Below, in pieces: positions 1 through 50,537 of a stretch of DNA of 50,537 nt. Location: contig CADBUP010000123.1 of NCBI GenBank assembly GCA_902797885.1, positions 1-50,537 of the forward strand, read 5' to 3'. The notes beneath the pieces are model-generated. The model ran no database searches. It was not told where the DNA came from and worked only from the letters and a program-made list of their open reading frames with translations. This DNA comes from an uncultured Ruminococcus sp. Lineage in GTDB: Bacteria > Bacillota > Clostridia > Monoglobales > Monoglobaceae. A program made the translations under genes and the position numbers. Numbering within the stretch: position 1 is the stretch's first letter; every line of letters begins with the position of its first letter.

Positions 1-83
1 ATTTTTTCTGTGCAGTTGGGCTTGGCAACTGTATGGGCGAAGGGCAATTAATTCAATAAAATTATTTTGTTTTTTGGATGAAT

Positions 84-107
84 CGCCTCTTTAGGCAAGG
101 GGGCAGT
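84..107. repeat. Fragment of a dispersed hairpin-rich repeat
   Basis: The string CTTTAGGCAAGGGGGCA occurs here and, nearly unchanged, twice in the intergenic region near 3.84-3.90 kb, where an inverted copy is also present. This single copy looks like one arm of that repeat. No coding function is visible. Confidence 0.5.
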
Positions 108-154
108 CAATTCAAAGCAATATCTTGCTGAAAATAACTTTTTCGACACCTTTA

Positions 155-189
155 ATGACCGCTTTTAACAAGGCGGTCATATTTTTTTG
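155..189 (+). terminator. Rho-independent terminator of an upstream gene
   Basis: An 8-bp perfect stem (ATGACCGC at 155-162 with GCGGTCAT at 173-180) encloses a 10-nt loop and is followed directly by ATTTTTTTG. It would end transcription of a plus-strand gene that lies outside the window to the left. Confidence 0.85.
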
Positions 190-192
190 TGC

Positions 193-230
193 AAAATCGT
201 TGATTAGCACAAAAATCGTTGATGAACACA
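193..230 (+). promoter_or_regulatory. 19-bp tandem repeat, candidate operator of the importer operon
   Basis: Two adjacent 19-bp units (193-211 and 212-230) share AAAATCGTTGAT followed by a similar half ending in CACA. They sit 60-110 bp upstream of the first permease start. The region between them and the gene holds a weak TTGCAC (239-244) and AT-rich -10-like strings. AraC-type response regulators such as YesN commonly bind pairs of direct repeats about two helical turns long, and the YesN-type regulator at 17964-18722 is an obvious candidate. The site assignment is inference. Confidence 0.45.
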
Positions 231-300
231 TATGTTTTTTGCACAAAAGGTGATATGATTAGTTTAAACAAAGATTAACATTAGTGGAGGAGTGGCTGAC

Positions 301-1251
301 TTGAGTAATGAGTTAAAGACAAAGAGTAAAATTAAGAAAAAAAGAGGCTGGTCGGCAACGGTAAAAGAAATGAAAAAATACCGAGCCATTTATGCAATGA
401 TGCTTCTTGGGGCTGCATGTTACATTGTGTTTAATTATGCTCCCATGTACGGAATCCAGATAGCATTCAAAGATTTTTATGTGACCCGCGGAATATGGAA
501 CAGTCCGTGGGTGGGGTTGAAAAACTTCAGAGAGCTTTTCGCAACGGGTAATTTCTGGAGGGTTTTCAATAACACTCTTTATCTGAGTGTGCTGAGACTG
601 ATTTTCGGTTTTCCCGCACCGATTATTCTTGCGCTTTTGCTGAACGAATTGCGCTCTGAAAAATATAAAAGAGTGATACAGACATCGATTTATCTTCCCC
701 ACTTTATTTCGTGGGTCGTTATCGCAGGTATAATAAACGTCATTTTTGCTATGGACGGTCCGATTAATGCAATATTGAAATCCGTGGGTATAAACGAGGT
801 AAACTTCCTTACTAGCTCAAAAACGTTCCGCAGTATGGTTGTGGGCTCGGATATATGGAAGGAAGTCGGCTGGGGTACGATTATTTATCTTGCGGCGCTT
901 ACGGGAATTTCGCCCGACCTTTACGAAGCCGCATACATAGACGGTGCAAGCAGATGGCAGCAGACAATAAAAATCACGATTCCGTGCATACTTCCGACCG
1001 TGTCCGTCCTGCTGATACTAAAGGTCGGAGGATTGACCAATGGCGGCTTTGACCAGATATTTAATATGTATAACGAGGCCGTATATGATGTCGGAGATAT
1101 AATTCAGACATACAACTATCGTGTGGGTCTCGGCCAGGGTAATTATGCAAGGTCAACGGCGCTGAGCATATTCCTAAACGTAATAAACTGTGTTCTGCTT
1201 CTGTCGACTAACTTTGTTTCGAAGAAGCTCAGCGGAAGCGGATTGTATTAA
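301..1251 (+). CDS. CUT1-family sugar ABC transporter permease (LplB-like)
   Basis: This is one half of the membrane channel of a carbohydrate ABC importer. The N-terminus is basic and hydrophilic, followed by about six hydrophobic spans. The cytoplasmic EAA loop that contacts the ATPase is clear at about residues 209-223 (EAAYIDGASRWQQTI, then a proline-rich continuation). Length near 316 aa is normal for LplB/YteP-type permeases of complex oligosaccharide importers. I chose TTG at 301 because GGAGGAG (286-292) lies 8 nt upstream; an in-frame GTG at 292 would overlap that ribosome site. It is followed after 14 bp by the partner permease and then the binding protein. No ATPase gene is nearby, as is usual for systems served by a shared MsmX-type ATPase. 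Confidence 0.93.
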   Translation: MSNELKTKSKIKKKRGWSATVKEMKKYRAIYAMMLLGAACYIVFNYAPMYGIQIAFKDFYVTRGIWNSPWVGLKNFRELFATGNFWRVFNNTLYLSVLRLIFGFPAPIILALLLNELRSEKYKRVIQTSIYLPHFISWVVIAGIINVIFAMDGPINAILKSVGINEVNFLTSSKTFRSMVVGSDIWKEVGWGTIIYLAALTGISPDLYEAAYIDGASRWQQTIKITIPCILPTVSVLLILKVGGLTNGGFDQIFNMYNEAVYDVGDIIQTYNYRVGLGQGNYARSTALSIFLNVINCVLLLSTNFVSKKLSGSGLY

Positions 1252-1265
1252 GGAGGAAGTAAAGA

Positions 1266-2135
1266 ATGAAAAGAAGCTTGGGCGAAAAAGCCTTTAACGT
1301 ATTTAATATAATATTTCTTGCTATATGCGCACTTATAATGATATATCCGTTTTACTTTGTTGTTATAAGATCGGTTATGCCGTATCAGGAGCTGGTACAG
1401 AGCAAGCTGACTCTATGGCCGAAATCGTTTACCTTTGAGAGCTATAAGGCAATCCTCGGATACAAATACATAACAAGCGGATTTCTTGTTACCGTTATGC
1501 TGGTTGTGTGCGGCGTTCCGCTGACTCTTGCCGGAAACCTGATGTTTGCATACGGGTTGACAAAGAGAGACCTTCCCGGAAGAGCGTTTATAAATGCCTT
1601 TATCACAATTCCGATGTTTGTGGGCGGCGGTCTTATCCCCGGATACCTGCTTATAAAAAATCTCGGTTTGATAAACAGCTGGCTTTCTATTATACTTCCG
1701 GCGTTTATGTCCACCTATTATCTGGTGGTATCGCGAAGCTTTTTTGAGTCGATTCCGACTGAGCTTGAAGAATCGGCTATGCTTGACGGGGCGTCATATT
1801 TGACTATCTTTATAAGAATAGTGATTCCGCTGAGCCTTCCCATAATAACGACAATTGCACTATTTTCGGCGGTAAACCGCTGGAACGGCTGGTATAATGC
1901 GATGCTTTATTTAAACGATAAAAACAAATGGCCGCTTGCGCTTGTTTTAAGAGATATACTTATAAACAATAATACGAGTGATATGGCGGCCGACAACCGA
2001 GACAGTATGTTTATGATGGAGGAGAATCTGAAAATGGCGACGGTGGTTGTTTCGATAGTTCCGATTCTGATTATCTATCCGTTTATACAGAAGTATTTCA
2101 CAAAGGGAATGATGCTCGGCGCGGTAAAGAGTTAA
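1266..2135 (+). CDS. CUT1-family sugar ABC transporter permease (YtcP-like)
   Basis: Second membrane subunit of the importer, 289 aa with six predicted spans and the EAA loop at about residues 167-181 (LEESAMLDGASYLTI). It resembles the YtcP/AraQ-type permeases that pair with LplB proteins. Its start has AGGAGG 8 nt upstream. It begins 14 bp after the first permease, so the two are almost certainly cotranscribed, and the solute-binding protein follows 57 bp later. Together they form a heterodimeric pore for an oligosaccharide. The substrate cannot be assigned from these sequences, though the neighbouring beta-helix and GH2 genes point to a plant or host glycan. Confidence 0.93.
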   Translation: MKRSLGEKAFNVFNIIFLAICALIMIYPFYFVVIRSVMPYQELVQSKLTLWPKSFTFESYKAILGYKYITSGFLVTVMLVVCGVPLTLAGNLMFAYGLTKRDLPGRAFINAFITIPMFVGGGLIPGYLLIKNLGLINSWLSIILPAFMSTYYLVVSRSFFESIPTELEESAMLDGASYLTIFIRIVIPLSLPIITTIALFSAVNRWNGWYNAMLYLNDKNKWPLALVLRDILINNNTSDMAADNRDSMFMMEENLKMATVVVSIVPILIIYPFIQKYFTKGMMLGAVKS

Positions 2136-2192
2136 AAATTATTAAGTTTTACATATTAACAAAATGACCATATTCAAAAGGAGGATTTTTAA

Positions 2193-3740
2193 ATGGTAAA
2201 GAGAGTTATGGCGGCTGCTGCCGCGGCAATGATGACGGTGACGTGCCTTGCAGGCTGCGGCGGAGGAAAGCAGGCAAAGGACGCAGATGAAAAGATTAAG
2301 ATTTTTTCGGGGTATTTGGGAAATATGACGGTCGGTGACGATAACTCGCCTATTTATAAGACCCTGCATGAAAAACTCGGCATCGAGATAGAACCGATGT
2401 CGTCAAACACCAACAGCAACGACGCGGCAACAAAGCTGAACGTCTTGCTGGCAAGCGGTGAGGTTCCCGATATATTCGTATCATCGGGCGTAGATATAAA
2501 CAACCGTCAGTATACACAGTGGATAAAAGAGGGGATAGTTCTTCCGCTCAGCGATTATTCAAAGGATTATCCGAATATCGATAATAAGCTGAAGCAGTTC
2601 GACGATTTAAAAGCGCTTGAAGAGGGAAAGCACTATTTTCTTCCCATATACAGCTATGAGGGTAACAATGAAACGGTCGGAAGCAGCTGTACGTGGATAA
2701 GAAAGGACTGGTTAAAGAAGCTTAATCTCGAAATGCCGAAGACAACCGAAGATTTTATTAAGGTTGCTACCGCGTTTGCACAGAACGACCCCGACGGAAA
2801 CGGACAGAATGACACGACGGGTTATTCATTCTCAAAGGTTTACGGATTTCCGTACGATCTCTTTGACACAAGATATAACCGATTCAAAAAGGTAGACGGA
2901 AAGTGGGAGCCTGAGATAGTGAGCGACAATATGAAAGAGGCGCTTAAAGCCTTCCAGAAGATGTATAATTCGGGTGCGGTTGACCGCGAATTTGTAATAG
3001 GTCCGTCATGCGAGGATAAGTTTATCAGCGGAAAGGCCGGAATGATAGGCGGAAAGGGTATGTGGTATGACGATATGTACGAAAAGTTCAAGGCGGCATA
3101 CCCCGACAAGAATCCCGAGGATATGTTCTGTATTATGGACGACATAACCAACACAAGCGGCTATGTCAGAGGAAACGGACAGGATAACTATTATCTGATG
3201 ACGGCGGTCAGCGGCGTTTCGAGTGAGGCAAAGCAGAAAAAGTCAATGAAGCTTCTTGACTACCTGCTCTCTGACGAAGGCTTAAAGCTTATGAGATACG
3301 GCGTTGAGGGCGTGGACTATGAAGAAAAGGACGGAAAGATTACAAGAACGGTTCCGAACGATGAAAAGACGGGAAGACAGAAGAAAATGGCGGCGGTAGA
3401 CAGCGTAGCGGCGCTTAAATCACTTGTTACATGGGATTCTCTGTTTATGTATGATGACGAGCCGTTTAAGGAACGCCGCCTTGAATATTCAAAGCACGCG
3501 ATAGAAAGAGATTCTAAGTTCCCGAATCCGCTCAGATACTTAAAGCTGGACGAGGAAAAAATAAGCAATGTTAAGAAGAAGGAACTTGAAACATACTTCT
3601 TTGAAACCGCAACAAATATGATTATAAATAACGAAGATATTGATTCGGGATTTGAGAAAATGAAGCAGGAATGGTATAAACGCGGCGGAACCGCTTATGT
3701 TGAAGAAATTAATGCGAAGGCAAAGGAAGCGGGTCTTTGA
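2193..3740 (+). CDS. Lipoprotein extracellular sugar-binding protein of the ABC importer
   Basis: A 515-aa solute-binding protein (family 1, LipO/YtcQ-like). The N-terminus is a lipoprotein signal: Lys/Arg, an alanine-rich hydrophobic stretch and the lipobox LAGC with Cys22 as the lipidated residue, followed by a Gly/Lys linker. The mature part is long for a sugar-binding protein, as is typical of members that bind large oligosaccharides. It carries the usual pattern of an early strand-rich lobe, a central DPDGNGQNDTTGYS segment (a calcium-loop-like sequence common in this subfamily) and a Trp/Tyr-rich cleft. AAAAGGAGGA lies 9 nt upstream of ATG. It would present ligand to the two permeases encoded immediately upstream. 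Confidence 0.92.
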   Translation: MVKRVMAAAAAAMMTVTCLAGCGGGKQAKDADEKIKIFSGYLGNMTVGDDNSPIYKTLHEKLGIEIEPMSSNTNSNDAATKLNVLLASGEVPDIFVSSGVDINNRQYTQWIKEGIVLPLSDYSKDYPNIDNKLKQFDDLKALEEGKHYFLPIYSYEGNNETVGSSCTWIRKDWLKKLNLEMPKTTEDFIKVATAFAQNDPDGNGQNDTTGYSFSKVYGFPYDLFDTRYNRFKKVDGKWEPEIVSDNMKEALKAFQKMYNSGAVDREFVIGPSCEDKFISGKAGMIGGKGMWYDDMYEKFKAAYPDKNPEDMFCIMDDITNTSGYVRGNGQDNYYLMTAVSGVSSEAKQKKSMKLLDYLLSDEGLKLMRYGVEGVDYEEKDGKITRTVPNDEKTGRQKKMAAVDSVAALKSLVTWDSLFMYDDEPFKERRLEYSKHAIERDSKFPNPLRYLKLDEEKISNVKKKELETYFFETATNMIINNEDIDSGFEKMKQEWYKRGGTAYVEEINAKAKEAGL

Positions 3741-3804
3741 TAGTTTTATAAAAAATAAATAGATGATTGTAAAATAAAGAAATCGAAAGCTCTGGGTAAC
3801 TCAT

Positions 3805-3990
3805 ATATCCCCCCGAGTTTTGCTGTCGCAAAACTCACCCCCCTTTAGGCAAGGGGGGCAAGTGGGCGGCAACCATCGCCCTTTTAGGCAAGGGGGCAAA
3901 TGTTGCTAAAGCCTCTCAAAAGGCTCCATTGCCTAAAGGGAGCTGTCACCGATAGGTGACTGAGGGGATTCAATCGCCGACCGGGACGTC
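3805..3990. repeat. Hairpin-rich intergenic repeat cluster
   Basis: The 373-bp gap between the binding protein and the next gene is mostly repeats. GAGTTTTGC/GCAAAACTC (3815-3823 and 3828-3836) forms a perfect 9-bp hairpin with a TGTC loop. CCCCCCTT/AAGGGGGG (3838-3845 and 3851-3858) forms a second, and a similar GC-rich one follows at 3878-3897. An inverted copy TTGCCTAAAGGG is at 3929-3940, and GTCACC/GGTGAC (3945-3950 and 3955-3960) gives another stem. This matches the style of the TTTAGGCAAGG / GCCTAAAGGGAGCTGTC repeats scattered in many gut Clostridia. The first hairpins could also end the importer transcript. No gene is visible; 3991-4113 is AT-rich leader for the next gene. Confidence 0.7.
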
Positions 3991-4113
3991 AGCGGTGGAG
4001 GGATTAAAAAAAGCGGAGAAAAGTATTATACATTAACAAGAAAAACCGCTTGGAATCAACATTTTCAGACTTTTACAATCGGTTAAAATAAATAAAATGA
4101 AGGGAGCAAGCAT

Positions 4114-6108
4114 ATGAAGCATAAAATTTGCGGAAGGGTTACGGCGGTACTGTTGGCGGCGATGTGCCTGACGGCTGCGTCCGTTTCGGCGCAGACATAC
4201 TGTGCGCCGGGCGGAACGGGTGACGGAACTGCTCCGTCAAAAGCGGCCGAAAATGTTGCGAATGCGGAAGGCACAGTTAAGCTTAAAAGCGGCGGAACAT
4301 ATGAAGGCTTTGAAGCCGAAAGCGGAAAAACGGTTGACGTGCTGACTTACGGCGAGGGTGAAAAGCCGACAATAAGCGGAAAAATCAATGTGAAGGGGTC
4401 TGCACACATCAGCGGCGTTTCGCTGTCGGGCGGATTGACAATCACCGGCACAGCGGTGATTGCAGATTGCGTTATCAGCGGCGAAACAGAGATAAAGGAC
4501 AGCGCGTCTGTCATAATTAAAAATTGTGAGTTAAAAAACAAAATAAAGATAAGCGGTTCGGGAAGCTCTGAGATATACAACAATTCCTGCGAACTGGGCG
4601 GAGGCTGTCTTATAGAAGCCGACGGCTCGGCTGACATAAGCTTTTTCGGGAACACGGTCAGCGGAGGGGCGCTTATCAATACGGCGCAAGCCTATAGCGG
4701 AAGGGTCTGCTTTCTTTCCAATACGGCACAGCTTTTCGATTCGGCGCAAGCAACACAAAAACCTCTTTTCTCGTTTTCGGGATTAAAAGAAGATGACAGG
4801 AGCAGTATTATAGGCAACAGTATTTCGGGAAAGCGCGAGATGTTCAAATTTGACGGATTGTCAAATGCAGAATTGCCGAAGATTTTCGGAAATTCCTACG
4901 CTGACGGCTTTTCGGCCTCCGATAACGGAAAAGTCTTTTCGAGCCTTGACGATTGGGAAATTTACGGTCTGTCCGACGGTGACAAGGCGGCGGCAGACGG
5001 TGAAAAGCCGACGGTGACCGACCTTAGAGCGACGCGTGACGAAGACGGAGCGGCGCTTAGCTGGAATGGCGGCGAAACAGCGATAATCTATAATATCTAT
5101 CGCGGAAGCGGCGATGCTTTTGACGAGTCAAAGCTTATCGCGAGCACCGAGAATGAGGAATATACCGACAAAACGGTGTATGATAATTCAGACGCGGTAT
5201 ACTTTGTCGTTCCAAAGGCATCGGACGGAACGCTCGGCGACCCCGCCGCCGTCAAGACCTCGGCAATCAAATCAAAAGCGGAGTTTGATAATGAATCGAG
5301 TATATTTAAGCTTGACTTTGAAACCGGTATTGATAAGTGGATAAAGGCGAATTATGGAATCGAACAAGGTGTCGATGTGAGCCACAGCGGAGGATATTCG
5401 TTAAAAGTCAAAGCTCCGAAGTGGGCGCTTCTCGGAACTGACGGAAGCCATAATAGAAATAGTTATGTACAATATCCATATCCGACAGAGGACCTTCAAA
5501 GCAACACAAAATATAACTTTTCGGCTTGGGTTTACACAACGCTCGATAATGTAAAATTAAAGATGTCCGAATGGGACTCATGGGGAAACAAAATTTTTGA
5601 CCTTAAGGCAAATGAGTGGACTTATGTCGAGTGGCAGAATTTTGGATATATGGAGCATCCTAAATACGAAGAAAGAAAGCTTGTGTTTGGATTTTTAAAG
5701 ACCGACGCCGAGGAGGATGGTATATTTTATATCGATGACGTTATGATGAAGCCGGCGGATGCGGAATATGACGGCTCGACAGTAGAGAAGATTTCCTTTA
5801 CGAACGGAGACGGAACGGAAACAAGCGTGCTGCCGTCAGACTGGCTTATCGCTAAGTTTGACGCGAATATGAAGAATGGTGACTTCGCCGGATTCACAGC
5901 GGTGTTAAAGCTCTTTGACGCGGACGGAAATGTTCTGTGCGAGAAGCGTGAGACCTTCGGAAGCGAACGCGGAGTATCGGGAGAAAAGACCTTTACGCTT
6001 GAAGCCGATATGACGAAATACGCGGATGCCGTCCGCACCGAGGCGTATTGCACGGAGGGCGGCGGAGAAGTTCTTAAGTCCGCTTCGATTACAAAAAGCA
6101 CGGAATAA
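4114..6108 (+). CDS. Secreted beta-helix / carbohydrate-binding multidomain protein
   Basis: A 664-aa exported protein. It has a Sec signal peptide (cleavage after about residue 26, SVSA/QTYC). Residues about 30-260 are short repeating strands rich in Gly, Ser, Ile and Asn (GTYEGFEAESGKT, ISGETEIKDSASV), as in a right-handed parallel beta-helix, though without the long pectate-lyase N-terminal motif of the two larger proteins downstream. About 295-390 is fibronectin-III-like (ALSWNGGETAIIYNIYRG). About 395-545 looks like a CBM4/9-type beta-sandwich (FETGIDKWI, then DGIFYIDDVMM). A C-terminal beta-domain ends the chain. No SLH or LPXTG anchor is present. GAAGGGAGCA lies upstream of ATG. The role, probably glycan binding or cleavage outside the cell, is inferred from architecture; no catalytic residues could be pinned. 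Confidence 0.72.
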   Translation: MKHKICGRVTAVLLAAMCLTAASVSAQTYCAPGGTGDGTAPSKAAENVANAEGTVKLKSGGTYEGFEAESGKTVDVLTYGEGEKPTISGKINVKGSAHISGVSLSGGLTITGTAVIADCVISGETEIKDSASVIIKNCELKNKIKISGSGSSEIYNNSCELGGGCLIEADGSADISFFGNTVSGGALINTAQAYSGRVCFLSNTAQLFDSAQATQKPLFSFSGLKEDDRSSIIGNSISGKREMFKFDGLSNAELPKIFGNSYADGFSASDNGKVFSSLDDWEIYGLSDGDKAAADGEKPTVTDLRATRDEDGAALSWNGGETAIIYNIYRGSGDAFDESKLIASTENEEYTDKTVYDNSDAVYFVVPKASDGTLGDPAAVKTSAIKSKAEFDNESSIFKLDFETGIDKWIKANYGIEQGVDVSHSGGYSLKVKAPKWALLGTDGSHNRNSYVQYPYPTEDLQSNTKYNFSAWVYTTLDNVKLKMSEWDSWGNKIFDLKANEWTYVEWQNFGYMEHPKYEERKLVFGFLKTDAEEDGIFYIDDVMMKPADAEYDGSTVEKISFTNGDGTETSVLPSDWLIAKFDANMKNGDFAGFTAVLKLFDADGNVLCEKRETFGSERGVSGEKTFTLEADMTKYADAVRTEAYCTEGGGEVLKSASITKSTE

Positions 6109-6190
6109 AAATTCAAAAATATAAATAGGACCTCGGGGGAAGACTCTGAAAAAATTGCTTTTAAGGCATAAAAAAGAAAGGACTATTAAA

Positions 6191-8623
6191 ATGAAAAAGA
6201 GAATTTTTAGTATATTATTGGCTCTGACGATGATACTTTCAACCTTTGCATTATCCGGCACAGCCGTGCTTGCCGAGGGCGAAACGGCAGCAACGCCCAA
6301 ATTGACGGTGACCGCTTCTCAGAGCGGAAATACGGCTTCTGCGGTTGTTGCGTTATCAGGGAACCCGGGCGTCGCCGGCATAGATTTTAAGCTTTCATAT
6401 GATACGGATAAGCTTACGCCGAAGTTCTTTGAAATCGGAAACGGCTTCAGCGGTGCAACAACCAATTTATCAGATTCTTTAGCTTCATCGTTCGTTACAT
6501 TTGTTTGGACAAATGCTGACGATGTGACGGCGAACGGAACATTAATTAAAGTTACGTTTGATGTAAAGACCGCGGGACAGGCGAGCTTTAGCATTACAGA
6601 TGCTAAGCTTGTAAAAGCCGTTGAGAAAGATGTGACCGCAGAAACCGAGGGAACGAGCCTTAACCTGACCGGCGGCGAAACACCGGCCTATGCCGAACCC
6701 ACGATAGTGAAACCGGATGCGGTAGAAAATAACAAAACTTATGCCGGAAATGCAAATCAAATATTAACAACTCAGGCGAATGACGCAGATTGGCAGTTTG
6801 CGGTTGACGGAGTGAACGGCAAAAGATTTTCGCTTCTGGATATAAATCCAAACGGAGGTAGCTCAAAATATTTTATCCTTGCGGCAAACGGCTACGGCGA
6901 TACAAGATTTTACGGAGCAGATGGCACGGTCAAATATTATAACAAGGCGGGGGCGCACTTTAATGCCGATGATAAAGAAAGCGTTGCCAATGCACTTAAT
7001 TACGAGCATATCGGGAAGGAAAACCCCAGCGGCAATGATTATTTAAAAGCGTCAACTATACAGACGCTTGATAAAAAAATAGTTAAATATATCGATGTGA
7101 ACCATTTATGGAAGACAGAACCGGATCGTTTTTATCAAACCGGTTCGACAGCAAGCGGCTGTTATGAAACAACCTGCGGCGTTGCGCTTTTATCCTACAG
7201 CGAGCTTTTAAAATATAAAGATAAAATCGGCTATGGAATAATGGGTAACAACAGCACGGACTTCGGAACAGCCGGAGACCGGTGGAAGCTCAGAACAACA
7301 ACAAACTACGCGAGTTTCTCTGTTGCCGGATTGGGGGTTACCATGATATCTTCTGGTGGTAAAGTAGGATATGTGGGAAAGGTTGAGAATAACGGCTATA
7401 ATTTCTGGATTCGTCCCTGCTTCTGGCTGAATAATGACTTCTTTAAAAACGTCAAGCTTAATTTAACATACACAGGTGCTGAGGTTAAAAAGGCGCTTAA
7501 AAACAACTATACATATGATGAGCTGAAAGAAATTTATTCCGCCGATGAGCTTACACAAATCGGCCTTGCGCCGACCTCGGAGTATAAGCCGTCTGAGGGT
7601 TACACGAACGTATTCGATATGTCAAAGGATAATATTTCGGAATTAACGGGAAACGGAACCAACACCGGGTTTGTGACACTTGATTCAAAGGTAACATATG
7701 ATGCCGCTGCGAAAAAGCTTTCGTTTGACGCGGCTCAAGTCCCGAGCAAGATATACGAGAGTGCCTATGCCACATTTAATATGCCGTCCGCTTCGAATTA
7801 TGACATTTCGTTTAAGGTTAAGTTCACCGATGCTATAAATAAAACGGATGCAAAAGGAAATGCGGCTCCATATAACGGCAGGTACGGAAATTTAAAGGTT
7901 ACCCTCAGAGAGGGCGGAATGCCTGCCGATGCTGCAGACGGGGCGGTAAGCGGTTATCTGTTTAATATGAGCGCAACCGAAAAATATGTAGGCACAACCT
8001 ATGACCGTGTGAAGTACAACGGATTCTATGAAAAACCTTTAACGGTATACGAAAGTAGTAAGTCCTTTGAAGGAAATAAAGATTATACTGTTGCGGTTAA
8101 GGTATATGACCTCCCGAATATGAACAATCAGGTTAAAATAGAAGCCTATTTAGACGGAAAGCTGTATTCAGAGTACACGATGTCTGATACTCAAGCCAAA
8201 AAGGAATACGGTAACCTTCTTCTGACATCAACGGATTCTAAGTTTGAAATAACCGATTTAAAGATAAACGTTGCACCGCGGGATATGTTTGACGCTGAGT
8301 TCGGTGAAGTGACTAATGATGATACAAGAATTCTTAAGATTGATCCGAAGTTCCTTTATACCTTTAATAGCGGAAGAGAGAATGTGAATATCCCCGACAA
8401 CACAAAGGCTTTTGCGGCTCTTTACGGCTCGGACGGAAAACTCAAGGAGATAAAGGTATTAGATCCGGCTCAAAATACTATAAGTATAAGTGATGGCTTG
8501 ATTACAACAAATGGAAATGCAGAGTTTAATATATCAGCCGGCGATAAAGCGAGAGTCTTCTTCTGGGATTCAAATACGTTAAAGCCGCTTACCGATAAGG
8601 CGTTTGAATACACGGTGAAGTAG
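6191..8623 (+). CDS. Secreted cohesin-domain surface protein with DUF6273-like region
   Basis: An 810-aa exported protein; ATG 6191 follows GAAAGGA by 9 nt (an in-frame TTG at 6155 is less likely). The signal peptide is residues 1-28. Residues about 36-145 look like a cohesin fold: VTASQSGNTASAVVAL, then GIDFKLSYDTDKLTP and GTLIKVTFDVK match the conserved strands. About 170-425 resembles DUF6273, with a WKLRT motif and an IRPCFWL signature near residue 407. About 470-695 is a beta-sandwich module shared with the C-terminus of the beta-helix protein at 8772-12674 (FNMPSA.NYD.SFKV.FT; VKIEAYLDGKLYSEY). The tail ends with ARVFFWDSNTLKPL, a motif seen in clostridial surface proteins. It lies 82 bp after its neighbour. 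It may act as a scaffold or receptor; no dockerin partner is visible in the window. Confidence 0.72.
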   Translation: MKKRIFSILLALTMILSTFALSGTAVLAEGETAATPKLTVTASQSGNTASAVVALSGNPGVAGIDFKLSYDTDKLTPKFFEIGNGFSGATTNLSDSLASSFVTFVWTNADDVTANGTLIKVTFDVKTAGQASFSITDAKLVKAVEKDVTAETEGTSLNLTGGETPAYAEPTIVKPDAVENNKTYAGNANQILTTQANDADWQFAVDGVNGKRFSLLDINPNGGSSKYFILAANGYGDTRFYGADGTVKYYNKAGAHFNADDKESVANALNYEHIGKENPSGNDYLKASTIQTLDKKIVKYIDVNHLWKTEPDRFYQTGSTASGCYETTCGVALLSYSELLKYKDKIGYGIMGNNSTDFGTAGDRWKLRTTTNYASFSVAGLGVTMISSGGKVGYVGKVENNGYNFWIRPCFWLNNDFFKNVKLNLTYTGAEVKKALKNNYTYDELKEIYSADELTQIGLAPTSEYKPSEGYTNVFDMSKDNISELTGNGTNTGFVTLDSKVTYDAAAKKLSFDAAQVPSKIYESAYATFNMPSASNYDISFKVKFTDAINKTDAKGNAAPYNGRYGNLKVTLREGGMPADAADGAVSGYLFNMSATEKYVGTTYDRVKYNGFYEKPLTVYESSKSFEGNKDYTVAVKVYDLPNMNNQVKIEAYLDGKLYSEYTMSDTQAKKEYGNLLLTSTDSKFEITDLKINVAPRDMFDAEFGEVTNDDTRILKIDPKFLYTFNSGRENVNIPDNTKAFAALYGSDGKLKEIKVLDPAQNTISISDGLITTNGNAEFNISAGDKARVFFWDSNTLKPLTDKAFEYTVK

Positions 8624-8633
8624 TCAAAACGTC

Positions 8634-8720
8634 TGACGAAAGGCTCCATTGCCGGTGGCAACCATTTATCGCCGACCGAGGCGGCAGCCGAGATAAGGCA
8701 AGCGCAATGCGCTTGACGGA
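8634..8720. repeat. Repeat remnant related to the 3.9-kb cluster
   Basis: AAAGGCTCCATTGCC here matches the same string at about 3919-3933. GGTGGCAACCA and ATCGCCGACCG also echo GGCGGCAACCA and ATCGCCGACCG in the earlier cluster. It fills most of the gap between the cohesin-type gene and the large beta-helix gene. CAAGCGCAATGCGCTTG at 8699-8715 is a perfect hairpin that could act as a terminator or processing site. Confidence 0.55.
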
Positions 8721-8771
8721 GGGAATTCACAGGAGAAATTCAGCGGCGCATGAAATAAAAGGCGGTGAGAT

Positions 8772-11700
8772 ATGAGGATAAGAAAATCATTCGCGCTTAT
8801 ATTTCTGTTTTTCATTTTGTTCAATTCGGTTAATGTTGACGCCTACTATAAAGAGAACGGAACAAGATATTTAAGCAGTTATTTCGGCGATGAAAATTCG
8901 GTTGTTCCCGAGACGGTATCGGGAGAATGGAATATTATCGAAGAGAGCGGAAGCGTATATAAGGAATATGATTTTTCTCAGATAAAAGATTTAAAGATTA
9001 AAACGGGCGCGGTCTCGGTTTCCGATGGAGAGCTTGTGGGAAACTCCACAGGCGGGGCAACCGAAACATTTTTCGGAGATGAAGAATTTTCAGACTTTGA
9101 GATTGAGCTGGATGTGACCAATGTCGAAAGCGACGGAGGCGGAAGCACATCGGTTGCGCTCAGATATGTTGATTCAAACAACAGAACCTCGGTCTTGCTG
9201 AACGAAAACGGCTCGCTTCAAGTAATGAAGGTAAGGAATGGAATAAGAAACTATCCGTTGATAACCTCCGGGATTGAGGTCGGAAAAAAGGCACGTCTGA
9301 GAATAAGGTGCAGCGGTTCCCAAATTTATATATGGATAGACGGAAGGCTAAAGGCACAGGCTCAGACGATTCTCGACCAGCCGAGAGGAAAATGTGGATT
9401 TATGAGTTGGAAGATGGCATACAAGGCTGATAATGTGAAAATATCAAAGCCTAAACCCTATGGCTTCGGGAAAAGATATGCGCATACAAAGGATAACGAA
9501 AAGGCATATGCCATCGCCGGCGACAGCGATATGACTGATGTAAGCATAGCCGTTTCCGCGGCTTTTAAAGAAAGCGCAGGCGCGGGAATAGCACTTAGGG
9601 CGGACAGGAGCGGAAACGGATATTTCGCCGTTTTCGATGGAAAAACGGCGAAAATCGAAAAGCGGAAAAACGGAGTGAAAACAGAGCTTTCAAAGACAGC
9701 CTTGACGCTTGAAGATTATATGCTAAAGACCGTTAAGCTTATCGCCGACGGGAAGAAGCTTATCTTAGAGGCGGATAACAAACAAATCCTTTCCGCTGAG
9801 GACGCGGATTTTAAGTCGGGATATGCGGCGTTTTTCTCTGACGGTTCGGAAATCATAGCCGAGAGGTATTGGATAAACAAGCTTGACGCCGAATTAAAAA
9901 AATACACGTCATTGGGCCACAGAACGTATTACGTCAGCGCCGAGGGCGATGATTCAAACGATGGGTTAAATGAAAAAAGAGCATGGAAAAGTATAGATAA
10001 GGTAAACAGCGTTGAGTTTAAACCCGGCGATAAGATATTATTCAGAAGAGGCGATGAATTTTTCGGATATTTAAAAATCAATAAGTACAGCGGAAAAGAT
10101 GACAGCGGTATTACCTACGGCGCATACGGAGACAGCACAAAGGATAAACCGATTCTATACAATAACGGAACGGTTGTGACTATTGAGGATGTTTCGCACA
10201 TAACGGTCGAGAACCTTAAGGTTTTCACCAAATGCAATACCGGGCGGCTGAGTATGAATTTCGGCGGAGGAAGCGGAATAAACATAAAGGCGAATCAGAA
10301 CAAAACCCCGAATATCTTAATGGAGGATATAACCGTCAGAGACTGCGAGATATATTCAAACACGGCGGACTCGTATACCTATGGAATAGTTTACGGAGTG
10401 AACTATAAAAAGAGTACCTGCACACAGGGTGACTGCTTTATAAAAAATGTCAGAATAGAGGATAATTACACTCACGATTTAGGCGTCTACGGCATAGGGA
10501 CGGTCAGCTGGAATACGGATAAAGGCGGCGGAGAATCGCACGTTGAGGGAATGCTCAGAAACGTTCATATTTCGGGAAACAGAGTGGAGAGAATCAGCAG
10601 TATAGGCCTGTGTATAAACGGGGTCAGTGATTCGGTCATAGAGAGAAATGTTATAAAACAATGCGGTATTTATAACAAAGAGGATTCCCCCAAATGGGGC
10701 GTCGGCGGCTGTTTTATAGGAAACAGTGCAAACTGTATTATCCGGTTCAACGAATTTTCGGAAAGCAGGGACGGAAGCATCGGCATAGACGCCGGCGGAT
10801 TCGGGCTCGACTGGGGAATACACGACGTTACCTTTATCTATAATGAAACGCACCATAATATGGGAGCGGGAATCCATACAATGGGCAACCACGACAATCA
10901 GATTTTATATAACAAGATTCACCATAACTATGAGCTGACAAGTGCGGTCGGAGGTGTAGGTATCACCGATTATAAAGGCACGGGGGATATAAAGGGTCAG
11001 AAGAATATGTATGTTAAGGGAAATGTTATTACATTAAACTATGACCGAACCGTCGGAATCGCGCTTCAAAACACCTCAAACAACGGATTTTCGGGAATAA
11101 GCTATGAGGATAACACAATAGTTATATCGAAAGAGCCTGAGGAGGATGAGATGACAAGGACTCATACAAAAAGCTCTGAAAGCAGGTATTATTCCTCGGA
11201 CGGCTCGATTATAAGCGGCACCCCGATGAGACTGGTGTTTGATATACCGACAAAAACCTCGGTTGAATCGATTACCGGAACGAAGGTGTTTACCGAGGAC
11301 GGATTTAAGGCCGCTAAGGACGGTATTGTTTATGAAACAAGAGAAGAGTGGCTTGAAAAAACAGGCTTTGGCGATAGCCTTGAAGTTGTAAATTCGATAA
11401 ATAATACGAAGCCCGATAAGCCGAAAAATTTTTCGGCAGAGGCGAAACCATTCGGCATAGCTCTCAAGTGGGAGGCCGTTTCCGGGGCGGCACATTATAA
11501 CATATACCGCGGCGAAATGCCCGATTTTGAATCGCGTTATATCACTATGATAGGCGAAGCACATAACGGAGAGGTCGGTTTTACCGACAGAGACACAGAG
11601 GAGGGGAAGACCTATTATTATCGCATCGAGGCCGAAAACGAATGCGGAATAAACGGAAGTTCCTCAGACACGGTCAGCGTTATTGCTATAAAAAAAGAGA

Positions 11701-12674
11701 ATCTTCAAAGTATAGGATATACAACCGTGTTTGATATGACGGGCGGCGACAGGCCGAATAGGCTTCCCGATAGTCTTGAAGGACTTATAACCCGGGACGG
11801 AACAAATGAGAATAATAAGCCGTCTGTCGAGAGCGACAGAATCAGATTTGATTCGACAACGGGAAGGGGTGACGAAAGCAAGGCCGTGTTCAATATGCCG
11901 TCCGCACGGAATTATGACGTGTCATTTAAGGTCAGGTTTACTAAGGCAGTTTCCGGAACCTTAAACAAATACGGAAATATGAGATTGTGTCTCAGAACTG
12001 GAGGTACTCCGGCAGGAACAAAGGAAACAAAATATTATGCCTTTAATATGAGCTCAGCTCCGGATTATGTCGGTGCAACAATGTACCGAGCCGATTTGGG
12101 ATTGGTTACAGATAAATTAAATGTATACGGAGACAGGATCTTTAAGCTGAACCGCGAATATGAGGTCGTTGTTAAGACTTATGATATGCCCGATGAGCCG
12201 GACAGCGTTAAAACGGAGGTATATCTTGACGGAGAGCTGTATTCTGAGTACAAGCATAAATCCGAAAAAGACTATTCAAAAAAGGAAGCCGGCGGACTTG
12301 AGTTTTTAGCAACAGGAACAGCGTTCGATATAACGGATTTAAAAATTTGCGTTGCTCCGCAGGAGCTGATGAGGGTTTATGAAACAGGCGAGGAGAGTAA
12401 CAAGAGAATCGAAGCGGAGTTTGACTACCCATTTACCTCACTCGATTCGGTTGATTTAGACGAACTCAGCGTTGTTTCGGCGTTATATGAGAGCGGAAGG
12501 CTCAAGGCGGCAGAGGTCTTCCCCGCACCGGCGGTAAAATTAAAAATCACGGATGAGCCTGTTGTTGGAACCTATGATATTTTGAAAAAACGCGGCGAAT
12601 CAGATTCCGCGAGGGTTTTTCTTTGGAATATGAAGAAGCTTTCACCATATGCGGTGAAAAACACTATTAATTAA
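8772..12674 (+). CDS. Giant secreted right-handed beta-helix protein, copy A
   Basis: A 1300-aa exported protein with a signal peptide ending near residue 24 (NVDA/YYK). Residues about 60-225 and 232-375 are two concanavalin/LamG-like domains (YDF, then SDFEIELDV and ETFFG; GYFAVFDGKTAKIEKR). About 385-830 is the pectate-lyase-type beta-helix, opening with YYVSAEGDDSNDG and AWKSIDKVN and carrying Asn/Gly-rich coils such as VSWNTDKGGGE and NYTHDLGVYGIG. About 884-975 is FnIII (ALKWEAVSGAAHYNIYRGE). About 983-1200 is the beta-sandwich module shared with the cohesin protein upstream. It has no SLH repeats, unlike its paralogue 19 bp downstream. It starts the long probable operon. Polysaccharide lyase or glycan-binding activity is likely by architecture but no catalytic residue was identified. 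Confidence 0.78.
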   Translation: MRIRKSFALIFLFFILFNSVNVDAYYKENGTRYLSSYFGDENSVVPETVSGEWNIIEESGSVYKEYDFSQIKDLKIKTGAVSVSDGELVGNSTGGATETFFGDEEFSDFEIELDVTNVESDGGGSTSVALRYVDSNNRTSVLLNENGSLQVMKVRNGIRNYPLITSGIEVGKKARLRIRCSGSQIYIWIDGRLKAQAQTILDQPRGKCGFMSWKMAYKADNVKISKPKPYGFGKRYAHTKDNEKAYAIAGDSDMTDVSIAVSAAFKESAGAGIALRADRSGNGYFAVFDGKTAKIEKRKNGVKTELSKTALTLEDYMLKTVKLIADGKKLILEADNKQILSAEDADFKSGYAAFFSDGSEIIAERYWINKLDAELKKYTSLGHRTYYVSAEGDDSNDGLNEKRAWKSIDKVNSVEFKPGDKILFRRGDEFFGYLKINKYSGKDDSGITYGAYGDSTKDKPILYNNGTVVTIEDVSHITVENLKVFTKCNTGRLSMNFGGGSGINIKANQNKTPNILMEDITVRDCEIYSNTADSYTYGIVYGVNYKKSTCTQGDCFIKNVRIEDNYTHDLGVYGIGTVSWNTDKGGGESHVEGMLRNVHISGNRVERISSIGLCINGVSDSVIERNVIKQCGIYNKEDSPKWGVGGCFIGNSANCIIRFNEFSESRDGSIGIDAGGFGLDWGIHDVTFIYNETHHNMGAGIHTMGNHDNQILYNKIHHNYELTSAVGGVGITDYKGTGDIKGQKNMYVKGNVITLNYDRTVGIALQNTSNNGFSGISYEDNTIVISKEPEEDEMTRTHTKSSESRYYSSDGSIISGTPMRLVFDIPTKTSVESITGTKVFTEDGFKAAKDGIVYETREEWLEKTGFGDSLEVVNSINNTKPDKPKNFSAEAKPFGIALKWEAVSGAAHYNIYRGEMPDFESRYITMIGEAHNGEVGFTDRDTEEGKTYYYRIEAENECGINGSSSDTVSVIAIKKENLQSIGYTTVFDMTGGDRPNRLPDSLEGLITRDGTNENNKPSVESDRIRFDSTTGRGDESKAVFNMPSARNYDVSFKVRFTKAVSGTLNKYGNMRLCLRTGGTPAGTKETKYYAFNMSSAPDYVGATMYRADLGLVTDKLNVYGDRIFKLNREYEVVVKTYDMPDEPDSVKTEVYLDGELYSEYKHKSEKDYSKKEAGGLEFLATGTAFDITDLKICVAPQELMRVYETGEESNKRIEAEFDYPFTSLDSVDLDELSVVSALYESGRLKAAEVFPAPAVKLKITDEPVVGTYDILKKRGESDSARVFLWNMKKLSPYAVKNTIN

Positions 12675-12693
12675 GTAACAGAAAGGATAGAAG

Positions 12694-15600
12694 ATGATGA
12701 AATTTAAAAGAGTTTTGGCTTCAACGCTTATGCTGTTAGTCATTTTGTCCTCGTTTGACGGAGCCTTTGCACAGGTGACTACACCCAACACGTATTGGAA
12801 GGAAAGCAAGGAATATTATCTTAACAGCAGGTTCGGTGATGAGACCTCAGTCAAGCCCGAAGAGACAGAGGGAAAGTGGGAAACCATTAACGAGGAGGGA
12901 AGCCTGTACAGGGATTATGATTTTGACAGCGGAGCCAAGGATTTGTATTTTAAATCCGGCAACGTGAAGATTGTTGACGGAGAGCTTGTCAATTCAACCG
13001 TTAAAGGAACAAGCGAGACGTTTTTCGGGAACGAAATCTATTCGGATTTTGAAATTGAGTTTGATCTGACAATGACAGAGTCGGGCGGCGGCGGAAGCGT
13101 CAGTTTGGGTGCAAGATACAAGGATAGCGACAACCGTATATCATTTATGTTTACCGATGCAAAAGTTACTCAGATCTTGAAATATCAGGACGGGGTAAAG
13201 AAGTATGCGGTAACGTTAGGCGGTATCGAGATGAATAAGAAGGCACACATTAAGGTAAGGTGCTATGGCAGGCAGCACGATATATATATAGACGGAAAGC
13301 TTAAGAATCATGCGAACGAGCAGATGATTTTCCCCGAAGGAAAGCTCGGTATATTAAGCTGGAACATGGCATATAAGCTTGACAATGTAAAGATAAAAAC
13401 CCCTAAGGCATACGGCTACGGAAAAAAGTATGCGCATCTTGAAAGCGGCGAAAAGGCCCTTGCGCTTGTCGGGAAAAGCGATATGGAAAATATCAGTGTA
13501 ACAACCGACATGTCTCTCTCGAACAGCAACGGCGGAGGTATCGCGGTGCGCGCGGACAAAAACGGAAACGGATACTTCGCCGTTATGGACGGAAAGTATG
13601 CGCGGATTGAAAAGAGACAGGACGGAAAGATAAGCGTTTTGGAAAGGACCAAGCTTGAGACGGGAGACTATGAGCCGATAACCTACAAGCTTATTGCCGA
13701 TAACGAAAAGCTTATTTTAGAGGCGGATAACAAACAAATCTTATCGGTTAAGGATAAGGATTTTAAATCGGGCTATGCCGCGATGTTTTCCGACGGCTCG
13801 TGTGTGGTGTATAACAACATTATAGTCCAAAAGCTGAAGGAGCTGTTTGATACATATAACTCAAAAGGAAACACCACATATTATATCAGCGCCGACGGCG
13901 ATGACTCAAACAGCGGAACAAGCGAGGACAAGGCGTGGAAAAGTATAGGTAAGGTGAATTCGGTGAAGTTTGCGCCCGGGGATAAGGTCTTATTCAGAAA
14001 GGGCGATGAGTTTTACGGCTATTTAACAATAAGCCGTCAGATGGGCGGAAAGAACGCCCCAATTGTGTACGGCTCTTATGGCGATGCAGAGACGCCGCCC
14101 ATACTCACGAACTTCGGACAGGTAATATACTTAACCGATTCTTCGTATATAACGGTTGAGAATCTCAAGATTTTTGCCCAAACCAACGCCGGCCGCACGG
14201 ATAACTTCGGCGGAGGCGGAGGCATTACAATAAGAGCACATCAGCAGTGGTATCCGAATGAGGTTATGGAGGACATCACCGTCAGAGGCTGTGAGGTATA
14301 CAGCTCGCATTATGACACAAACACAGGCGGAATAACAATCGGAGTTGAACACGTCCCCGGCACATATGAGGCCGAGAAGGATAGCTTTATCAGAAATATG
14401 AAGATAGAGAACAACTATACTCACGATTTAGGCATCTACGGCATCGGCGCGCTCAGCTGGAATATGGCGAAGGGCGGCGGCGAGATGTATGTTCCCGGAC
14501 TTATAACAAAGGCGCATGTAGCCGGAAACCGAATAGAGAGGGTATCGAGTATCGGTTTGTGCATTAATGGATATAGTGATTCGGTAATAGAGAGAAACGT
14601 TGTAAGACGCGGCGGAGCATATGACCAGGATGACACACCGAACTGGGGAGTCGGCGACGGATTTATCGGAAACTCGTCATATACCGTTGTTCAGTTTAAT
14701 GATTTCGGATATTCAGAGGACGGACACGTGGGCATTGACGCCGGCGGCTTCGGACTTGACTATGGTATACACGATGTAATATATCAGTATAATGAGAATC
14801 ATTATAATATGGGCACGGGACTTCATACGATGGGCAATCGCGATAACAAGATTCTTTATAATAAAATGCATCATAACTATGAGCTGACAAGTGCGGTCGG
14901 AGGTATAGGTATTACCGATTTCCAAGGAACAGGCGATATAAAGGGTCAGAAGAATATGTTTGTTAAGGGAAATGTGGTAACGCTCAACTTTGACCATACC
15001 GTCGGCATAGCAACTCAGAACACAAGTAACAATCCGTATGTCGGTGTAAGATATGAAGATAATACCATAGTTATACCAAAAGAGCCTGAGCAGGACGAGA
15101 TGACAAAAACCCATACAAAGAGTAAAGCGGCAGCTTATTATAATTCGGCCGATTCGGTTCAGGCCGACGGCCCGATGAGACTTGTGTTTGACATTCCTAA
15201 GGGAACGGCGGTCGAATCGATTACCGGAACAAAGGTGTTTACCGAGGACGGCTTCAAGGCCGCAAAGGACGGAATGGTCTATAACAGCCGCGAGGAATGG
15301 CTTGAAGCGACGGGGTATGACGATGAGCTTTCGGTTGTAAACAGCATAGACTACAGCAAGCTCCCCAAACCCGGGAACTTTAAGGTAACAGCGGGCGCAG
15401 GCGGAACTCAGCTCAGCTGGGATGCCGTTCCGGGAGCGGCGCATTACAATCTTTACAGAGGTGAAACGCCCGATTTTGAATCGCGTTATATCACTATGAT
15501 AGGCGAAGCCCGCGACGGCGCGACAACCTTCACCGATACCTGTGAGCAGGAGGAGGGAAAGACCTATTATTATCGAGTTGAAGCCGAAAACGAGTGCGGA

Positions 15601-16176
15601 ATAGACGGAGAGTCGTCGGATACGCTGAGCGTTGTTGCCGAAAATACGAGCGAGAGCAGTATTTCAGCCGAGCTCAGCAAGGAAATGAAGTATCTGGCAA
15701 GGGAAGGCATAATCAAGGACGGACGCCCGAACGATATTATCACAAGGGCAGAGGCCGTTACCGCCGCGATAAGAGCTGTCAGCCTTGAAACAACCGAGTA
15801 TAAAAGTATTTATGCCGATACAAGCGGTGACGATTGGTATGCGTCGGCCGTTCAGACGGCAAACGATTATGCGATTGTTCCGCCCGAAATGATAGAGGAC
15901 AGACAATTTAAGGCAGACAGAGCAATTTCAAGAGAGGAGGCCGCGGCGGTAATTTTCAGGCTTACCGAAATGCGCGGAGCGGCACCCGGCGGAGAGGAAA
16001 GGCAATTTAACGATGAAGGAAATATTTCGCAGTGGGCATATTATCCTTGCAAAAAACTTGCTGAATTTGGTATAATAGAAGGTGATTATAATAATTGCTT
16101 CAACCCCGGGGCAAATATAACAAGAGAAGAATTTGCCTTAATGCTTTACAGATTTATAAGACTGACGGGGAGGTAA
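12694..16176 (+). CDS. Giant SLH-anchored right-handed beta-helix protein, copy B
   Basis: An 1160-aa paralogue of the preceding protein, with the same order: signal peptide (to about residue 26), two LamG-like domains, beta-helix from about 394 (YYISADGDDSNSG, AWKSIGKVN) and FnIII from about 892 (LSWDAVPGAAHYNLYRGE). The C-terminus differs: from about 993 to 1160 there are three SLH repeats (KYLAREGIIKDG.., ITRAEAVTA; WYASAVQTAND; ISQWAYYPCKKLAEFGIIEG, ITREEFALMLYRF). SLH domains hold proteins to secondary cell-wall polymers, so this copy should sit on the cell surface. GAAAGGA precedes two adjacent ATGs (12694, 12697); either may be used. Stretches of near-identical DNA to copy A suggest duplication followed by gene conversion or constraint. 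Confidence 0.8.
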   Translation: MMKFKRVLASTLMLLVILSSFDGAFAQVTTPNTYWKESKEYYLNSRFGDETSVKPEETEGKWETINEEGSLYRDYDFDSGAKDLYFKSGNVKIVDGELVNSTVKGTSETFFGNEIYSDFEIEFDLTMTESGGGGSVSLGARYKDSDNRISFMFTDAKVTQILKYQDGVKKYAVTLGGIEMNKKAHIKVRCYGRQHDIYIDGKLKNHANEQMIFPEGKLGILSWNMAYKLDNVKIKTPKAYGYGKKYAHLESGEKALALVGKSDMENISVTTDMSLSNSNGGGIAVRADKNGNGYFAVMDGKYARIEKRQDGKISVLERTKLETGDYEPITYKLIADNEKLILEADNKQILSVKDKDFKSGYAAMFSDGSCVVYNNIIVQKLKELFDTYNSKGNTTYYISADGDDSNSGTSEDKAWKSIGKVNSVKFAPGDKVLFRKGDEFYGYLTISRQMGGKNAPIVYGSYGDAETPPILTNFGQVIYLTDSSYITVENLKIFAQTNAGRTDNFGGGGGITIRAHQQWYPNEVMEDITVRGCEVYSSHYDTNTGGITIGVEHVPGTYEAEKDSFIRNMKIENNYTHDLGIYGIGALSWNMAKGGGEMYVPGLITKAHVAGNRIERVSSIGLCINGYSDSVIERNVVRRGGAYDQDDTPNWGVGDGFIGNSSYTVVQFNDFGYSEDGHVGIDAGGFGLDYGIHDVIYQYNENHYNMGTGLHTMGNRDNKILYNKMHHNYELTSAVGGIGITDFQGTGDIKGQKNMFVKGNVVTLNFDHTVGIATQNTSNNPYVGVRYEDNTIVIPKEPEQDEMTKTHTKSKAAAYYNSADSVQADGPMRLVFDIPKGTAVESITGTKVFTEDGFKAAKDGMVYNSREEWLEATGYDDELSVVNSIDYSKLPKPGNFKVTAGAGGTQLSWDAVPGAAHYNLYRGETPDFESRYITMIGEARDGATTFTDTCEQEEGKTYYYRVEAENECGIDGESSDTLSVVAENTSESSISAELSKEMKYLAREGIIKDGRPNDIITRAEAVTAAIRAVSLETTEYKSIYADTSGDDWYASAVQTANDYAIVPPEMIEDRQFKADRAISREEAAAVIFRLTEMRGAAPGGEERQFNDEGNISQWAYYPCKKLAEFGIIEGDYNNCFNPGANITREEFALMLYRFIRLTGR

Positions 16177-16199
16177 GCCCACGAAAGGCGGCGTTTTGA

Positions 16200-17936
16200 G
16201 TGAATAAGAACAGGCACACGCTCAGAAAGAGAATGATTTTGGTTAATATACTGCTGTCGGTAATTCCTATATTGCTTTTATGTGTGGTTACAATGGTGGT
16301 ATACATATACAGCGTCCGCCATTTTGTCAGAAATTCGGCAGACCTCCTTAGCGACCAGTCGGTTAAACGCGCAGAGGACTGTTTCGATAATGTAAACCGA
16401 ATGTCGGGAAGTATATTTTATGATACGAATATAATCGAGAGCATATTAAAGATAACCGATGAAAAAGAGTATTTTAAGCAATATAATAAAATCGCAAAGG
16501 AATTTGACAGGTATGTCGGTATGAATGAGATGCTTCAGGGTATAGCGTTTTTCTCGAAAAAAACGGGATATAAATTCCTGTCGAGCAATATCGAGAGAAA
16601 GGATGTTATATTCGACGAGAGTCTGATGACTAACCGACGCCAGCTATACATTAAAAAAGATGATAACGCGTTTTATTGTATATTTAAGATTCGGTCGGTA
16701 TTAAACGATTCGTATCATGAGGAAATAGGAACAGGTGTGCTTATAGTTGACTCAAGACGGTTTTATGATATAGTGAGAGGTGACGAAAATAACAGCGAAG
16801 CCACGATTGTCGTGCATGACTGCCTTGACAATCTTATAGCGAGGACGCAGGGGAGATTTTCAGAGGATATAGCAAAATATTTTACGGGGGATGACACAGA
16901 GCATAACGGTAGAATTAAAGTTGAGAATCATTCATTCTGTACTGCGGAACAGCCGATTGAAATGAGCGGGTGGAGAATAGGCGTTGCGGTTGATATGATG
17001 AGTAAGGATAATAACACAAGGGCGTTTATGACGGCGCTTTTTGTAACAATGCTTGTTGTATTATTGGTGTCGGTGCTGAGCGTGCTCTTGTTCAGCTATA
17101 GCTATACAAAGCCGATAAAGAACCTGATAGGGGCTTTTGAAGGTCTTAAAACGGGTAATTTCAAAAGCACAATTTCAACCGAGGACGAGGGTTCGCTCGA
17201 TGTATATGACAGCTTTAACTCGATGGTTCACGGTGTAAGACAGCTTATGGCGCGAATGCTCAGAACCCAGGAGGGGTTATACGAAGCAGAGCTTAAAAGA
17301 CAGCAGGCGGACTTGCGTGCGCTCAGGTCTCAGATTAATTCGCACTTTTTATATAATACCTTAAATTGCATAAAGGGAATGTCTCTTTCAAATGACTCGC
17401 ATAATATGCAGGTGTGTATAGACAATATGATATGCTTTTTAAGATATGCGGTGGGCGATGACATAAACGTGACCTTCGGTCAGGAGGTTGAGTACCTGGG
17501 AATATATATGAATATTCAAAGAATGAGGCACGGCAGAAACCTCAGATACTATTGCAGCTGTGATGAGAGGGTCAAGGAATGTCAGACGCTGAGGCTTATA
17601 CTTCAGCCGTTTGTTGAAAACTGTCTGAACCATGGCCTGAGAGTTAAAGGCTACAGCGGGTTGGTGGGTGTTAAGATAACCTTAGACGAGCCTTATGTAA
17701 CGGTAAAGATATTCGATAACGGAGCGGGTATAAGTAAGGAAGCCGCAGAAGCTATAAATTCCGAAAACTTTTTTGCCCCTGATTCCAAAGGTGAGCATAT
17801 GGGAATAAGCAATACCGTGCTTAGGTTAAAAAACTTCTACCGAGGTAATTGCAGCGTTAAAGTAAAGGCTTTAAACGGCAGGGGAACGGTCTTTTTAATT
17901 CGCGTTCCGTCCGGGCGAGCACCGGGATTTATATAA
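16200..17936 (+). CDS. YesM-type sensor histidine kinase
   Basis: A 578-aa membrane sensor kinase. The first span is at about residues 12-36 and the second at about 276-302, enclosing a large extracellular sensing region of Cache-like appearance. A HAMP segment follows (YTKPIKNLIGAFEGLKTG). The His_kinase dimerisation motif is LRSQINSHFLYNTL with His382 as the phosphorylation site. The ATPase domain has the N box (ILQPFVENCLNHGL), the G1-type motif IFDNGAGI and the G2-type GISNTVLRLKNFY. The GTG start at 16200 follows GAAAGG; it lies 23 bp after the SLH beta-helix gene. YesM kinases pair with YesN/AraC regulators, encoded 27 bp downstream, and usually control sugar importers and glycosidases. 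The signal is probably an extracellular oligosaccharide, perhaps through the binding protein. Confidence 0.93.
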   Translation: MNKNRHTLRKRMILVNILLSVIPILLLCVVTMVVYIYSVRHFVRNSADLLSDQSVKRAEDCFDNVNRMSGSIFYDTNIIESILKITDEKEYFKQYNKIAKEFDRYVGMNEMLQGIAFFSKKTGYKFLSSNIERKDVIFDESLMTNRRQLYIKKDDNAFYCIFKIRSVLNDSYHEEIGTGVLIVDSRRFYDIVRGDENNSEATIVVHDCLDNLIARTQGRFSEDIAKYFTGDDTEHNGRIKVENHSFCTAEQPIEMSGWRIGVAVDMMSKDNNTRAFMTALFVTMLVVLLVSVLSVLLFSYSYTKPIKNLIGAFEGLKTGNFKSTISTEDEGSLDVYDSFNSMVHGVRQLMARMLRTQEGLYEAELKRQQADLRALRSQINSHFLYNTLNCIKGMSLSNDSHNMQVCIDNMICFLRYAVGDDINVTFGQEVEYLGIYMNIQRMRHGRNLRYYCSCDERVKECQTLRLILQPFVENCLNHGLRVKGYSGLVGVKITLDEPYVTVKIFDNGAGISKEAAEAINSENFFAPDSKGEHMGISNTVLRLKNFYRGNCSVKVKALNGRGTVFLIRVPSGRAPGFI

Positions 17937-17963
17937 CTGAGATAATTCAAGGAGGAATTGTGT

Positions 17964-18722
17964 ATGCCTTATAGTGTTTTGCTTGTGGATGATGAGAAAT
18001 ACGCACTGAAAAATCTTGAGCACATAATTAATTGGGCTGAGCTCGATTATGAAATATGTGCAGCCGTTTCGAGTGGCCGGGACGCTCTTTCATATATAAA
18101 AAAGTCTCAGCCGGATTTGATTGTTTCGGATATTCATATGTATGATATGGACGGACTTGAAATGCTTGAAGAAATCAGAAAAACGGGCGGAAAAACAGCT
18201 GTGATTTTCGTTAGTGCTTATGATAAATTTGAATATGCACAAAAAGCAATTACATTAGGGGCGTTGGAATATCTCTTAAAACCCGTCAGCGCGGATAAGC
18301 TCAGGGAGACGCTGATGAGGATTAAACCGATTTTGAAAAATAATATTACTAAGTTTGAGAAGGAAAACAATTACGTTATTGATCGGATTATAAAGAAAAT
18401 AAAGAGTGACTGCGGCGGAAAGCACGTGTTGAGCGAATATGCCGCACAGTACAAGCTGACCCCGAATTATCTCGGAAACTTATTTAAGAAGGTTACCGGA
18501 ATGAGCTTTATAAGCTACCTGCTGAAGGTCAGAATGGAAAGAGCGGCGTTTCTGATGAAAAACACGGATAAGTCGCTTGAAGAAATAGGCGCTGAATGCG
18601 GATATGACGATTATTTTCACTTTAATAAGATGTTTAAAAAGATTATGGGGGTTCCGCCTGCAACGTTCAGACGGAGTGCATCAGCAGAAACTGAAAAGAG
18701 AGAGGATGATGACAATGCTTAA
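17964..18722 (+). CDS. YesN-type response regulator with AraC DNA-binding domain
   Basis: A 252-aa response regulator. The receiver domain occupies about residues 1-120, with the acidic pair VDDEK at the start, the phosphoacceptor Asp56 (IVSDIHMYDMDG), and the switch and lysine motifs IFVSAYDKFEYAQKA and YLLKPVS. The C-terminal 100 residues hold the two AraC helix-turn-helix motifs (LSEYAAQYKLTPNYLGNLFKKVTG and SLEEIGAECGYDDYFHFNKMFKK). It is short because the long linker of classical YesN proteins is missing. ATG 17964 follows GGAGGA by 7 nt; TTG at 17958 is an unlikely alternative. Its stop overlaps the start of the next SLH gene by 8 nt. It is probably phosphorylated by the upstream kinase and activates the local glycan genes. 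Confidence 0.93.
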   Translation: MPYSVLLVDDEKYALKNLEHIINWAELDYEICAAVSSGRDALSYIKKSQPDLIVSDIHMYDMDGLEMLEEIRKTGGKTAVIFVSAYDKFEYAQKAITLGALEYLLKPVSADKLRETLMRIKPILKNNITKFEKENNYVIDRIIKKIKSDCGGKHVLSEYAAQYKLTPNYLGNLFKKVTGMSFISYLLKVRMERAAFLMKNTDKSLEEIGAECGYDDYFHFNKMFKKIMGVPPATFRRSASAETEKREDDDNA

Positions 18723-21339
18723 AAAAATAACAGCGGTGCTGCTTATTGCAGTTATGATATCGGGGGCTTGCTATGCCATTCCGATAGATGTGAGCGGTGA
18801 AGATTTTGAAAACGAAGCGTGTCTTGTTACTGCGTTACAGATTATGAGTAATTATAGTGATAATACCTTTAGAGGTGAAATGAGTGTAAAAAGAGGCGAA
18901 CTGGCGGATATTGCGGTTAAGATGCTTGGCTATAAGGCTGACTATATTGAAAGCGGTATATACTTTAAGGATGTTCCTACTTCCGATAAAAACAGAAACA
19001 GTATCTATATGGCCGCCGCACTTGGAATTATGCTCGGAACAGATGAGTATATATTTGAGCCGGATGTGCCTATTAAAGTAAATGAAGCGGCGACAGTAAT
19101 GGTAAGAGTTCTCGGCTATGGTGATTATGCCAATCAGAACGGCGGTTATTCATCGGGACATATGAAGGTCGCTGTTCAAAAAGATATTCTGTCGGGATTA
19201 AACGACGGGGCGAAAACTCTGACGCGGGGCGAAGCGGCGAAGATGATATTCAATACTCTTACCGCTCAAAGGCTCAGACAAGTATCATTCGGCGATACAA
19301 CAAGGTTTGAAGCCAATGATGAACATACTCTTTTAAAGGATATATTTGATGTGTATGAAATCGAGGGAATAGCGGAGGAAGACAGCAAGGCGAATATATA
19401 TTCGACAAAGCCTCAGTATTCGCTGAATGATAATGAAATCTATATAAACGGAACAAAAATAAAGGTTGACTCGAATACAAGCGATATGCTCGGCAAAAGC
19501 ATAAAGCTCTATGCAAGGTATGATGAAAAGACTCAGGAATATACGTCTTTGTATTATTATGACGGGAAGGATACAAATGTTTATGAGACAGACGCATCAG
19601 ATGCAGAGTTTAAGAGTGACACACTTCAAATAATATATACTGATGAAATAACCGCGAAGGATAAAACATTAAACATAGATGAAAATGCTTCGGTAATGGT
19701 CAACGGTCAGTATTTTGACCGAATTTATGCTAAGATGGCTCAGGACCTGCTGAAAACGAGGGCAAGTAGAAAAATCCGATTTGTCGACAATAACGGAGAC
19801 AGGCGTGCGGATGTAATTTTTATAAAAAATTCGGTTACATATGTGGTAAAGTCGGCCTCTGTATCGGGGGAAATTATAAATGACAGGTATGGAAATCCTT
19901 CGTTAAAGCTTGACGAGTATGATGCGGTTGAAATTTATGATGCTGACGGAAAAAGGATAACGCTTGCGGACATCAGCATGGACGATATTCTTTCGGTAGA
20001 GAAGGTATCGGACAAGTCGCTGATCAGGATATACCGCTCGAACAAGAGGGTTAAGGGAGCTGTATCGGAAATTGACTCGGATAATAATGTTAAAATTAAT
20101 AATGTGAAATACAAGATTTCAGAGGCATACACGGAGGCGCTGAAAAAGAAATACACGGATGAAATTAAAATAGGCGAGGACGTTACGGCATACATGGACG
20201 TATACGGAGAGGTCGGATATGTAAAGAAGAAAAGCGCAGAGCTTTACGGATATGTAATAGATTTAAAATATGAAACAGTATTCGGCGAAAGTCTTAAGCT
20301 CGGAATCTTTGATTCGGATGGCGTATATAAGGTATACGAGCCCGCAAGAAAGGTGACGTTGGTTGACGAAACGTGTAAGGAGACGGAATACAGCGAAGGT
20401 TCGGGGTTTGAGAAGATTTATAAGAGCCTTTTAAGCTCTGATGAAAAGGTGAGAAAGCTAATAAAGTTTGAAGTTAACGGAAGCGGACAAATTAAACGGA
20501 TTGAGCTCTGCAAGAATTTATCATCGGACCCGAATGCCGAGTATAATAAGACAAACGGTTTCACGAAATATGAAAAGGGCGGATATTATATGTTTAATCG
20601 GTTGTTCAAGGGAAAGTACAGAATTACCGATGACACAGCCGTTATGCTTGTTCCAAATGATAATTCGCTGAAAGACGATTATGATACGGCGGGCGTTTCG
20701 TATTTTCAAAAGGATACAAAGTATAATATAGAGATTTATGATTTGAATGAAATGTATGAGCCTTCTTTAATAGTTGTAAACGGCGGTTCAAAGGGTCTGA
20801 GCGAATCGACCGCCCCGGCGGTGGTTAAATCCGTATCAAGCACGCTTGACAAGGAGGGGAATACGGTTACCTCGCTTGAACTGTACAGAAATAAAAAGAC
20901 GTATAGGGCAAGCGGGGAAAACGATATAGTTTCTGAGAGTAACGGAAAATTCCCCGAAATTAAAATTACGGATTTACAGCCGGGGGACATAATCCAGAGC
21001 GATGCCTCGGCCGACGGAGAAGTTCTGAAAAAATTCCGGGTTCTGTTCAGAGCGTCATACACGGGCGAAGCGTTTAACAGCGAGGAACCAAATACAATGA
21101 CAAGTATTCCGAATAAGAGCCTTGCGTATGCATATGCCACGCTGACAGCGGTAGGAAGCGACAGCGCGCTGTTTAACATGGATGGAATAAAATGTATTAA
21201 TAATGCGGCAGAGGTTTTGACCTACAACAAAGACCGCGATATATTGGAAAGTGACGGTTATTCGGCATTGGAGGTCGGAGACAAGGTGTTTGTGTGCTGG
21301 ATTTGGTCGGGTCCGAACATGGTAATAAAGTACAAATAA
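18715..21339 (+). CDS. SLH-domain surface protein, function unknown
   Basis: An 874-aa exported protein with a signal peptide (MLKKITAVLLIAVMISGACYA). Three SLH repeats follow directly at about residues 25-170 (VKRGELADIAVKMLGYK, IYMAAALGIMLG, TLTRGEAAKMIFNTL). The remaining 700 residues are beta-rich with many short Lys/Asp/Tyr-containing strands and recurring OB-like phrases (VKGAVSEIDSDNNVKINNV, GYVIDLKYE). I see no enzyme motif. N-terminal SLH placement suggests a wall-attached spacer or receptor. ATGs at 18706, 18709 and 18715 are in frame after GAGAGAGG; I prefer 18715 because it opens a clean signal peptide. The start lies inside the last codons of the response regulator, implying translational coupling. 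Confidence 0.82.
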   Translation: MLKKITAVLLIAVMISGACYAIPIDVSGEDFENEACLVTALQIMSNYSDNTFRGEMSVKRGELADIAVKMLGYKADYIESGIYFKDVPTSDKNRNSIYMAAALGIMLGTDEYIFEPDVPIKVNEAATVMVRVLGYGDYANQNGGYSSGHMKVAVQKDILSGLNDGAKTLTRGEAAKMIFNTLTAQRLRQVSFGDTTRFEANDEHTLLKDIFDVYEIEGIAEEDSKANIYSTKPQYSLNDNEIYINGTKIKVDSNTSDMLGKSIKLYARYDEKTQEYTSLYYYDGKDTNVYETDASDAEFKSDTLQIIYTDEITAKDKTLNIDENASVMVNGQYFDRIYAKMAQDLLKTRASRKIRFVDNNGDRRADVIFIKNSVTYVVKSASVSGEIINDRYGNPSLKLDEYDAVEIYDADGKRITLADISMDDILSVEKVSDKSLIRIYRSNKRVKGAVSEIDSDNNVKINNVKYKISEAYTEALKKKYTDEIKIGEDVTAYMDVYGEVGYVKKKSAELYGYVIDLKYETVFGESLKLGIFDSDGVYKVYEPARKVTLVDETCKETEYSEGSGFEKIYKSLLSSDEKVRKLIKFEVNGSGQIKRIELCKNLSSDPNAEYNKTNGFTKYEKGGYYMFNRLFKGKYRITDDTAVMLVPNDNSLKDDYDTAGVSYFQKDTKYNIEIYDLNEMYEPSLIVVNGGSKGLSESTAPAVVKSVSSTLDKEGNTVTSLELYRNKKTYRASGENDIVSESNGKFPEIKITDLQPGDIIQSDASADGEVLKKFRVLFRASYTGEAFNSEEPNTMTSIPNKSLAYAYATLTAVGSDSALFNMDGIKCINNAAEVLTYNKDRDILESDGYSALEVGDKVFVCWIWSGPNMVIKYK

Positions 21340-21369
21340 TATAGTGTGAAAGCGGAGGAGTGAAACGGT

Positions 21370-23340
21370 ATGAGAACAAAAATATTTGCATCGGCGCTTG
21401 TGTGTTGTATTATGCTTGGATTCTGTACCCTACAGGGATTCGCCGATGAGGTCATAAATGAAAATGATACACCGATAATTTTTTCGGCGGATAGAGCAGA
21501 GGGAAAAGGCTGGGAAACAGCCGATGACGGGAAAACAATTAAAAAGACCGACAAGAGTGATACGGGAAGCATAAGCTTCGGCAGTAAGGAGTGGTCCGGT
21601 ACAGCGCTTAAGCTTAAGTTAAAAACGGACGACATAACAAGCGGAGGAATTATGATTAGGCTTAACGCCGATGAAAACGGCGGCGGTTACGGCTTATATA
21701 TTTTGCCGGATGACGCGAGATGGGACAGTATTTTATATAAATACAAATCAAACGGAACAAGAGAACAGCTCGGTAGTAAAACAGAGGATACTTTTAAAAA
21801 CGGACAAAGCTATAATATAGAGTTTTCGGCAGACGGAGATAATGTGACCGTTAAAGCAGGCGGCAGAGAGCTTTATAATATAGCAGACAGCACATATAAT
21901 AAGGGCCTTGTGCAAATCGATATTTTAAAGGCAAAGGCAGAAATATCAGAGGTTAAAGTAACCGCAACGGTTGTTATTCCGGATGAGCAGCAGGAGCTTT
22001 ACGATAAAATCAAAGGTGAGTTAAAAACATATGAGGATGACAGCACTTCGGTTCCGGATAAAACTCAGTTAAAAGCCCTTCTGTCTGAAATTTCAAAGGT
22101 TACATATGAGGTCAGAAGAAACGAGCTTCAGGCGCGGATGGATAAAATAGTTTCCGAAAGAATAAAAAGCAGTATTTCGGCGGACTATGATCGTGTTAAT
22201 AACAAAATTAAAATAGAAGGAAGTGTGTACTCCGTCAGGAATAAGGCGGTAAGCGCAGATGTTATCAACGCGGCGGGAAATAATGTGGGAACACTCACTC
22301 TTCCGTCGGCTGATGAGGTCGGAGAGTTTTCATATACGGTGGACTTTTTAAAGCAGGCTCCCGTGGGAATCTACAAGCTGAAGGTCGGAGACGCCGAATG
22401 CAGCTTTGAGGTGACGCTCCCATCGTCGGACGGAACAATAAAATCATTTAAAATAGACGGAGTACAGGGAACCGTTTCAAACGGAGAGATAAGCGTTGTT
22501 CTTTCTTCAAACTCCGCTCTCGATGAAAAAACCGTTATATTTGAATTAACCGATGCCAAGGCTCATATGGAATTCACCGACGGAAAGCAGATTATAAGCG
22601 GTGTAACAAAAATAGACGTAAGCAAAGAACAGAAGCTTTTTGTTGTTGCCGAGAACGGAACAAAAACAGAGTATACGCTAAAGGTTTCGAAATCCTCCGG
22701 TAATCAGGGCGGCGGAACAGGCGGCGGAACAGGCGGCGGAACAAGCGGACGCGGTTCGGGCGGACATGTGATAAGCGGCCTTGCGCCGGGCGGAAAAGGG
22801 CCGGCCGAAACGGTAAAATATTTTGATGATTTGGATGATTGCAGCTGGGCAGAGCCTTATATCAATTCTCTGTATACATCGGGTGTTATAAACGGTGTTT
22901 CGGATAGAAAATACGACCCGAACGGTCTTGTGACGCGTGCCGAGTTTGTTAAAATGGCGGTCGGCGCATTTGAAATTAAAAACAGTTCGGCGGAGTGTAA
23001 TTTTGATGATGTTGACAGGTCGGATTGGGCATATCCGTTTATCGCCGCGGCGGTTGAAGAGGGAATCATAAAAGGCGAAAGCGATTTCGTTTTCGGAAGG
23101 GATAACAATATATTAAGACAGGACGCGGCGGTTATTCTTCATAGAATAATAGGCGGCGCTTCGGATGCAAAAATCAGTTTTTCGGACGCAAAGAGCATAT
23201 CCGACTATGCCATAGATGCGGTCGGGGCGCTTTACTCAAGGGGGATTATGACAGGTGACGAAAACAATTGTTTTAATCCGTTAGAATCTCTGACACGTGC
23301 CGAGGCCGCAAAGATTATATGCCTCGGAATGAACGGCTGA
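21370..23340 (+). CDS. SLH-anchored surface protein with LamG-like domain
   Basis: A 656-aa exported protein. The signal peptide is about 1-25 (TLQGFA/DEV). Residues about 28-200 resemble a concanavalin/LamG domain (SGGIMIRLNADENGGGYG, ELYNIADSTYNKGLVQ). A helical segment follows, then Ig-like beta-domains (SFKIDGVQGTVSNGE, KTEYTLKVSK), then a flexible Gly/Thr linker at about 447-465 with repeated GGGT units. Three SLH repeats close the protein (about 483-656: WAEPYINSLYTSGVINGVSD, LVTRAEFVKMAVGAF, LTRAEAAKIICLGMN). The layout, ligand module to linker to wall anchor, suggests a cell-surface carbohydrate-binding protein. GGAGGAG is 9 nt upstream of the ATG. It lies 30 bp after the preceding SLH gene and 28 bp before a GH2 gene. 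Confidence 0.84.
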   Translation: MRTKIFASALVCCIMLGFCTLQGFADEVINENDTPIIFSADRAEGKGWETADDGKTIKKTDKSDTGSISFGSKEWSGTALKLKLKTDDITSGGIMIRLNADENGGGYGLYILPDDARWDSILYKYKSNGTREQLGSKTEDTFKNGQSYNIEFSADGDNVTVKAGGRELYNIADSTYNKGLVQIDILKAKAEISEVKVTATVVIPDEQQELYDKIKGELKTYEDDSTSVPDKTQLKALLSEISKVTYEVRRNELQARMDKIVSERIKSSISADYDRVNNKIKIEGSVYSVRNKAVSADVINAAGNNVGTLTLPSADEVGEFSYTVDFLKQAPVGIYKLKVGDAECSFEVTLPSSDGTIKSFKIDGVQGTVSNGEISVVLSSNSALDEKTVIFELTDAKAHMEFTDGKQIISGVTKIDVSKEQKLFVVAENGTKTEYTLKVSKSSGNQGGGTGGGTGGGTSGRGSGGHVISGLAPGGKGPAETVKYFDDLDDCSWAEPYINSLYTSGVINGVSDRKYDPNGLVTRAEFVKMAVGAFEIKNSSAECNFDDVDRSDWAYPFIAAAVEEGIIKGESDFVFGRDNNILRQDAAVILHRIIGGASDAKISFSDAKSISDYAIDAVGALYSRGIMTGDENNCFNPLESLTRAEAAKIICLGMNG

Positions 23341-23368
23341 TTTTAAATCGCACAGCGGAGGATGAAAA

Positions 23369-25681
23369 ATGAAGTATTTAATTGACAGACAGTGGAAGTT
23401 TTCAAAAACAGAATCGATTGACAAATTGGCAAACAATTCGTTTTCAAAATCGGGTTGCTGCAGAGGCGTTATGGGTGAGGAATTTGATGATTCAAGCTGG
23501 AGGACGGTTGACCTTCCTCATGACTTTGTAATGGAGGCGGATTTTTCAGAGTGCTTGGATGGATGGGACGGCGGAGATGACGATATTCCGCAAATGGATG
23601 AGATAAAGAACCTGCATTCGGCGCTTGGCTCTAAGAATCGCTCTGTCGGGTGGTACAGAAAGAAGCTGGTTATCGATGATAAACACAGCGGAAGCAGAAT
23701 ATTTATTACATTTGACGGTGTGTACCGTGACAGCAGGGTATATATTAACGGATTTTTTATCGACAGACATTTAAGCGGTTATACCGGTTTTTCGTATGAT
23801 ATAACCGATTTTGTAAGGTTCGGAGAGGAAAACACAATAGTGGTATTCTGTGACGCGCGCGAAACAGAGGGCTGGTGGTATCAGGGCGGAGGGATATACC
23901 GCCATGTTTATCTTGAGGTCAAGCCCCGGACTCACATTGTGAGAAACGGAATTTATGCCTTTGCCCGGCTCTCCGATGACAGAAAATCCACGGTAGTTAC
24001 AGTAGAAACAACGCTTAAAAGCTATGAGCCAAAGGCCTTGACAGAGATAAAAACAAGGCTGACGGGCGAGAATGCGCCGGTCGGCTTTGAAACAGAAAGA
24101 GTATCGCTTTTGTACGGTGAAACAAGGAGCATAGTTCAACACATCAAAATTGAAAATCCGATTCTTTGGGATGTTGAAAATCCGTATCTCTACAGGCTCA
24201 CCGTCACAACGTCGGAGGGAGAAAGCGAGAGCGTCTGCATAGGTATAAAAGAGCAGAAGTTTGATAAAGAAAACGGATTTTTGTTAAACGGAAGGCGGGT
24301 TAAAATAAAAGGATGCTGTCTGCATCAGGATTTCGGCGGTCTTGGTATTGCCTTGCCTGACGGGATTATGGAATATAAGATAAAACAGATGAAGAGTATG
24401 GGATGTAATGCTATCCGTATGTCACATAACCCTGTTGCGAGGGAGCTTCTTGACGCGTGCGATCGGGAGGGAATGCTTGTTATGGCTGAAACAAGATTAT
24501 TTTCAAGCGCACCCGAGGATATGCGTCAGCTTATCGAGCTCGTAAAATATAACAGAAATCACGTATCGATTATTCTTTGGAGCATAGGAAACGAAGAAAC
24601 AAGAACTCAGGGAACGCGCATAGGCGCGAATATTGCGGCAAGTATGAACAGAGCAATCAAGGCGCTTGATTTAAGACCCGTAACCATGGCATTTTTGTTT
24701 TGGAATTTTCAAAAATGCTGTGCTATCGATGATGTCGGCCTTGTGTCGGAGGCGGCAAGGGAAACAGATGTGTTCGGAATAAATTATTATACGGCGATAT
24801 GGGAAAAAATAAAGGAATACTATAAAATGCCGATAATCTGTACCGAACACAGATCGCTTCCGCAGACCAGGGGATGTTATATCTCCGACAAAGAAAAGTG
24901 CACGGTCGGAATTATGGATAGTGAAAACGGATTGTTTTATCTTATGGGCGAGAATGAGTGGAGGTATGTTAATTCGCACGATTACGTAAGCGGTTATTTT
25001 ATATGGACCGGAATGGATTATTACGGAGAGCCTACGCCGTATACATATCCGGCTGTATCCTCTCAATTCGGAGCATTGGATCTCTGCGGATTTGAAAAAG
25101 ATGCTTATTATTATTTTAAAGCGTGGTGGAGCAGAGAAAAAGTGTTGCATATTCTTCCACATTGGAACCGTATAGACGGATTAAACGAAACGCGTGATGT
25201 ATGGTGCTTTACGAATGCGGATTCCGCTGAGTTGTTTGTAAACGGAAAAAGTATGGGAAAACAGAGCTGCGAAAAGGACGGCCATATAGTATGGAAGGCG
25301 GTTCCTTATTCCGAGGGATATGTTTCGGTCAGAGGTTTTTGGAATGATAATTCAACTCAGGAGCGCCGCATAGAAACAACCGGCCCGGCAAGCCGCATCC
25401 GCTGTGAAACAAAATATGAGTTTGAGGACGCTGACTTTTTATATAAGCTGATATGTGTATATGCCGAGGATGACAAGGGAAGAAGAGTTCCGGATGCAGA
25501 CAGCCCGTTTGAAATAAAATGTACGAACGGTGCATGGACGGCATTTTCAAACGGAAATCCCGCTTGTCATTTAAACCCGGATACATATGAGGGCTGTTTG
25601 TTCAACGGACTCGCTATGGTAATTGTAAAAATCGAAAAGAATTCGGCCGGGACTGCGATGATTGCCGGTATTGAGGTATAA
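23369..25681 (+). CDS. Glycoside hydrolase family 2 enzyme, first copy
   Basis: A 770-aa protein without a signal peptide, so probably cytoplasmic. It has the GH2 order: sugar-binding jelly roll (SWRTVDLPHDFVME, FDGVYRDSRVYINGFFIDRHLSGY, GWWYQGGGIYRHVYL), immunoglobulin-like domain (NPILWDVENPYLYRLTV), TIM barrel from about residue 310 (NGRRVKIKGCCLHQDFGG, NAIRMSHNP), and a C-terminal Ig-like domain. The acid/base is probably Glu409 in SIGNEETRT and the nucleophile Glu493 in IICTEHRS. Such proteins are beta-galactosidases, beta-glucuronidases or related exo-enzymes; the exact sugar is not readable. GCGGAGGA lies upstream. It probably trims oligosaccharides brought in by the nearby importer. 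Confidence 0.9.
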   Translation: MKYLIDRQWKFSKTESIDKLANNSFSKSGCCRGVMGEEFDDSSWRTVDLPHDFVMEADFSECLDGWDGGDDDIPQMDEIKNLHSALGSKNRSVGWYRKKLVIDDKHSGSRIFITFDGVYRDSRVYINGFFIDRHLSGYTGFSYDITDFVRFGEENTIVVFCDARETEGWWYQGGGIYRHVYLEVKPRTHIVRNGIYAFARLSDDRKSTVVTVETTLKSYEPKALTEIKTRLTGENAPVGFETERVSLLYGETRSIVQHIKIENPILWDVENPYLYRLTVTTSEGESESVCIGIKEQKFDKENGFLLNGRRVKIKGCCLHQDFGGLGIALPDGIMEYKIKQMKSMGCNAIRMSHNPVARELLDACDREGMLVMAETRLFSSAPEDMRQLIELVKYNRNHVSIILWSIGNEETRTQGTRIGANIAASMNRAIKALDLRPVTMAFLFWNFQKCCAIDDVGLVSEAARETDVFGINYYTAIWEKIKEYYKMPIICTEHRSLPQTRGCYISDKEKCTVGIMDSENGLFYLMGENEWRYVNSHDYVSGYFIWTGMDYYGEPTPYTYPAVSSQFGALDLCGFEKDAYYYFKAWWSREKVLHILPHWNRIDGLNETRDVWCFTNADSAELFVNGKSMGKQSCEKDGHIVWKAVPYSEGYVSVRGFWNDNSTQERRIETTGPASRIRCETKYEFEDADFLYKLICVYAEDDKGRRVPDADSPFEIKCTNGAWTAFSNGNPACHLNPDTYEGCLFNGLAMVIVKIEKNSAGTAMIAGIEV

Positions 25682-25694
25682 AAAGGGGAAAATG

Positions 25695-28031
25695 ATGAGA
25701 GAGAAAATATTGTTTGATGATAATTGGTTGTTCCATAAAGGGGATATAGATATAAAATTTCCTTTGGATAAAGGGCCTGTCTATGCTCAGTCTAAGACAG
25801 AGCGAATGATGTGGGGTCCCGCTTCGCGGTGCTATAAGGCTGTTCCTGATAATTACGGATATTCGTTAAATACGGATTTGTGGGAGTATGTTACCATTCC
25901 GCATGATTATGTTATAGATCAGAAACCGTCAAAGAATGAGAATAACGCTCTCGGCTTTTTTAAGTATGAGAATGCATGGTACAGAAAAATATTTAAGTTG
26001 TCACCGGAGGACAAAAATAAGCGAATAACGCTTATTTTTGACGGCGTTGCAACGCACGCCACCGTGTATGTAAACGGATGTCTTATGAAGCATAATTTTT
26101 GCGGCTATACGACTTTTGAGGTGGATATAACGGATGTTGTTGATTTCGGCGAGACCGAAAATCTTCTTGCGGTATATGTCGAAACAAACAGCCATGAAGG
26201 CTGGTGGTACGAAGGCGGCGGAATTTATCGTCATGTCTGGCTGAAGAAAACGGATCTCATAGCCGTTGATTTATGGGGAGTTTATGTTTCGCCGGAAAAA
26301 ATTAATGACACATTGTGGAATGTCAGATGTGAAACCACAATCTTAAATGACAGATATGAAGACGCTGATGTCGAATACAAAACCGTCATTAGAGATGCGG
26401 ACGGAAATCACATAGGCGAAGCATCAGGGAGGATTATGATTCCGCTTCGTGAGAAGAAAACGGCGATATATAATATTCGGGTGGAAGCCCCGATTTTATG
26501 GGATACCGAAAATCCGTATCTGTATGCGGTCGAAACAGTTATTTCGTCCTCCGGCAATGAATGCGATATTTATAAAACACGAACCGGCTTTCGCACATTT
26601 GAAATTGACCCCGACAAAGGATTATTTTTAAACGGAAGACATATTAAAATAAAGGGTGTTTGCGCACATCAGGACTTTGGACTTACCGGAAAGGCTGTTC
26701 CCGATAATATTCATCGGTATAAGGTCGAAATGATAAAAGAGATGGGCGCAAACGGGTATCGCACAAGTCACTATCCCCAGACCGAAGCAATAATGGATGC
26801 CCTTGATGAGCTTGGATTTATTGTTATGGATGAAACAAGGTGGTTTGAATCCACGGACGAGGGCAAGCAACAGCTTGAGATGCTGATTAAGCGTGACAGG
26901 AACAGACCTTCGGTGCTTTTTTGGTCAATCGGTAACGAAGAACCGCATCATATAACGGAAACAGGACGGCGTATCTGTAAAAATCTTATGGCGTTTGTGC
27001 GAAAGCTTGATAACACCCGTTTTATCACTACGGCGGTTTCGCATCCTCAGGATCTTGCCACCGTGCATGATGAGGTTGACGTAATAGGCATAAACTATAA
27101 TATCACCACATATGAAAGAATTCACAAAAAGTATCCGAATAAGGCAATAGTTTCTTCGGAATGCTGCGCGACCGGAAGCGTGCGCGGATGGTATGACGAT
27201 GCAAACGAGGAAAGAGCGTTCGCGACCGCTTATGATACAACCTCCAATACATGGTTCCGCGGCAGAGAGGAAACGTGGAAGTTTATGAGCGAACGCGAAT
27301 GGGTAGTGGGGTCGTATCAGTGGGACGCGTTTGAACACCGCGGTGAAACACTCTGGCCGAGACTTTGCTCGATTTCGGGGGCGATAGACCTATACCTGCA
27401 AAAGAAAGATGCGTTTTATCAAAATCAGTCACATTGGATTGAGACCAAACCGATAGTTCATCTCCTGCCACATTGGAATTTTGAAGGGCGTGAAGGTGAA
27501 CCGATAAGGGTTTGTGCATACACAAACTGTGAAGAACTTGAGCTTTATCTAAACGGCGTCAGCCTGGGAAAAAGGCAGATAGAGAGATTCGGCCACGGCG
27601 AATGGCTTGTTGAGTATAAACCGGGAGTATTAACGGCGGCCGCGCGGCGAAACGGCGAAACGGTCTGCACGGATTCACGCGAAACATCGGGAAGCCCCGT
27701 ATCGCTTAAGCTTAGACTTGAAAATAAGATTTCCTGCGCGAACGGCAAGGACGTGGCGGTTATTACCTGTTTCTGCACAGATGAACAGGGACGCGAGGTT
27801 CCGACAGCCACTCCGTTTGTAAGCTTCAACGCAAATAAATTGGGGAAGGTTATAGGAACGGGGTCGGATATAACCGACCATAACCCGGTGAGCTTACCTG
27901 ACAGAAGAATGAGGGCGGGAAGAATTACCGCCGCAGTTTTGGTAGGGAAGCAAGCGGGAAATCTGAAGGTGTATGCGAGCGCTGAAAATCTTAAAGGTGC
28001 GGTGCTCACAATTCCGTTGTCGGATGACTGA
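25695..28031 (+). CDS. Glycoside hydrolase family 2 enzyme, second copy
   Basis: A 778-aa GH2 protein paralogous to its upstream neighbour. Conserved blocks are LWEYVTIPHDYVID, FDGVATHATVYVNGCLMKHN, GWWYEGGGIYRHVWLKK, APILWDTENPYLYAVET and NGRHIKIKGVCAHQDFG. The acid/base is probably Glu415 (SIGNEEPHH) and the nucleophile Glu489 (AIVSSECCATG). No export signal is present. ATG 25695 follows AAGGGG by 6 nt; 25692 is an alternative, and the in-frame codon at 25662 would overlap the previous gene. It is the last gene of the long probable operon. The differing nucleophile surroundings of the two enzymes suggest different linkages or sugars. Confidence 0.9.
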   Translation: MREKILFDDNWLFHKGDIDIKFPLDKGPVYAQSKTERMMWGPASRCYKAVPDNYGYSLNTDLWEYVTIPHDYVIDQKPSKNENNALGFFKYENAWYRKIFKLSPEDKNKRITLIFDGVATHATVYVNGCLMKHNFCGYTTFEVDITDVVDFGETENLLAVYVETNSHEGWWYEGGGIYRHVWLKKTDLIAVDLWGVYVSPEKINDTLWNVRCETTILNDRYEDADVEYKTVIRDADGNHIGEASGRIMIPLREKKTAIYNIRVEAPILWDTENPYLYAVETVISSSGNECDIYKTRTGFRTFEIDPDKGLFLNGRHIKIKGVCAHQDFGLTGKAVPDNIHRYKVEMIKEMGANGYRTSHYPQTEAIMDALDELGFIVMDETRWFESTDEGKQQLEMLIKRDRNRPSVLFWSIGNEEPHHITETGRRICKNLMAFVRKLDNTRFITTAVSHPQDLATVHDEVDVIGINYNITTYERIHKKYPNKAIVSSECCATGSVRGWYDDANEERAFATAYDTTSNTWFRGREETWKFMSEREWVVGSYQWDAFEHRGETLWPRLCSISGAIDLYLQKKDAFYQNQSHWIETKPIVHLLPHWNFEGREGEPIRVCAYTNCEELELYLNGVSLGKRQIERFGHGEWLVEYKPGVLTAAARRNGETVCTDSRETSGSPVSLKLRLENKISCANGKDVAVITCFCTDEQGREVPTATPFVSFNANKLGKVIGTGSDITDHNPVSLPDRRMRAGRITAAVLVGKQAGNLKVYASAENLKGAVLTIPLSDD

Positions 28032-28325
28032 TTTGCGCTGAACGGAAAAATGCCGGCGAAAGACCTGTGATAGAGGTAAAAAGTTCTGTGCCGCTTAGTG
28101 TTGAATTAATATGGAACGGACAATCCGAAGCTATACATAAAATAGCCGCGGAGCATTTGCGCTTTTGAAAAAGTGTGTAAAATCGGGTATATGTTCTGCG
28201 ATTGTCAGACATATATTACATCAGCCTTAAAAAATAACAGTTTACATTAATCCCCATAATATTTAGTAAACTGAATTCATCGGAATGGTAGTAGTATTCA
28301 GTATTTACCATTTACCATTTACCAT
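28032..28325. other. Intergenic region with possible vestigial reading frame
   Basis: No credible gene is present. One plus-strand frame from 28031 to about 28167 reads like protein (GERPVIEVKSSVPLSVEL, then IWNGQSEAIHKIAAEH) but has no start or ribosome site and stops at once, so it may be a gene remnant or chance. No clear terminator for the long operon was found. The right half contains the inverted repeats and heptamer repeats listed separately. Confidence 0.4.
28238..28273. promoter_or_regulatory. Inverted repeat upstream of broken TetR gene, candidate operator
   Basis: CAGTTTAC (28238-28245) is perfectly inverted as GTAAACTG (28266-28273), 20 bp apart, in an AT-rich region with promoter-like strings (TTTACA at 28241). 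TetR-family regulators usually bind such repeats beside their own gene. The adjacent TetR reading frame appears damaged, so the site may be a relic. Confidence 0.35.
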
Positions 28326-28351
28326 TTGCCACGCTATTTACATTCCGATGA
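28277..28351. repeat. 11-bp inverted repeat enclosing four 7-bp tandem repeats
   Basis: TCATCGGAATG (28277-28287) is perfectly inverted as CATTCCGATGA (28341-28351). Between them lie four heptamers, three ATTTACC and one ATTTGCC (28303-28330). The right arm ends within the TetR reading frame, where the N-terminal helix of the regulator should be. It looks like an insertion scar or the remains of a small mobile sequence. Confidence 0.6.
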
Positions 28352-28922
28352 TTTTTTTGAGGTTATGAGACGGAACTTGACAAAGGCAGTGAGCGCATCG
28401 ATTGATGTGACAACAGGTGCGATTTACCGCTATTATGCCAATAAAGAAGCGTTGTTTGATGCGCTTGTTTCAGAACCGGCGGAAGAGTTTTTCAATGAAT
28501 ATAAGACCTACAGCGAAAAATTTTCGAAGCAGGAGCTTGACAGACAGCTTACAACCCTGCCGCACCTTGCCGATAAGCCAAGCGGAGAAATAGAAGTGCT
28601 TATGAAATATATTTATGAACACTATGACGCATTTAAGCTTATTGCCTGTTGCTCTGTGGGCACTAAATATGAAAACTACATTGAACGGCTGACCGAAATA
28701 GAAACAAAGTCAGGTACGGTGCTTGTTCATTTGCTGAAAAAAGAAAATCGTATGACTGTTGACATGGACGATACGCTTATTCATATCATTTCAAACACGA
28801 TATTTACCGGAATTTTTGAAATCATTTCACATGATAATAATACAAAGGACGCGGAAAAGCATATCAATGCATTATACGATTTTTACACAGCAGGTTGGTA
28901 CGAAATTTTAGGGATCAAATGA
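28326..28922 (+). pseudogene. TetR/AcrR-family regulator with scrambled N-terminus
   Basis: The frame encodes 198 aa whose core is TetR-like (VTTGAIYRYYANKEALFDAL, the end of the helix-turn-helix) with a helical ligand domain after it. The first helix is missing. Before NLTKAVSASIDV the frame reads FFEVMRR, but the next frame at 28361-28372 reads GYET, exactly what TetR proteins have there. A lost base near 28359 and a gained base at 28373 would explain this. There is no ribosome site before the TTG at 28326 and a repeat covers the expected start. The gene lies just ahead of a broken ABC exporter, its usual partner. A functional protein from an internal ATG is unlikely because it would lack a complete DNA-binding domain. 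Confidence 0.62.
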
Positions 28923-28942
28923 TCCTTAAATTTTTGAACATG

Positions 28943-28956
28943 AGTTATGCGTAACT
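28943..28956. promoter_or_regulatory. Palindrome before the broken ABC gene, candidate TetR operator
   Basis: AGTTA-TGCG-TAACT has perfect 5-bp arms and is followed by a further AACTAAA. A partly similar GTTAGTTAG string lies at about 30032-30040 upstream of the metallo-hydrolase gene. Palindromes of the TTAGTTA/TAACTAA type are common TetR-family operators. Assignment is inference. Confidence 0.35.
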
Positions 28957-28986
28957 AACTAAAATATTAAAGAAAAGATGATTTTT

Positions 28987-29858
28987 ATGGACTCAAAAAA
29001 GAAAAGTTGGACACAATTACTTTTTGCTTATGCCGAAGGCGAAAAGAAAAAATGATTTTGTCCGTCATTTTGTCGGTGTTGAGCGTTACACTCGGGCTGA
29101 TTCCGTTTTATTGTATGTATAAGGTAATTTGTCTGTTCACAGCGGGAACAGTAACAACAGGCGCAATTGTTAAATGGTGTTTAATTGCGTTTTTGTTTTA
29201 CGCAGCTCTGGTAGGGCCGTCAGGCGGCGGAAAGTCTACCGTTGCTAAGCTGATTGCACGGTTCTGGGACGTTACCTCCGGCGAAATCACAATCGGCGGC
29301 GTGAATGTAAAAGATATGCCGCTTGAACAGCTTTCGGAGTATGTAAGCTTTGTAACGCAGGATAACTTCCTGTTCCGTTGTTCTCTGCTTGAAAATATAC
29401 GCCTCGGTAATCCGAAGGCAACCGATGAAGAGGCCAAAGCCGCCGCAAAAGCCGCACAGTGTGAAGAATTTATCAATAAGTTGCCGCAAGGGTACGATAC
29501 GTCGGCAGGCGAAGCCGGAAAGCGGCTTTCGGGCGGCGAAAAACAGCGTATTGCCATTGCGCGAATGATGCTTAAAAATGCGCCGATAATTATTCTTGAT
29601 GAAGCGACGGCAAGCATCGACCCCGAGAATGAGTATCTCATTCAGCAGGCAATTTCGGAACTGACGCGCGGCAAAACGATTATTACCATAGCGCACAGAC
29701 TGGCTACGATTCAAAATGCGGATCAGATTTTGGTTGTTGATGACGGAAGGATTGCCGAGTGCGGAACGCATGATGAGCTGATACAAAAAGAAGGCATTTA
29801 TAAGAAATTCACCGAAATCCGCGAACAGGCGGAGGGCTGGAGAATAGAGACGAAGTAA
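28987..29858 (+). pseudogene. ABC exporter gene with frameshift and internal deletion
   Basis: ATG 28987 with an upstream AAAGAAAAG-type site begins MDSKKKSWTQLLFAYAEGEK, a typical exporter N-terminus, but the frame stops at a TGA after six A residues near 29050. In the shifted frame it continues as MILSVILSVLSVTLGLIPFY, the first membrane helix. One lost A in that run explains the break. After about 60 residues the sequence jumps from a second helix (AFLFYAALVGPSGGGKST) straight into the ATPase domain, so four membrane helices, roughly 250 residues, are deleted. The ATPase part is complete: Walker A GPSGGGKST, Q-loop VTQDNF, signature LSGGEKQR, Walker B IIILDEAT and the IAHR switch histidine. 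It cannot form a normal transporter. Confidence 0.85.
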
Positions 29859-29882
29859 AAATTTTAATATGAACATGGCAAA

Positions 29883-29918
29883 GCAAAACTTCGCCGCCTT
29901 AAACGGCGGCGGTTTTTG
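29883..29918 (+). terminator. Rho-independent terminator after the broken ABC gene
   Basis: CGCCGCC (29892-29898) pairs with GGCGGCG (29905-29911) around a short TTAAAC loop, and is followed by GTTTTTGC. GCAAAAC at 29883-29889 can extend the stem against the T-run, so it may work in both directions. Confidence 0.85.
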
Positions 29919-29953
29919 CTCACGGCCGATTGGTGAAAATTATGTATCTTCTA

Positions 29954-29982
29954 TTGAAAAATATGATGTTATATGATATAAT
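29954..29982 (+). promoter_or_regulatory. Near-consensus promoter of the metallo-hydrolase gene
   Basis: TTGAAA (29954-29959) and TATAAT (29977-29982) are separated by 17 bp, a near-perfect housekeeping promoter. The leader holds a small GC-rich hairpin (about 30004-30019, GCTGCC with GGCGGC) followed by TTTTC, which could attenuate transcription. Confidence 0.75.
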
Positions 29983-30092
29983 CATAACAGTTATAAAACA
30001 CAGCTGCCGAAGGGCGGCTTTTCAAAAATACGTTAGTTAGTGGCTCCTAACCAAAAAGATAAAGTAAATATGATATGAAAAGAGGAGAGCGT

Positions 30093-30986
30093 ATGTCAAA
30101 GAAAGCGACCGAATTTCAAAGAAAAGCAATGAGCAAAATGTATCGCGGAAAGGAAATTTTTAAGCCGCTGAACACCGGCCGAATTGATGAAAATGTTGCC
30201 TGCGTGCGCGAGTGGGTGGCAAACATCTTCTTCTATCGCAAGGGCGATATCACAATTATGATAGATGCGGGGTATAATTATAATCGGCTTGCCGAAAAAA
30301 TGGACTGGCTCGGGATTGACCCGAAGTCAATCCGGCATATTCTTATCACCCATCAGGACACCGACCATGTCGGAGCGGTGGAAGCGGACAGCCCGGGGCT
30401 TTTCAAAAAAGCAAAGCTATATATCGGCGAAACCGAAAACCGCTATCTGACCGGAGAGGTTCGGCGAAAGGTTATTTATCATATTTACAAATTGCCTCAG
30501 GTGACAATTAACAATAAAAAGCAGCTCTTAAAAGATGGCGAGACCTTTCGCATCGGCGATATAAAAATACATTGTTTTCTCGTTCCCGGTCATACATGGG
30601 GACATATGGTGTATCTCATTGATGACAAATACTTATTTACGGGGGATACAATTTGGTTTGGTGCAGACGGTGGATATAGCTTTATTTCCGCATTGGCGGA
30701 GGATAACAAGCTCGCTGTAAAGTCACTCGGCATCCTTGAAGCAAAGCTTAAAAAGATGGGTGTAAGGCCATTATTCATCACCGGTCACACAGGCTTCACA
30801 AATGATTTTGAGTTTGCATTCGCTCATAAAGACAAGCTTTGCTCACCGTTTAAAAAGAAAGTTCATGATCCGTCAGCCCCATATGACGCTTATGATGAAT
30901 CGGACGATACGGAGGAAAGAGCAAGGAGCGGATTTCTAAAAGGCGTGGAAACAGCGCAAACGCAGGTGAAAAATTATGAAGGATAA
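30093..30986 (+). CDS. Metallo-beta-lactamase-fold hydrolase
   Basis: About 297 aa, cytoplasmic. The MBL core is clear: IMIDAGYNYNRL, the metal motif ITHQDTDHVGA, the later histidine in VPGHTWGHMVYLID, the bridging aspartate in LFTGDTIWFG and the final histidine in ITGHTG. The first motif is HxDxDH, with Asp where most members have the second His; this variant occurs in a subset of the family. The long acidic/basic C-terminal tail is not part of the fold. ATG 30093 follows AGAGGAG; the in-frame ATG at 30075 would leave that site inside the gene. Substrate is unknown. It has its own promoter and probably does not belong to the broken exporter unit. Confidence 0.88.
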   Translation: MSKKATEFQRKAMSKMYRGKEIFKPLNTGRIDENVACVREWVANIFFYRKGDITIMIDAGYNYNRLAEKMDWLGIDPKSIRHILITHQDTDHVGAVEADSPGLFKKAKLYIGETENRYLTGEVRRKVIYHIYKLPQVTINNKKQLLKDGETFRIGDIKIHCFLVPGHTWGHMVYLIDDKYLFTGDTIWFGADGGYSFISALAEDNKLAVKSLGILEAKLKKMGVRPLFITGHTGFTNDFEFAFAHKDKLCSPFKKKVHDPSAPYDAYDESDDTEERARSGFLKGVETAQTQVKNYEG

Positions 30987-30997
30987 AGAGTTAAAAT

Positions 30998-31114
30998 TTG
31001 ACCGCACCTGTCACGTGCTATATACAAAGCCTTGTAAAGTGGGTTTTCGGAACATTCGGGATGGCATTGATTTCGGCTATTCTTGCCGGAATAATGAATA
31101 TATTTATTCGGTAA
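30998..31114 (+). pseudogene. Possible C-terminal remnant of a small membrane protein
   Basis: One frame encodes about 38 residues ending in a transmembrane-like helix (KWVFGTFGMALISAILAGIM) and a stop at 31112-31114. It has no start codon context or ribosome site and is preceded by an in-frame stop. Such a strongly hydrophobic helix in a 146-bp gap suggests the tail of a deleted membrane-protein gene. An overlapping 54-aa frame (30976-31140) looks random. The remnant call is tentative. Confidence 0.3.
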
Positions 31115-31132
31115 AATCAGGGAGGAAAATCA

Positions 31133-31873
31133 ATGAGTAAATTAAGCACAGCAAAGCAAAAAAGGGCATTGACAGTAGGCATACTGGGCTGTCTTTTGTT
31201 TATAATCGGCGATTTTTTGTATGCCGCTGTCCCCCCGCAACAGGGCAGCGAAACAATTGGAATTATGATAAAGGTCGCCTATCTTGATATGAGTGTGTGG
31301 CGCATGGCTATAAGCATTATTTGCGGCATTGCAGGTACAGCGCTTTATTATGTGGGTTTTCATGAGATGTATAAGCTCTTGAAACTTCATATTTGTGAAC
31401 CAAAAGAGCAAAAATGGGTAAAAGGTTTTCGCGTTGCATACCTCACCGGCACAGTATGTTGGGGTTATGTTCATTCTATGTTTATGAACACCGCTCTGAT
31501 TTTTAAGTTTGTTTTTGAAAAATATGGTGATATGCAAGCGGCGGCCGACATCGCAAACAAAGTGTTTTATTGCAATTCTGTGCCGATGATTGCGGCTTTC
31601 ATTATTGGCGACGGAATACTCTCGGCCGTCATGATAGTGATGGTATGGAAACGTATTATTCCCTTAAAAAGCAGCCGTGCACGTATTTTGGCTACGCTTT
31701 GCAATCCGATTGCCTGCGCCGGTATTATAGGTAACATTATGACGCTTCTGCCATGGCCGATTAACCAGCTTGATGTCGGTTCGGAATCGGCAGGTCACGC
31801 ATTGGTGCTTGTGTTGGGGTTAATTCTTTTAAAAGAAATGAGCAATAACAGCAATAACGAAGGTAAACAATGA
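31133..31873 (+). CDS. Multi-spanning membrane protein, DUF6796-like
   Basis: A 246-aa protein with about seven hydrophobic segments. The first is LTVGILGCLLFIIGDFLYAA, with a conserved-looking GDxLYA motif. Others include AISIICGIAGTALYYVGF, VCWGYVHSMFM and ALVLVLGLILL. The pattern recalls the DUF6796 family, whose function is not known; I am not certain of the family name. AGGGAGGAA lies upstream of the ATG. It sits alone between the decay island and a convergent oxidoreductase gene. No catalytic motif is visible. Confidence 0.75.
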   Translation: MSKLSTAKQKRALTVGILGCLLFIIGDFLYAAVPPQQGSETIGIMIKVAYLDMSVWRMAISIICGIAGTALYYVGFHEMYKLLKLHICEPKEQKWVKGFRVAYLTGTVCWGYVHSMFMNTALIFKFVFEKYGDMQAAADIANKVFYCNSVPMIAAFIIGDGILSAVMIVMVWKRIIPLKSSRARILATLCNPIACAGIIGNIMTLLPWPINQLDVGSESAGHALVLVLGLILLKEMSNNSNNEGKQ

Positions 31874-31927
31874 AATACATAAAAGTACCGCTTCGTTATA
31901 AATAATTGTCCTCTTCGTTTGAGCCGA

Positions 31928-31969
31928 AAAGCGCATAAAAAGCTTCATAAAAAGCTTCGTTTGCGCTTT
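31928..31969. terminator. Hairpin between convergent genes
   Basis: AAAGCGCA (31928-31935) pairs with TGCGCTTT (31962-31969). The loop contains two copies of AAAAAGCTTC. It lies in the 160-bp gap between convergent genes and may slow or end transcription from either side. No strong T-run follows, so the call is weak. Confidence 0.35.
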
Positions 31970-32033
31970 CGTTACATCGTCAAACGGCGAAAACGGCTGA
32001 TCGCAACATCAGGCCTTTTGAATGCATGAGTAT

Positions 32034-33815
32034 TTATTTAAAATCAAATGAAAATACGGCCGTTGTGTCGCTCTCGCCCCAGTTTGAGATCGGAACGAGC
32101 CGAAGGCTGCTTACCTTTTTATTAAGCGGTATGTTATAAGCACGGTTTAGGTTGTTTTTTGTCTTAAAGATAACCTTCGTTCCGTTTTCGGTTGTCGCTT
32201 CTAAGATAAATTCCTTACACAGGGTTGCGGGAACGCGGAATTGAGGACTGTCAAGCCGCGTGTTACAGCGCATGCTGTGAGTTTGTTCGCACTTTCCGCC
32301 GGGAAGGGTATTTCGGTTAAGATCGCTGTCAAACGTGATATGCACGGACGAAACCGGTTCAAGTTTTCCGAAGTTGTACTCAAGTCGGGTTCCGTTTTTT
32401 ATTGTAACGCCACAGTAGGCTGTGTTATAAATTTTATGGGGACGGTCCTCACCGTTTTTTAAGGTGTCATTTCCGTTTATCACAGCCGTGTTTTTACATA
32501 AATCACTGATGTCACGCTTCATATTGGGGATAAGACAGTCGCTGTCCGTCAGTATGTTCTGAAGCGCGGTAAGTTTTTTCAGATATACCTCGTGAGGGGA
32601 AAGACCGAAATTTGCCGCAAGCGCCGCGGCGGTTCCTACCGCCTGGCCCATAACGGCACAGGTCATCATAACGCGGATACTGCTCATAGCCATATGTGTC
32701 ATACTTATATTTCGGCCGGCAAAAAACAGGTTTGACACATTTTTTGAATACATTGCGCGGTATGGTATACAGTACGGCGCAGGGGTATAGAAATTTGTGT
32801 TCGGGGTTCCCTTGTGATAAAAGCCGTCGGGAAAGTGGTCGTCAAGGGGCCAGCCTCCGTAGGCAACCGTATCCTCGAATTGACGGTTTGAGGTTATATC
32901 CTTTTCGGTAATAATATATTCGCCGACCATTCTGCGCGATTCGCGCTTTCCCGGCAGGAAGCCGAGAAAGTCAAGCTCCCAGTTATCGGCGTTGAATTGC
33001 CCCGAATTTTTGATATAGTCCCATGTGCCGACAGCAAGAGGAATAAGCTCCCGCGCAATATCCTCGGCATCGGCGATGGTATCGCGGTTTCCGCCGAGCT
33101 CGAGATACCAGAAGTTTTCGTATTCATTGTGAATATCAGTCTCTCTGTACATAAAGTCTTCGCGTTTAAGCGGAGTGCTCCAGCTCGGCGGAGTAAATTT
33201 AATCGGCCTTTCCGTTTCACGGCCCTGTATAAGACAGCTGTTTCCCATGGTTAAATTATCGTGCTTTTTAACGTGGGTGTCCTCTCCGAATTCTTCGGCG
33301 CTTTCGCGGCCAATGCGGAATTCCGCACCGGTGAGCGGTGCAAGGATGCTGTCTCCCGAGCAGTCGGCATAGTTTTTGGCGTGAACCTCATAAAGCGTCT
33401 GAGTTGTCATCTGATAGCCTGTTATTGAACTTATCTTTATGCTTCGGCCAAAACCGAAGTCTCCGTTTTTGGTTTCGGCGTCCATACAGGTGCAGTTTAA
33501 AAGGAGCGTGATGTTCTTTTCACGTATGACAAAATCATAGAGCACGGTATCCCATATGTAATAATTTTTTGTCGGATTCCGATAGTAGTTTTCGAGTGCA
33601 ATTTCTTCAACAATTCCCGTTTCGCGGTTATTTTCGCCGCCGGCACCGCATATCCACATTCTGATTTCCGATGAGGCGTTTCCGCCCAGCACGGGACGCT
33701 CGTGCATAAGAACGACTCTTGCGCCGTTTCTTGCCGCGGCAATGGCGGCGCAAATCCCGGCGAGTCCTCCGCCCACAACACAAAAATCCGCGTCAATGAC
33801 CTTTTTATTAAGCAT
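32034..33815 (-). CDS. FAD-dependent oxidoreductase
   Basis: A 593-aa flavoprotein of the FAD_oxidored (PF12831-like) type. The dinucleotide-binding motif is at the N-terminus (DADFCVVGGGLAGICAAIAAARNGARVVLMHERP, read in parts), followed by LGGNASSEIRMWICGAGG, a hallmark of this group. The second FAD-contact region is near NLFFAGRNISMTHMAMSS. The C-terminal 150 residues look like a beta-sandwich appended domain. No signal peptide is present. Relatives are often found among polysaccharide-utilisation genes, where they may oxidise sugars or their products; the substrate here is unknown. The minus-strand leader carries AAAGAGGAAA before ATG. It is divergent from an AraC/PocR regulator that probably controls it. 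Confidence 0.88.
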   Translation of the reverse strand: MLNKKVIDADFCVVGGGLAGICAAIAAARNGARVVLMHERPVLGGNASSEIRMWICGAGGENNRETGIVEEIALENYYRNPTKNYYIWDTVLYDFVIREKNITLLLNCTCMDAETKNGDFGFGRSIKISSITGYQMTTQTLYEVHAKNYADCSGDSILAPLTGAEFRIGRESAEEFGEDTHVKKHDNLTMGNSCLIQGRETERPIKFTPPSWSTPLKREDFMYRETDIHNEYENFWYLELGGNRDTIADAEDIARELIPLAVGTWDYIKNSGQFNADNWELDFLGFLPGKRESRRMVGEYIITEKDITSNRQFEDTVAYGGWPLDDHFPDGFYHKGTPNTNFYTPAPYCIPYRAMYSKNVSNLFFAGRNISMTHMAMSSIRVMMTCAVMGQAVGTAAALAANFGLSPHEVYLKKLTALQNILTDSDCLIPNMKRDISDLCKNTAVINGNDTLKNGEDRPHKIYNTAYCGVTIKNGTRLEYNFGKLEPVSSVHITFDSDLNRNTLPGGKCEQTHSMRCNTRLDSPQFRVPATLCKEFILEATTENGTKVIFKTKNNLNRAYNIPLNKKVSSLRLVPISNWGESDTTAVFSFDFK

Positions 33816-33876
33816 AATCCGATTTCCTCTTTTCTGTTTTGAATTTATATCTCAGTTGACATTAATGATTTTATAT

Positions 33877-33890
33877 GATATTATAATATC
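33877..33890. promoter_or_regulatory. 14-bp perfect palindrome in a divergent promoter region
   Basis: GATATTATAATATC is a perfect palindrome that includes a TATAAT-like string. TTGACA at 33856-33861 lies upstream of it on the plus strand, though 20 bp from TATAAT. The position between the oxidoreductase gene and its divergent AraC regulator makes it a candidate operator or shared -10 region. Confidence 0.45.
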
Positions 33891-33959
33891 AATAGTTTTC
33901 TATAAATTCTTTTATAATTACGCATAAAAATTCAAAAAAAATGCACAGAGGTGGCTTGT

Positions 33960-34805
33960 ATGGATAATGACAGACCCGTCATCGAACCAAAGAACAGAAA
34001 AATCGGCGACAAGATTTCTTCATATACAGAATATCTTAAAAAGGAGTATGGCTTAGCTATATCCATACATTTCGCCGATAAATACAACTATGTGTTTTAT
34101 TGTGAAAAAAATCTGTTGGTTTATAACGTGCATATAAATCCGTATTGCTTTAAGATGAAAAGCAACAGAAAAAACAGACAAAAATGCCTGAGATGTCAAA
34201 AACTTGTCCTGCACCACTGCTGGGAATGTGAAAGCTTTGTAGGAAGGTGCTATGCCGGTGTTTCGGAATATATCTGCGGAATATATTCCGACGGCGAACC
34301 TGTCGGATTTATAAGTGTAAGCGGATACAGAGATAAAAATATTCCGTTCGGACAAAATAACTTGTATGATGAGAGTATGAAGGATGAAGAGATTCCCGTT
34401 CAGCTTTTGGATACCCTTATTTCGCCGCTCGGACTGATGCTTGAGAGGCTTGTGTCGGAAACACCGCTCATTGACATCGGTGACGATGTGTATTTTAGGA
34501 TTCTTAATTATCTCAACGAACATCACGCCGACGTTTCTGTGGCCGAGCTTGCCGAAAGGTTTTGCTTCAGCAGGTCGTATATAAGCCATATGTTTAAAAA
34601 GAGAAGCGGCTGTACCCTTAATACATATTGTAATATGCTTAAAATAAAGGATGCCAAAGCCCTCCTTAAAGAATCGAACATAAGCGTAACAGAGGTTGCG
34701 TATTCGGTGGGGTTTAATAACTTCAGCTATTTTATTACTATATTTAAAACCCTAACCGGAGTGACCCCGCTTGTGTGGCGGAGAAAAAATCAGTTAAAAT
34801 CCTGA
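33960..34805 (+). CDS. AraC-family regulator with PocR-like sensor domain
   Basis: About 281 aa. The N-terminal 165 residues are PocR-like: a conserved Cys pattern (KCLRCQKLVLHHCWEC, GRCYAGVSEYICGIY) followed by GEPVGFISVSGY. The C-terminal 100 residues carry two AraC helix-turn-helix motifs (VAELAERFCFSRSYISHMFKKRSG and ITEVAYSVGFNNFSYF, the latter reading SVTEVAYSVGFNN). PocR domains sense small ligands such as propanediol or hydrocarbon derivatives. ATG 33960 follows AGAGGTGG by 5 nt; the GTG at 33951 lies inside that site. Divergent from the FAD oxidoreductase, which is its likely target. Confidence 0.9.
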   Translation: MDNDRPVIEPKNRKIGDKISSYTEYLKKEYGLAISIHFADKYNYVFYCEKNLLVYNVHINPYCFKMKSNRKNRQKCLRCQKLVLHHCWECESFVGRCYAGVSEYICGIYSDGEPVGFISVSGYRDKNIPFGQNNLYDESMKDEEIPVQLLDTLISPLGLMLERLVSETPLIDIGDDVYFRILNYLNEHHADVSVAELAERFCFSRSYISHMFKKRSGCTLNTYCNMLKIKDAKALLKESNISVTEVAYSVGFNNFSYFITIFKTLTGVTPLVWRRKNQLKS

Positions 34806-34833
34806 TATAAGCCACATATGATGAGGGAAAATA

Positions 34834-34873
34834 AAGCGGATGCCTTCCTGTGTTTCACAGAGGGCATCCGCTT
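34834..34873 (-). terminator. Strong hairpin terminator, mainly minus strand
   Basis: AAGCGGATGCC (34834-34844) pairs perfectly with GGCATCCGCTT (34863-34873), and an inner CTGTG/CACAG stem closes a TTT loop. Read on the minus strand it is followed by TATTTTCCC, a T-rich tract, so it probably ends the alpha-galactosidase transcript. It may also stop the convergent AraC transcript. Confidence 0.75.
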
Positions 34874-34942
34874 GTACTGTCTAAGCCCGGAAATTATTGC
34901 GGCTTTAGGTATGTATCATACATATCGCTTTTGAAAATCGGT

Positions 34943-35137
34943 TTATTGCTGAAACAGGGTACAGCCCATTTTCTTAAATTCATCTATCTTTTCTTTCAGC
35001 CGCTTCTCGGAAACCTCGAGGTAGTCGGAGCAGCATTTAATGCAATAAAAGCTGGTTGCTCCGCGGTTAAACAGCTTCTTATGCAGGCCGATTTCGTCAT
35101 TGGTAAGAACTCTGCCGCACTGCTTGCATTTATCCAT
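34943..35137 (-). CDS. Small four-cysteine (zinc-ribbon-like) protein
   Basis: A 64-aa protein with two CxxC pairs (CKQCGRVLTNDEIGLHKKL and FYCIKCCSDYL) that could bind one zinc, followed by a helical tail (EKRLKEKIDEFKKMGCTLF). The pattern LTNDEIGLHKKLFNR and the GCTLF ending match a conserved family of small clostridial proteins of unknown function. Its ATG overlaps the end of the alpha-galactosidase gene by 8 nt (ATGGATAA), which implies translational coupling. It could be a regulator or an adaptor. Confidence 0.82.
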   Translation of the reverse strand: MDKCKQCGRVLTNDEIGLHKKLFNRGATSFYCIKCCSDYLEVSEKRLKEKIDEFKKMGCTLFQQ

Positions 35138-36266
35138 TGACTATTTCTCCAATCAGCACCTTACTGCCGTAAGCGCCCACTTCAAAGCTGAAGCCATCGT
35201 GAAATACGCCTAATTCTTCGCCGGTGAACGCATCGGTAAGCTTCAATCCGAGATTTGTTTCGGAATGCAGGCCGAGGTCATCGAAGGATACGTTGATACG
35301 TGCACCACACCATACATTGTCGGTTTCGGAAACGTTAAACATACCAATGGCAATGCGTCCGCCGCTCAGAATCTTTGCGATACAGAAACCGTTTTCGCCT
35401 ACCTTTGAAATGCAGAATGCCGGTCGGCACTCATCGTCCTGGTTGATGGAAATCAAACCGGGGTTTAGTATGACGTCCTTGTTGACCGGATCAAGAGAGC
35501 GTAAATCTGCACCGATGATAAGCGGTGAACCGAGGAAGGCCCACAATGCAAAGTGTTGTAAATATTGTGCGTCGGTACAGCCTTCAAGTCCTACATGGCC
35601 GTTGCCGTGCATTCCGGTAATAAGCATATCCATATCATTGTAACAGCCCGGGCCGTTACCCTCAACATTATCAATCTGACTTTTAAAGATGTCGATATAG
35701 GATTTCGGTGCATCAAAAATATCCCCCGTAGAGCGGTATGTATGAGCACCGTGTGAGCGCATCCATTGTGACGGATTCTTTTCGCCCCAGTTGCACGCAG
35801 CAAAGAGAATATCGCGGCCGCTGTTGCGGAGAGCCATTGCCATTGTCAGATAGGCATTCTTGGCATCACCGCTCTGAGGAAAGTTACAGAAATCGTATTT
35901 TAAATAATCAACGCCCCATTCGGCGAATTGCTTTGCGTCTTCGAATTCGTGACCGTAGCTGCTCGGGTACCCGGCACAGGTTTTAAAACCGGCGCAGGAA
36001 TACATACCGAATTTCAGTCCTTTGGAATGAATGTAATCAGCAAGATGCTTCATTCCGTTCGGGAATAACTCGGGATCGGGAACTAACTTTCCGTCAACTC
36101 TTTCCTTCAGTGACCAGCAATCGTCAATGATGACATACTCATAACCGGCGGCCTGATAGCCTTCGTTTACAATTACGTCGGTCATTTCCATAATTAACTT
36201 CTCGTTGATATTCTGTGCGAATGTGTTCCATGAGTTCCAACCCATAGGCGGTTTGTGTGATAACAT
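35130..36266 (-). CDS. GH27 alpha-galactosidase
   Basis: A 378-aa enzyme of glycoside hydrolase family 27, releasing terminal alpha-galactose. The start KPPMGWNSWNTF is the family signature. The strand YEYVIIDDCW and the helix GMKHLADYIHSKGLKFGMYS match the (beta/alpha)8 barrel. The nucleophile is probably Asp125 (YLKYDFCN) and the acid/base Asp182 in the R-x3-D motif (YRSTGDI). PGCYNDMDML follows as in other members. A C-terminal beta-domain ends at VLIGEIVNG. No signal peptide is seen, so it acts on imported oligosaccharides such as raffinose-type or galactomannan fragments. GAGG precedes the ATG on the minus strand. It is divergent from an AraC regulator 205 bp away and coupled to a small zinc-ribbon gene. 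Confidence 0.95.
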   Translation of the reverse strand: MLSHKPPMGWNSWNTFAQNINEKLIMEMTDVIVNEGYQAAGYEYVIIDDCWSLKERVDGKLVPDPELFPNGMKHLADYIHSKGLKFGMYSCAGFKTCAGYPSSYGHEFEDAKQFAEWGVDYLKYDFCNFPQSGDAKNAYLTMAMALRNSGRDILFAACNWGEKNPSQWMRSHGAHTYRSTGDIFDAPKSYIDIFKSQIDNVEGNGPGCYNDMDMLITGMHGNGHVGLEGCTDAQYLQHFALWAFLGSPLIIGADLRSLDPVNKDVILNPGLISINQDDECRPAFCISKVGENGFCIAKILSGGRIAIGMFNVSETDNVWCGARINVSFDDLGLHSETNLGLKLTDAFTGEELGVFHDGFSFEVGAYGSKVLIGEIVNG

Positions 36267-36402
36267 TGTATTTACCTCATTTCTTTAAAATAATATTTTT
36301 TATGTTATGTTTTCGTTTTTATACACTGCATTTTGCAAAATATCTGTTGTTTAGTATTATCTTTATCTTATCAGATTTTCAGAAAAAGTAAATAAAAAAT
36401 AC

Positions 36403-36432
36403 TTGCATTTATGTGTCTGAATATTGTATAAT
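36403..36432 (+). promoter_or_regulatory. Promoter of the AraC regulator next to GH27
   Basis: TTGCAT (36403-36408) and TATAAT (36427-36432) are 18 bp apart, with GAAAGGGAATGA ribosome-site sequence before the gene start. The divergent region to the left, 36267-36402, is AT-rich and should hold the minus-strand promoter of the alpha-galactosidase. Confidence 0.72.
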
Positions 36433-36471
36433 AAAAAGCAAGTAATGATTTCGGAAAGGGAATGAATCAAA

Positions 36472-37281
36472 ATGAATGAGTATTACATACCGCGTCGGAT
36501 GGGAGATTTGTCTATTCTTGATATCGGATGTGACCAATGTACGCCGGGACATTTTTTCGCAACGGCATTTTCCGATCGCTTTTTAATTCACTATGTATTG
36601 GAGGGAAAGGGGATTTTTCGGTCAAACGGGCAGGAGTACAGTCTGGAAGCCGGGAACGCCTTTTTAATCAGCGATGTATACGGCTATTATGAAGCGGATG
36701 AGAAAGAACCGTGGCGTTATGTGTGGATTAATATTTCGGGAAAGGCGGCAAGTTATCTCCTGAGTAAGCTGGGGCTCAGTTCAGACAAACCGATTTATCA
36801 GACCACAGACAGAGAACGTCTTGAGAGGTGTTATGAGGAGATTTGTTTAAATTATAATAAGGTGGATGATTTCCTGACCTATAGCAGGATTTTCAAGCTG
36901 TTTGAGGCTTTATGGGAAACCAATGCAAACAGGGAGGGGAAAAGAAGGAGCATCAGCGAAAGCGGCGCTGAGCGGTATGTGAAAATGTGCTGTGATTTTA
37001 TTCATACCAATTATTATAAAAATATCAACATTAAGGATGTCTGCCGATTTGTCGGGTTGGAATATTCCTATTTGTTTCGGCTGTTTCGAGAGCAGGTGAA
37101 TTTAAGTCCGGGTCGGTATTTGGCACATTACAGGCTTACAAAGGCGGCGGCCTTATTGAGAAATACCGCTATGCCGGTTACTGAAATAGCGGCGGCTGTG
37201 GGATATGAAGACCGTGCGGCGTTTTCTAAAGCATTTTCAAATAAATACGGAGTCTCACCCAAGGCATACCGAAAGGCTTAA
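36472..37281 (+). CDS. AraC-family regulator with cupin sensor domain
   Basis: A 269-aa regulator. The N-terminal 90 residues form a sugar-binding cupin (FLIHYVLEGKGIFRSNGQEY, LEAGNAFLISDVYGYYEADE, PWRYVWINISG), and the C-terminal 100 residues hold two AraC helix-turn-helix motifs (NIKDVCRFVGLEYSYLFRLFRE and PVTEIAAAVGYEDRAAFSKAF). It is the kind of regulator that senses a free sugar and activates a neighbouring catabolic gene; the divergent GH27 alpha-galactosidase is the obvious target. GAAAGGGAA lies before the ATG. Confidence 0.93.
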   Translation: MNEYYIPRRMGDLSILDIGCDQCTPGHFFATAFSDRFLIHYVLEGKGIFRSNGQEYSLEAGNAFLISDVYGYYEADEKEPWRYVWINISGKAASYLLSKLGLSSDKPIYQTTDRERLERCYEEICLNYNKVDDFLTYSRIFKLFEALWETNANREGKRRSISESGAERYVKMCCDFIHTNYYKNINIKDVCRFVGLEYSYLFRLFREQVNLSPGRYLAHYRLTKAAALLRNTAMPVTEIAAAVGYEDRAAFSKAFSNKYGVSPKAYRKA

Positions 37282-37669
37282 ATGCCGGGGGCATACAACC
37301 GTTTTATTTTCAATAGCTTTTTTTCAGATTTTTTTTCGTTTATTGGGGGCTATCGACACCCTTATATCTGTCATTTTGTTTACGGAACTATGGATAGCAG
37401 ACAATTTCCGGCTGTGTTTATATAATTTTTTGGTGATTTTATTTGTTTTGAATTGATTTTTCATAATTTGTGTTGATATTCAACTTTATTTTTAAATGAA
37501 TCTCAATTATAATTTTATCATAGGGCATTAAGCGACAGAAACTAAATGCAGGGCGGAATCAGGGGCCGGCAATTTATTAAAACTAAAATTTTTGTTCATT
37601 AGTGTTTAAAGACACAAACATCAGCCGCCGAAGATGGCGGCTGATGTTTCTATATATTAGATTAAAATA
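37282..37669. other. 388-bp convergent intergenic region
   Basis: AT-rich with no convincing gene or repeat. It separates the convergent AraC and GH30 genes. Its only clear element is the hairpin near the right end, listed separately. Confidence 0.6.
37618..37647. terminator. Bidirectional terminator hairpin before GH30
   Basis: ACATCAGCCGCC (37618-37629) pairs perfectly over 12 bp with GGCGGCTGATGT (37636-37647), with a GAAGAT loop. T-rich sequence follows on each strand (TTCTATATATT on plus, TTGTGTCTTT on minus). It probably ends the GH30 transcript. Confidence 0.8.
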
Positions 37670-39025
37670 TTACGGTTCAAAAACAAGCGTTGAAATTGAC
37701 TTGGGCAGAAGCTCGGTATACCACCATTTATTATCGTAATAATATTGTGCCTGACGCTTAAAATCGGATGAGTTTACCATTACCAAAACGTGGCTTCCGT
37801 CAGGATTGTCCGCTGCAACGCATACAACGGGAATCCTCATTGATTTCGGAAAGCCAAATGCGGGACACGAAAAATCTTCGCTCAGCTTAGCGGGATAAAT
37901 CCTTGCGCCGCGTTTAATGAACCTTGAAAAGTGTTTAAACGCATGATACTGACCGCTGTATGACAGTTCGCCTGTTTGCGAGTTGAGTGTTGCAAGACCG
38001 CCGCAAAAGAACGGACCGATATTGGGACCGCCGTCTTCGTCGAGAAGAAGGTTCCAGCCAAAGAAGCTTTCACACCCGTGGGCAAGTGAACGCGCCATAA
38101 TAAGCGACCATTTTACCCAGTCGGTATCATAGTTCTCAACAAGACGCGGACCGCCTTCGGTGAAGTTCCACTTCATATTCGGGTGAGCCGCTTTTATATT
38201 GTCAACAAGCTCGATTCCGCCTTCATAATAATGAAGCGCAACGCTGTCCACACACTCGGAAAGCTCAGGATATTCATTAAGAGTCCATACAATTCGTGGC
38301 CAGCCGATAAAGCAGTGGTCATACATCCAAATTTCAGTACCAAGACCGTTTTCCATTAATTTTTCTTTAAGCCTGATCATAAATTTTGCTTCGGTATCGG
38401 GGGACCAAATGCACGCAACCGAAGTACCTGTCTGATGAGATTCGGGTTCGTTCTGTGGGGTAACGGCGTCTATTTTAATACCCTCTTCTCCATACGCCTT
38501 TATAAATTTAACAAAGTAGTCCGCATAGCAGTCTATGTATTTGTCACGCATATAACCACAGGATAAAAGACCGCCCGTTTTCATCCAACCCGGAGGACTC
38601 CAGGGGGAAGCGAGGAATTTTAAATCGGGGTTGTGCTTTATTGCCTCTTTAATCATAGGAACTATAAATTCCTTGTCGATATCGATTGAGAAAGTTTTGA
38701 GTTCGGTATCATTCGGCGTGTCACAGTATGAGTATACAGAGGGTGAATAGTCGCTCGAACCTATGGAAACCCTTGCCACCGAGAGGTTAAGGCCGTCTTT
38801 TCCGTATATGTCTGACAAAAACTCATCTCTCTGAGCCGGGGGCATTATTGATAATTCGTAGCATGAGCTTCCGGTTATTGCTACACCAAAGCCGCTGAAG
38901 CTGTCGTTTACGGGCGTTTCATCTACCATAACGGTGGAAATCCAGTCATTTTTCTGTGCATTATTAAAAAGTCGTTTTTCTGTAAGCATATGATTCTCGT
39001 TGGTTTGGTAAAAATGTATTTTCAT
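37670..39025 (-). CDS. GH30 family beta-glycosidase (glucosylceramidase-like)
   Basis: A 451-aa enzyme of glycoside hydrolase family 30. The early motif SFSGFGVAITGSSCYEL, the DYSPSVYSYCD segment and FLASPWSPPGWMKT are typical. The acid/base is probably Glu193 (TPQNEPESH) and the nucleophile Glu290 (WNFTEGGP). A C-terminal beta-domain with HVLVMVNSSDF follows. There is no signal peptide, so it should act inside the cell, on beta-glucosides, beta-1,6-glucan fragments or similar. I chose ATG 39025 because AGAAAGGA lies 9 nt upstream and a promoter just beyond; longer in-frame starts reach back across that promoter. The AraC gene upstream on the same strand is its likely regulator. Confidence 0.92.
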   Translation of the reverse strand: MKIHFYQTNENHMLTEKRLFNNAQKNDWISTVMVDETPVNDSFSGFGVAITGSSCYELSIMPPAQRDEFLSDIYGKDGLNLSVARVSIGSSDYSPSVYSYCDTPNDTELKTFSIDIDKEFIVPMIKEAIKHNPDLKFLASPWSPPGWMKTGGLLSCGYMRDKYIDCYADYFVKFIKAYGEEGIKIDAVTPQNEPESHQTGTSVACIWSPDTEAKFMIRLKEKLMENGLGTEIWMYDHCFIGWPRIVWTLNEYPELSECVDSVALHYYEGGIELVDNIKAAHPNMKWNFTEGGPRLVENYDTDWVKWSLIMARSLAHGCESFFGWNLLLDEDGGPNIGPFFCGGLATLNSQTGELSYSGQYHAFKHFSRFIKRGARIYPAKLSEDFSCPAFGFPKSMRIPVVCVAADNPDGSHVLVMVNSSDFKRQAQYYYDNKWWYTELLPKSISTLVFEP

Positions 39026-39061
39026 AATAACAGTCCTTTCTGTAATTTTATTTTTATAAAT

Positions 39062-39090
39062 ATTATAAAGGATTATTACGTCACGTTCAA
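39062..39090 (-). promoter_or_regulatory. Near-consensus promoter of the GH30 gene
   Basis: On the minus strand TTGAAC (39090-39085) and TATAAT (39067-39062) are 17 bp apart, 37 bp before the ATG at 39025. This also supports the shorter start. Sequence 39026-39305 holds no further gene. Confidence 0.8.
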
Positions 39091-39305
39091 TGCATAAATA
39101 TAGCATTATTTTGTGTTTTTGCGTCAAATATTTTAGTTGATAGCTAATTTTCCGCATTTGGACTTATTAATACGTTTTTAATTTAAGACGATACTCGGCC
39201 GGCGCATATTCTGTTCCGCGCTGTCTGAAAATTCGACTATCGGAACTGCCAATTACCCGAAGAACGGACGTTTTACGATGACCGTCCTGTTTATCTATAA
39301 AATTT

Positions 39306-40061
39306 TTATTTGCCTTGAAAGCTATGTATAAATTGTGTCGGTGACATTCCGGTGGAATTTTTAAACACGGCGTTAAAATATCTCGTTTCCGAAAAGCCGC
39401 ATTCATACGCCGTTTCGGAAACGGAAAAATATCCGCTCAATAGCATTTCCTTTGCCATAAGGATTCTCTTATTGTTTATATATTCAACGGGCGATAAGCC
39501 AAACTCCTTTTTAAACAGCCTTCGGTAATAGGTCTCGCTGATGCTGCACATATCCGAAAGCTGTTTAACTGTCATTTTTGAACGCAGGTTATCCTTAATA
39601 TATTCAATCGATTTTTCTAAGGTCATATATGCCTCTGTCCGTTTTTCGGGGATTATTATTTCGCTTAATAACTTGTAAAGCATAGAGGTACACTCATATC
39701 TGTATCCGGTCTTTCGGCCGCACCATGCGCTATGCATCTTATACAAAATATTATCTACTGTTCCGGAATTCACCAATACCTCTTCGGGTTTGTCAACGGT
39801 GCGGTTGATAATATTAAAGTGTATGGCAATAATCACCTCGCTGTCATATGATTTCCGTGAGTATTCCGTGTCGGCCGGAATATAAAAAAGCTGATCTGTG
39901 CCGAGCCTGAACCGGCGATTACCGAAAAACATATCGCTATAGCCCCTGACACGTTTTGTCAATATGTGAAACGGCCGCTTGGGGGTATTGTATTCACACT
40001 TTTCACGATTGATTAAAAATATATTTAAAATTTCTATGTTTAAATCATCACAGCTAAACAT
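39306..40061 (-). CDS. AraC-family regulator with cupin domain
   Basis: A 251-aa regulator. The N-terminal cupin is seen in PFHILTKRVRGYSDMFFGN, FRLGTDQLFYIPADTEYSRK and SEVIIAIHFNI. The C-terminal half has the two AraC helix-turn-helix motifs (TVKQLSDMCSISETYYRRLFKKEFG and SVSETAYECGFSETRYFNAVFKN, which reads SVSETAYECGFSE). It is followed on the same strand by the GH30 gene after 280 bp and is divergent from the GH13 gene, so it could control either or both. GGGAGGC-like sequence precedes the ATG on the minus strand. The effector is not known. Confidence 0.92.
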   Translation of the reverse strand: MFSCDDLNIEILNIFLINREKCEYNTPKRPFHILTKRVRGYSDMFFGNRRFRLGTDQLFYIPADTEYSRKSYDSEVIIAIHFNIINRTVDKPEEVLVNSGTVDNILYKMHSAWCGRKTGYRYECTSMLYKLLSEIIIPEKRTEAYMTLEKSIEYIKDNLRSKMTVKQLSDMCSISETYYRRLFKKEFGLSPVEYINNKRILMAKEMLLSGYFSVSETAYECGFSETRYFNAVFKNSTGMSPTQFIHSFQGK

Positions 40062-40131
40062 ATCAAAGCCTCCCGAGGGAATTGTATATAACTGATTATA
40101 TTAAAAAAACGAGCATAAGTCAAGTGCCGAA

Positions 40132-40188
40132 TTTTTGAATAATCGGATTGGATATTTGATTTACTTTTTGAATAAAGGGCATTATAAT
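40132..40188 (+). promoter_or_regulatory. GH13 promoter with 33-bp-spaced direct repeats
   Basis: TTTTTGAATAA occurs at 40132-40142 and again at 40165-40175, exactly 33 bp apart, close to three DNA turns. The second copy overlaps the -35 area (TTTACT, 40160-40165), which is 17 bp from TATAAT at 40183-40188. The geometry fits two half-sites on one DNA face for the divergent AraC regulator. Binding is inferred. Confidence 0.5.
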
Positions 40189-40252
40189 AATATAAAAATA
40201 ATAAAAACGCATATAACGCACGAAGTGAATTTTAAAAGTGAGGAGCGATAAT

Positions 40253-41581
40253 ATGAAAAACAAGGCAATAACATCGCCCGAATGGCTGACGCGTTCGGCG
40301 GTGTATCAAGTGAATCCGAGAACATTTTCAAAGGAAGGGACGATAAGGGCGGTTGCAGAGGAGCTTCCTTATTTAAAATCCTTAGGTTTTGGCATTGTTT
40401 ATCTGTGCCCGGTGTTTGAGGAAGATGACAGTACCGACGAAAGGTTTTGGAGCGAAAGGCAAAAAGCGTCTGAAACAAATAACCCTAAAAATCCATATAG
40501 GATGAACGATTATTTTTCCATAGATGAAGAATATGGTACGATGAATGACTTAAAGGAGCTTATTAAAAAGGCTCATGAGCTTGATATGAAGGTGATTCTT
40601 GATTTGGTATACGCCCATATCGGACCGAATGCACCGATTGTTAAAAGACATCCCGAATTTATTAAGCAGAACCCCGACGGTTCATTTATTACTACGTGTT
40701 GGCACTTCCCGGAGCTGGACTTTAAGTGTGAGGGGCTCCGCGAATATCTGTATTGTAATATGACATACTACATAGGCGTTTGCGACGCAGACGGATTCAG
40801 ATGCGACGTCGGTGACGCCGTTCCCGTCGATTTCTGGAAGGAAGCGCGGAGGCGGATGCAGCGGATAAAGCCCGATTCGATTCTGATTAACGAGGGTGAA
40901 GGGTATGAGAAAATGGCGATTGCCTTTGACTCATCGTACACGTTCGGCTGGCACAACAGACTGTATGATATATTCTGTGGAGACGGCGAAGCGAGGACCC
41001 TCTCCGAAAGATGGAAGGAGTTCAACGATGCGGCACCGACGGGAGCGCTTCTCCTTCACGATATGGATAATCACGATACCGTCACAGACTGGCCCGCGCG
41101 AGTGGAAAAGGGTGCAACTCATGCCGGAATGGAACAGATTTTAGTTATAAATTATCTGATAGACGGAATACCGATGGTCTATACGGGAAACGAGCTTGCC
41201 TGCACGGCGCATCTCAATATGTTCGCCAACCGTTTTCATATGGGTAAGTTTGAGGTGACGGACAGAACGCGTAAGTCAACACCCGAGAGTATGAGGAGAC
41301 AGGATATAATAAAGAAGCTGAATAAGCTTAAAAAAGAAAGCGATGTTTTAAGATTCGGCGAAACGGTTTGGATTGACTCATATGACGGTGAATGTATAAT
41401 ATCTTTTAAAAGACGTCTTGAAAATGACGAGATTGTGTTTATAGGAAACGCAAAAGATAAATCCTGTGAAATACTTCTTGACTTTGTCCCAGAAAACATT
41501 CTTTTAGGGAATTTCACAGTCTCGGGAAGTACGCTTACGCTTAAACCGTATCAATATATTGTTTTTGAAAACCGTATGTAG
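40253..41581 (+). CDS. GH13 alpha-amylase-family glycosidase
   Basis: A 442-aa enzyme of the GH13 family, acting on alpha-glucosidic bonds. The barrel opens with WLTRSAVYQVNPRTF. Region I is VILDLVYAHIG, region II GFRCDVGD with nucleophile Asp185, region III ILINEGEG with acid/base Glu214, and region IV LLHDMDNHDT with His274 and Asp275. The B domain is small, as in cytoplasmic oligo-1,6-glucosidase or maltogenic types. A short C-terminal beta-domain follows. No export signal is visible. ATG 40253 follows GTGAGGAGC; an in-frame codon at 40238 is unlikely. It has its own promoter and a divergent AraC gene. Exact specificity cannot be read. Confidence 0.93.
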   Translation: MKNKAITSPEWLTRSAVYQVNPRTFSKEGTIRAVAEELPYLKSLGFGIVYLCPVFEEDDSTDERFWSERQKASETNNPKNPYRMNDYFSIDEEYGTMNDLKELIKKAHELDMKVILDLVYAHIGPNAPIVKRHPEFIKQNPDGSFITTCWHFPELDFKCEGLREYLYCNMTYYIGVCDADGFRCDVGDAVPVDFWKEARRRMQRIKPDSILINEGEGYEKMAIAFDSSYTFGWHNRLYDIFCGDGEARTLSERWKEFNDAAPTGALLLHDMDNHDTVTDWPARVEKGATHAGMEQILVINYLIDGIPMVYTGNELACTAHLNMFANRFHMGKFEVTDRTRKSTPESMRRQDIIKKLNKLKKESDVLRFGETVWIDSYDGECIISFKRRLENDEIVFIGNAKDKSCEILLDFVPENILLGNFTVSGSTLTLKPYQYIVFENRM

Positions 41582-41695
41582 GACGAAGGAACTTTAAAAC
41601 CTGTAACGAATATATAGCCATATTAAGAGGCAGATATCCTTTTTGGGGGATATTTCCTATGCGTTCCGAAAAGCTGTTCCTTCGGCAAGATTTTG

Positions 41696-42547
41696 CTATA
41701 TTTCTTCGGTAGTAGTTTTTTTAAGGGATTTTTTGTATTTCAGAGGGGTATATCCTGTCTGTTTCTTAAAAACCTTTATAAAATAATTTGAATCCGGAAT
41801 CCCGACTGCTTCGGCGACCTGTGTGACATTCAGGTCGCCGCGGAGCAGTTCCTTCGCTTTTTCTATGCGCATTTCTTTTATATGCTCAGATATGCCGCGG
41901 TTATAGCTGTCGACAGAGATTCTGTACAGCTTGGTTTTTGAAATTCCGAAGTGAGCGCAAAGCGCCTTAACCGAGAGGTCGCCGTTCAGATTTTTTGTTA
42001 TATAGCTGTCTATTTGAGCGTTCAGCGGAGGCATTTTTAAATCTATAATATTGTTAAGCAGGAGGTAGCTCGACAGCATATTAAGTATATTAGTACAGCC
42101 GGACACCGTCTCGCGTGTGACAAGGGGGATTTCGTCTATACTTTTTAAAAGCTCGGCCTCGGGGAGGTTATATTTTTCACAGCAAGCGTGAATCTGTTGT
42201 TTTATGAACGGAATATTTTTGACCTCGGCAACCTTTCCGAGCATAATATATCCTATAATTTCATCGTTTCGGATAATCGGCGACACCGCCTCGGTCAAAC
42301 CCATATGACATCTGTATATATAGCCGCCCCGCCTCTGGCACGCATTGCTTAAACCGAGGCGGTTACACGCCTCGCATTTATCTTCAAGTTCTTTAACGGC
42401 ACGGATTTTATGACAGAGAAAAAGAGGGTGTGCTCCGTATGAGAAAACGTGGTTTTTGTTATTGTCAAAGAGTGTGAGGACGGTATTCGTAAGCTCACAT
42501 ACATTTTTAAAGGCGTCTTTTAAAGCCTTTCGGTCAAGACTCAGCAT
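41696..42547 (-). CDS. AraC-family regulator with PocR-like sensor domain
   Basis: A 283-aa regulator related in layout to the one at 33960-34805. The N-terminal 170 residues are PocR-like, with Cys-rich phrases (DKCEACNRLGLSNACQRRGG, IYRCHMGLTEAVSPI) and EIIGYIMLGKVAE. The C-terminus has the AraC helix-turn-helix pair (SVKALCAHFGISKTKLYRISV, then NVTQVAEAVGIPDSNYFIKVFKK). It is divergent from the GH42 gene and has a near-consensus promoter. It probably activates GH42 in response to a small ligand held by the PocR domain. Confidence 0.9.
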   Translation of the reverse strand: MLSLDRKALKDAFKNVCELTNTVLTLFDNNKNHVFSYGAHPLFLCHKIRAVKELEDKCEACNRLGLSNACQRRGGYIYRCHMGLTEAVSPIIRNDEIIGYIMLGKVAEVKNIPFIKQQIHACCEKYNLPEAELLKSIDEIPLVTRETVSGCTNILNMLSSYLLLNNIIDLKMPPLNAQIDSYITKNLNGDLSVKALCAHFGISKTKLYRISVDSYNRGISEHIKEMRIEKAKELLRGDLNVTQVAEAVGIPDSNYFIKVFKKQTGYTPLKYKKSLKKTTTEEI

Positions 42548-42603
42548 TTTTATGCCCCCTGTTCTGAACCCATTTTACTGTTTTTTAACCCTTAAATACC
42601 TAT

Positions 42604-42632
42604 ATTATACAACAAAAATATGTTATAATCAA
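42604..42632 (-). promoter_or_regulatory. Minus-strand promoter of the PocR-AraC gene
   Basis: On the minus strand TTGATT (42632-42627) and TATAAT (42609-42604) are 17 bp apart. A TATAAT on the plus strand (42624-42629) overlaps this promoter, so the divergent GH42 promoter may share the region. Confidence 0.68.
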
Positions 42633-42668
42633 TACATAATTTAAAAAACGGAACAGGAAGCCGTCGCT

Positions 42669-42692
42669 TGCCGAGGCAGTATTGCCGCGGCA
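42669..42692. promoter_or_regulatory. Two near-palindromes in the GH42 leader, candidate operator
   Basis: TGCCGAGGCA (42669-42678) and the perfect palindrome TGCCGCGGCA (42683-42692) are repeats 14 bp apart, directly upstream of the GH42 ribosome site. They are GC-rich against an AT-rich background. They could be regulator sites or leader-RNA structure. Confidence 0.4.
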
Positions 42693-42732
42693 GGCATTAT
42701 TCGGCGGTTTGACCGACAGGAGGTATAATAAT

Positions 42733-44739
42733 ATGTCATTTTTGTACGGAGGGGATTATAATCCCGAACAGTGGATGAACTCACCCGAGATTTTGGAGAA
42801 GGATATTGAGCTTATGAAAAAAGCGGGCTGTAACGTGATGTCGATAGGCATTTTCGGCTGGAGCGTGATGGAGCCGCGCGAGGGAGAGTATGACTTTTCT
42901 TTTTATGAAAAGGTGATAGACCGTTTATACGAAAACGGAATCAAGACGATTTTGGCGACACCGAGCGGAGCGAGACCGGCGTGGATGAGTATGAAGTACC
43001 CCGAAATTTTAAGGACGGACGAAAACGGAGTAAGGCATAAGCACGGGGTTCGGCACAATCACTGTTTCACATCGCCGATTTATAGGGAAAAGGTCAGAGA
43101 GATAAACGAAGGGCTTGCGCTTCACTTTAAGGATAACCCTGCGATTCTGGCATGGCACGTATCAAACGAATACGGATTGGACTGTCGTTGCGAGCTTTGC
43201 GCAGAGGCCTTCAGAGTGTTCTTGAAAAAGCGTTATAACAACGACCTGGACAAGCTGAATTTTGAGTGGTGGAATTCGTTCTGGAGCCACACCTATACGG
43301 ATTGGTCACAGATTGAGCCGCCGCTGAGCATAGGCGAGACTTCGTCAAGCGCGCTGACGATTAACTGGAAGAGATTTGCCACACATCAGACGATTGATTT
43401 TTATAAGAATGAAATTGAGCCGCTTAAACGCATTGCGCCCGATATTCCGGTTACAACCAACTTCCACGGCGACCTGACCAACCTTGACTATTTTAAGTTT
43501 AAGGATTATATTGATTTTGCCTGCTGGGATGCATATCCCGATTGGGAGTCGCCGAAGGGAAATGCCGAAACGGCGGCGGGGGTTTCGCTTATCTATGACG
43601 TATGCCGCTCAATCAAGCATAAGCCCTTCCTGCTCATGGAAAGCACGCCGAGCAATGTGAACTGGAAGCAGTATAATAAGCTTAAACGGCCGGAAATGAA
43701 CATTCTTTCATCGCTTCAGGCGATAGCCGACGGTTCTGATTCGGTTCAGTATTTTCAGTGGCGGAAGAGCCGCGGCTCGGCCGAGAAGTTTCACGGGGCG
43801 GTGGTTGACCATTGCGGTCACGAAAATACCCGGGTTTTTAAAGAGGCGGCCGAGCTCGGAGAGAGACTCAAAAATATATCCGCGGTTCAGGGAAGCGATG
43901 TGAAGGCAGAGGCGGCGATAATCTATGACTGGGAAAACTACTGGGCGATAGAGTGTGCCAACGGCTTTCAGAAGGATGACAAAAAATACAAAGATGAATG
44001 TTTAAAGCATTATAAATATTTCTGGAGGAACGGAATCAACACCGATGTAATAGATAGTGAGCAGGATTTCTCGGGGTATAAGATTATTGCCGCACCGATG
44101 CTCTATATGATAAAGCCGGGCGTTTCGGAAAAACTTTTTGAGTTTGTGAAAAACGGCGGAATTTTGGTCTCGGGATTTATGAGCGGATATGTGAACGAGG
44201 ACGACCTGTGCTTCCTCGGCGGCTTCCCCGGGGGAAAGCTGAAGGAACTTTTCGGAATATGGAACGAGGAGATAGACACTCTCTATCCCGAGGACAGAAA
44301 CAGCGTTGGATTTAACGGAAACGAGTATTCCGCGTTTGATTACTGTGAGATTATACACCCGGATACGGCCGAGACCCTCGCGAGATACAATGACGATTTC
44401 TATGCGAAAGAGAGTGCGGTGACGGTTAATACCTATGGAAAGGGAAGAGCGTATTACATAGCCTTCCGTGGCGATGATGATTTTGTCAAAGACTTCTATG
44501 ACTCGATTTCGGTCGGGGTTTCCTCGGCGGCGGAGTATGTAAGCTTTCCCGACGGGGTATCCGTCCGCACTAGAGAAAATGAGACGGAGGTATTCCTCTT
44601 TATCCAGAACTGGAACAAGACCGATGTTGAAATCAATGTTAAATCGGCTCTTAAAAATATCGAAACGTACGAGAGCGTGAGCGGAAGGGTCGGCTTAAAG
44701 AAATATGAAATACTGATTTTGAAAAAGGCGAAAAATTAA
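42733..44739 (+). CDS. GH42 beta-galactosidase
   Basis: A 668-aa enzyme of glycoside hydrolase family 42. The start YGGDYNPEQWMNSPEI is the family hallmark, and GIFGWSVMEPREGEYDF and ATPSGARPAWMS follow. The acid/base is probably Glu146 (WHVSNEYG) and the nucleophile Glu303 (LLMESTPSNVNW). The trimerisation domain (AAIIYDWENYWAIE, KIIAAPMLYMIKPG) and a small C-terminal beta-domain are present. The CELCAEAF segment with nearby CRC suggests the zinc-binding cysteine cluster found in some members. ATG 42733 follows ACAGGAGG. No signal peptide, so it should hydrolyse beta-galactosides or galacto-oligosaccharides inside the cell. The divergent PocR-AraC gene is the likely regulator. Confidence 0.95.
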   Translation: MSFLYGGDYNPEQWMNSPEILEKDIELMKKAGCNVMSIGIFGWSVMEPREGEYDFSFYEKVIDRLYENGIKTILATPSGARPAWMSMKYPEILRTDENGVRHKHGVRHNHCFTSPIYREKVREINEGLALHFKDNPAILAWHVSNEYGLDCRCELCAEAFRVFLKKRYNNDLDKLNFEWWNSFWSHTYTDWSQIEPPLSIGETSSSALTINWKRFATHQTIDFYKNEIEPLKRIAPDIPVTTNFHGDLTNLDYFKFKDYIDFACWDAYPDWESPKGNAETAAGVSLIYDVCRSIKHKPFLLMESTPSNVNWKQYNKLKRPEMNILSSLQAIADGSDSVQYFQWRKSRGSAEKFHGAVVDHCGHENTRVFKEAAELGERLKNISAVQGSDVKAEAAIIYDWENYWAIECANGFQKDDKKYKDECLKHYKYFWRNGINTDVIDSEQDFSGYKIIAAPMLYMIKPGVSEKLFEFVKNGGILVSGFMSGYVNEDDLCFLGGFPGGKLKELFGIWNEEIDTLYPEDRNSVGFNGNEYSAFDYCEIIHPDTAETLARYNDDFYAKESAVTVNTYGKGRAYYIAFRGDDDFVKDFYDSISVGVSSAAEYVSFPDGVSVRTRENETEVFLFIQNWNKTDVEINVKSALKNIETYESVSGRVGLKKYEILILKKAKN

Positions 44740-44774
44740 AATATATTAATGGAGTTCTTTCGGGGCGGTTCGGG

Positions 44775-44803
44775 TTGTAAGAGCCGGCGGAATGTGGTAT
44801 AAT
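44775..44803 (+). promoter_or_regulatory. Promoter of the DNA-glycosylase gene
   Basis: TTGTAA (44775-44780) and TATAAT (44798-44803) are separated by 17 bp, 27 bp upstream of the ATG; AAGGACAGG supplies the ribosome site. Confidence 0.78.
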
Positions 44804-44829
44804 ATTTCTGTAAGGACAGGTGATTTAAT

Positions 44830-45312
44830 ATGATAATACATCCGTTTCCGCCGGAGTATGACGAAAACTCAGAAGTGTTGATATTGGGGAGCTTTCCGTC
44901 GGTAAAGTCAAGAGAACAGATGTTCTTTTACGGCCATCCTCAGAACAGGTTTTGGAGGGTGACCTCGGCTGTGTTCGGGGAGGATACTCCGAACACTATA
45001 GCCGAGAAGAAGGCATTTCTCCACAGGAATAAAATTGCCCTATGGGACGTTATTTCGTCCTGTGAGATAACGGGAAGCTCTGACAGCTCAATCAGGGATG
45101 TCACCGCGAATGACCTGAGCGGAATATTAAAGAACAGCCGAATCAGCCGTATTTTTGTGAACGGAAGAACCGCCGAAAAATATTTTAATAAGTATACGAA
45201 AGAGAAAATCGGAATTTCGGCGGTATGCCTTCCTTCGACCTCGCCGGCGAACGCGGCGTGGAGCTTAGACAGGCTTATTGACGCGTGGAGAGTAATCATA
45301 TCCTCCGAATAA
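44830..45312 (+). CDS. DNA-deoxyinosine/uracil-DNA glycosylase-like protein
   Basis: A 160-aa single-domain protein of the uracil-DNA-glycosylase superfamily, of the hypoxanthine-DNA-glycosylase (family 6) type. Motif one is EVLILGSFPSVKSRE with FYGHPQNRFW close behind. Motif two is VCLPSTSPANAAW near the C-terminus, matching the SPS/TSPAN loop. It would excise deaminated bases (hypoxanthine, perhaps uracil) during base-excision repair. It has its own promoter and a terminator-like hairpin downstream and does not look linked to the sugar genes. Confidence 0.9.
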   Translation: MIIHPFPPEYDENSEVLILGSFPSVKSREQMFFYGHPQNRFWRVTSAVFGEDTPNTIAEKKAFLHRNKIALWDVISSCEITGSSDSSIRDVTANDLSGILKNSRISRIFVNGRTAEKYFNKYTKEKIGISAVCLPSTSPANAAWSLDRLIDAWRVIISSE

Positions 45313-45481
45313 TAAGAGGGAATAATCAATAACAAAATATGGGTTGTCTGCATATTCTGTAATGAGCCTGAAAACGGCTCGGAAGGGAATAAATCAAGTG
45401 AGAGCATACAATCAAAACAAGGTTTAGATTCCTCGCCAACTATATCGATAGTGATTTTTCCTGCTGTGGAAGTATATAAAT

Positions 45482-45516
45482 AAAGGTCGGCTTGCAATAA
45501 CACAGGCCGGTCTTTA
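45482..45516 (+). terminator. Terminator-like hairpin after the glycosylase gene
   Basis: AAAGGTCGGC (45482-45491) can pair with GCCGGTCTTT (about 45505-45514) through GC and two GU pairs, followed by ATTCCTATTTTTTT. It works only as plus-strand RNA. The 170 bp before it holds no clear gene. Confidence 0.5.
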
Positions 45517-45519
45517 TTC

Positions 45520-46029
45520 CTATTTTTTTAATACCTTAACCGTATATACGATAAACGAGATTATCAGATATGCCGATATGGCGATAATCGGTATCCGCGT
45601 GTTCCAGTATGAGTTGACCGAAAGCGCAGGGTTCCTTGTGATTGCCCTTGCAACAGTTTCCATTATCGGTCTGATTCTGTTGTACAGCGAAAGCCATAGT
45701 GCAAAGAGTGTGCATACCCCGAGAAATATCGCATAGTTATTAGCTCGTTTTGTGTTTTTGATAATGCCGCCCTTTCCTAAACCAAAGACAACAAGACCTC
45801 CTACAGCGAACACACCGGTCAGAATCCATGTAACGGTCTGCATATGAACAAGGGCGTTCACATCTCTATAGAGTGAACCGAGGTACAAAAGGGCGATGAT
45901 TCCTACTATTCCCCATGAAAGCTGAAGCATATACCAATTGGTGAGATGCTCTTTATACTCCTCTGACGCACGTTTTTTTGCGAGTTTTTCTTCGTGAATT
46001 AATTCTCTTGAATTTTTTGAATTTGACAT
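45520..46029 (-). CDS. Four-helix membrane protein, function unknown
   Basis: A 169-aa protein. The N-terminal 27 residues are charged and lysine-rich (HEEKLAKKRASEEYKEH). Four hydrophobic segments follow: LSWGIVGIIALLYLG, TVTWILTGVFAVGGLVVF, YAIFLGVCTLFALWLSL and IPIIAISAYLIISFIVYTV, ending in basic VKVLKK. I do not recognise a family. It probably sits in the membrane with the N-terminus inside. A minus-strand AAAGGCG precedes the ATG. It lies downstream of the rsmE end, separated by the 96-bp tandem repeat, and may be transcribed separately. Confidence 0.72.
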   Translation of the reverse strand: MSNSKNSRELIHEEKLAKKRASEEYKEHLTNWYMLQLSWGIVGIIALLYLGSLYRDVNALVHMQTVTWILTGVFAVGGLVVFGLGKGGIIKNTKRANNYAIFLGVCTLFALWLSLYNRIRPIMETVARAITRNPALSVNSYWNTRIPIIAISAYLIISFIVYTVKVLKK

Positions 46030-46116
46030 TTAAAAATCGCCTTTCCGCCCACATATTTTTGTTTAATCGCCTGTTATCCGGTGGGCAGGACAAGACGATG
46101 TCTTTTTCATGTTTGT

Positions 46117-46324
46117 TGCAGCACCATGCTGCCGTGTAGGTATGTTATCGATAATCTTTGTGGCTCGGCGGACAATGCAATGGTCTCACCTATGCTATGC
46201 CCGGCGAAAGGGTGCAGCGTCACGCTGCCGTGTAGGTATGTTATCGATAATTTTTGTGGCTCGGCGGACAATGCAATGGTCTCACCTATGCTATGCCCGG
46301 CGAAAGGATGCAGCGTCACGCTGC
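46117..46324. repeat. 96-bp tandem duplication
   Basis: Two adjacent copies (46128-46223 and 46224-46319) differ at only two or three positions, and partial flanking sequence extends the repeat at both ends. Each junction carries GCAGCGTCACGCTGC, a 6-bp perfect hairpin. Since 96 is a multiple of three and no stop falls inside, reading frames stay open on both strands (for example 46107-46319 minus and 46109-46333 plus), but these are repeat products without ribosome sites. The block begins within five bases of the rsmE stop. Confidence 0.9.
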
Positions 46325-47074
46325 CTAAAGTGAATTTTTAGCATACATAATTATCGAAAGCATCATCGAGCTGACCGTTTCGGTTCGGAGAATTCTGTGC
46401 CCAAGTCCGACCATGGTTATTCCGCTTTTTAAGGCATAGTCCGCCTCGCTGTCAGAGAACCCGCCTTCCGGGCCGATAATGATTGATATGTCGGCCGAAT
46501 CGCTCTTGTCAAGAATATCCTTTAGATTTGAAACTCCGTCATGACCGAGCATTTCATACGGCATAAGCGCAAGCCCCGATTCTTTCATCCGTTCTATTGC
46601 GGCCTTGAATCCGATACAGGGTTCAACCCTCGGCAGGATTCCACGGCCGCATTGCTTTGCCGCCTCAACGGCAACCTTGTTCCAGCGTTTGAGCTTTTCG
46701 GCTTCACGCTTTCCGCCGTCAAGCTTTGACACACACCTGTCCGCGGCAACGGGAACGATTCCCGTCACGCCGAGCTCAACCGCTTTTTGGATTATTCCCT
46801 CCATCTTCCCCGATTTCGGAACCGCCTGAAAAACGGTGACCTTGACGGTCGGCTCTTGCTTTGACATCTCGGCCGATATTATTTCGGCAAGACACCGGTC
46901 TGAGCCGATTTCCGAAAGCCGTGCCGTGTACTCGCGGCCGCTTCCGTCAAATATCAGAATCTCATCACCCGGGTTCATCCTAAGAACCTTTTTTATGTGC
47001 GCCGCATCTTCTAAGATAACGGCGGTGTTTTTGTTTATATTTTCCGGTTCGGTAAAAAATCTTCTTAAAATCAT
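46325..47074 (-). CDS. rsmE: 16S rRNA m3U1498 methyltransferase RsmE
   Basis: A 249-aa SPOUT methyltransferase that modifies U1498 of 16S rRNA, cytoplasmic. The N-terminal PUA-like domain starts MILRRFFTEPENI with HIKKVLRMNPGDEILIFDG. The knot region is clear: IIIGPEGGFSDSEAD and GLGHRILRTETV, the SAM-binding signature. I chose ATG 47074, which opens the family N-terminus; the longer frame from 47134 runs into the end of prmA. It follows prmA by 16 bp, as in many Firmicutes. The stop is immediately followed by the 96-bp repeat. Confidence 0.94.
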   Translation of the reverse strand: MILRRFFTEPENINKNTAVILEDAAHIKKVLRMNPGDEILIFDGSGREYTARLSEIGSDRCLAEIISAEMSKQEPTVKVTVFQAVPKSGKMEGIIQKAVELGVTGIVPVAADRCVSKLDGGKREAEKLKRWNKVAVEAAKQCGRGILPRVEPCIGFKAAIERMKESGLALMPYEMLGHDGVSNLKDILDKSDSADISIIIGPEGGFSDSEADYALKSGITMVGLGHRILRTETVSSMMLSIIMYAKNSL

Positions 47075-47090
47075 AACCTCACTGTTTGGC

Positions 47091-48059
47091 TTAAAGCCGC
47101 TGTTTCGCGGTAATCGCCGCCCAATCATCATCATTTTTGACCTTTGTTATGTTAAGACCGTTCTCGGTCAGGGCGGCTTTAACCTCGTCAAGCCTCTCTA
47201 AAATTATGCCTGAACAGATAAAAGTTGAGCCGGGCTTCATAAACTCGCGGATGTACGGCGCAATGGCAATGATAACATCCGCAACAATGTTGGCGATAAC
47301 CAAATCGTGCTTCCCGAGCTTATCTCTTAACTCCTTTTCAGAGGTGATGTCGCCGGTGTAGGTTGTGTAATTTTCGTCTGTCAGCTTATTAAGCTTTAAG
47401 TTGCTGTGCGCAACGTCCGTTGCGTTTGAATCAATATCAACGGCGACAGCAGAGGAAGCACCGAGCAGGAGCGCCGTGATTGAAAGAATTCCCGAGCCGC
47501 AGCCGAGGTCGAGAACAGTATCGCCCTTTTTGAGATTTTCTTCGATTTCTTCAAGACAGAACCTCGTGCTGGGGTGTGAGCCTGTGCCGAAGCTAAGCCC
47601 CGGATTAACCGTGAACACCGTCCTGCCGTCCGGGTTCTTCGCATCCTCCCATGCGGGGCAAATCAGAATCTTCTCCCCGACCGGGATAGGGTGGAAGTAT
47701 TGCTTCCAGATTTCGGACCAGTCCTTGTCCTTAACGTTGTCGGTCGATATTTCAAGGCTTCCGTAGGCATTGTCGGTGTCAAGAGCCTTAAGCTCCCTCA
47801 TAGATGCCCTGACGGCGTTTAACTGTTCTATCCCCGACGCTCCGCGGGAGAGATAGAACGTGATTTGGGTGTCGGCATATTTCAGCTTTTCAAGCTCCTC
47901 ATCAACATAATCCCAATACTTTCTGTTGTTTTCGAGAAACTCAATGAAATCGTCTTTATCGGATATTTCAATGCCGCTTATGCCAAGCTCTAAAAGCCTT
48001 CCGCTGACCGGGTCAATCCCGTCGGCGGTTGTTGTTATAGTAGTTTTAATCCAATCCAT
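47091..48059 (-). CDS. prmA: Ribosomal protein L11 methyltransferase PrmA
   Basis: A 322-aa SAM-dependent methyltransferase that trimethylates ribosomal protein L11. The PrmA-specific NPGLSFGTGSHPSTRFCL is at about residues 152-169. The SAM-binding motif VLDLGCGSGILS is at 182-193, and the post-motif IANIVADVI (equivalent to the NPPY-like element) is at the expected place. The N-terminal ferredoxin-like domain binds L11. AAGGA lies 10 nt before the ATG on the minus strand. It lies between dnaJ and rsmE, the conserved Firmicute order. Confidence 0.95.
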   Translation of the reverse strand: MDWIKTTITTTADGIDPVSGRLLELGISGIEISDKDDFIEFLENNRKYWDYVDEELEKLKYADTQITFYLSRGASGIEQLNAVRASMRELKALDTDNAYGSLEISTDNVKDKDWSEIWKQYFHPIPVGEKILICPAWEDAKNPDGRTVFTVNPGLSFGTGSHPSTRFCLEEIEENLKKGDTVLDLGCGSGILSITALLLGASSAVAVDIDSNATDVAHSNLKLNKLTDENYTTYTGDITSEKELRDKLGKHDLVIANIVADVIIAIAPYIREFMKPGSTFICSGIILERLDEVKAALTENGLNITKVKNDDDWAAITAKQRL

Positions 48060-48060
48060 A

Positions 48061-48119
48061 AAAATTGTTCCTTATAATAATTCAAAATTGTTTCTTATAA
48101 TTAATTCAAAAATTCTTTT
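48061..48119. repeat. Imperfect 23-24-bp tandem repeats between dnaJ and prmA
   Basis: AAAATTGTTCCTTATAATAA (48061 on) is repeated as AAAATTGTTTCTTATAATTA (48084 on), with a shorter third copy AAAAATTCTTTT. The unit contains TTATAA. It lies in the 74-bp gap of the chaperone operon and includes the prmA ribosome-site region on the minus strand. Confidence 0.6.
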
Positions 48120-48133
48120 GTGTTATTTTTCGG

Positions 48134-49279
48134 CTATTTCAAGAGGTCCTTCATCTTATCGAAGAACGACTTGCGTTTTTTGTATTTCCCGGGTTCGACG
48201 CTGTTGTCGAAGTTCCTGAGAATCTCTTTCTGACTTTCGGTCAGACCCTTAGGAATCTCTATCTTAATCGTGACATACTGGTCACCGCGCTGGGTCGAGT
48301 TAATCTTTTGTATACCTTTTCCCTTAAGGCGAAATACCGTGCCGTCTTGTGTTCCCTCGGGAATTGTATAAGAAACCTTTCCGTCAATCGTGGGAACCTG
48401 AACCTCTGCGCCGAGCGTTGCCTGAACAAACGAGATAGGATATTCGCATAAAATATCATAGCCCTGTCTTACGAACAGCTTATGGCTTCTGACCCGAACA
48501 TTTAAAATCAAGTCGCCGTTTGCGCCGCCGTTTGCGCCCGCGTCGCCCTCGCCGCGTACGAATACCTGCTGGCCGTTGTCGATGCCCGCCGGAATTTTAA
48601 CACGAACCTTCTTGCCGCGGCGGACTGTTCCCTTGCCGCCGCAATTCTTACATGGGTCTTTGATTATCGTACCCTTACCGCCGCAGCTGTCACAGGTGTG
48701 AACGCTCTGGAAGTTCCCGAGAGGCGTCCGCTGAACGGTTCTGACCTGACCCGTTCCGTGACAGGTGGGACAGGTGGTGGGTGAGCTTCCCTTCGCCGCG
48801 CCGCTTCCGTTACATTCCTCACACTTTTCGAGGTGGTTAATGGTAATCTCGCGTTCCGTTCCGAAGCACGCTTCTTCAAAGCTCATATCTATGTTATAGG
48901 CTATATCTCTGCCGCGGCGCGGGGCGTTAGGATTCTGGCGCTGTGCCCCGCCGAAGCCGCCGCCGAAAAAGCTGCTGAATATATCACCCATATCAAAGCC
49001 GTCGAAGCCGCCGCCGTAACCGCCGCCATAGCCGCCGCCCGCCGTCTGGTCAAAGGCCGCATGACCGAACTGGTCATACTTGCTCTTCTTTTCGGGGTTG
49101 CTCAATACCTCATAGGCTTCGGTCGCTTCCTTGAACTTGGCCTCTGCACCCTCCTTGTCATCGGGGTTAAGGTCGGGGTGATACTTTTTAGCCAGCTTTC
49201 GGTAAGCCTTTTTTATTTCGTCTGCCGAGGCGTTCTTGTCAACGCCCAGAACCTCATAATAATCTCTTTTTTCTGCCAT
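48134..49279 (-). CDS. dnaJ: Chaperone protein DnaJ
   Basis: A 381-aa type-I J protein. The J-domain (about 1-70) carries the HPD motif in [12 protein letters not shown], which stimulates DnaK ATPase. A Gly/Phe region with [15 protein letters not shown] follows. Four CxxCxGxG zinc repeats are visible ([32 protein letters not shown]), then the two substrate-binding beta-domains. ATG 49279 follows AGGAGA on the minus strand by 9 nt; the in-frame codon at 49345 is upstream of it. It lies between dnaK and prmA. Confidence 0.97.
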
Positions 49280-49364
49280 ATGAAAATCTCCTATACTATG
49301 CTCGATGGGGCATATTACGCCCAAATGGGCTGAAGCAATCTGCAACAGCCCGAATCAGGTAATC

Positions 49365-50537
49365 TTATTTATTGTTGTCGTCAACCTCGGTGTACTCTGC
49401 GTCAACCACATTGTCACCGCCGGGGCCCTGTTGTGCGCCGCCTGCCTGCTGACCCTGTGCAGCACCCTGCTGTGCCTGCTGTGCTTGCTGGGCCTGTGCA
49501 TAGAGCTTTTCGGAAATTGAATAGAAGCTCTTCTGAACGGTATCGGTCTGAGCCTTAACCGCCTCGGTGTCAAGCGGAGAAGCCTTGAGTAACTCCTTCA
49601 GCTTATCAACCTCCGTCTGAACCGATGCCTTTTCGTCTGCCGAAATCTTGTCGCCAAGCTCGCCGAGGGTCTTTTCTGTCTGATATACAAGGCTGTCTGC
49701 GTTGTTGCGGACGTCAACCTCTTCCTTCTTCTTTTTATCCTCTTCAGCATACTTCTCGGCTTCTTTAACAGCCTTATCGATGTCTGCGTCAGAGAGGTTT
49801 GTGCTTGAAGTAATGGTTATCTTCTGCTCTGCGCCTGTACCCAAATCCTTAGCCGAAACGTTTACTATGCCGTTTGCGTCTATATCAAAGGTAACCTCAA
49901 TCTGAGGAACGCCTCTCGGTGCCGGCGGAATGTTGCTGAGTGTGAACCTTCCGAGGGTCTTGTTATAAGCGGCCATCTCGCGCTCGCCCTGAAGGACGTG
50001 AACTTCAACGCTGGTCTGGTTATCCGCCGCGGTGGAGAATACCTGGCTCTTCTTTGTCGGAATGGTTGTGTTTCTGTCAATCAGCTTTGTGAATACGCCG
50101 CCCATTGTCTCGATACCGAGTGAAAGCGGGGTAACATCGAGAAGTACCAAATCTTCAACGTCGCCCGAGAGGACACCTGCCTGAATCGATGCGCCGATAG
50201 CAACACATTCATCCGGGTTAATGCCCTTATGCGGCTCTTTTCCGATGAAGTTCTGAACCGCCGCCTGAACAGCCGGGATTCTTGATGAACCGCCGACAAG
50301 GAGAACCTTGTCTATATCGCTTGCCGAAAGACCTGCGTCACGCAGAGCGTTTTTGGTCGGCTCCATCGTTGCCTGAACCAAATCGGCTGTGAGCGAATCG
50401 AACTGTGCACGTGTAAGTGTGACATCAAGGTGTTTGGGGCCTGTTGCGTCAGCCGTAATAAACGGAAGGTTAATATTTGATGACATAACGCCCGAAAGCT
50501 CAATCTTCGCTTTCTCAGCTGCTTCCTTACGTCTCTG
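49365..50537 (-). CDS. dnaK: Chaperone protein DnaK, 5' end outside window
   Basis: The visible 390 residues are the C-terminal two-thirds of Hsp70. The frame is open to the window edge, so the start is missing. [14 protein letters not shown] belongs to the ATPase domain, followed by [16 protein letters not shown], and the linker [17 protein letters not shown] leads into the substrate-binding domain. The tail ends in a Gln/Ala-rich stretch ([14 protein letters not shown]) and the acidic [15 protein letters not shown] hairpin, GGGCTG with CAGCCC at about 49326-49351, lies between dnaK and dnaJ and could set their transcript ratio. Gene order indicates hrcA and grpE probably lie upstream, beyond the right edge. 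Confidence 0.97.

Follow-up and report, generated by a model that had tools for sequence, protein, structure and literature searches.

Gram-positive glycan loci are today recognised by their mixed content of enzyme, transporter and regulator only, and have no hallmark gene pair. The gpPULs of Roseburia and E. rectale are defined in this way, with an ABC importer beside the enzyme and a regulator of the LacI or AraC type (PMC5320581). The loci of GH136 lacto-N-biosidases, including LnbX/LnbY and ErLnb136, encode a beta-helix domain with two catalytic aspartates seven residues apart (D568/D575 in ErLnb136; PMC7335108), an ABC importer and a cytoplasmic galactosidase, which in the E. ramulus locus belongs to GH42 (PMC7335108, PMC8106489). 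The genome of Paenibacillus sp. JDR-2 encodes 77 SLH proteins, and its xylan system combines SLH-anchored Xyn10A1 with an aldouronate cluster; in the available part of that account, the anchored proteins are multimodular enzymes, the main one encoded at a distance, and there is no mention of a recurrent pair of non-enzymatic SLH proteins (PMC4765114). In Bacteroidetes PULs, by comparison, each glycan locus has one copy of the tandem gene pair SusC/SusD (an outer-membrane transporter and a lipoprotein), surrounded by enzymes that vary.

We analysed a window of 50,537 nucleotides from an uncultured Ruminococcus sp. of the Monoglobaceae. A preliminary description had placed an eight-gene surface-glycan operon at 8772 to 28031. 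The start at 8772 is not firm, as the co-directional cluster begins at 292 with two LplB/YtcP-type permeases, a solute-binding protein and two secreted proteins. With the eight genes as its downstream portion, the whole is a 13-gene, 28-kb Gram-positive polysaccharide-utilisation locus. Its features, and those just before it, are the following:

155 to 180, + strand: intrinsic-terminator-like hairpin that ends the upstream unit (pattern scan, 11-bp stem plus T-run)
193 to 225, + strand: tandem direct repeat AAAATCGTTGAT(T/G)A (exact repeat, 19 bp start to start)
292 to 1251, + strand: LplB-type ABC sugar permease (PF00528, 3.6e-15)
1266 to 2135, + strand: LplC/YtcP-type ABC sugar permease (PF00528, 1.3e-13)
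2193 to 3740, + strand: extracellular solute-binding lipoprotein (PF01547, 1.2e-18)
4114 to 6108, + strand: secreted small beta-helix/CBM4_9-like protein, 664 aa (weak Pfam matches below cut-off)
6155 to 8623, + strand: secreted protein with a cohesin-like domain, 822 aa (PF00963, 2.3e-7)
8772 to 12674, + strand: secreted GH136-like beta-helix protein, 1300 aa (domain and profile searches)
12694 to 16176, + strand: paralogue of the preceding protein, 1160 aa, GH136-like domain shared, C-terminal SLH repeats (profile searches)
16200 to 17936, + strand: YesM-type sensor histidine kinase (PF06580, 8.8e-21; PF02518, 5.1e-9)
17958 to 18722, + strand: YesN-type response regulator, REC plus AraC HTH (PF00072, 3.9e-28; PF12833, 2.9e-22)
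18706 to 21339, + strand: SLH-N, secreted protein, 877 aa (first 17 bp overlap the end of yesN)
21370 to 23340, + strand: SLH-C, secreted protein, 656 aa (PF00395, 1.4e-38)
23369 to 25681, + strand: cytoplasmic GH2, GalA-like, beta-galactosidase-type (Pfam; NF041462; PDB 5t98, 3e-99)
25692 to 28031, + strand: cytoplasmic GH2, GalA-like, beta-galactosidase-type (NF041462; PDB 9bey, 1e-109)

Two GH2 enzymes, two GH136-like proteins, the LplB/LplC/solute-binding protein importer and YesMN share one strand from 292 to 28031, the importer lying 5 kb upstream of the eight genes in the same co-directional cluster. Enzyme, ABC importer and regulator are clustered as in the gpPULs, but the regulator is a YesMN two-component pair instead of LacI/AraC and the locus adds an SLH-N/SLH-C pair, SLH proteins not being mentioned in the gpPUL paper (PMC5320581). 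With the Paenibacillus sp. JDR-2 xylan system, the locus shares SLH-anchored glycan processing, ABC importers and intracellular enzymes (PMC4765114).

All eight + strand genes are real, and the description of a tightly packed, co-directional glycan locus that includes its own YesMN pair, proteins anchored to the wall and GH2 enzymes of the cytoplasm stands. The junctions have 10-30 bp gaps and one true overlap; in order they measure 19, 23, 21, -17, 30, 28 and ~10 bp. The overlap lies between yesN and SLH-N (ATG at 18706, yesN stop at 18722), while an apparent 20-bp overlap of the GH2 genes vanishes with the ATG at 25692 as start. These short gaps, the 17-bp overlap and the lack of terminator-like sites in a pattern scan of all gaps between the eight genes argue against an arrangement in which yesMN and the SLH pair are expressed separately from their own promoter. 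Such a split is possible but doubtful. In its favour, an extended -10 match (16047-16076) precedes yesM by ~125 bp, so there may be an internal promoter, and YesMN is oriented divergently to the SLH genes at another locus of the genome (C37). Within coding sequence, 54 promoter-like matches were counted, only slightly above the 37.7 of shuffled sequences (sd 6.7). Scans of the 148-bp gap before 8772 detected a degraded dispersed repeat and no promoter-like or terminator-like site. Upstream of the importer genes, the repeat at 193-225 and a TATGAT -10-like hexamer downstream of it at ~254 form a candidate YesN-type operator/promoter. Taken as a lone motif, the repeat is not above chance in count, and no direct-repeat operator of this type was found upstream of the importer at a sister locus, C44.

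The YesM/YesN, SLH and GH2 assignments are borne out by Pfam. A kinase with His_kinase (PF06580) and HATPase domains adjoins a REC plus AraC-HTH regulator, the composition of the YesM/YesN family. The count of two SLH proteins has to be raised to three, as SLH repeats are also present at the C-terminus of the 1160-aa beta-helix protein; PF00395 is above cut-off in three window proteins. By inspection, both GH2 enzymes are without a signal peptide. They score 735 bits (23369 to 25681) and 765 bits (25692 to 28031) against an NF041462 cut-off of 900; the first has the NE acid/base and TEH nucleophile motifs, the second NE and SEC. The cohesin-like domain at 6155-8623 and the SLH anchoring recall clostridial cellulosomes, a reading that we rejected: the locus has one cohesin-like domain, and the two dockerin matches genome-wide both lie outside the window. 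The protein with this domain shares a C-terminal domain with the 1300-aa protein (E 5e-44).

The wall-anchored set had been described as wholly non-enzymatic. We find instead that an enzymatic role is probable for the giant beta-helix proteins, which are remotely homologous to GH136 lacto-N-biosidases and retain both catalytic aspartates (D673/D680 in the 1300-aa protein, D682/D689 in the 1160-aa protein). Their GH136-like domains are 65% identical. The 1300-aa protein has ConA-like N-terminal, FN3-like and ConA-like C-terminal domains and no SLH repeats. An initial PDB match to lacto-N-biosidases covered the N-terminal cap only and was not accepted alone, because this cap motif is common to many other beta-helix proteins. 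The relationship rests on full-domain profiles: over the length of the beta-helix domain, a six-sequence profile matches 7v6m (5e-61), 6kqs (2e-52) and 5gqc (6e-48), and other beta-helices at 1e-6 or weaker. A window-side profile aligns with a second segment of 6kqs (i-E 2.4e-5, positions 66-323). An AlphaFold2 model of the domain from two sequences was too poor for a fold search (pLDDT 45), and a genome-contig scan with only two short peptide patterns returned no close relatives of the two proteins.

The preliminary description took these proteins for non-catalytic adhesins. Identity to characterised GH136 enzymes is indeed very low, the galactose-platform Trp (ErLnb136 W548) is replaced in both proteins by the Gly of 'FIGNS', and the window has no GH136I/LnbY partner. 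We nevertheless consider an adhesin role unlikely: the six relatives in the alignment, from three loci of the same genome and from G059, all retain both aspartates, and the window-side profile alone places these residues on the ErLnb136 dyad. The absence of the galactose-stacking Trp and of the GH136I (LnbY) partner is why we would not file these putative enzymes as GH136. They differ from LnbX/ErLnb136 in these two respects and in bearing ConA-like, FN3-like and SLH modules. C44 has a Tyr at the W548 position and, like the LnbX/LnbY loci, an LnbY-like gene, the one genome copy found with NF047894.

In SLH-N, an N-terminal SLH region precedes a conserved body of ~690-700 aa, for which Pfam, NCBIfam and PDB gave no sequence match. 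This ~700-aa body is predicted to form small beta-barrels. The model (pLDDT 75, pTM 0.45) contains small OB-like barrels only, and Foldseek and VIA-align gave no confident fold match, returning OB-like barrels with low TM-scores. SLH-C consists of a conserved ConA-like plus Ig-like module of ~330 aa, a Gly linker and three SLH repeats; some copies carry CBM4_9, CBM9, F5/8C or GDSL domains. The genome contains 60 SLH-bearing reading frames. SLH repeats bind pyruvylated secondary wall polymer, and the pair would capture or organise glycan at the wall.

SLH-N and SLH-C are a multicopy module, with roughly one pair per glycan locus among varied enzymes, a recurrence comparable to that of SusC/SusD as a hallmark. 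At least 16 SLH-N copies occur in this genome. An SLH-C gene lies directly beside SLH-N on the same strand for 29 of 34 non-core copies from several families, and within two genes for nearly all 34. At loci from other genomes, chosen by SLH-N matches and blind to neighbours, it is directly adjacent in 15 of 17. A rough chance estimate for adjacency in the genome itself is P ~4e-16. Pairs are present at ~15 loci of the genome, YesMN lies directly beside the pair at four, and 7 of 9 YesM kinases are on pair-bearing contigs (5 of them <10 kb from a pair). Among the genes nearby are those for GH10, GH5-like, WbsX and CBM9 proteins and for importers. One locus (C62) encodes GH136-like+SLH, SLH-N, SLH-C, YesM, YesN and GH2; C44 encodes LplB, LplC, a solute-binding protein, two GH136-like proteins, the LnbY-like protein, SLH-C, SLH-N, YesM and YesN. 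Gene-order comparison across Clostridia finds the same arrangement in other families, so that what had been called unusual is recurrent.

The pair could instead be mainly structural, made up of S-layer or wall-cover proteins, specific to each locus, by which the surface is varied; they would accompany glycan loci and take no direct part in glycan capture. A core SLH-N copy, universal in Monoglobaceae, has housekeeping genes as neighbours, faces a divergent SLH protein and is separate from glycan genes in all Monoglobaceae genomes examined; two of the 15 non-core pairs of the present genome (C56 and C50) are also among housekeeping genes, and a string of small beta-barrels as predicted for SLH-N would suit a structural filler. 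We regard this as rather unlikely, since the other 13 non-core pairs are found with CAZymes, importers or YesMN, and SLH-C partners at several loci have carbohydrate-binding and esterase domains. Tight co-evolution of the two proteins is not supported: their distances correlate across all 30 pairs (r 0.68) only through close orthologues (r 0.06, p 0.27 without these; r ~0 in the genome itself).

We slightly favour the view that the locus as a whole serves the utilisation of a galactose-containing glycan on a recurrent surface frame. YesM would sense a glycan signal and YesN would turn on the importer and surface genes. The two secreted GH136-like glycosidases, one of them wall-held by SLH repeats, would trim the glycan outside, as their homology suggests. 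SLH-N and SLH-C, wall-anchored side by side, may display or hold the glycan and its fragments, or direct them to the Lpl-type binding protein and permeases, and imported oligosaccharides would be finished by the two cytoplasmic GH2 enzymes, consistent with their homology. Remodelling of the cell's own envelope glycans would fit the wall-bound proteins, YesMN and the established binding of SLH proteins to secondary wall polymers. The dedicated importer, the cytoplasmic beta-galactosidase-type GH2 enzymes and the GH10 and GH5-like enzymes of sister loci make it very improbable.

More tentatively, within this glycan-utilisation scheme, SLH-N/SLH-C may be a Gram-positive functional counterpart of SusC/SusD in Monoglobales and several other Clostridia families. 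The two pairs have no homology, the SLH proteins being Gram-positive and wall-anchored, and Pfam finds no TonB-dependent SusC or SusD lipoprotein among the proteins at 292-28031. If this is right, one dedicated SLH-N/SLH-C pair per substrate locus captures glycan and passes fragments across the wall to an ABC importer. One question that the pair raises is how fragments could be retained in, and moved across, a thick wall, and a conserved SLH pair that has so far gone undescribed would offer a sequence signature for finding these loci in little-known gut Clostridia. Among open-licence papers, we found no description of the pair, none of an SLH pair as a glycan-locus hallmark and nothing combining Monoglobus with SLH, all weak evidence. 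In Monoglobaceae and other Clostridia families, where the pair occurs, a genome can have up to ~50 candidate copies; a sample spanning the phylum contains almost none. Carriers include a cultured strain, Ructibacterium gallinarum DSM 107454.

We identified all eight genes that the preliminary description had grouped at 8772-28031, every one on the + strand, in a contig (C123) that is represented whole from a 2.58-Mb, 204-contig, 98% complete genome. These encode two beta-helix proteins (1300 and 1160 aa), YesM, YesN, the SLH proteins SLH-N (877 aa, 18706-21339) and SLH-C (656 aa, 21370-23340), and two GH2 proteins. Three proteins carry SLH rather than the two first counted, the third being the 1160-aa beta-helix protein. 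The tight packing also held, with successive gaps of 19, 23, 21, -17, 30, 28 and about 10 bp, as did the single overlap, in which the fifth gene (SLH-N, its start best placed at ATG 18706) shares 17 bp with the end of yesN (stop at 18722). For the final gene, encoding the second GH2 protein, 25692 is the most likely start. Terminator-like sites are absent from all gaps inside the set.

The proposed start of the unit at 8772 fared less well. Upstream, the + strand run of genes continues without a strong break:

292-2135, + strand, LplB/LplC-type permeases
2193-3740, + strand, solute-binding protein
4114-8623, + strand, two secreted proteins

Pattern scans located promoter-like sites at 4050-4089 and none in 8623-8772. 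Since co-directional genes continue across a gap without such a site, 8772 is no natural edge, and a transcription unit of 292-28031 or 4114-28031 is as plausible. The solute-binding protein gene (ending at 3740) and the secreted-protein genes (from 4114) are separated by 373 bp of dispersed repeats, and the 148 bp before 8772 contain one more degraded repeat. These palindromic repeats, of the TTAGGCAAGGGGG / GGCTCCATTGCC type (3820-4005 and 8628-8653), separate the importer genes from the remaining cluster and have about 10 more partial copies across the genome. Upstream of the importer (193-259), a 12-bp sequence occurs twice in direct orientation without mismatch, 19 bp apart, closely followed by a -10-like hexamer; this repeat pair, which has no second occurrence within the window, is a candidate regulator site.

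SLH-N has 13 copies in the source genome by a profile of its body and three more by gene context; no sequence match to the family was found in Pfam, NCBIfam or PDB. An SLH-C gene is directly adjacent on the same strand in 29 of 34 non-core SLH-N copies, and nearly all have one no more than two genes away. Direct neighbours account for 12 of 15 copies in the source genome (chance P about 4e-16 under a rough model in which about 60 of about 2,450 genes encode SLH proteins) and for 15 of 17 non-core copies from other genomes, picked purely by SLH-N match. SLH-C is likewise a family, most partners having a module of about 330 aa followed by three SLH repeats. Their N-termini vary, with CBM4_9, CBM9, F5/8C, Ig-like or GDSL-esterase domains in some loci. 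Genes around the pairs encode GH10, GH5-like, WbsX, CBM9, GH2 and beta-helix proteins, Lpl-type importers and AraC/YesMN regulators; YesMN immediately adjoins the pair in four loci of the source genome. Loci on two other contigs of this genome, C62 and C44, have the same parts in a different order. A test for SLH-N/SLH-C co-evolution beyond close orthologues was negative. SLH-N is predicted to form a string of small beta-barrels, which would be compatible with a capture role or a structural role alike.

Of 118 relatives, 68 carry SLH-N; they include members of several further families of the class, and a genome can have as many as about 50 first-look candidates (about 46 in the cultured strain Ructibacterium gallinarum DSM 107454). 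Across a phylum sample of 398 genomes, only 11 other genomes gave matches, weak and mostly partial. A distinct core copy is found throughout the family and lies divergent to a gene whose product, about 610 aa long, carries SLH repeats at its N-terminus. The named records with this core copy are uncultured Monoglobus, Ructibacterium gallinarum, Candidatus Roslinia and rumen MAGs, so that the window probably belongs to this family, Monoglobaceae. Core orthologues (stretches L032:9042-14116 and L081-L115) are 47-74% identical across genera, with one divergent case at 40%. The 610-aa protein faces them wherever the contig extends far enough, and housekeeping genes adjoin. The core copy may be the family's principal surface-layer protein.

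A single-sequence PDB search matched the beta-helix proteins to lacto-N-biosidases over the N-terminal cap only, a motif common to many other beta-helix proteins. A profile of six domains (the window pair, two of C44 and one each of C62 and another genome, G059) matched GH136 structures across the whole domain at 5e-61 to 7e-45, versus 1e-6 or weaker for other beta-helix enzymes. With the window pair and C62 alone, the profile still matched the catalytic part of the GH136 lacto-N-biosidase ErLnb136, as a second significant segment (i-E 2.4e-5). Two aspartates, invariant in 6/6 domains, align with ErLnb136 D568 (acid/base) and D575 (nucleophile) (PMC7335108; PDB chain numbering is offset by 2). 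Given this homology and both aspartates, the earlier view of a wholly non-enzymatic wall-anchored set was not upheld, and the window beta-helix proteins are probably enzymes. We class them as GH136-like rather than GH136 because Gly replaces the Trp platform in both and the locus lacks the obligatory GH136I/LnbY partner. The genome's only partner copy is in C44 (L030:8106-9122, NF047894, 3e-14), where it adjoins two GH136-like beta-helix genes; this sister locus also has an importer, an SLH pair and YesMN. For true GH136 activity, the C44 locus makes the stronger candidate. Among 116 relatives, full-length GH136-like domains turned up in just 3, none of them a genus mate; these enzymes are therefore a variable part.

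To the observed gene content, homology and pair recurrence we add a proposed route. YesM would sense and YesN activate; both have standard domain make-up (Pfam). The GH136-like proteins would trim glycan outside the cell, the SLH-N/SLH-C pair may hold or channel it at the wall, the solute-binding protein and permeases would import it, and the GH2 enzymes would finish degradation inside. The window locus is a gpPUL as defined previously (PMC5320581) and has no SusC/D. SLH anchoring of glycan systems is known from Paenibacillus JDR-2, but the anchored proteins described for that system are enzymes (PMC4765114). The SLH-N/SLH-C pair could be a hallmark of glycan loci in Gram-positives, comparable to SusC/D. 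The secreted protein at 6155-8623 has a cohesin-like domain, although dockerin matches in the genome number only two, and a cellulosome reading was rejected on that count.

Both GH2 proteins are closest to GalA-type beta-galactosidases, yet score below the equivalog cut-off; they have relatives with solved structures and keep both catalytic motifs. They are probably cytoplasmic, as no signal peptide is visible by eye in either. Downstream carbohydrate genes, assigned by eye, are accompanied by several AraC regulators:

35130-36266, alpha-galactosidase-like
40238-41581, alpha-amylase-like
42682-44739, GH42-like

This association suggests galactose-rich substrates. An ABC-exporter ATPase beside a TetR gene (29007-29858) has the appearance of a remnant left by internal deletion: its membrane part is reduced to about two helices and leads directly into Walker A.
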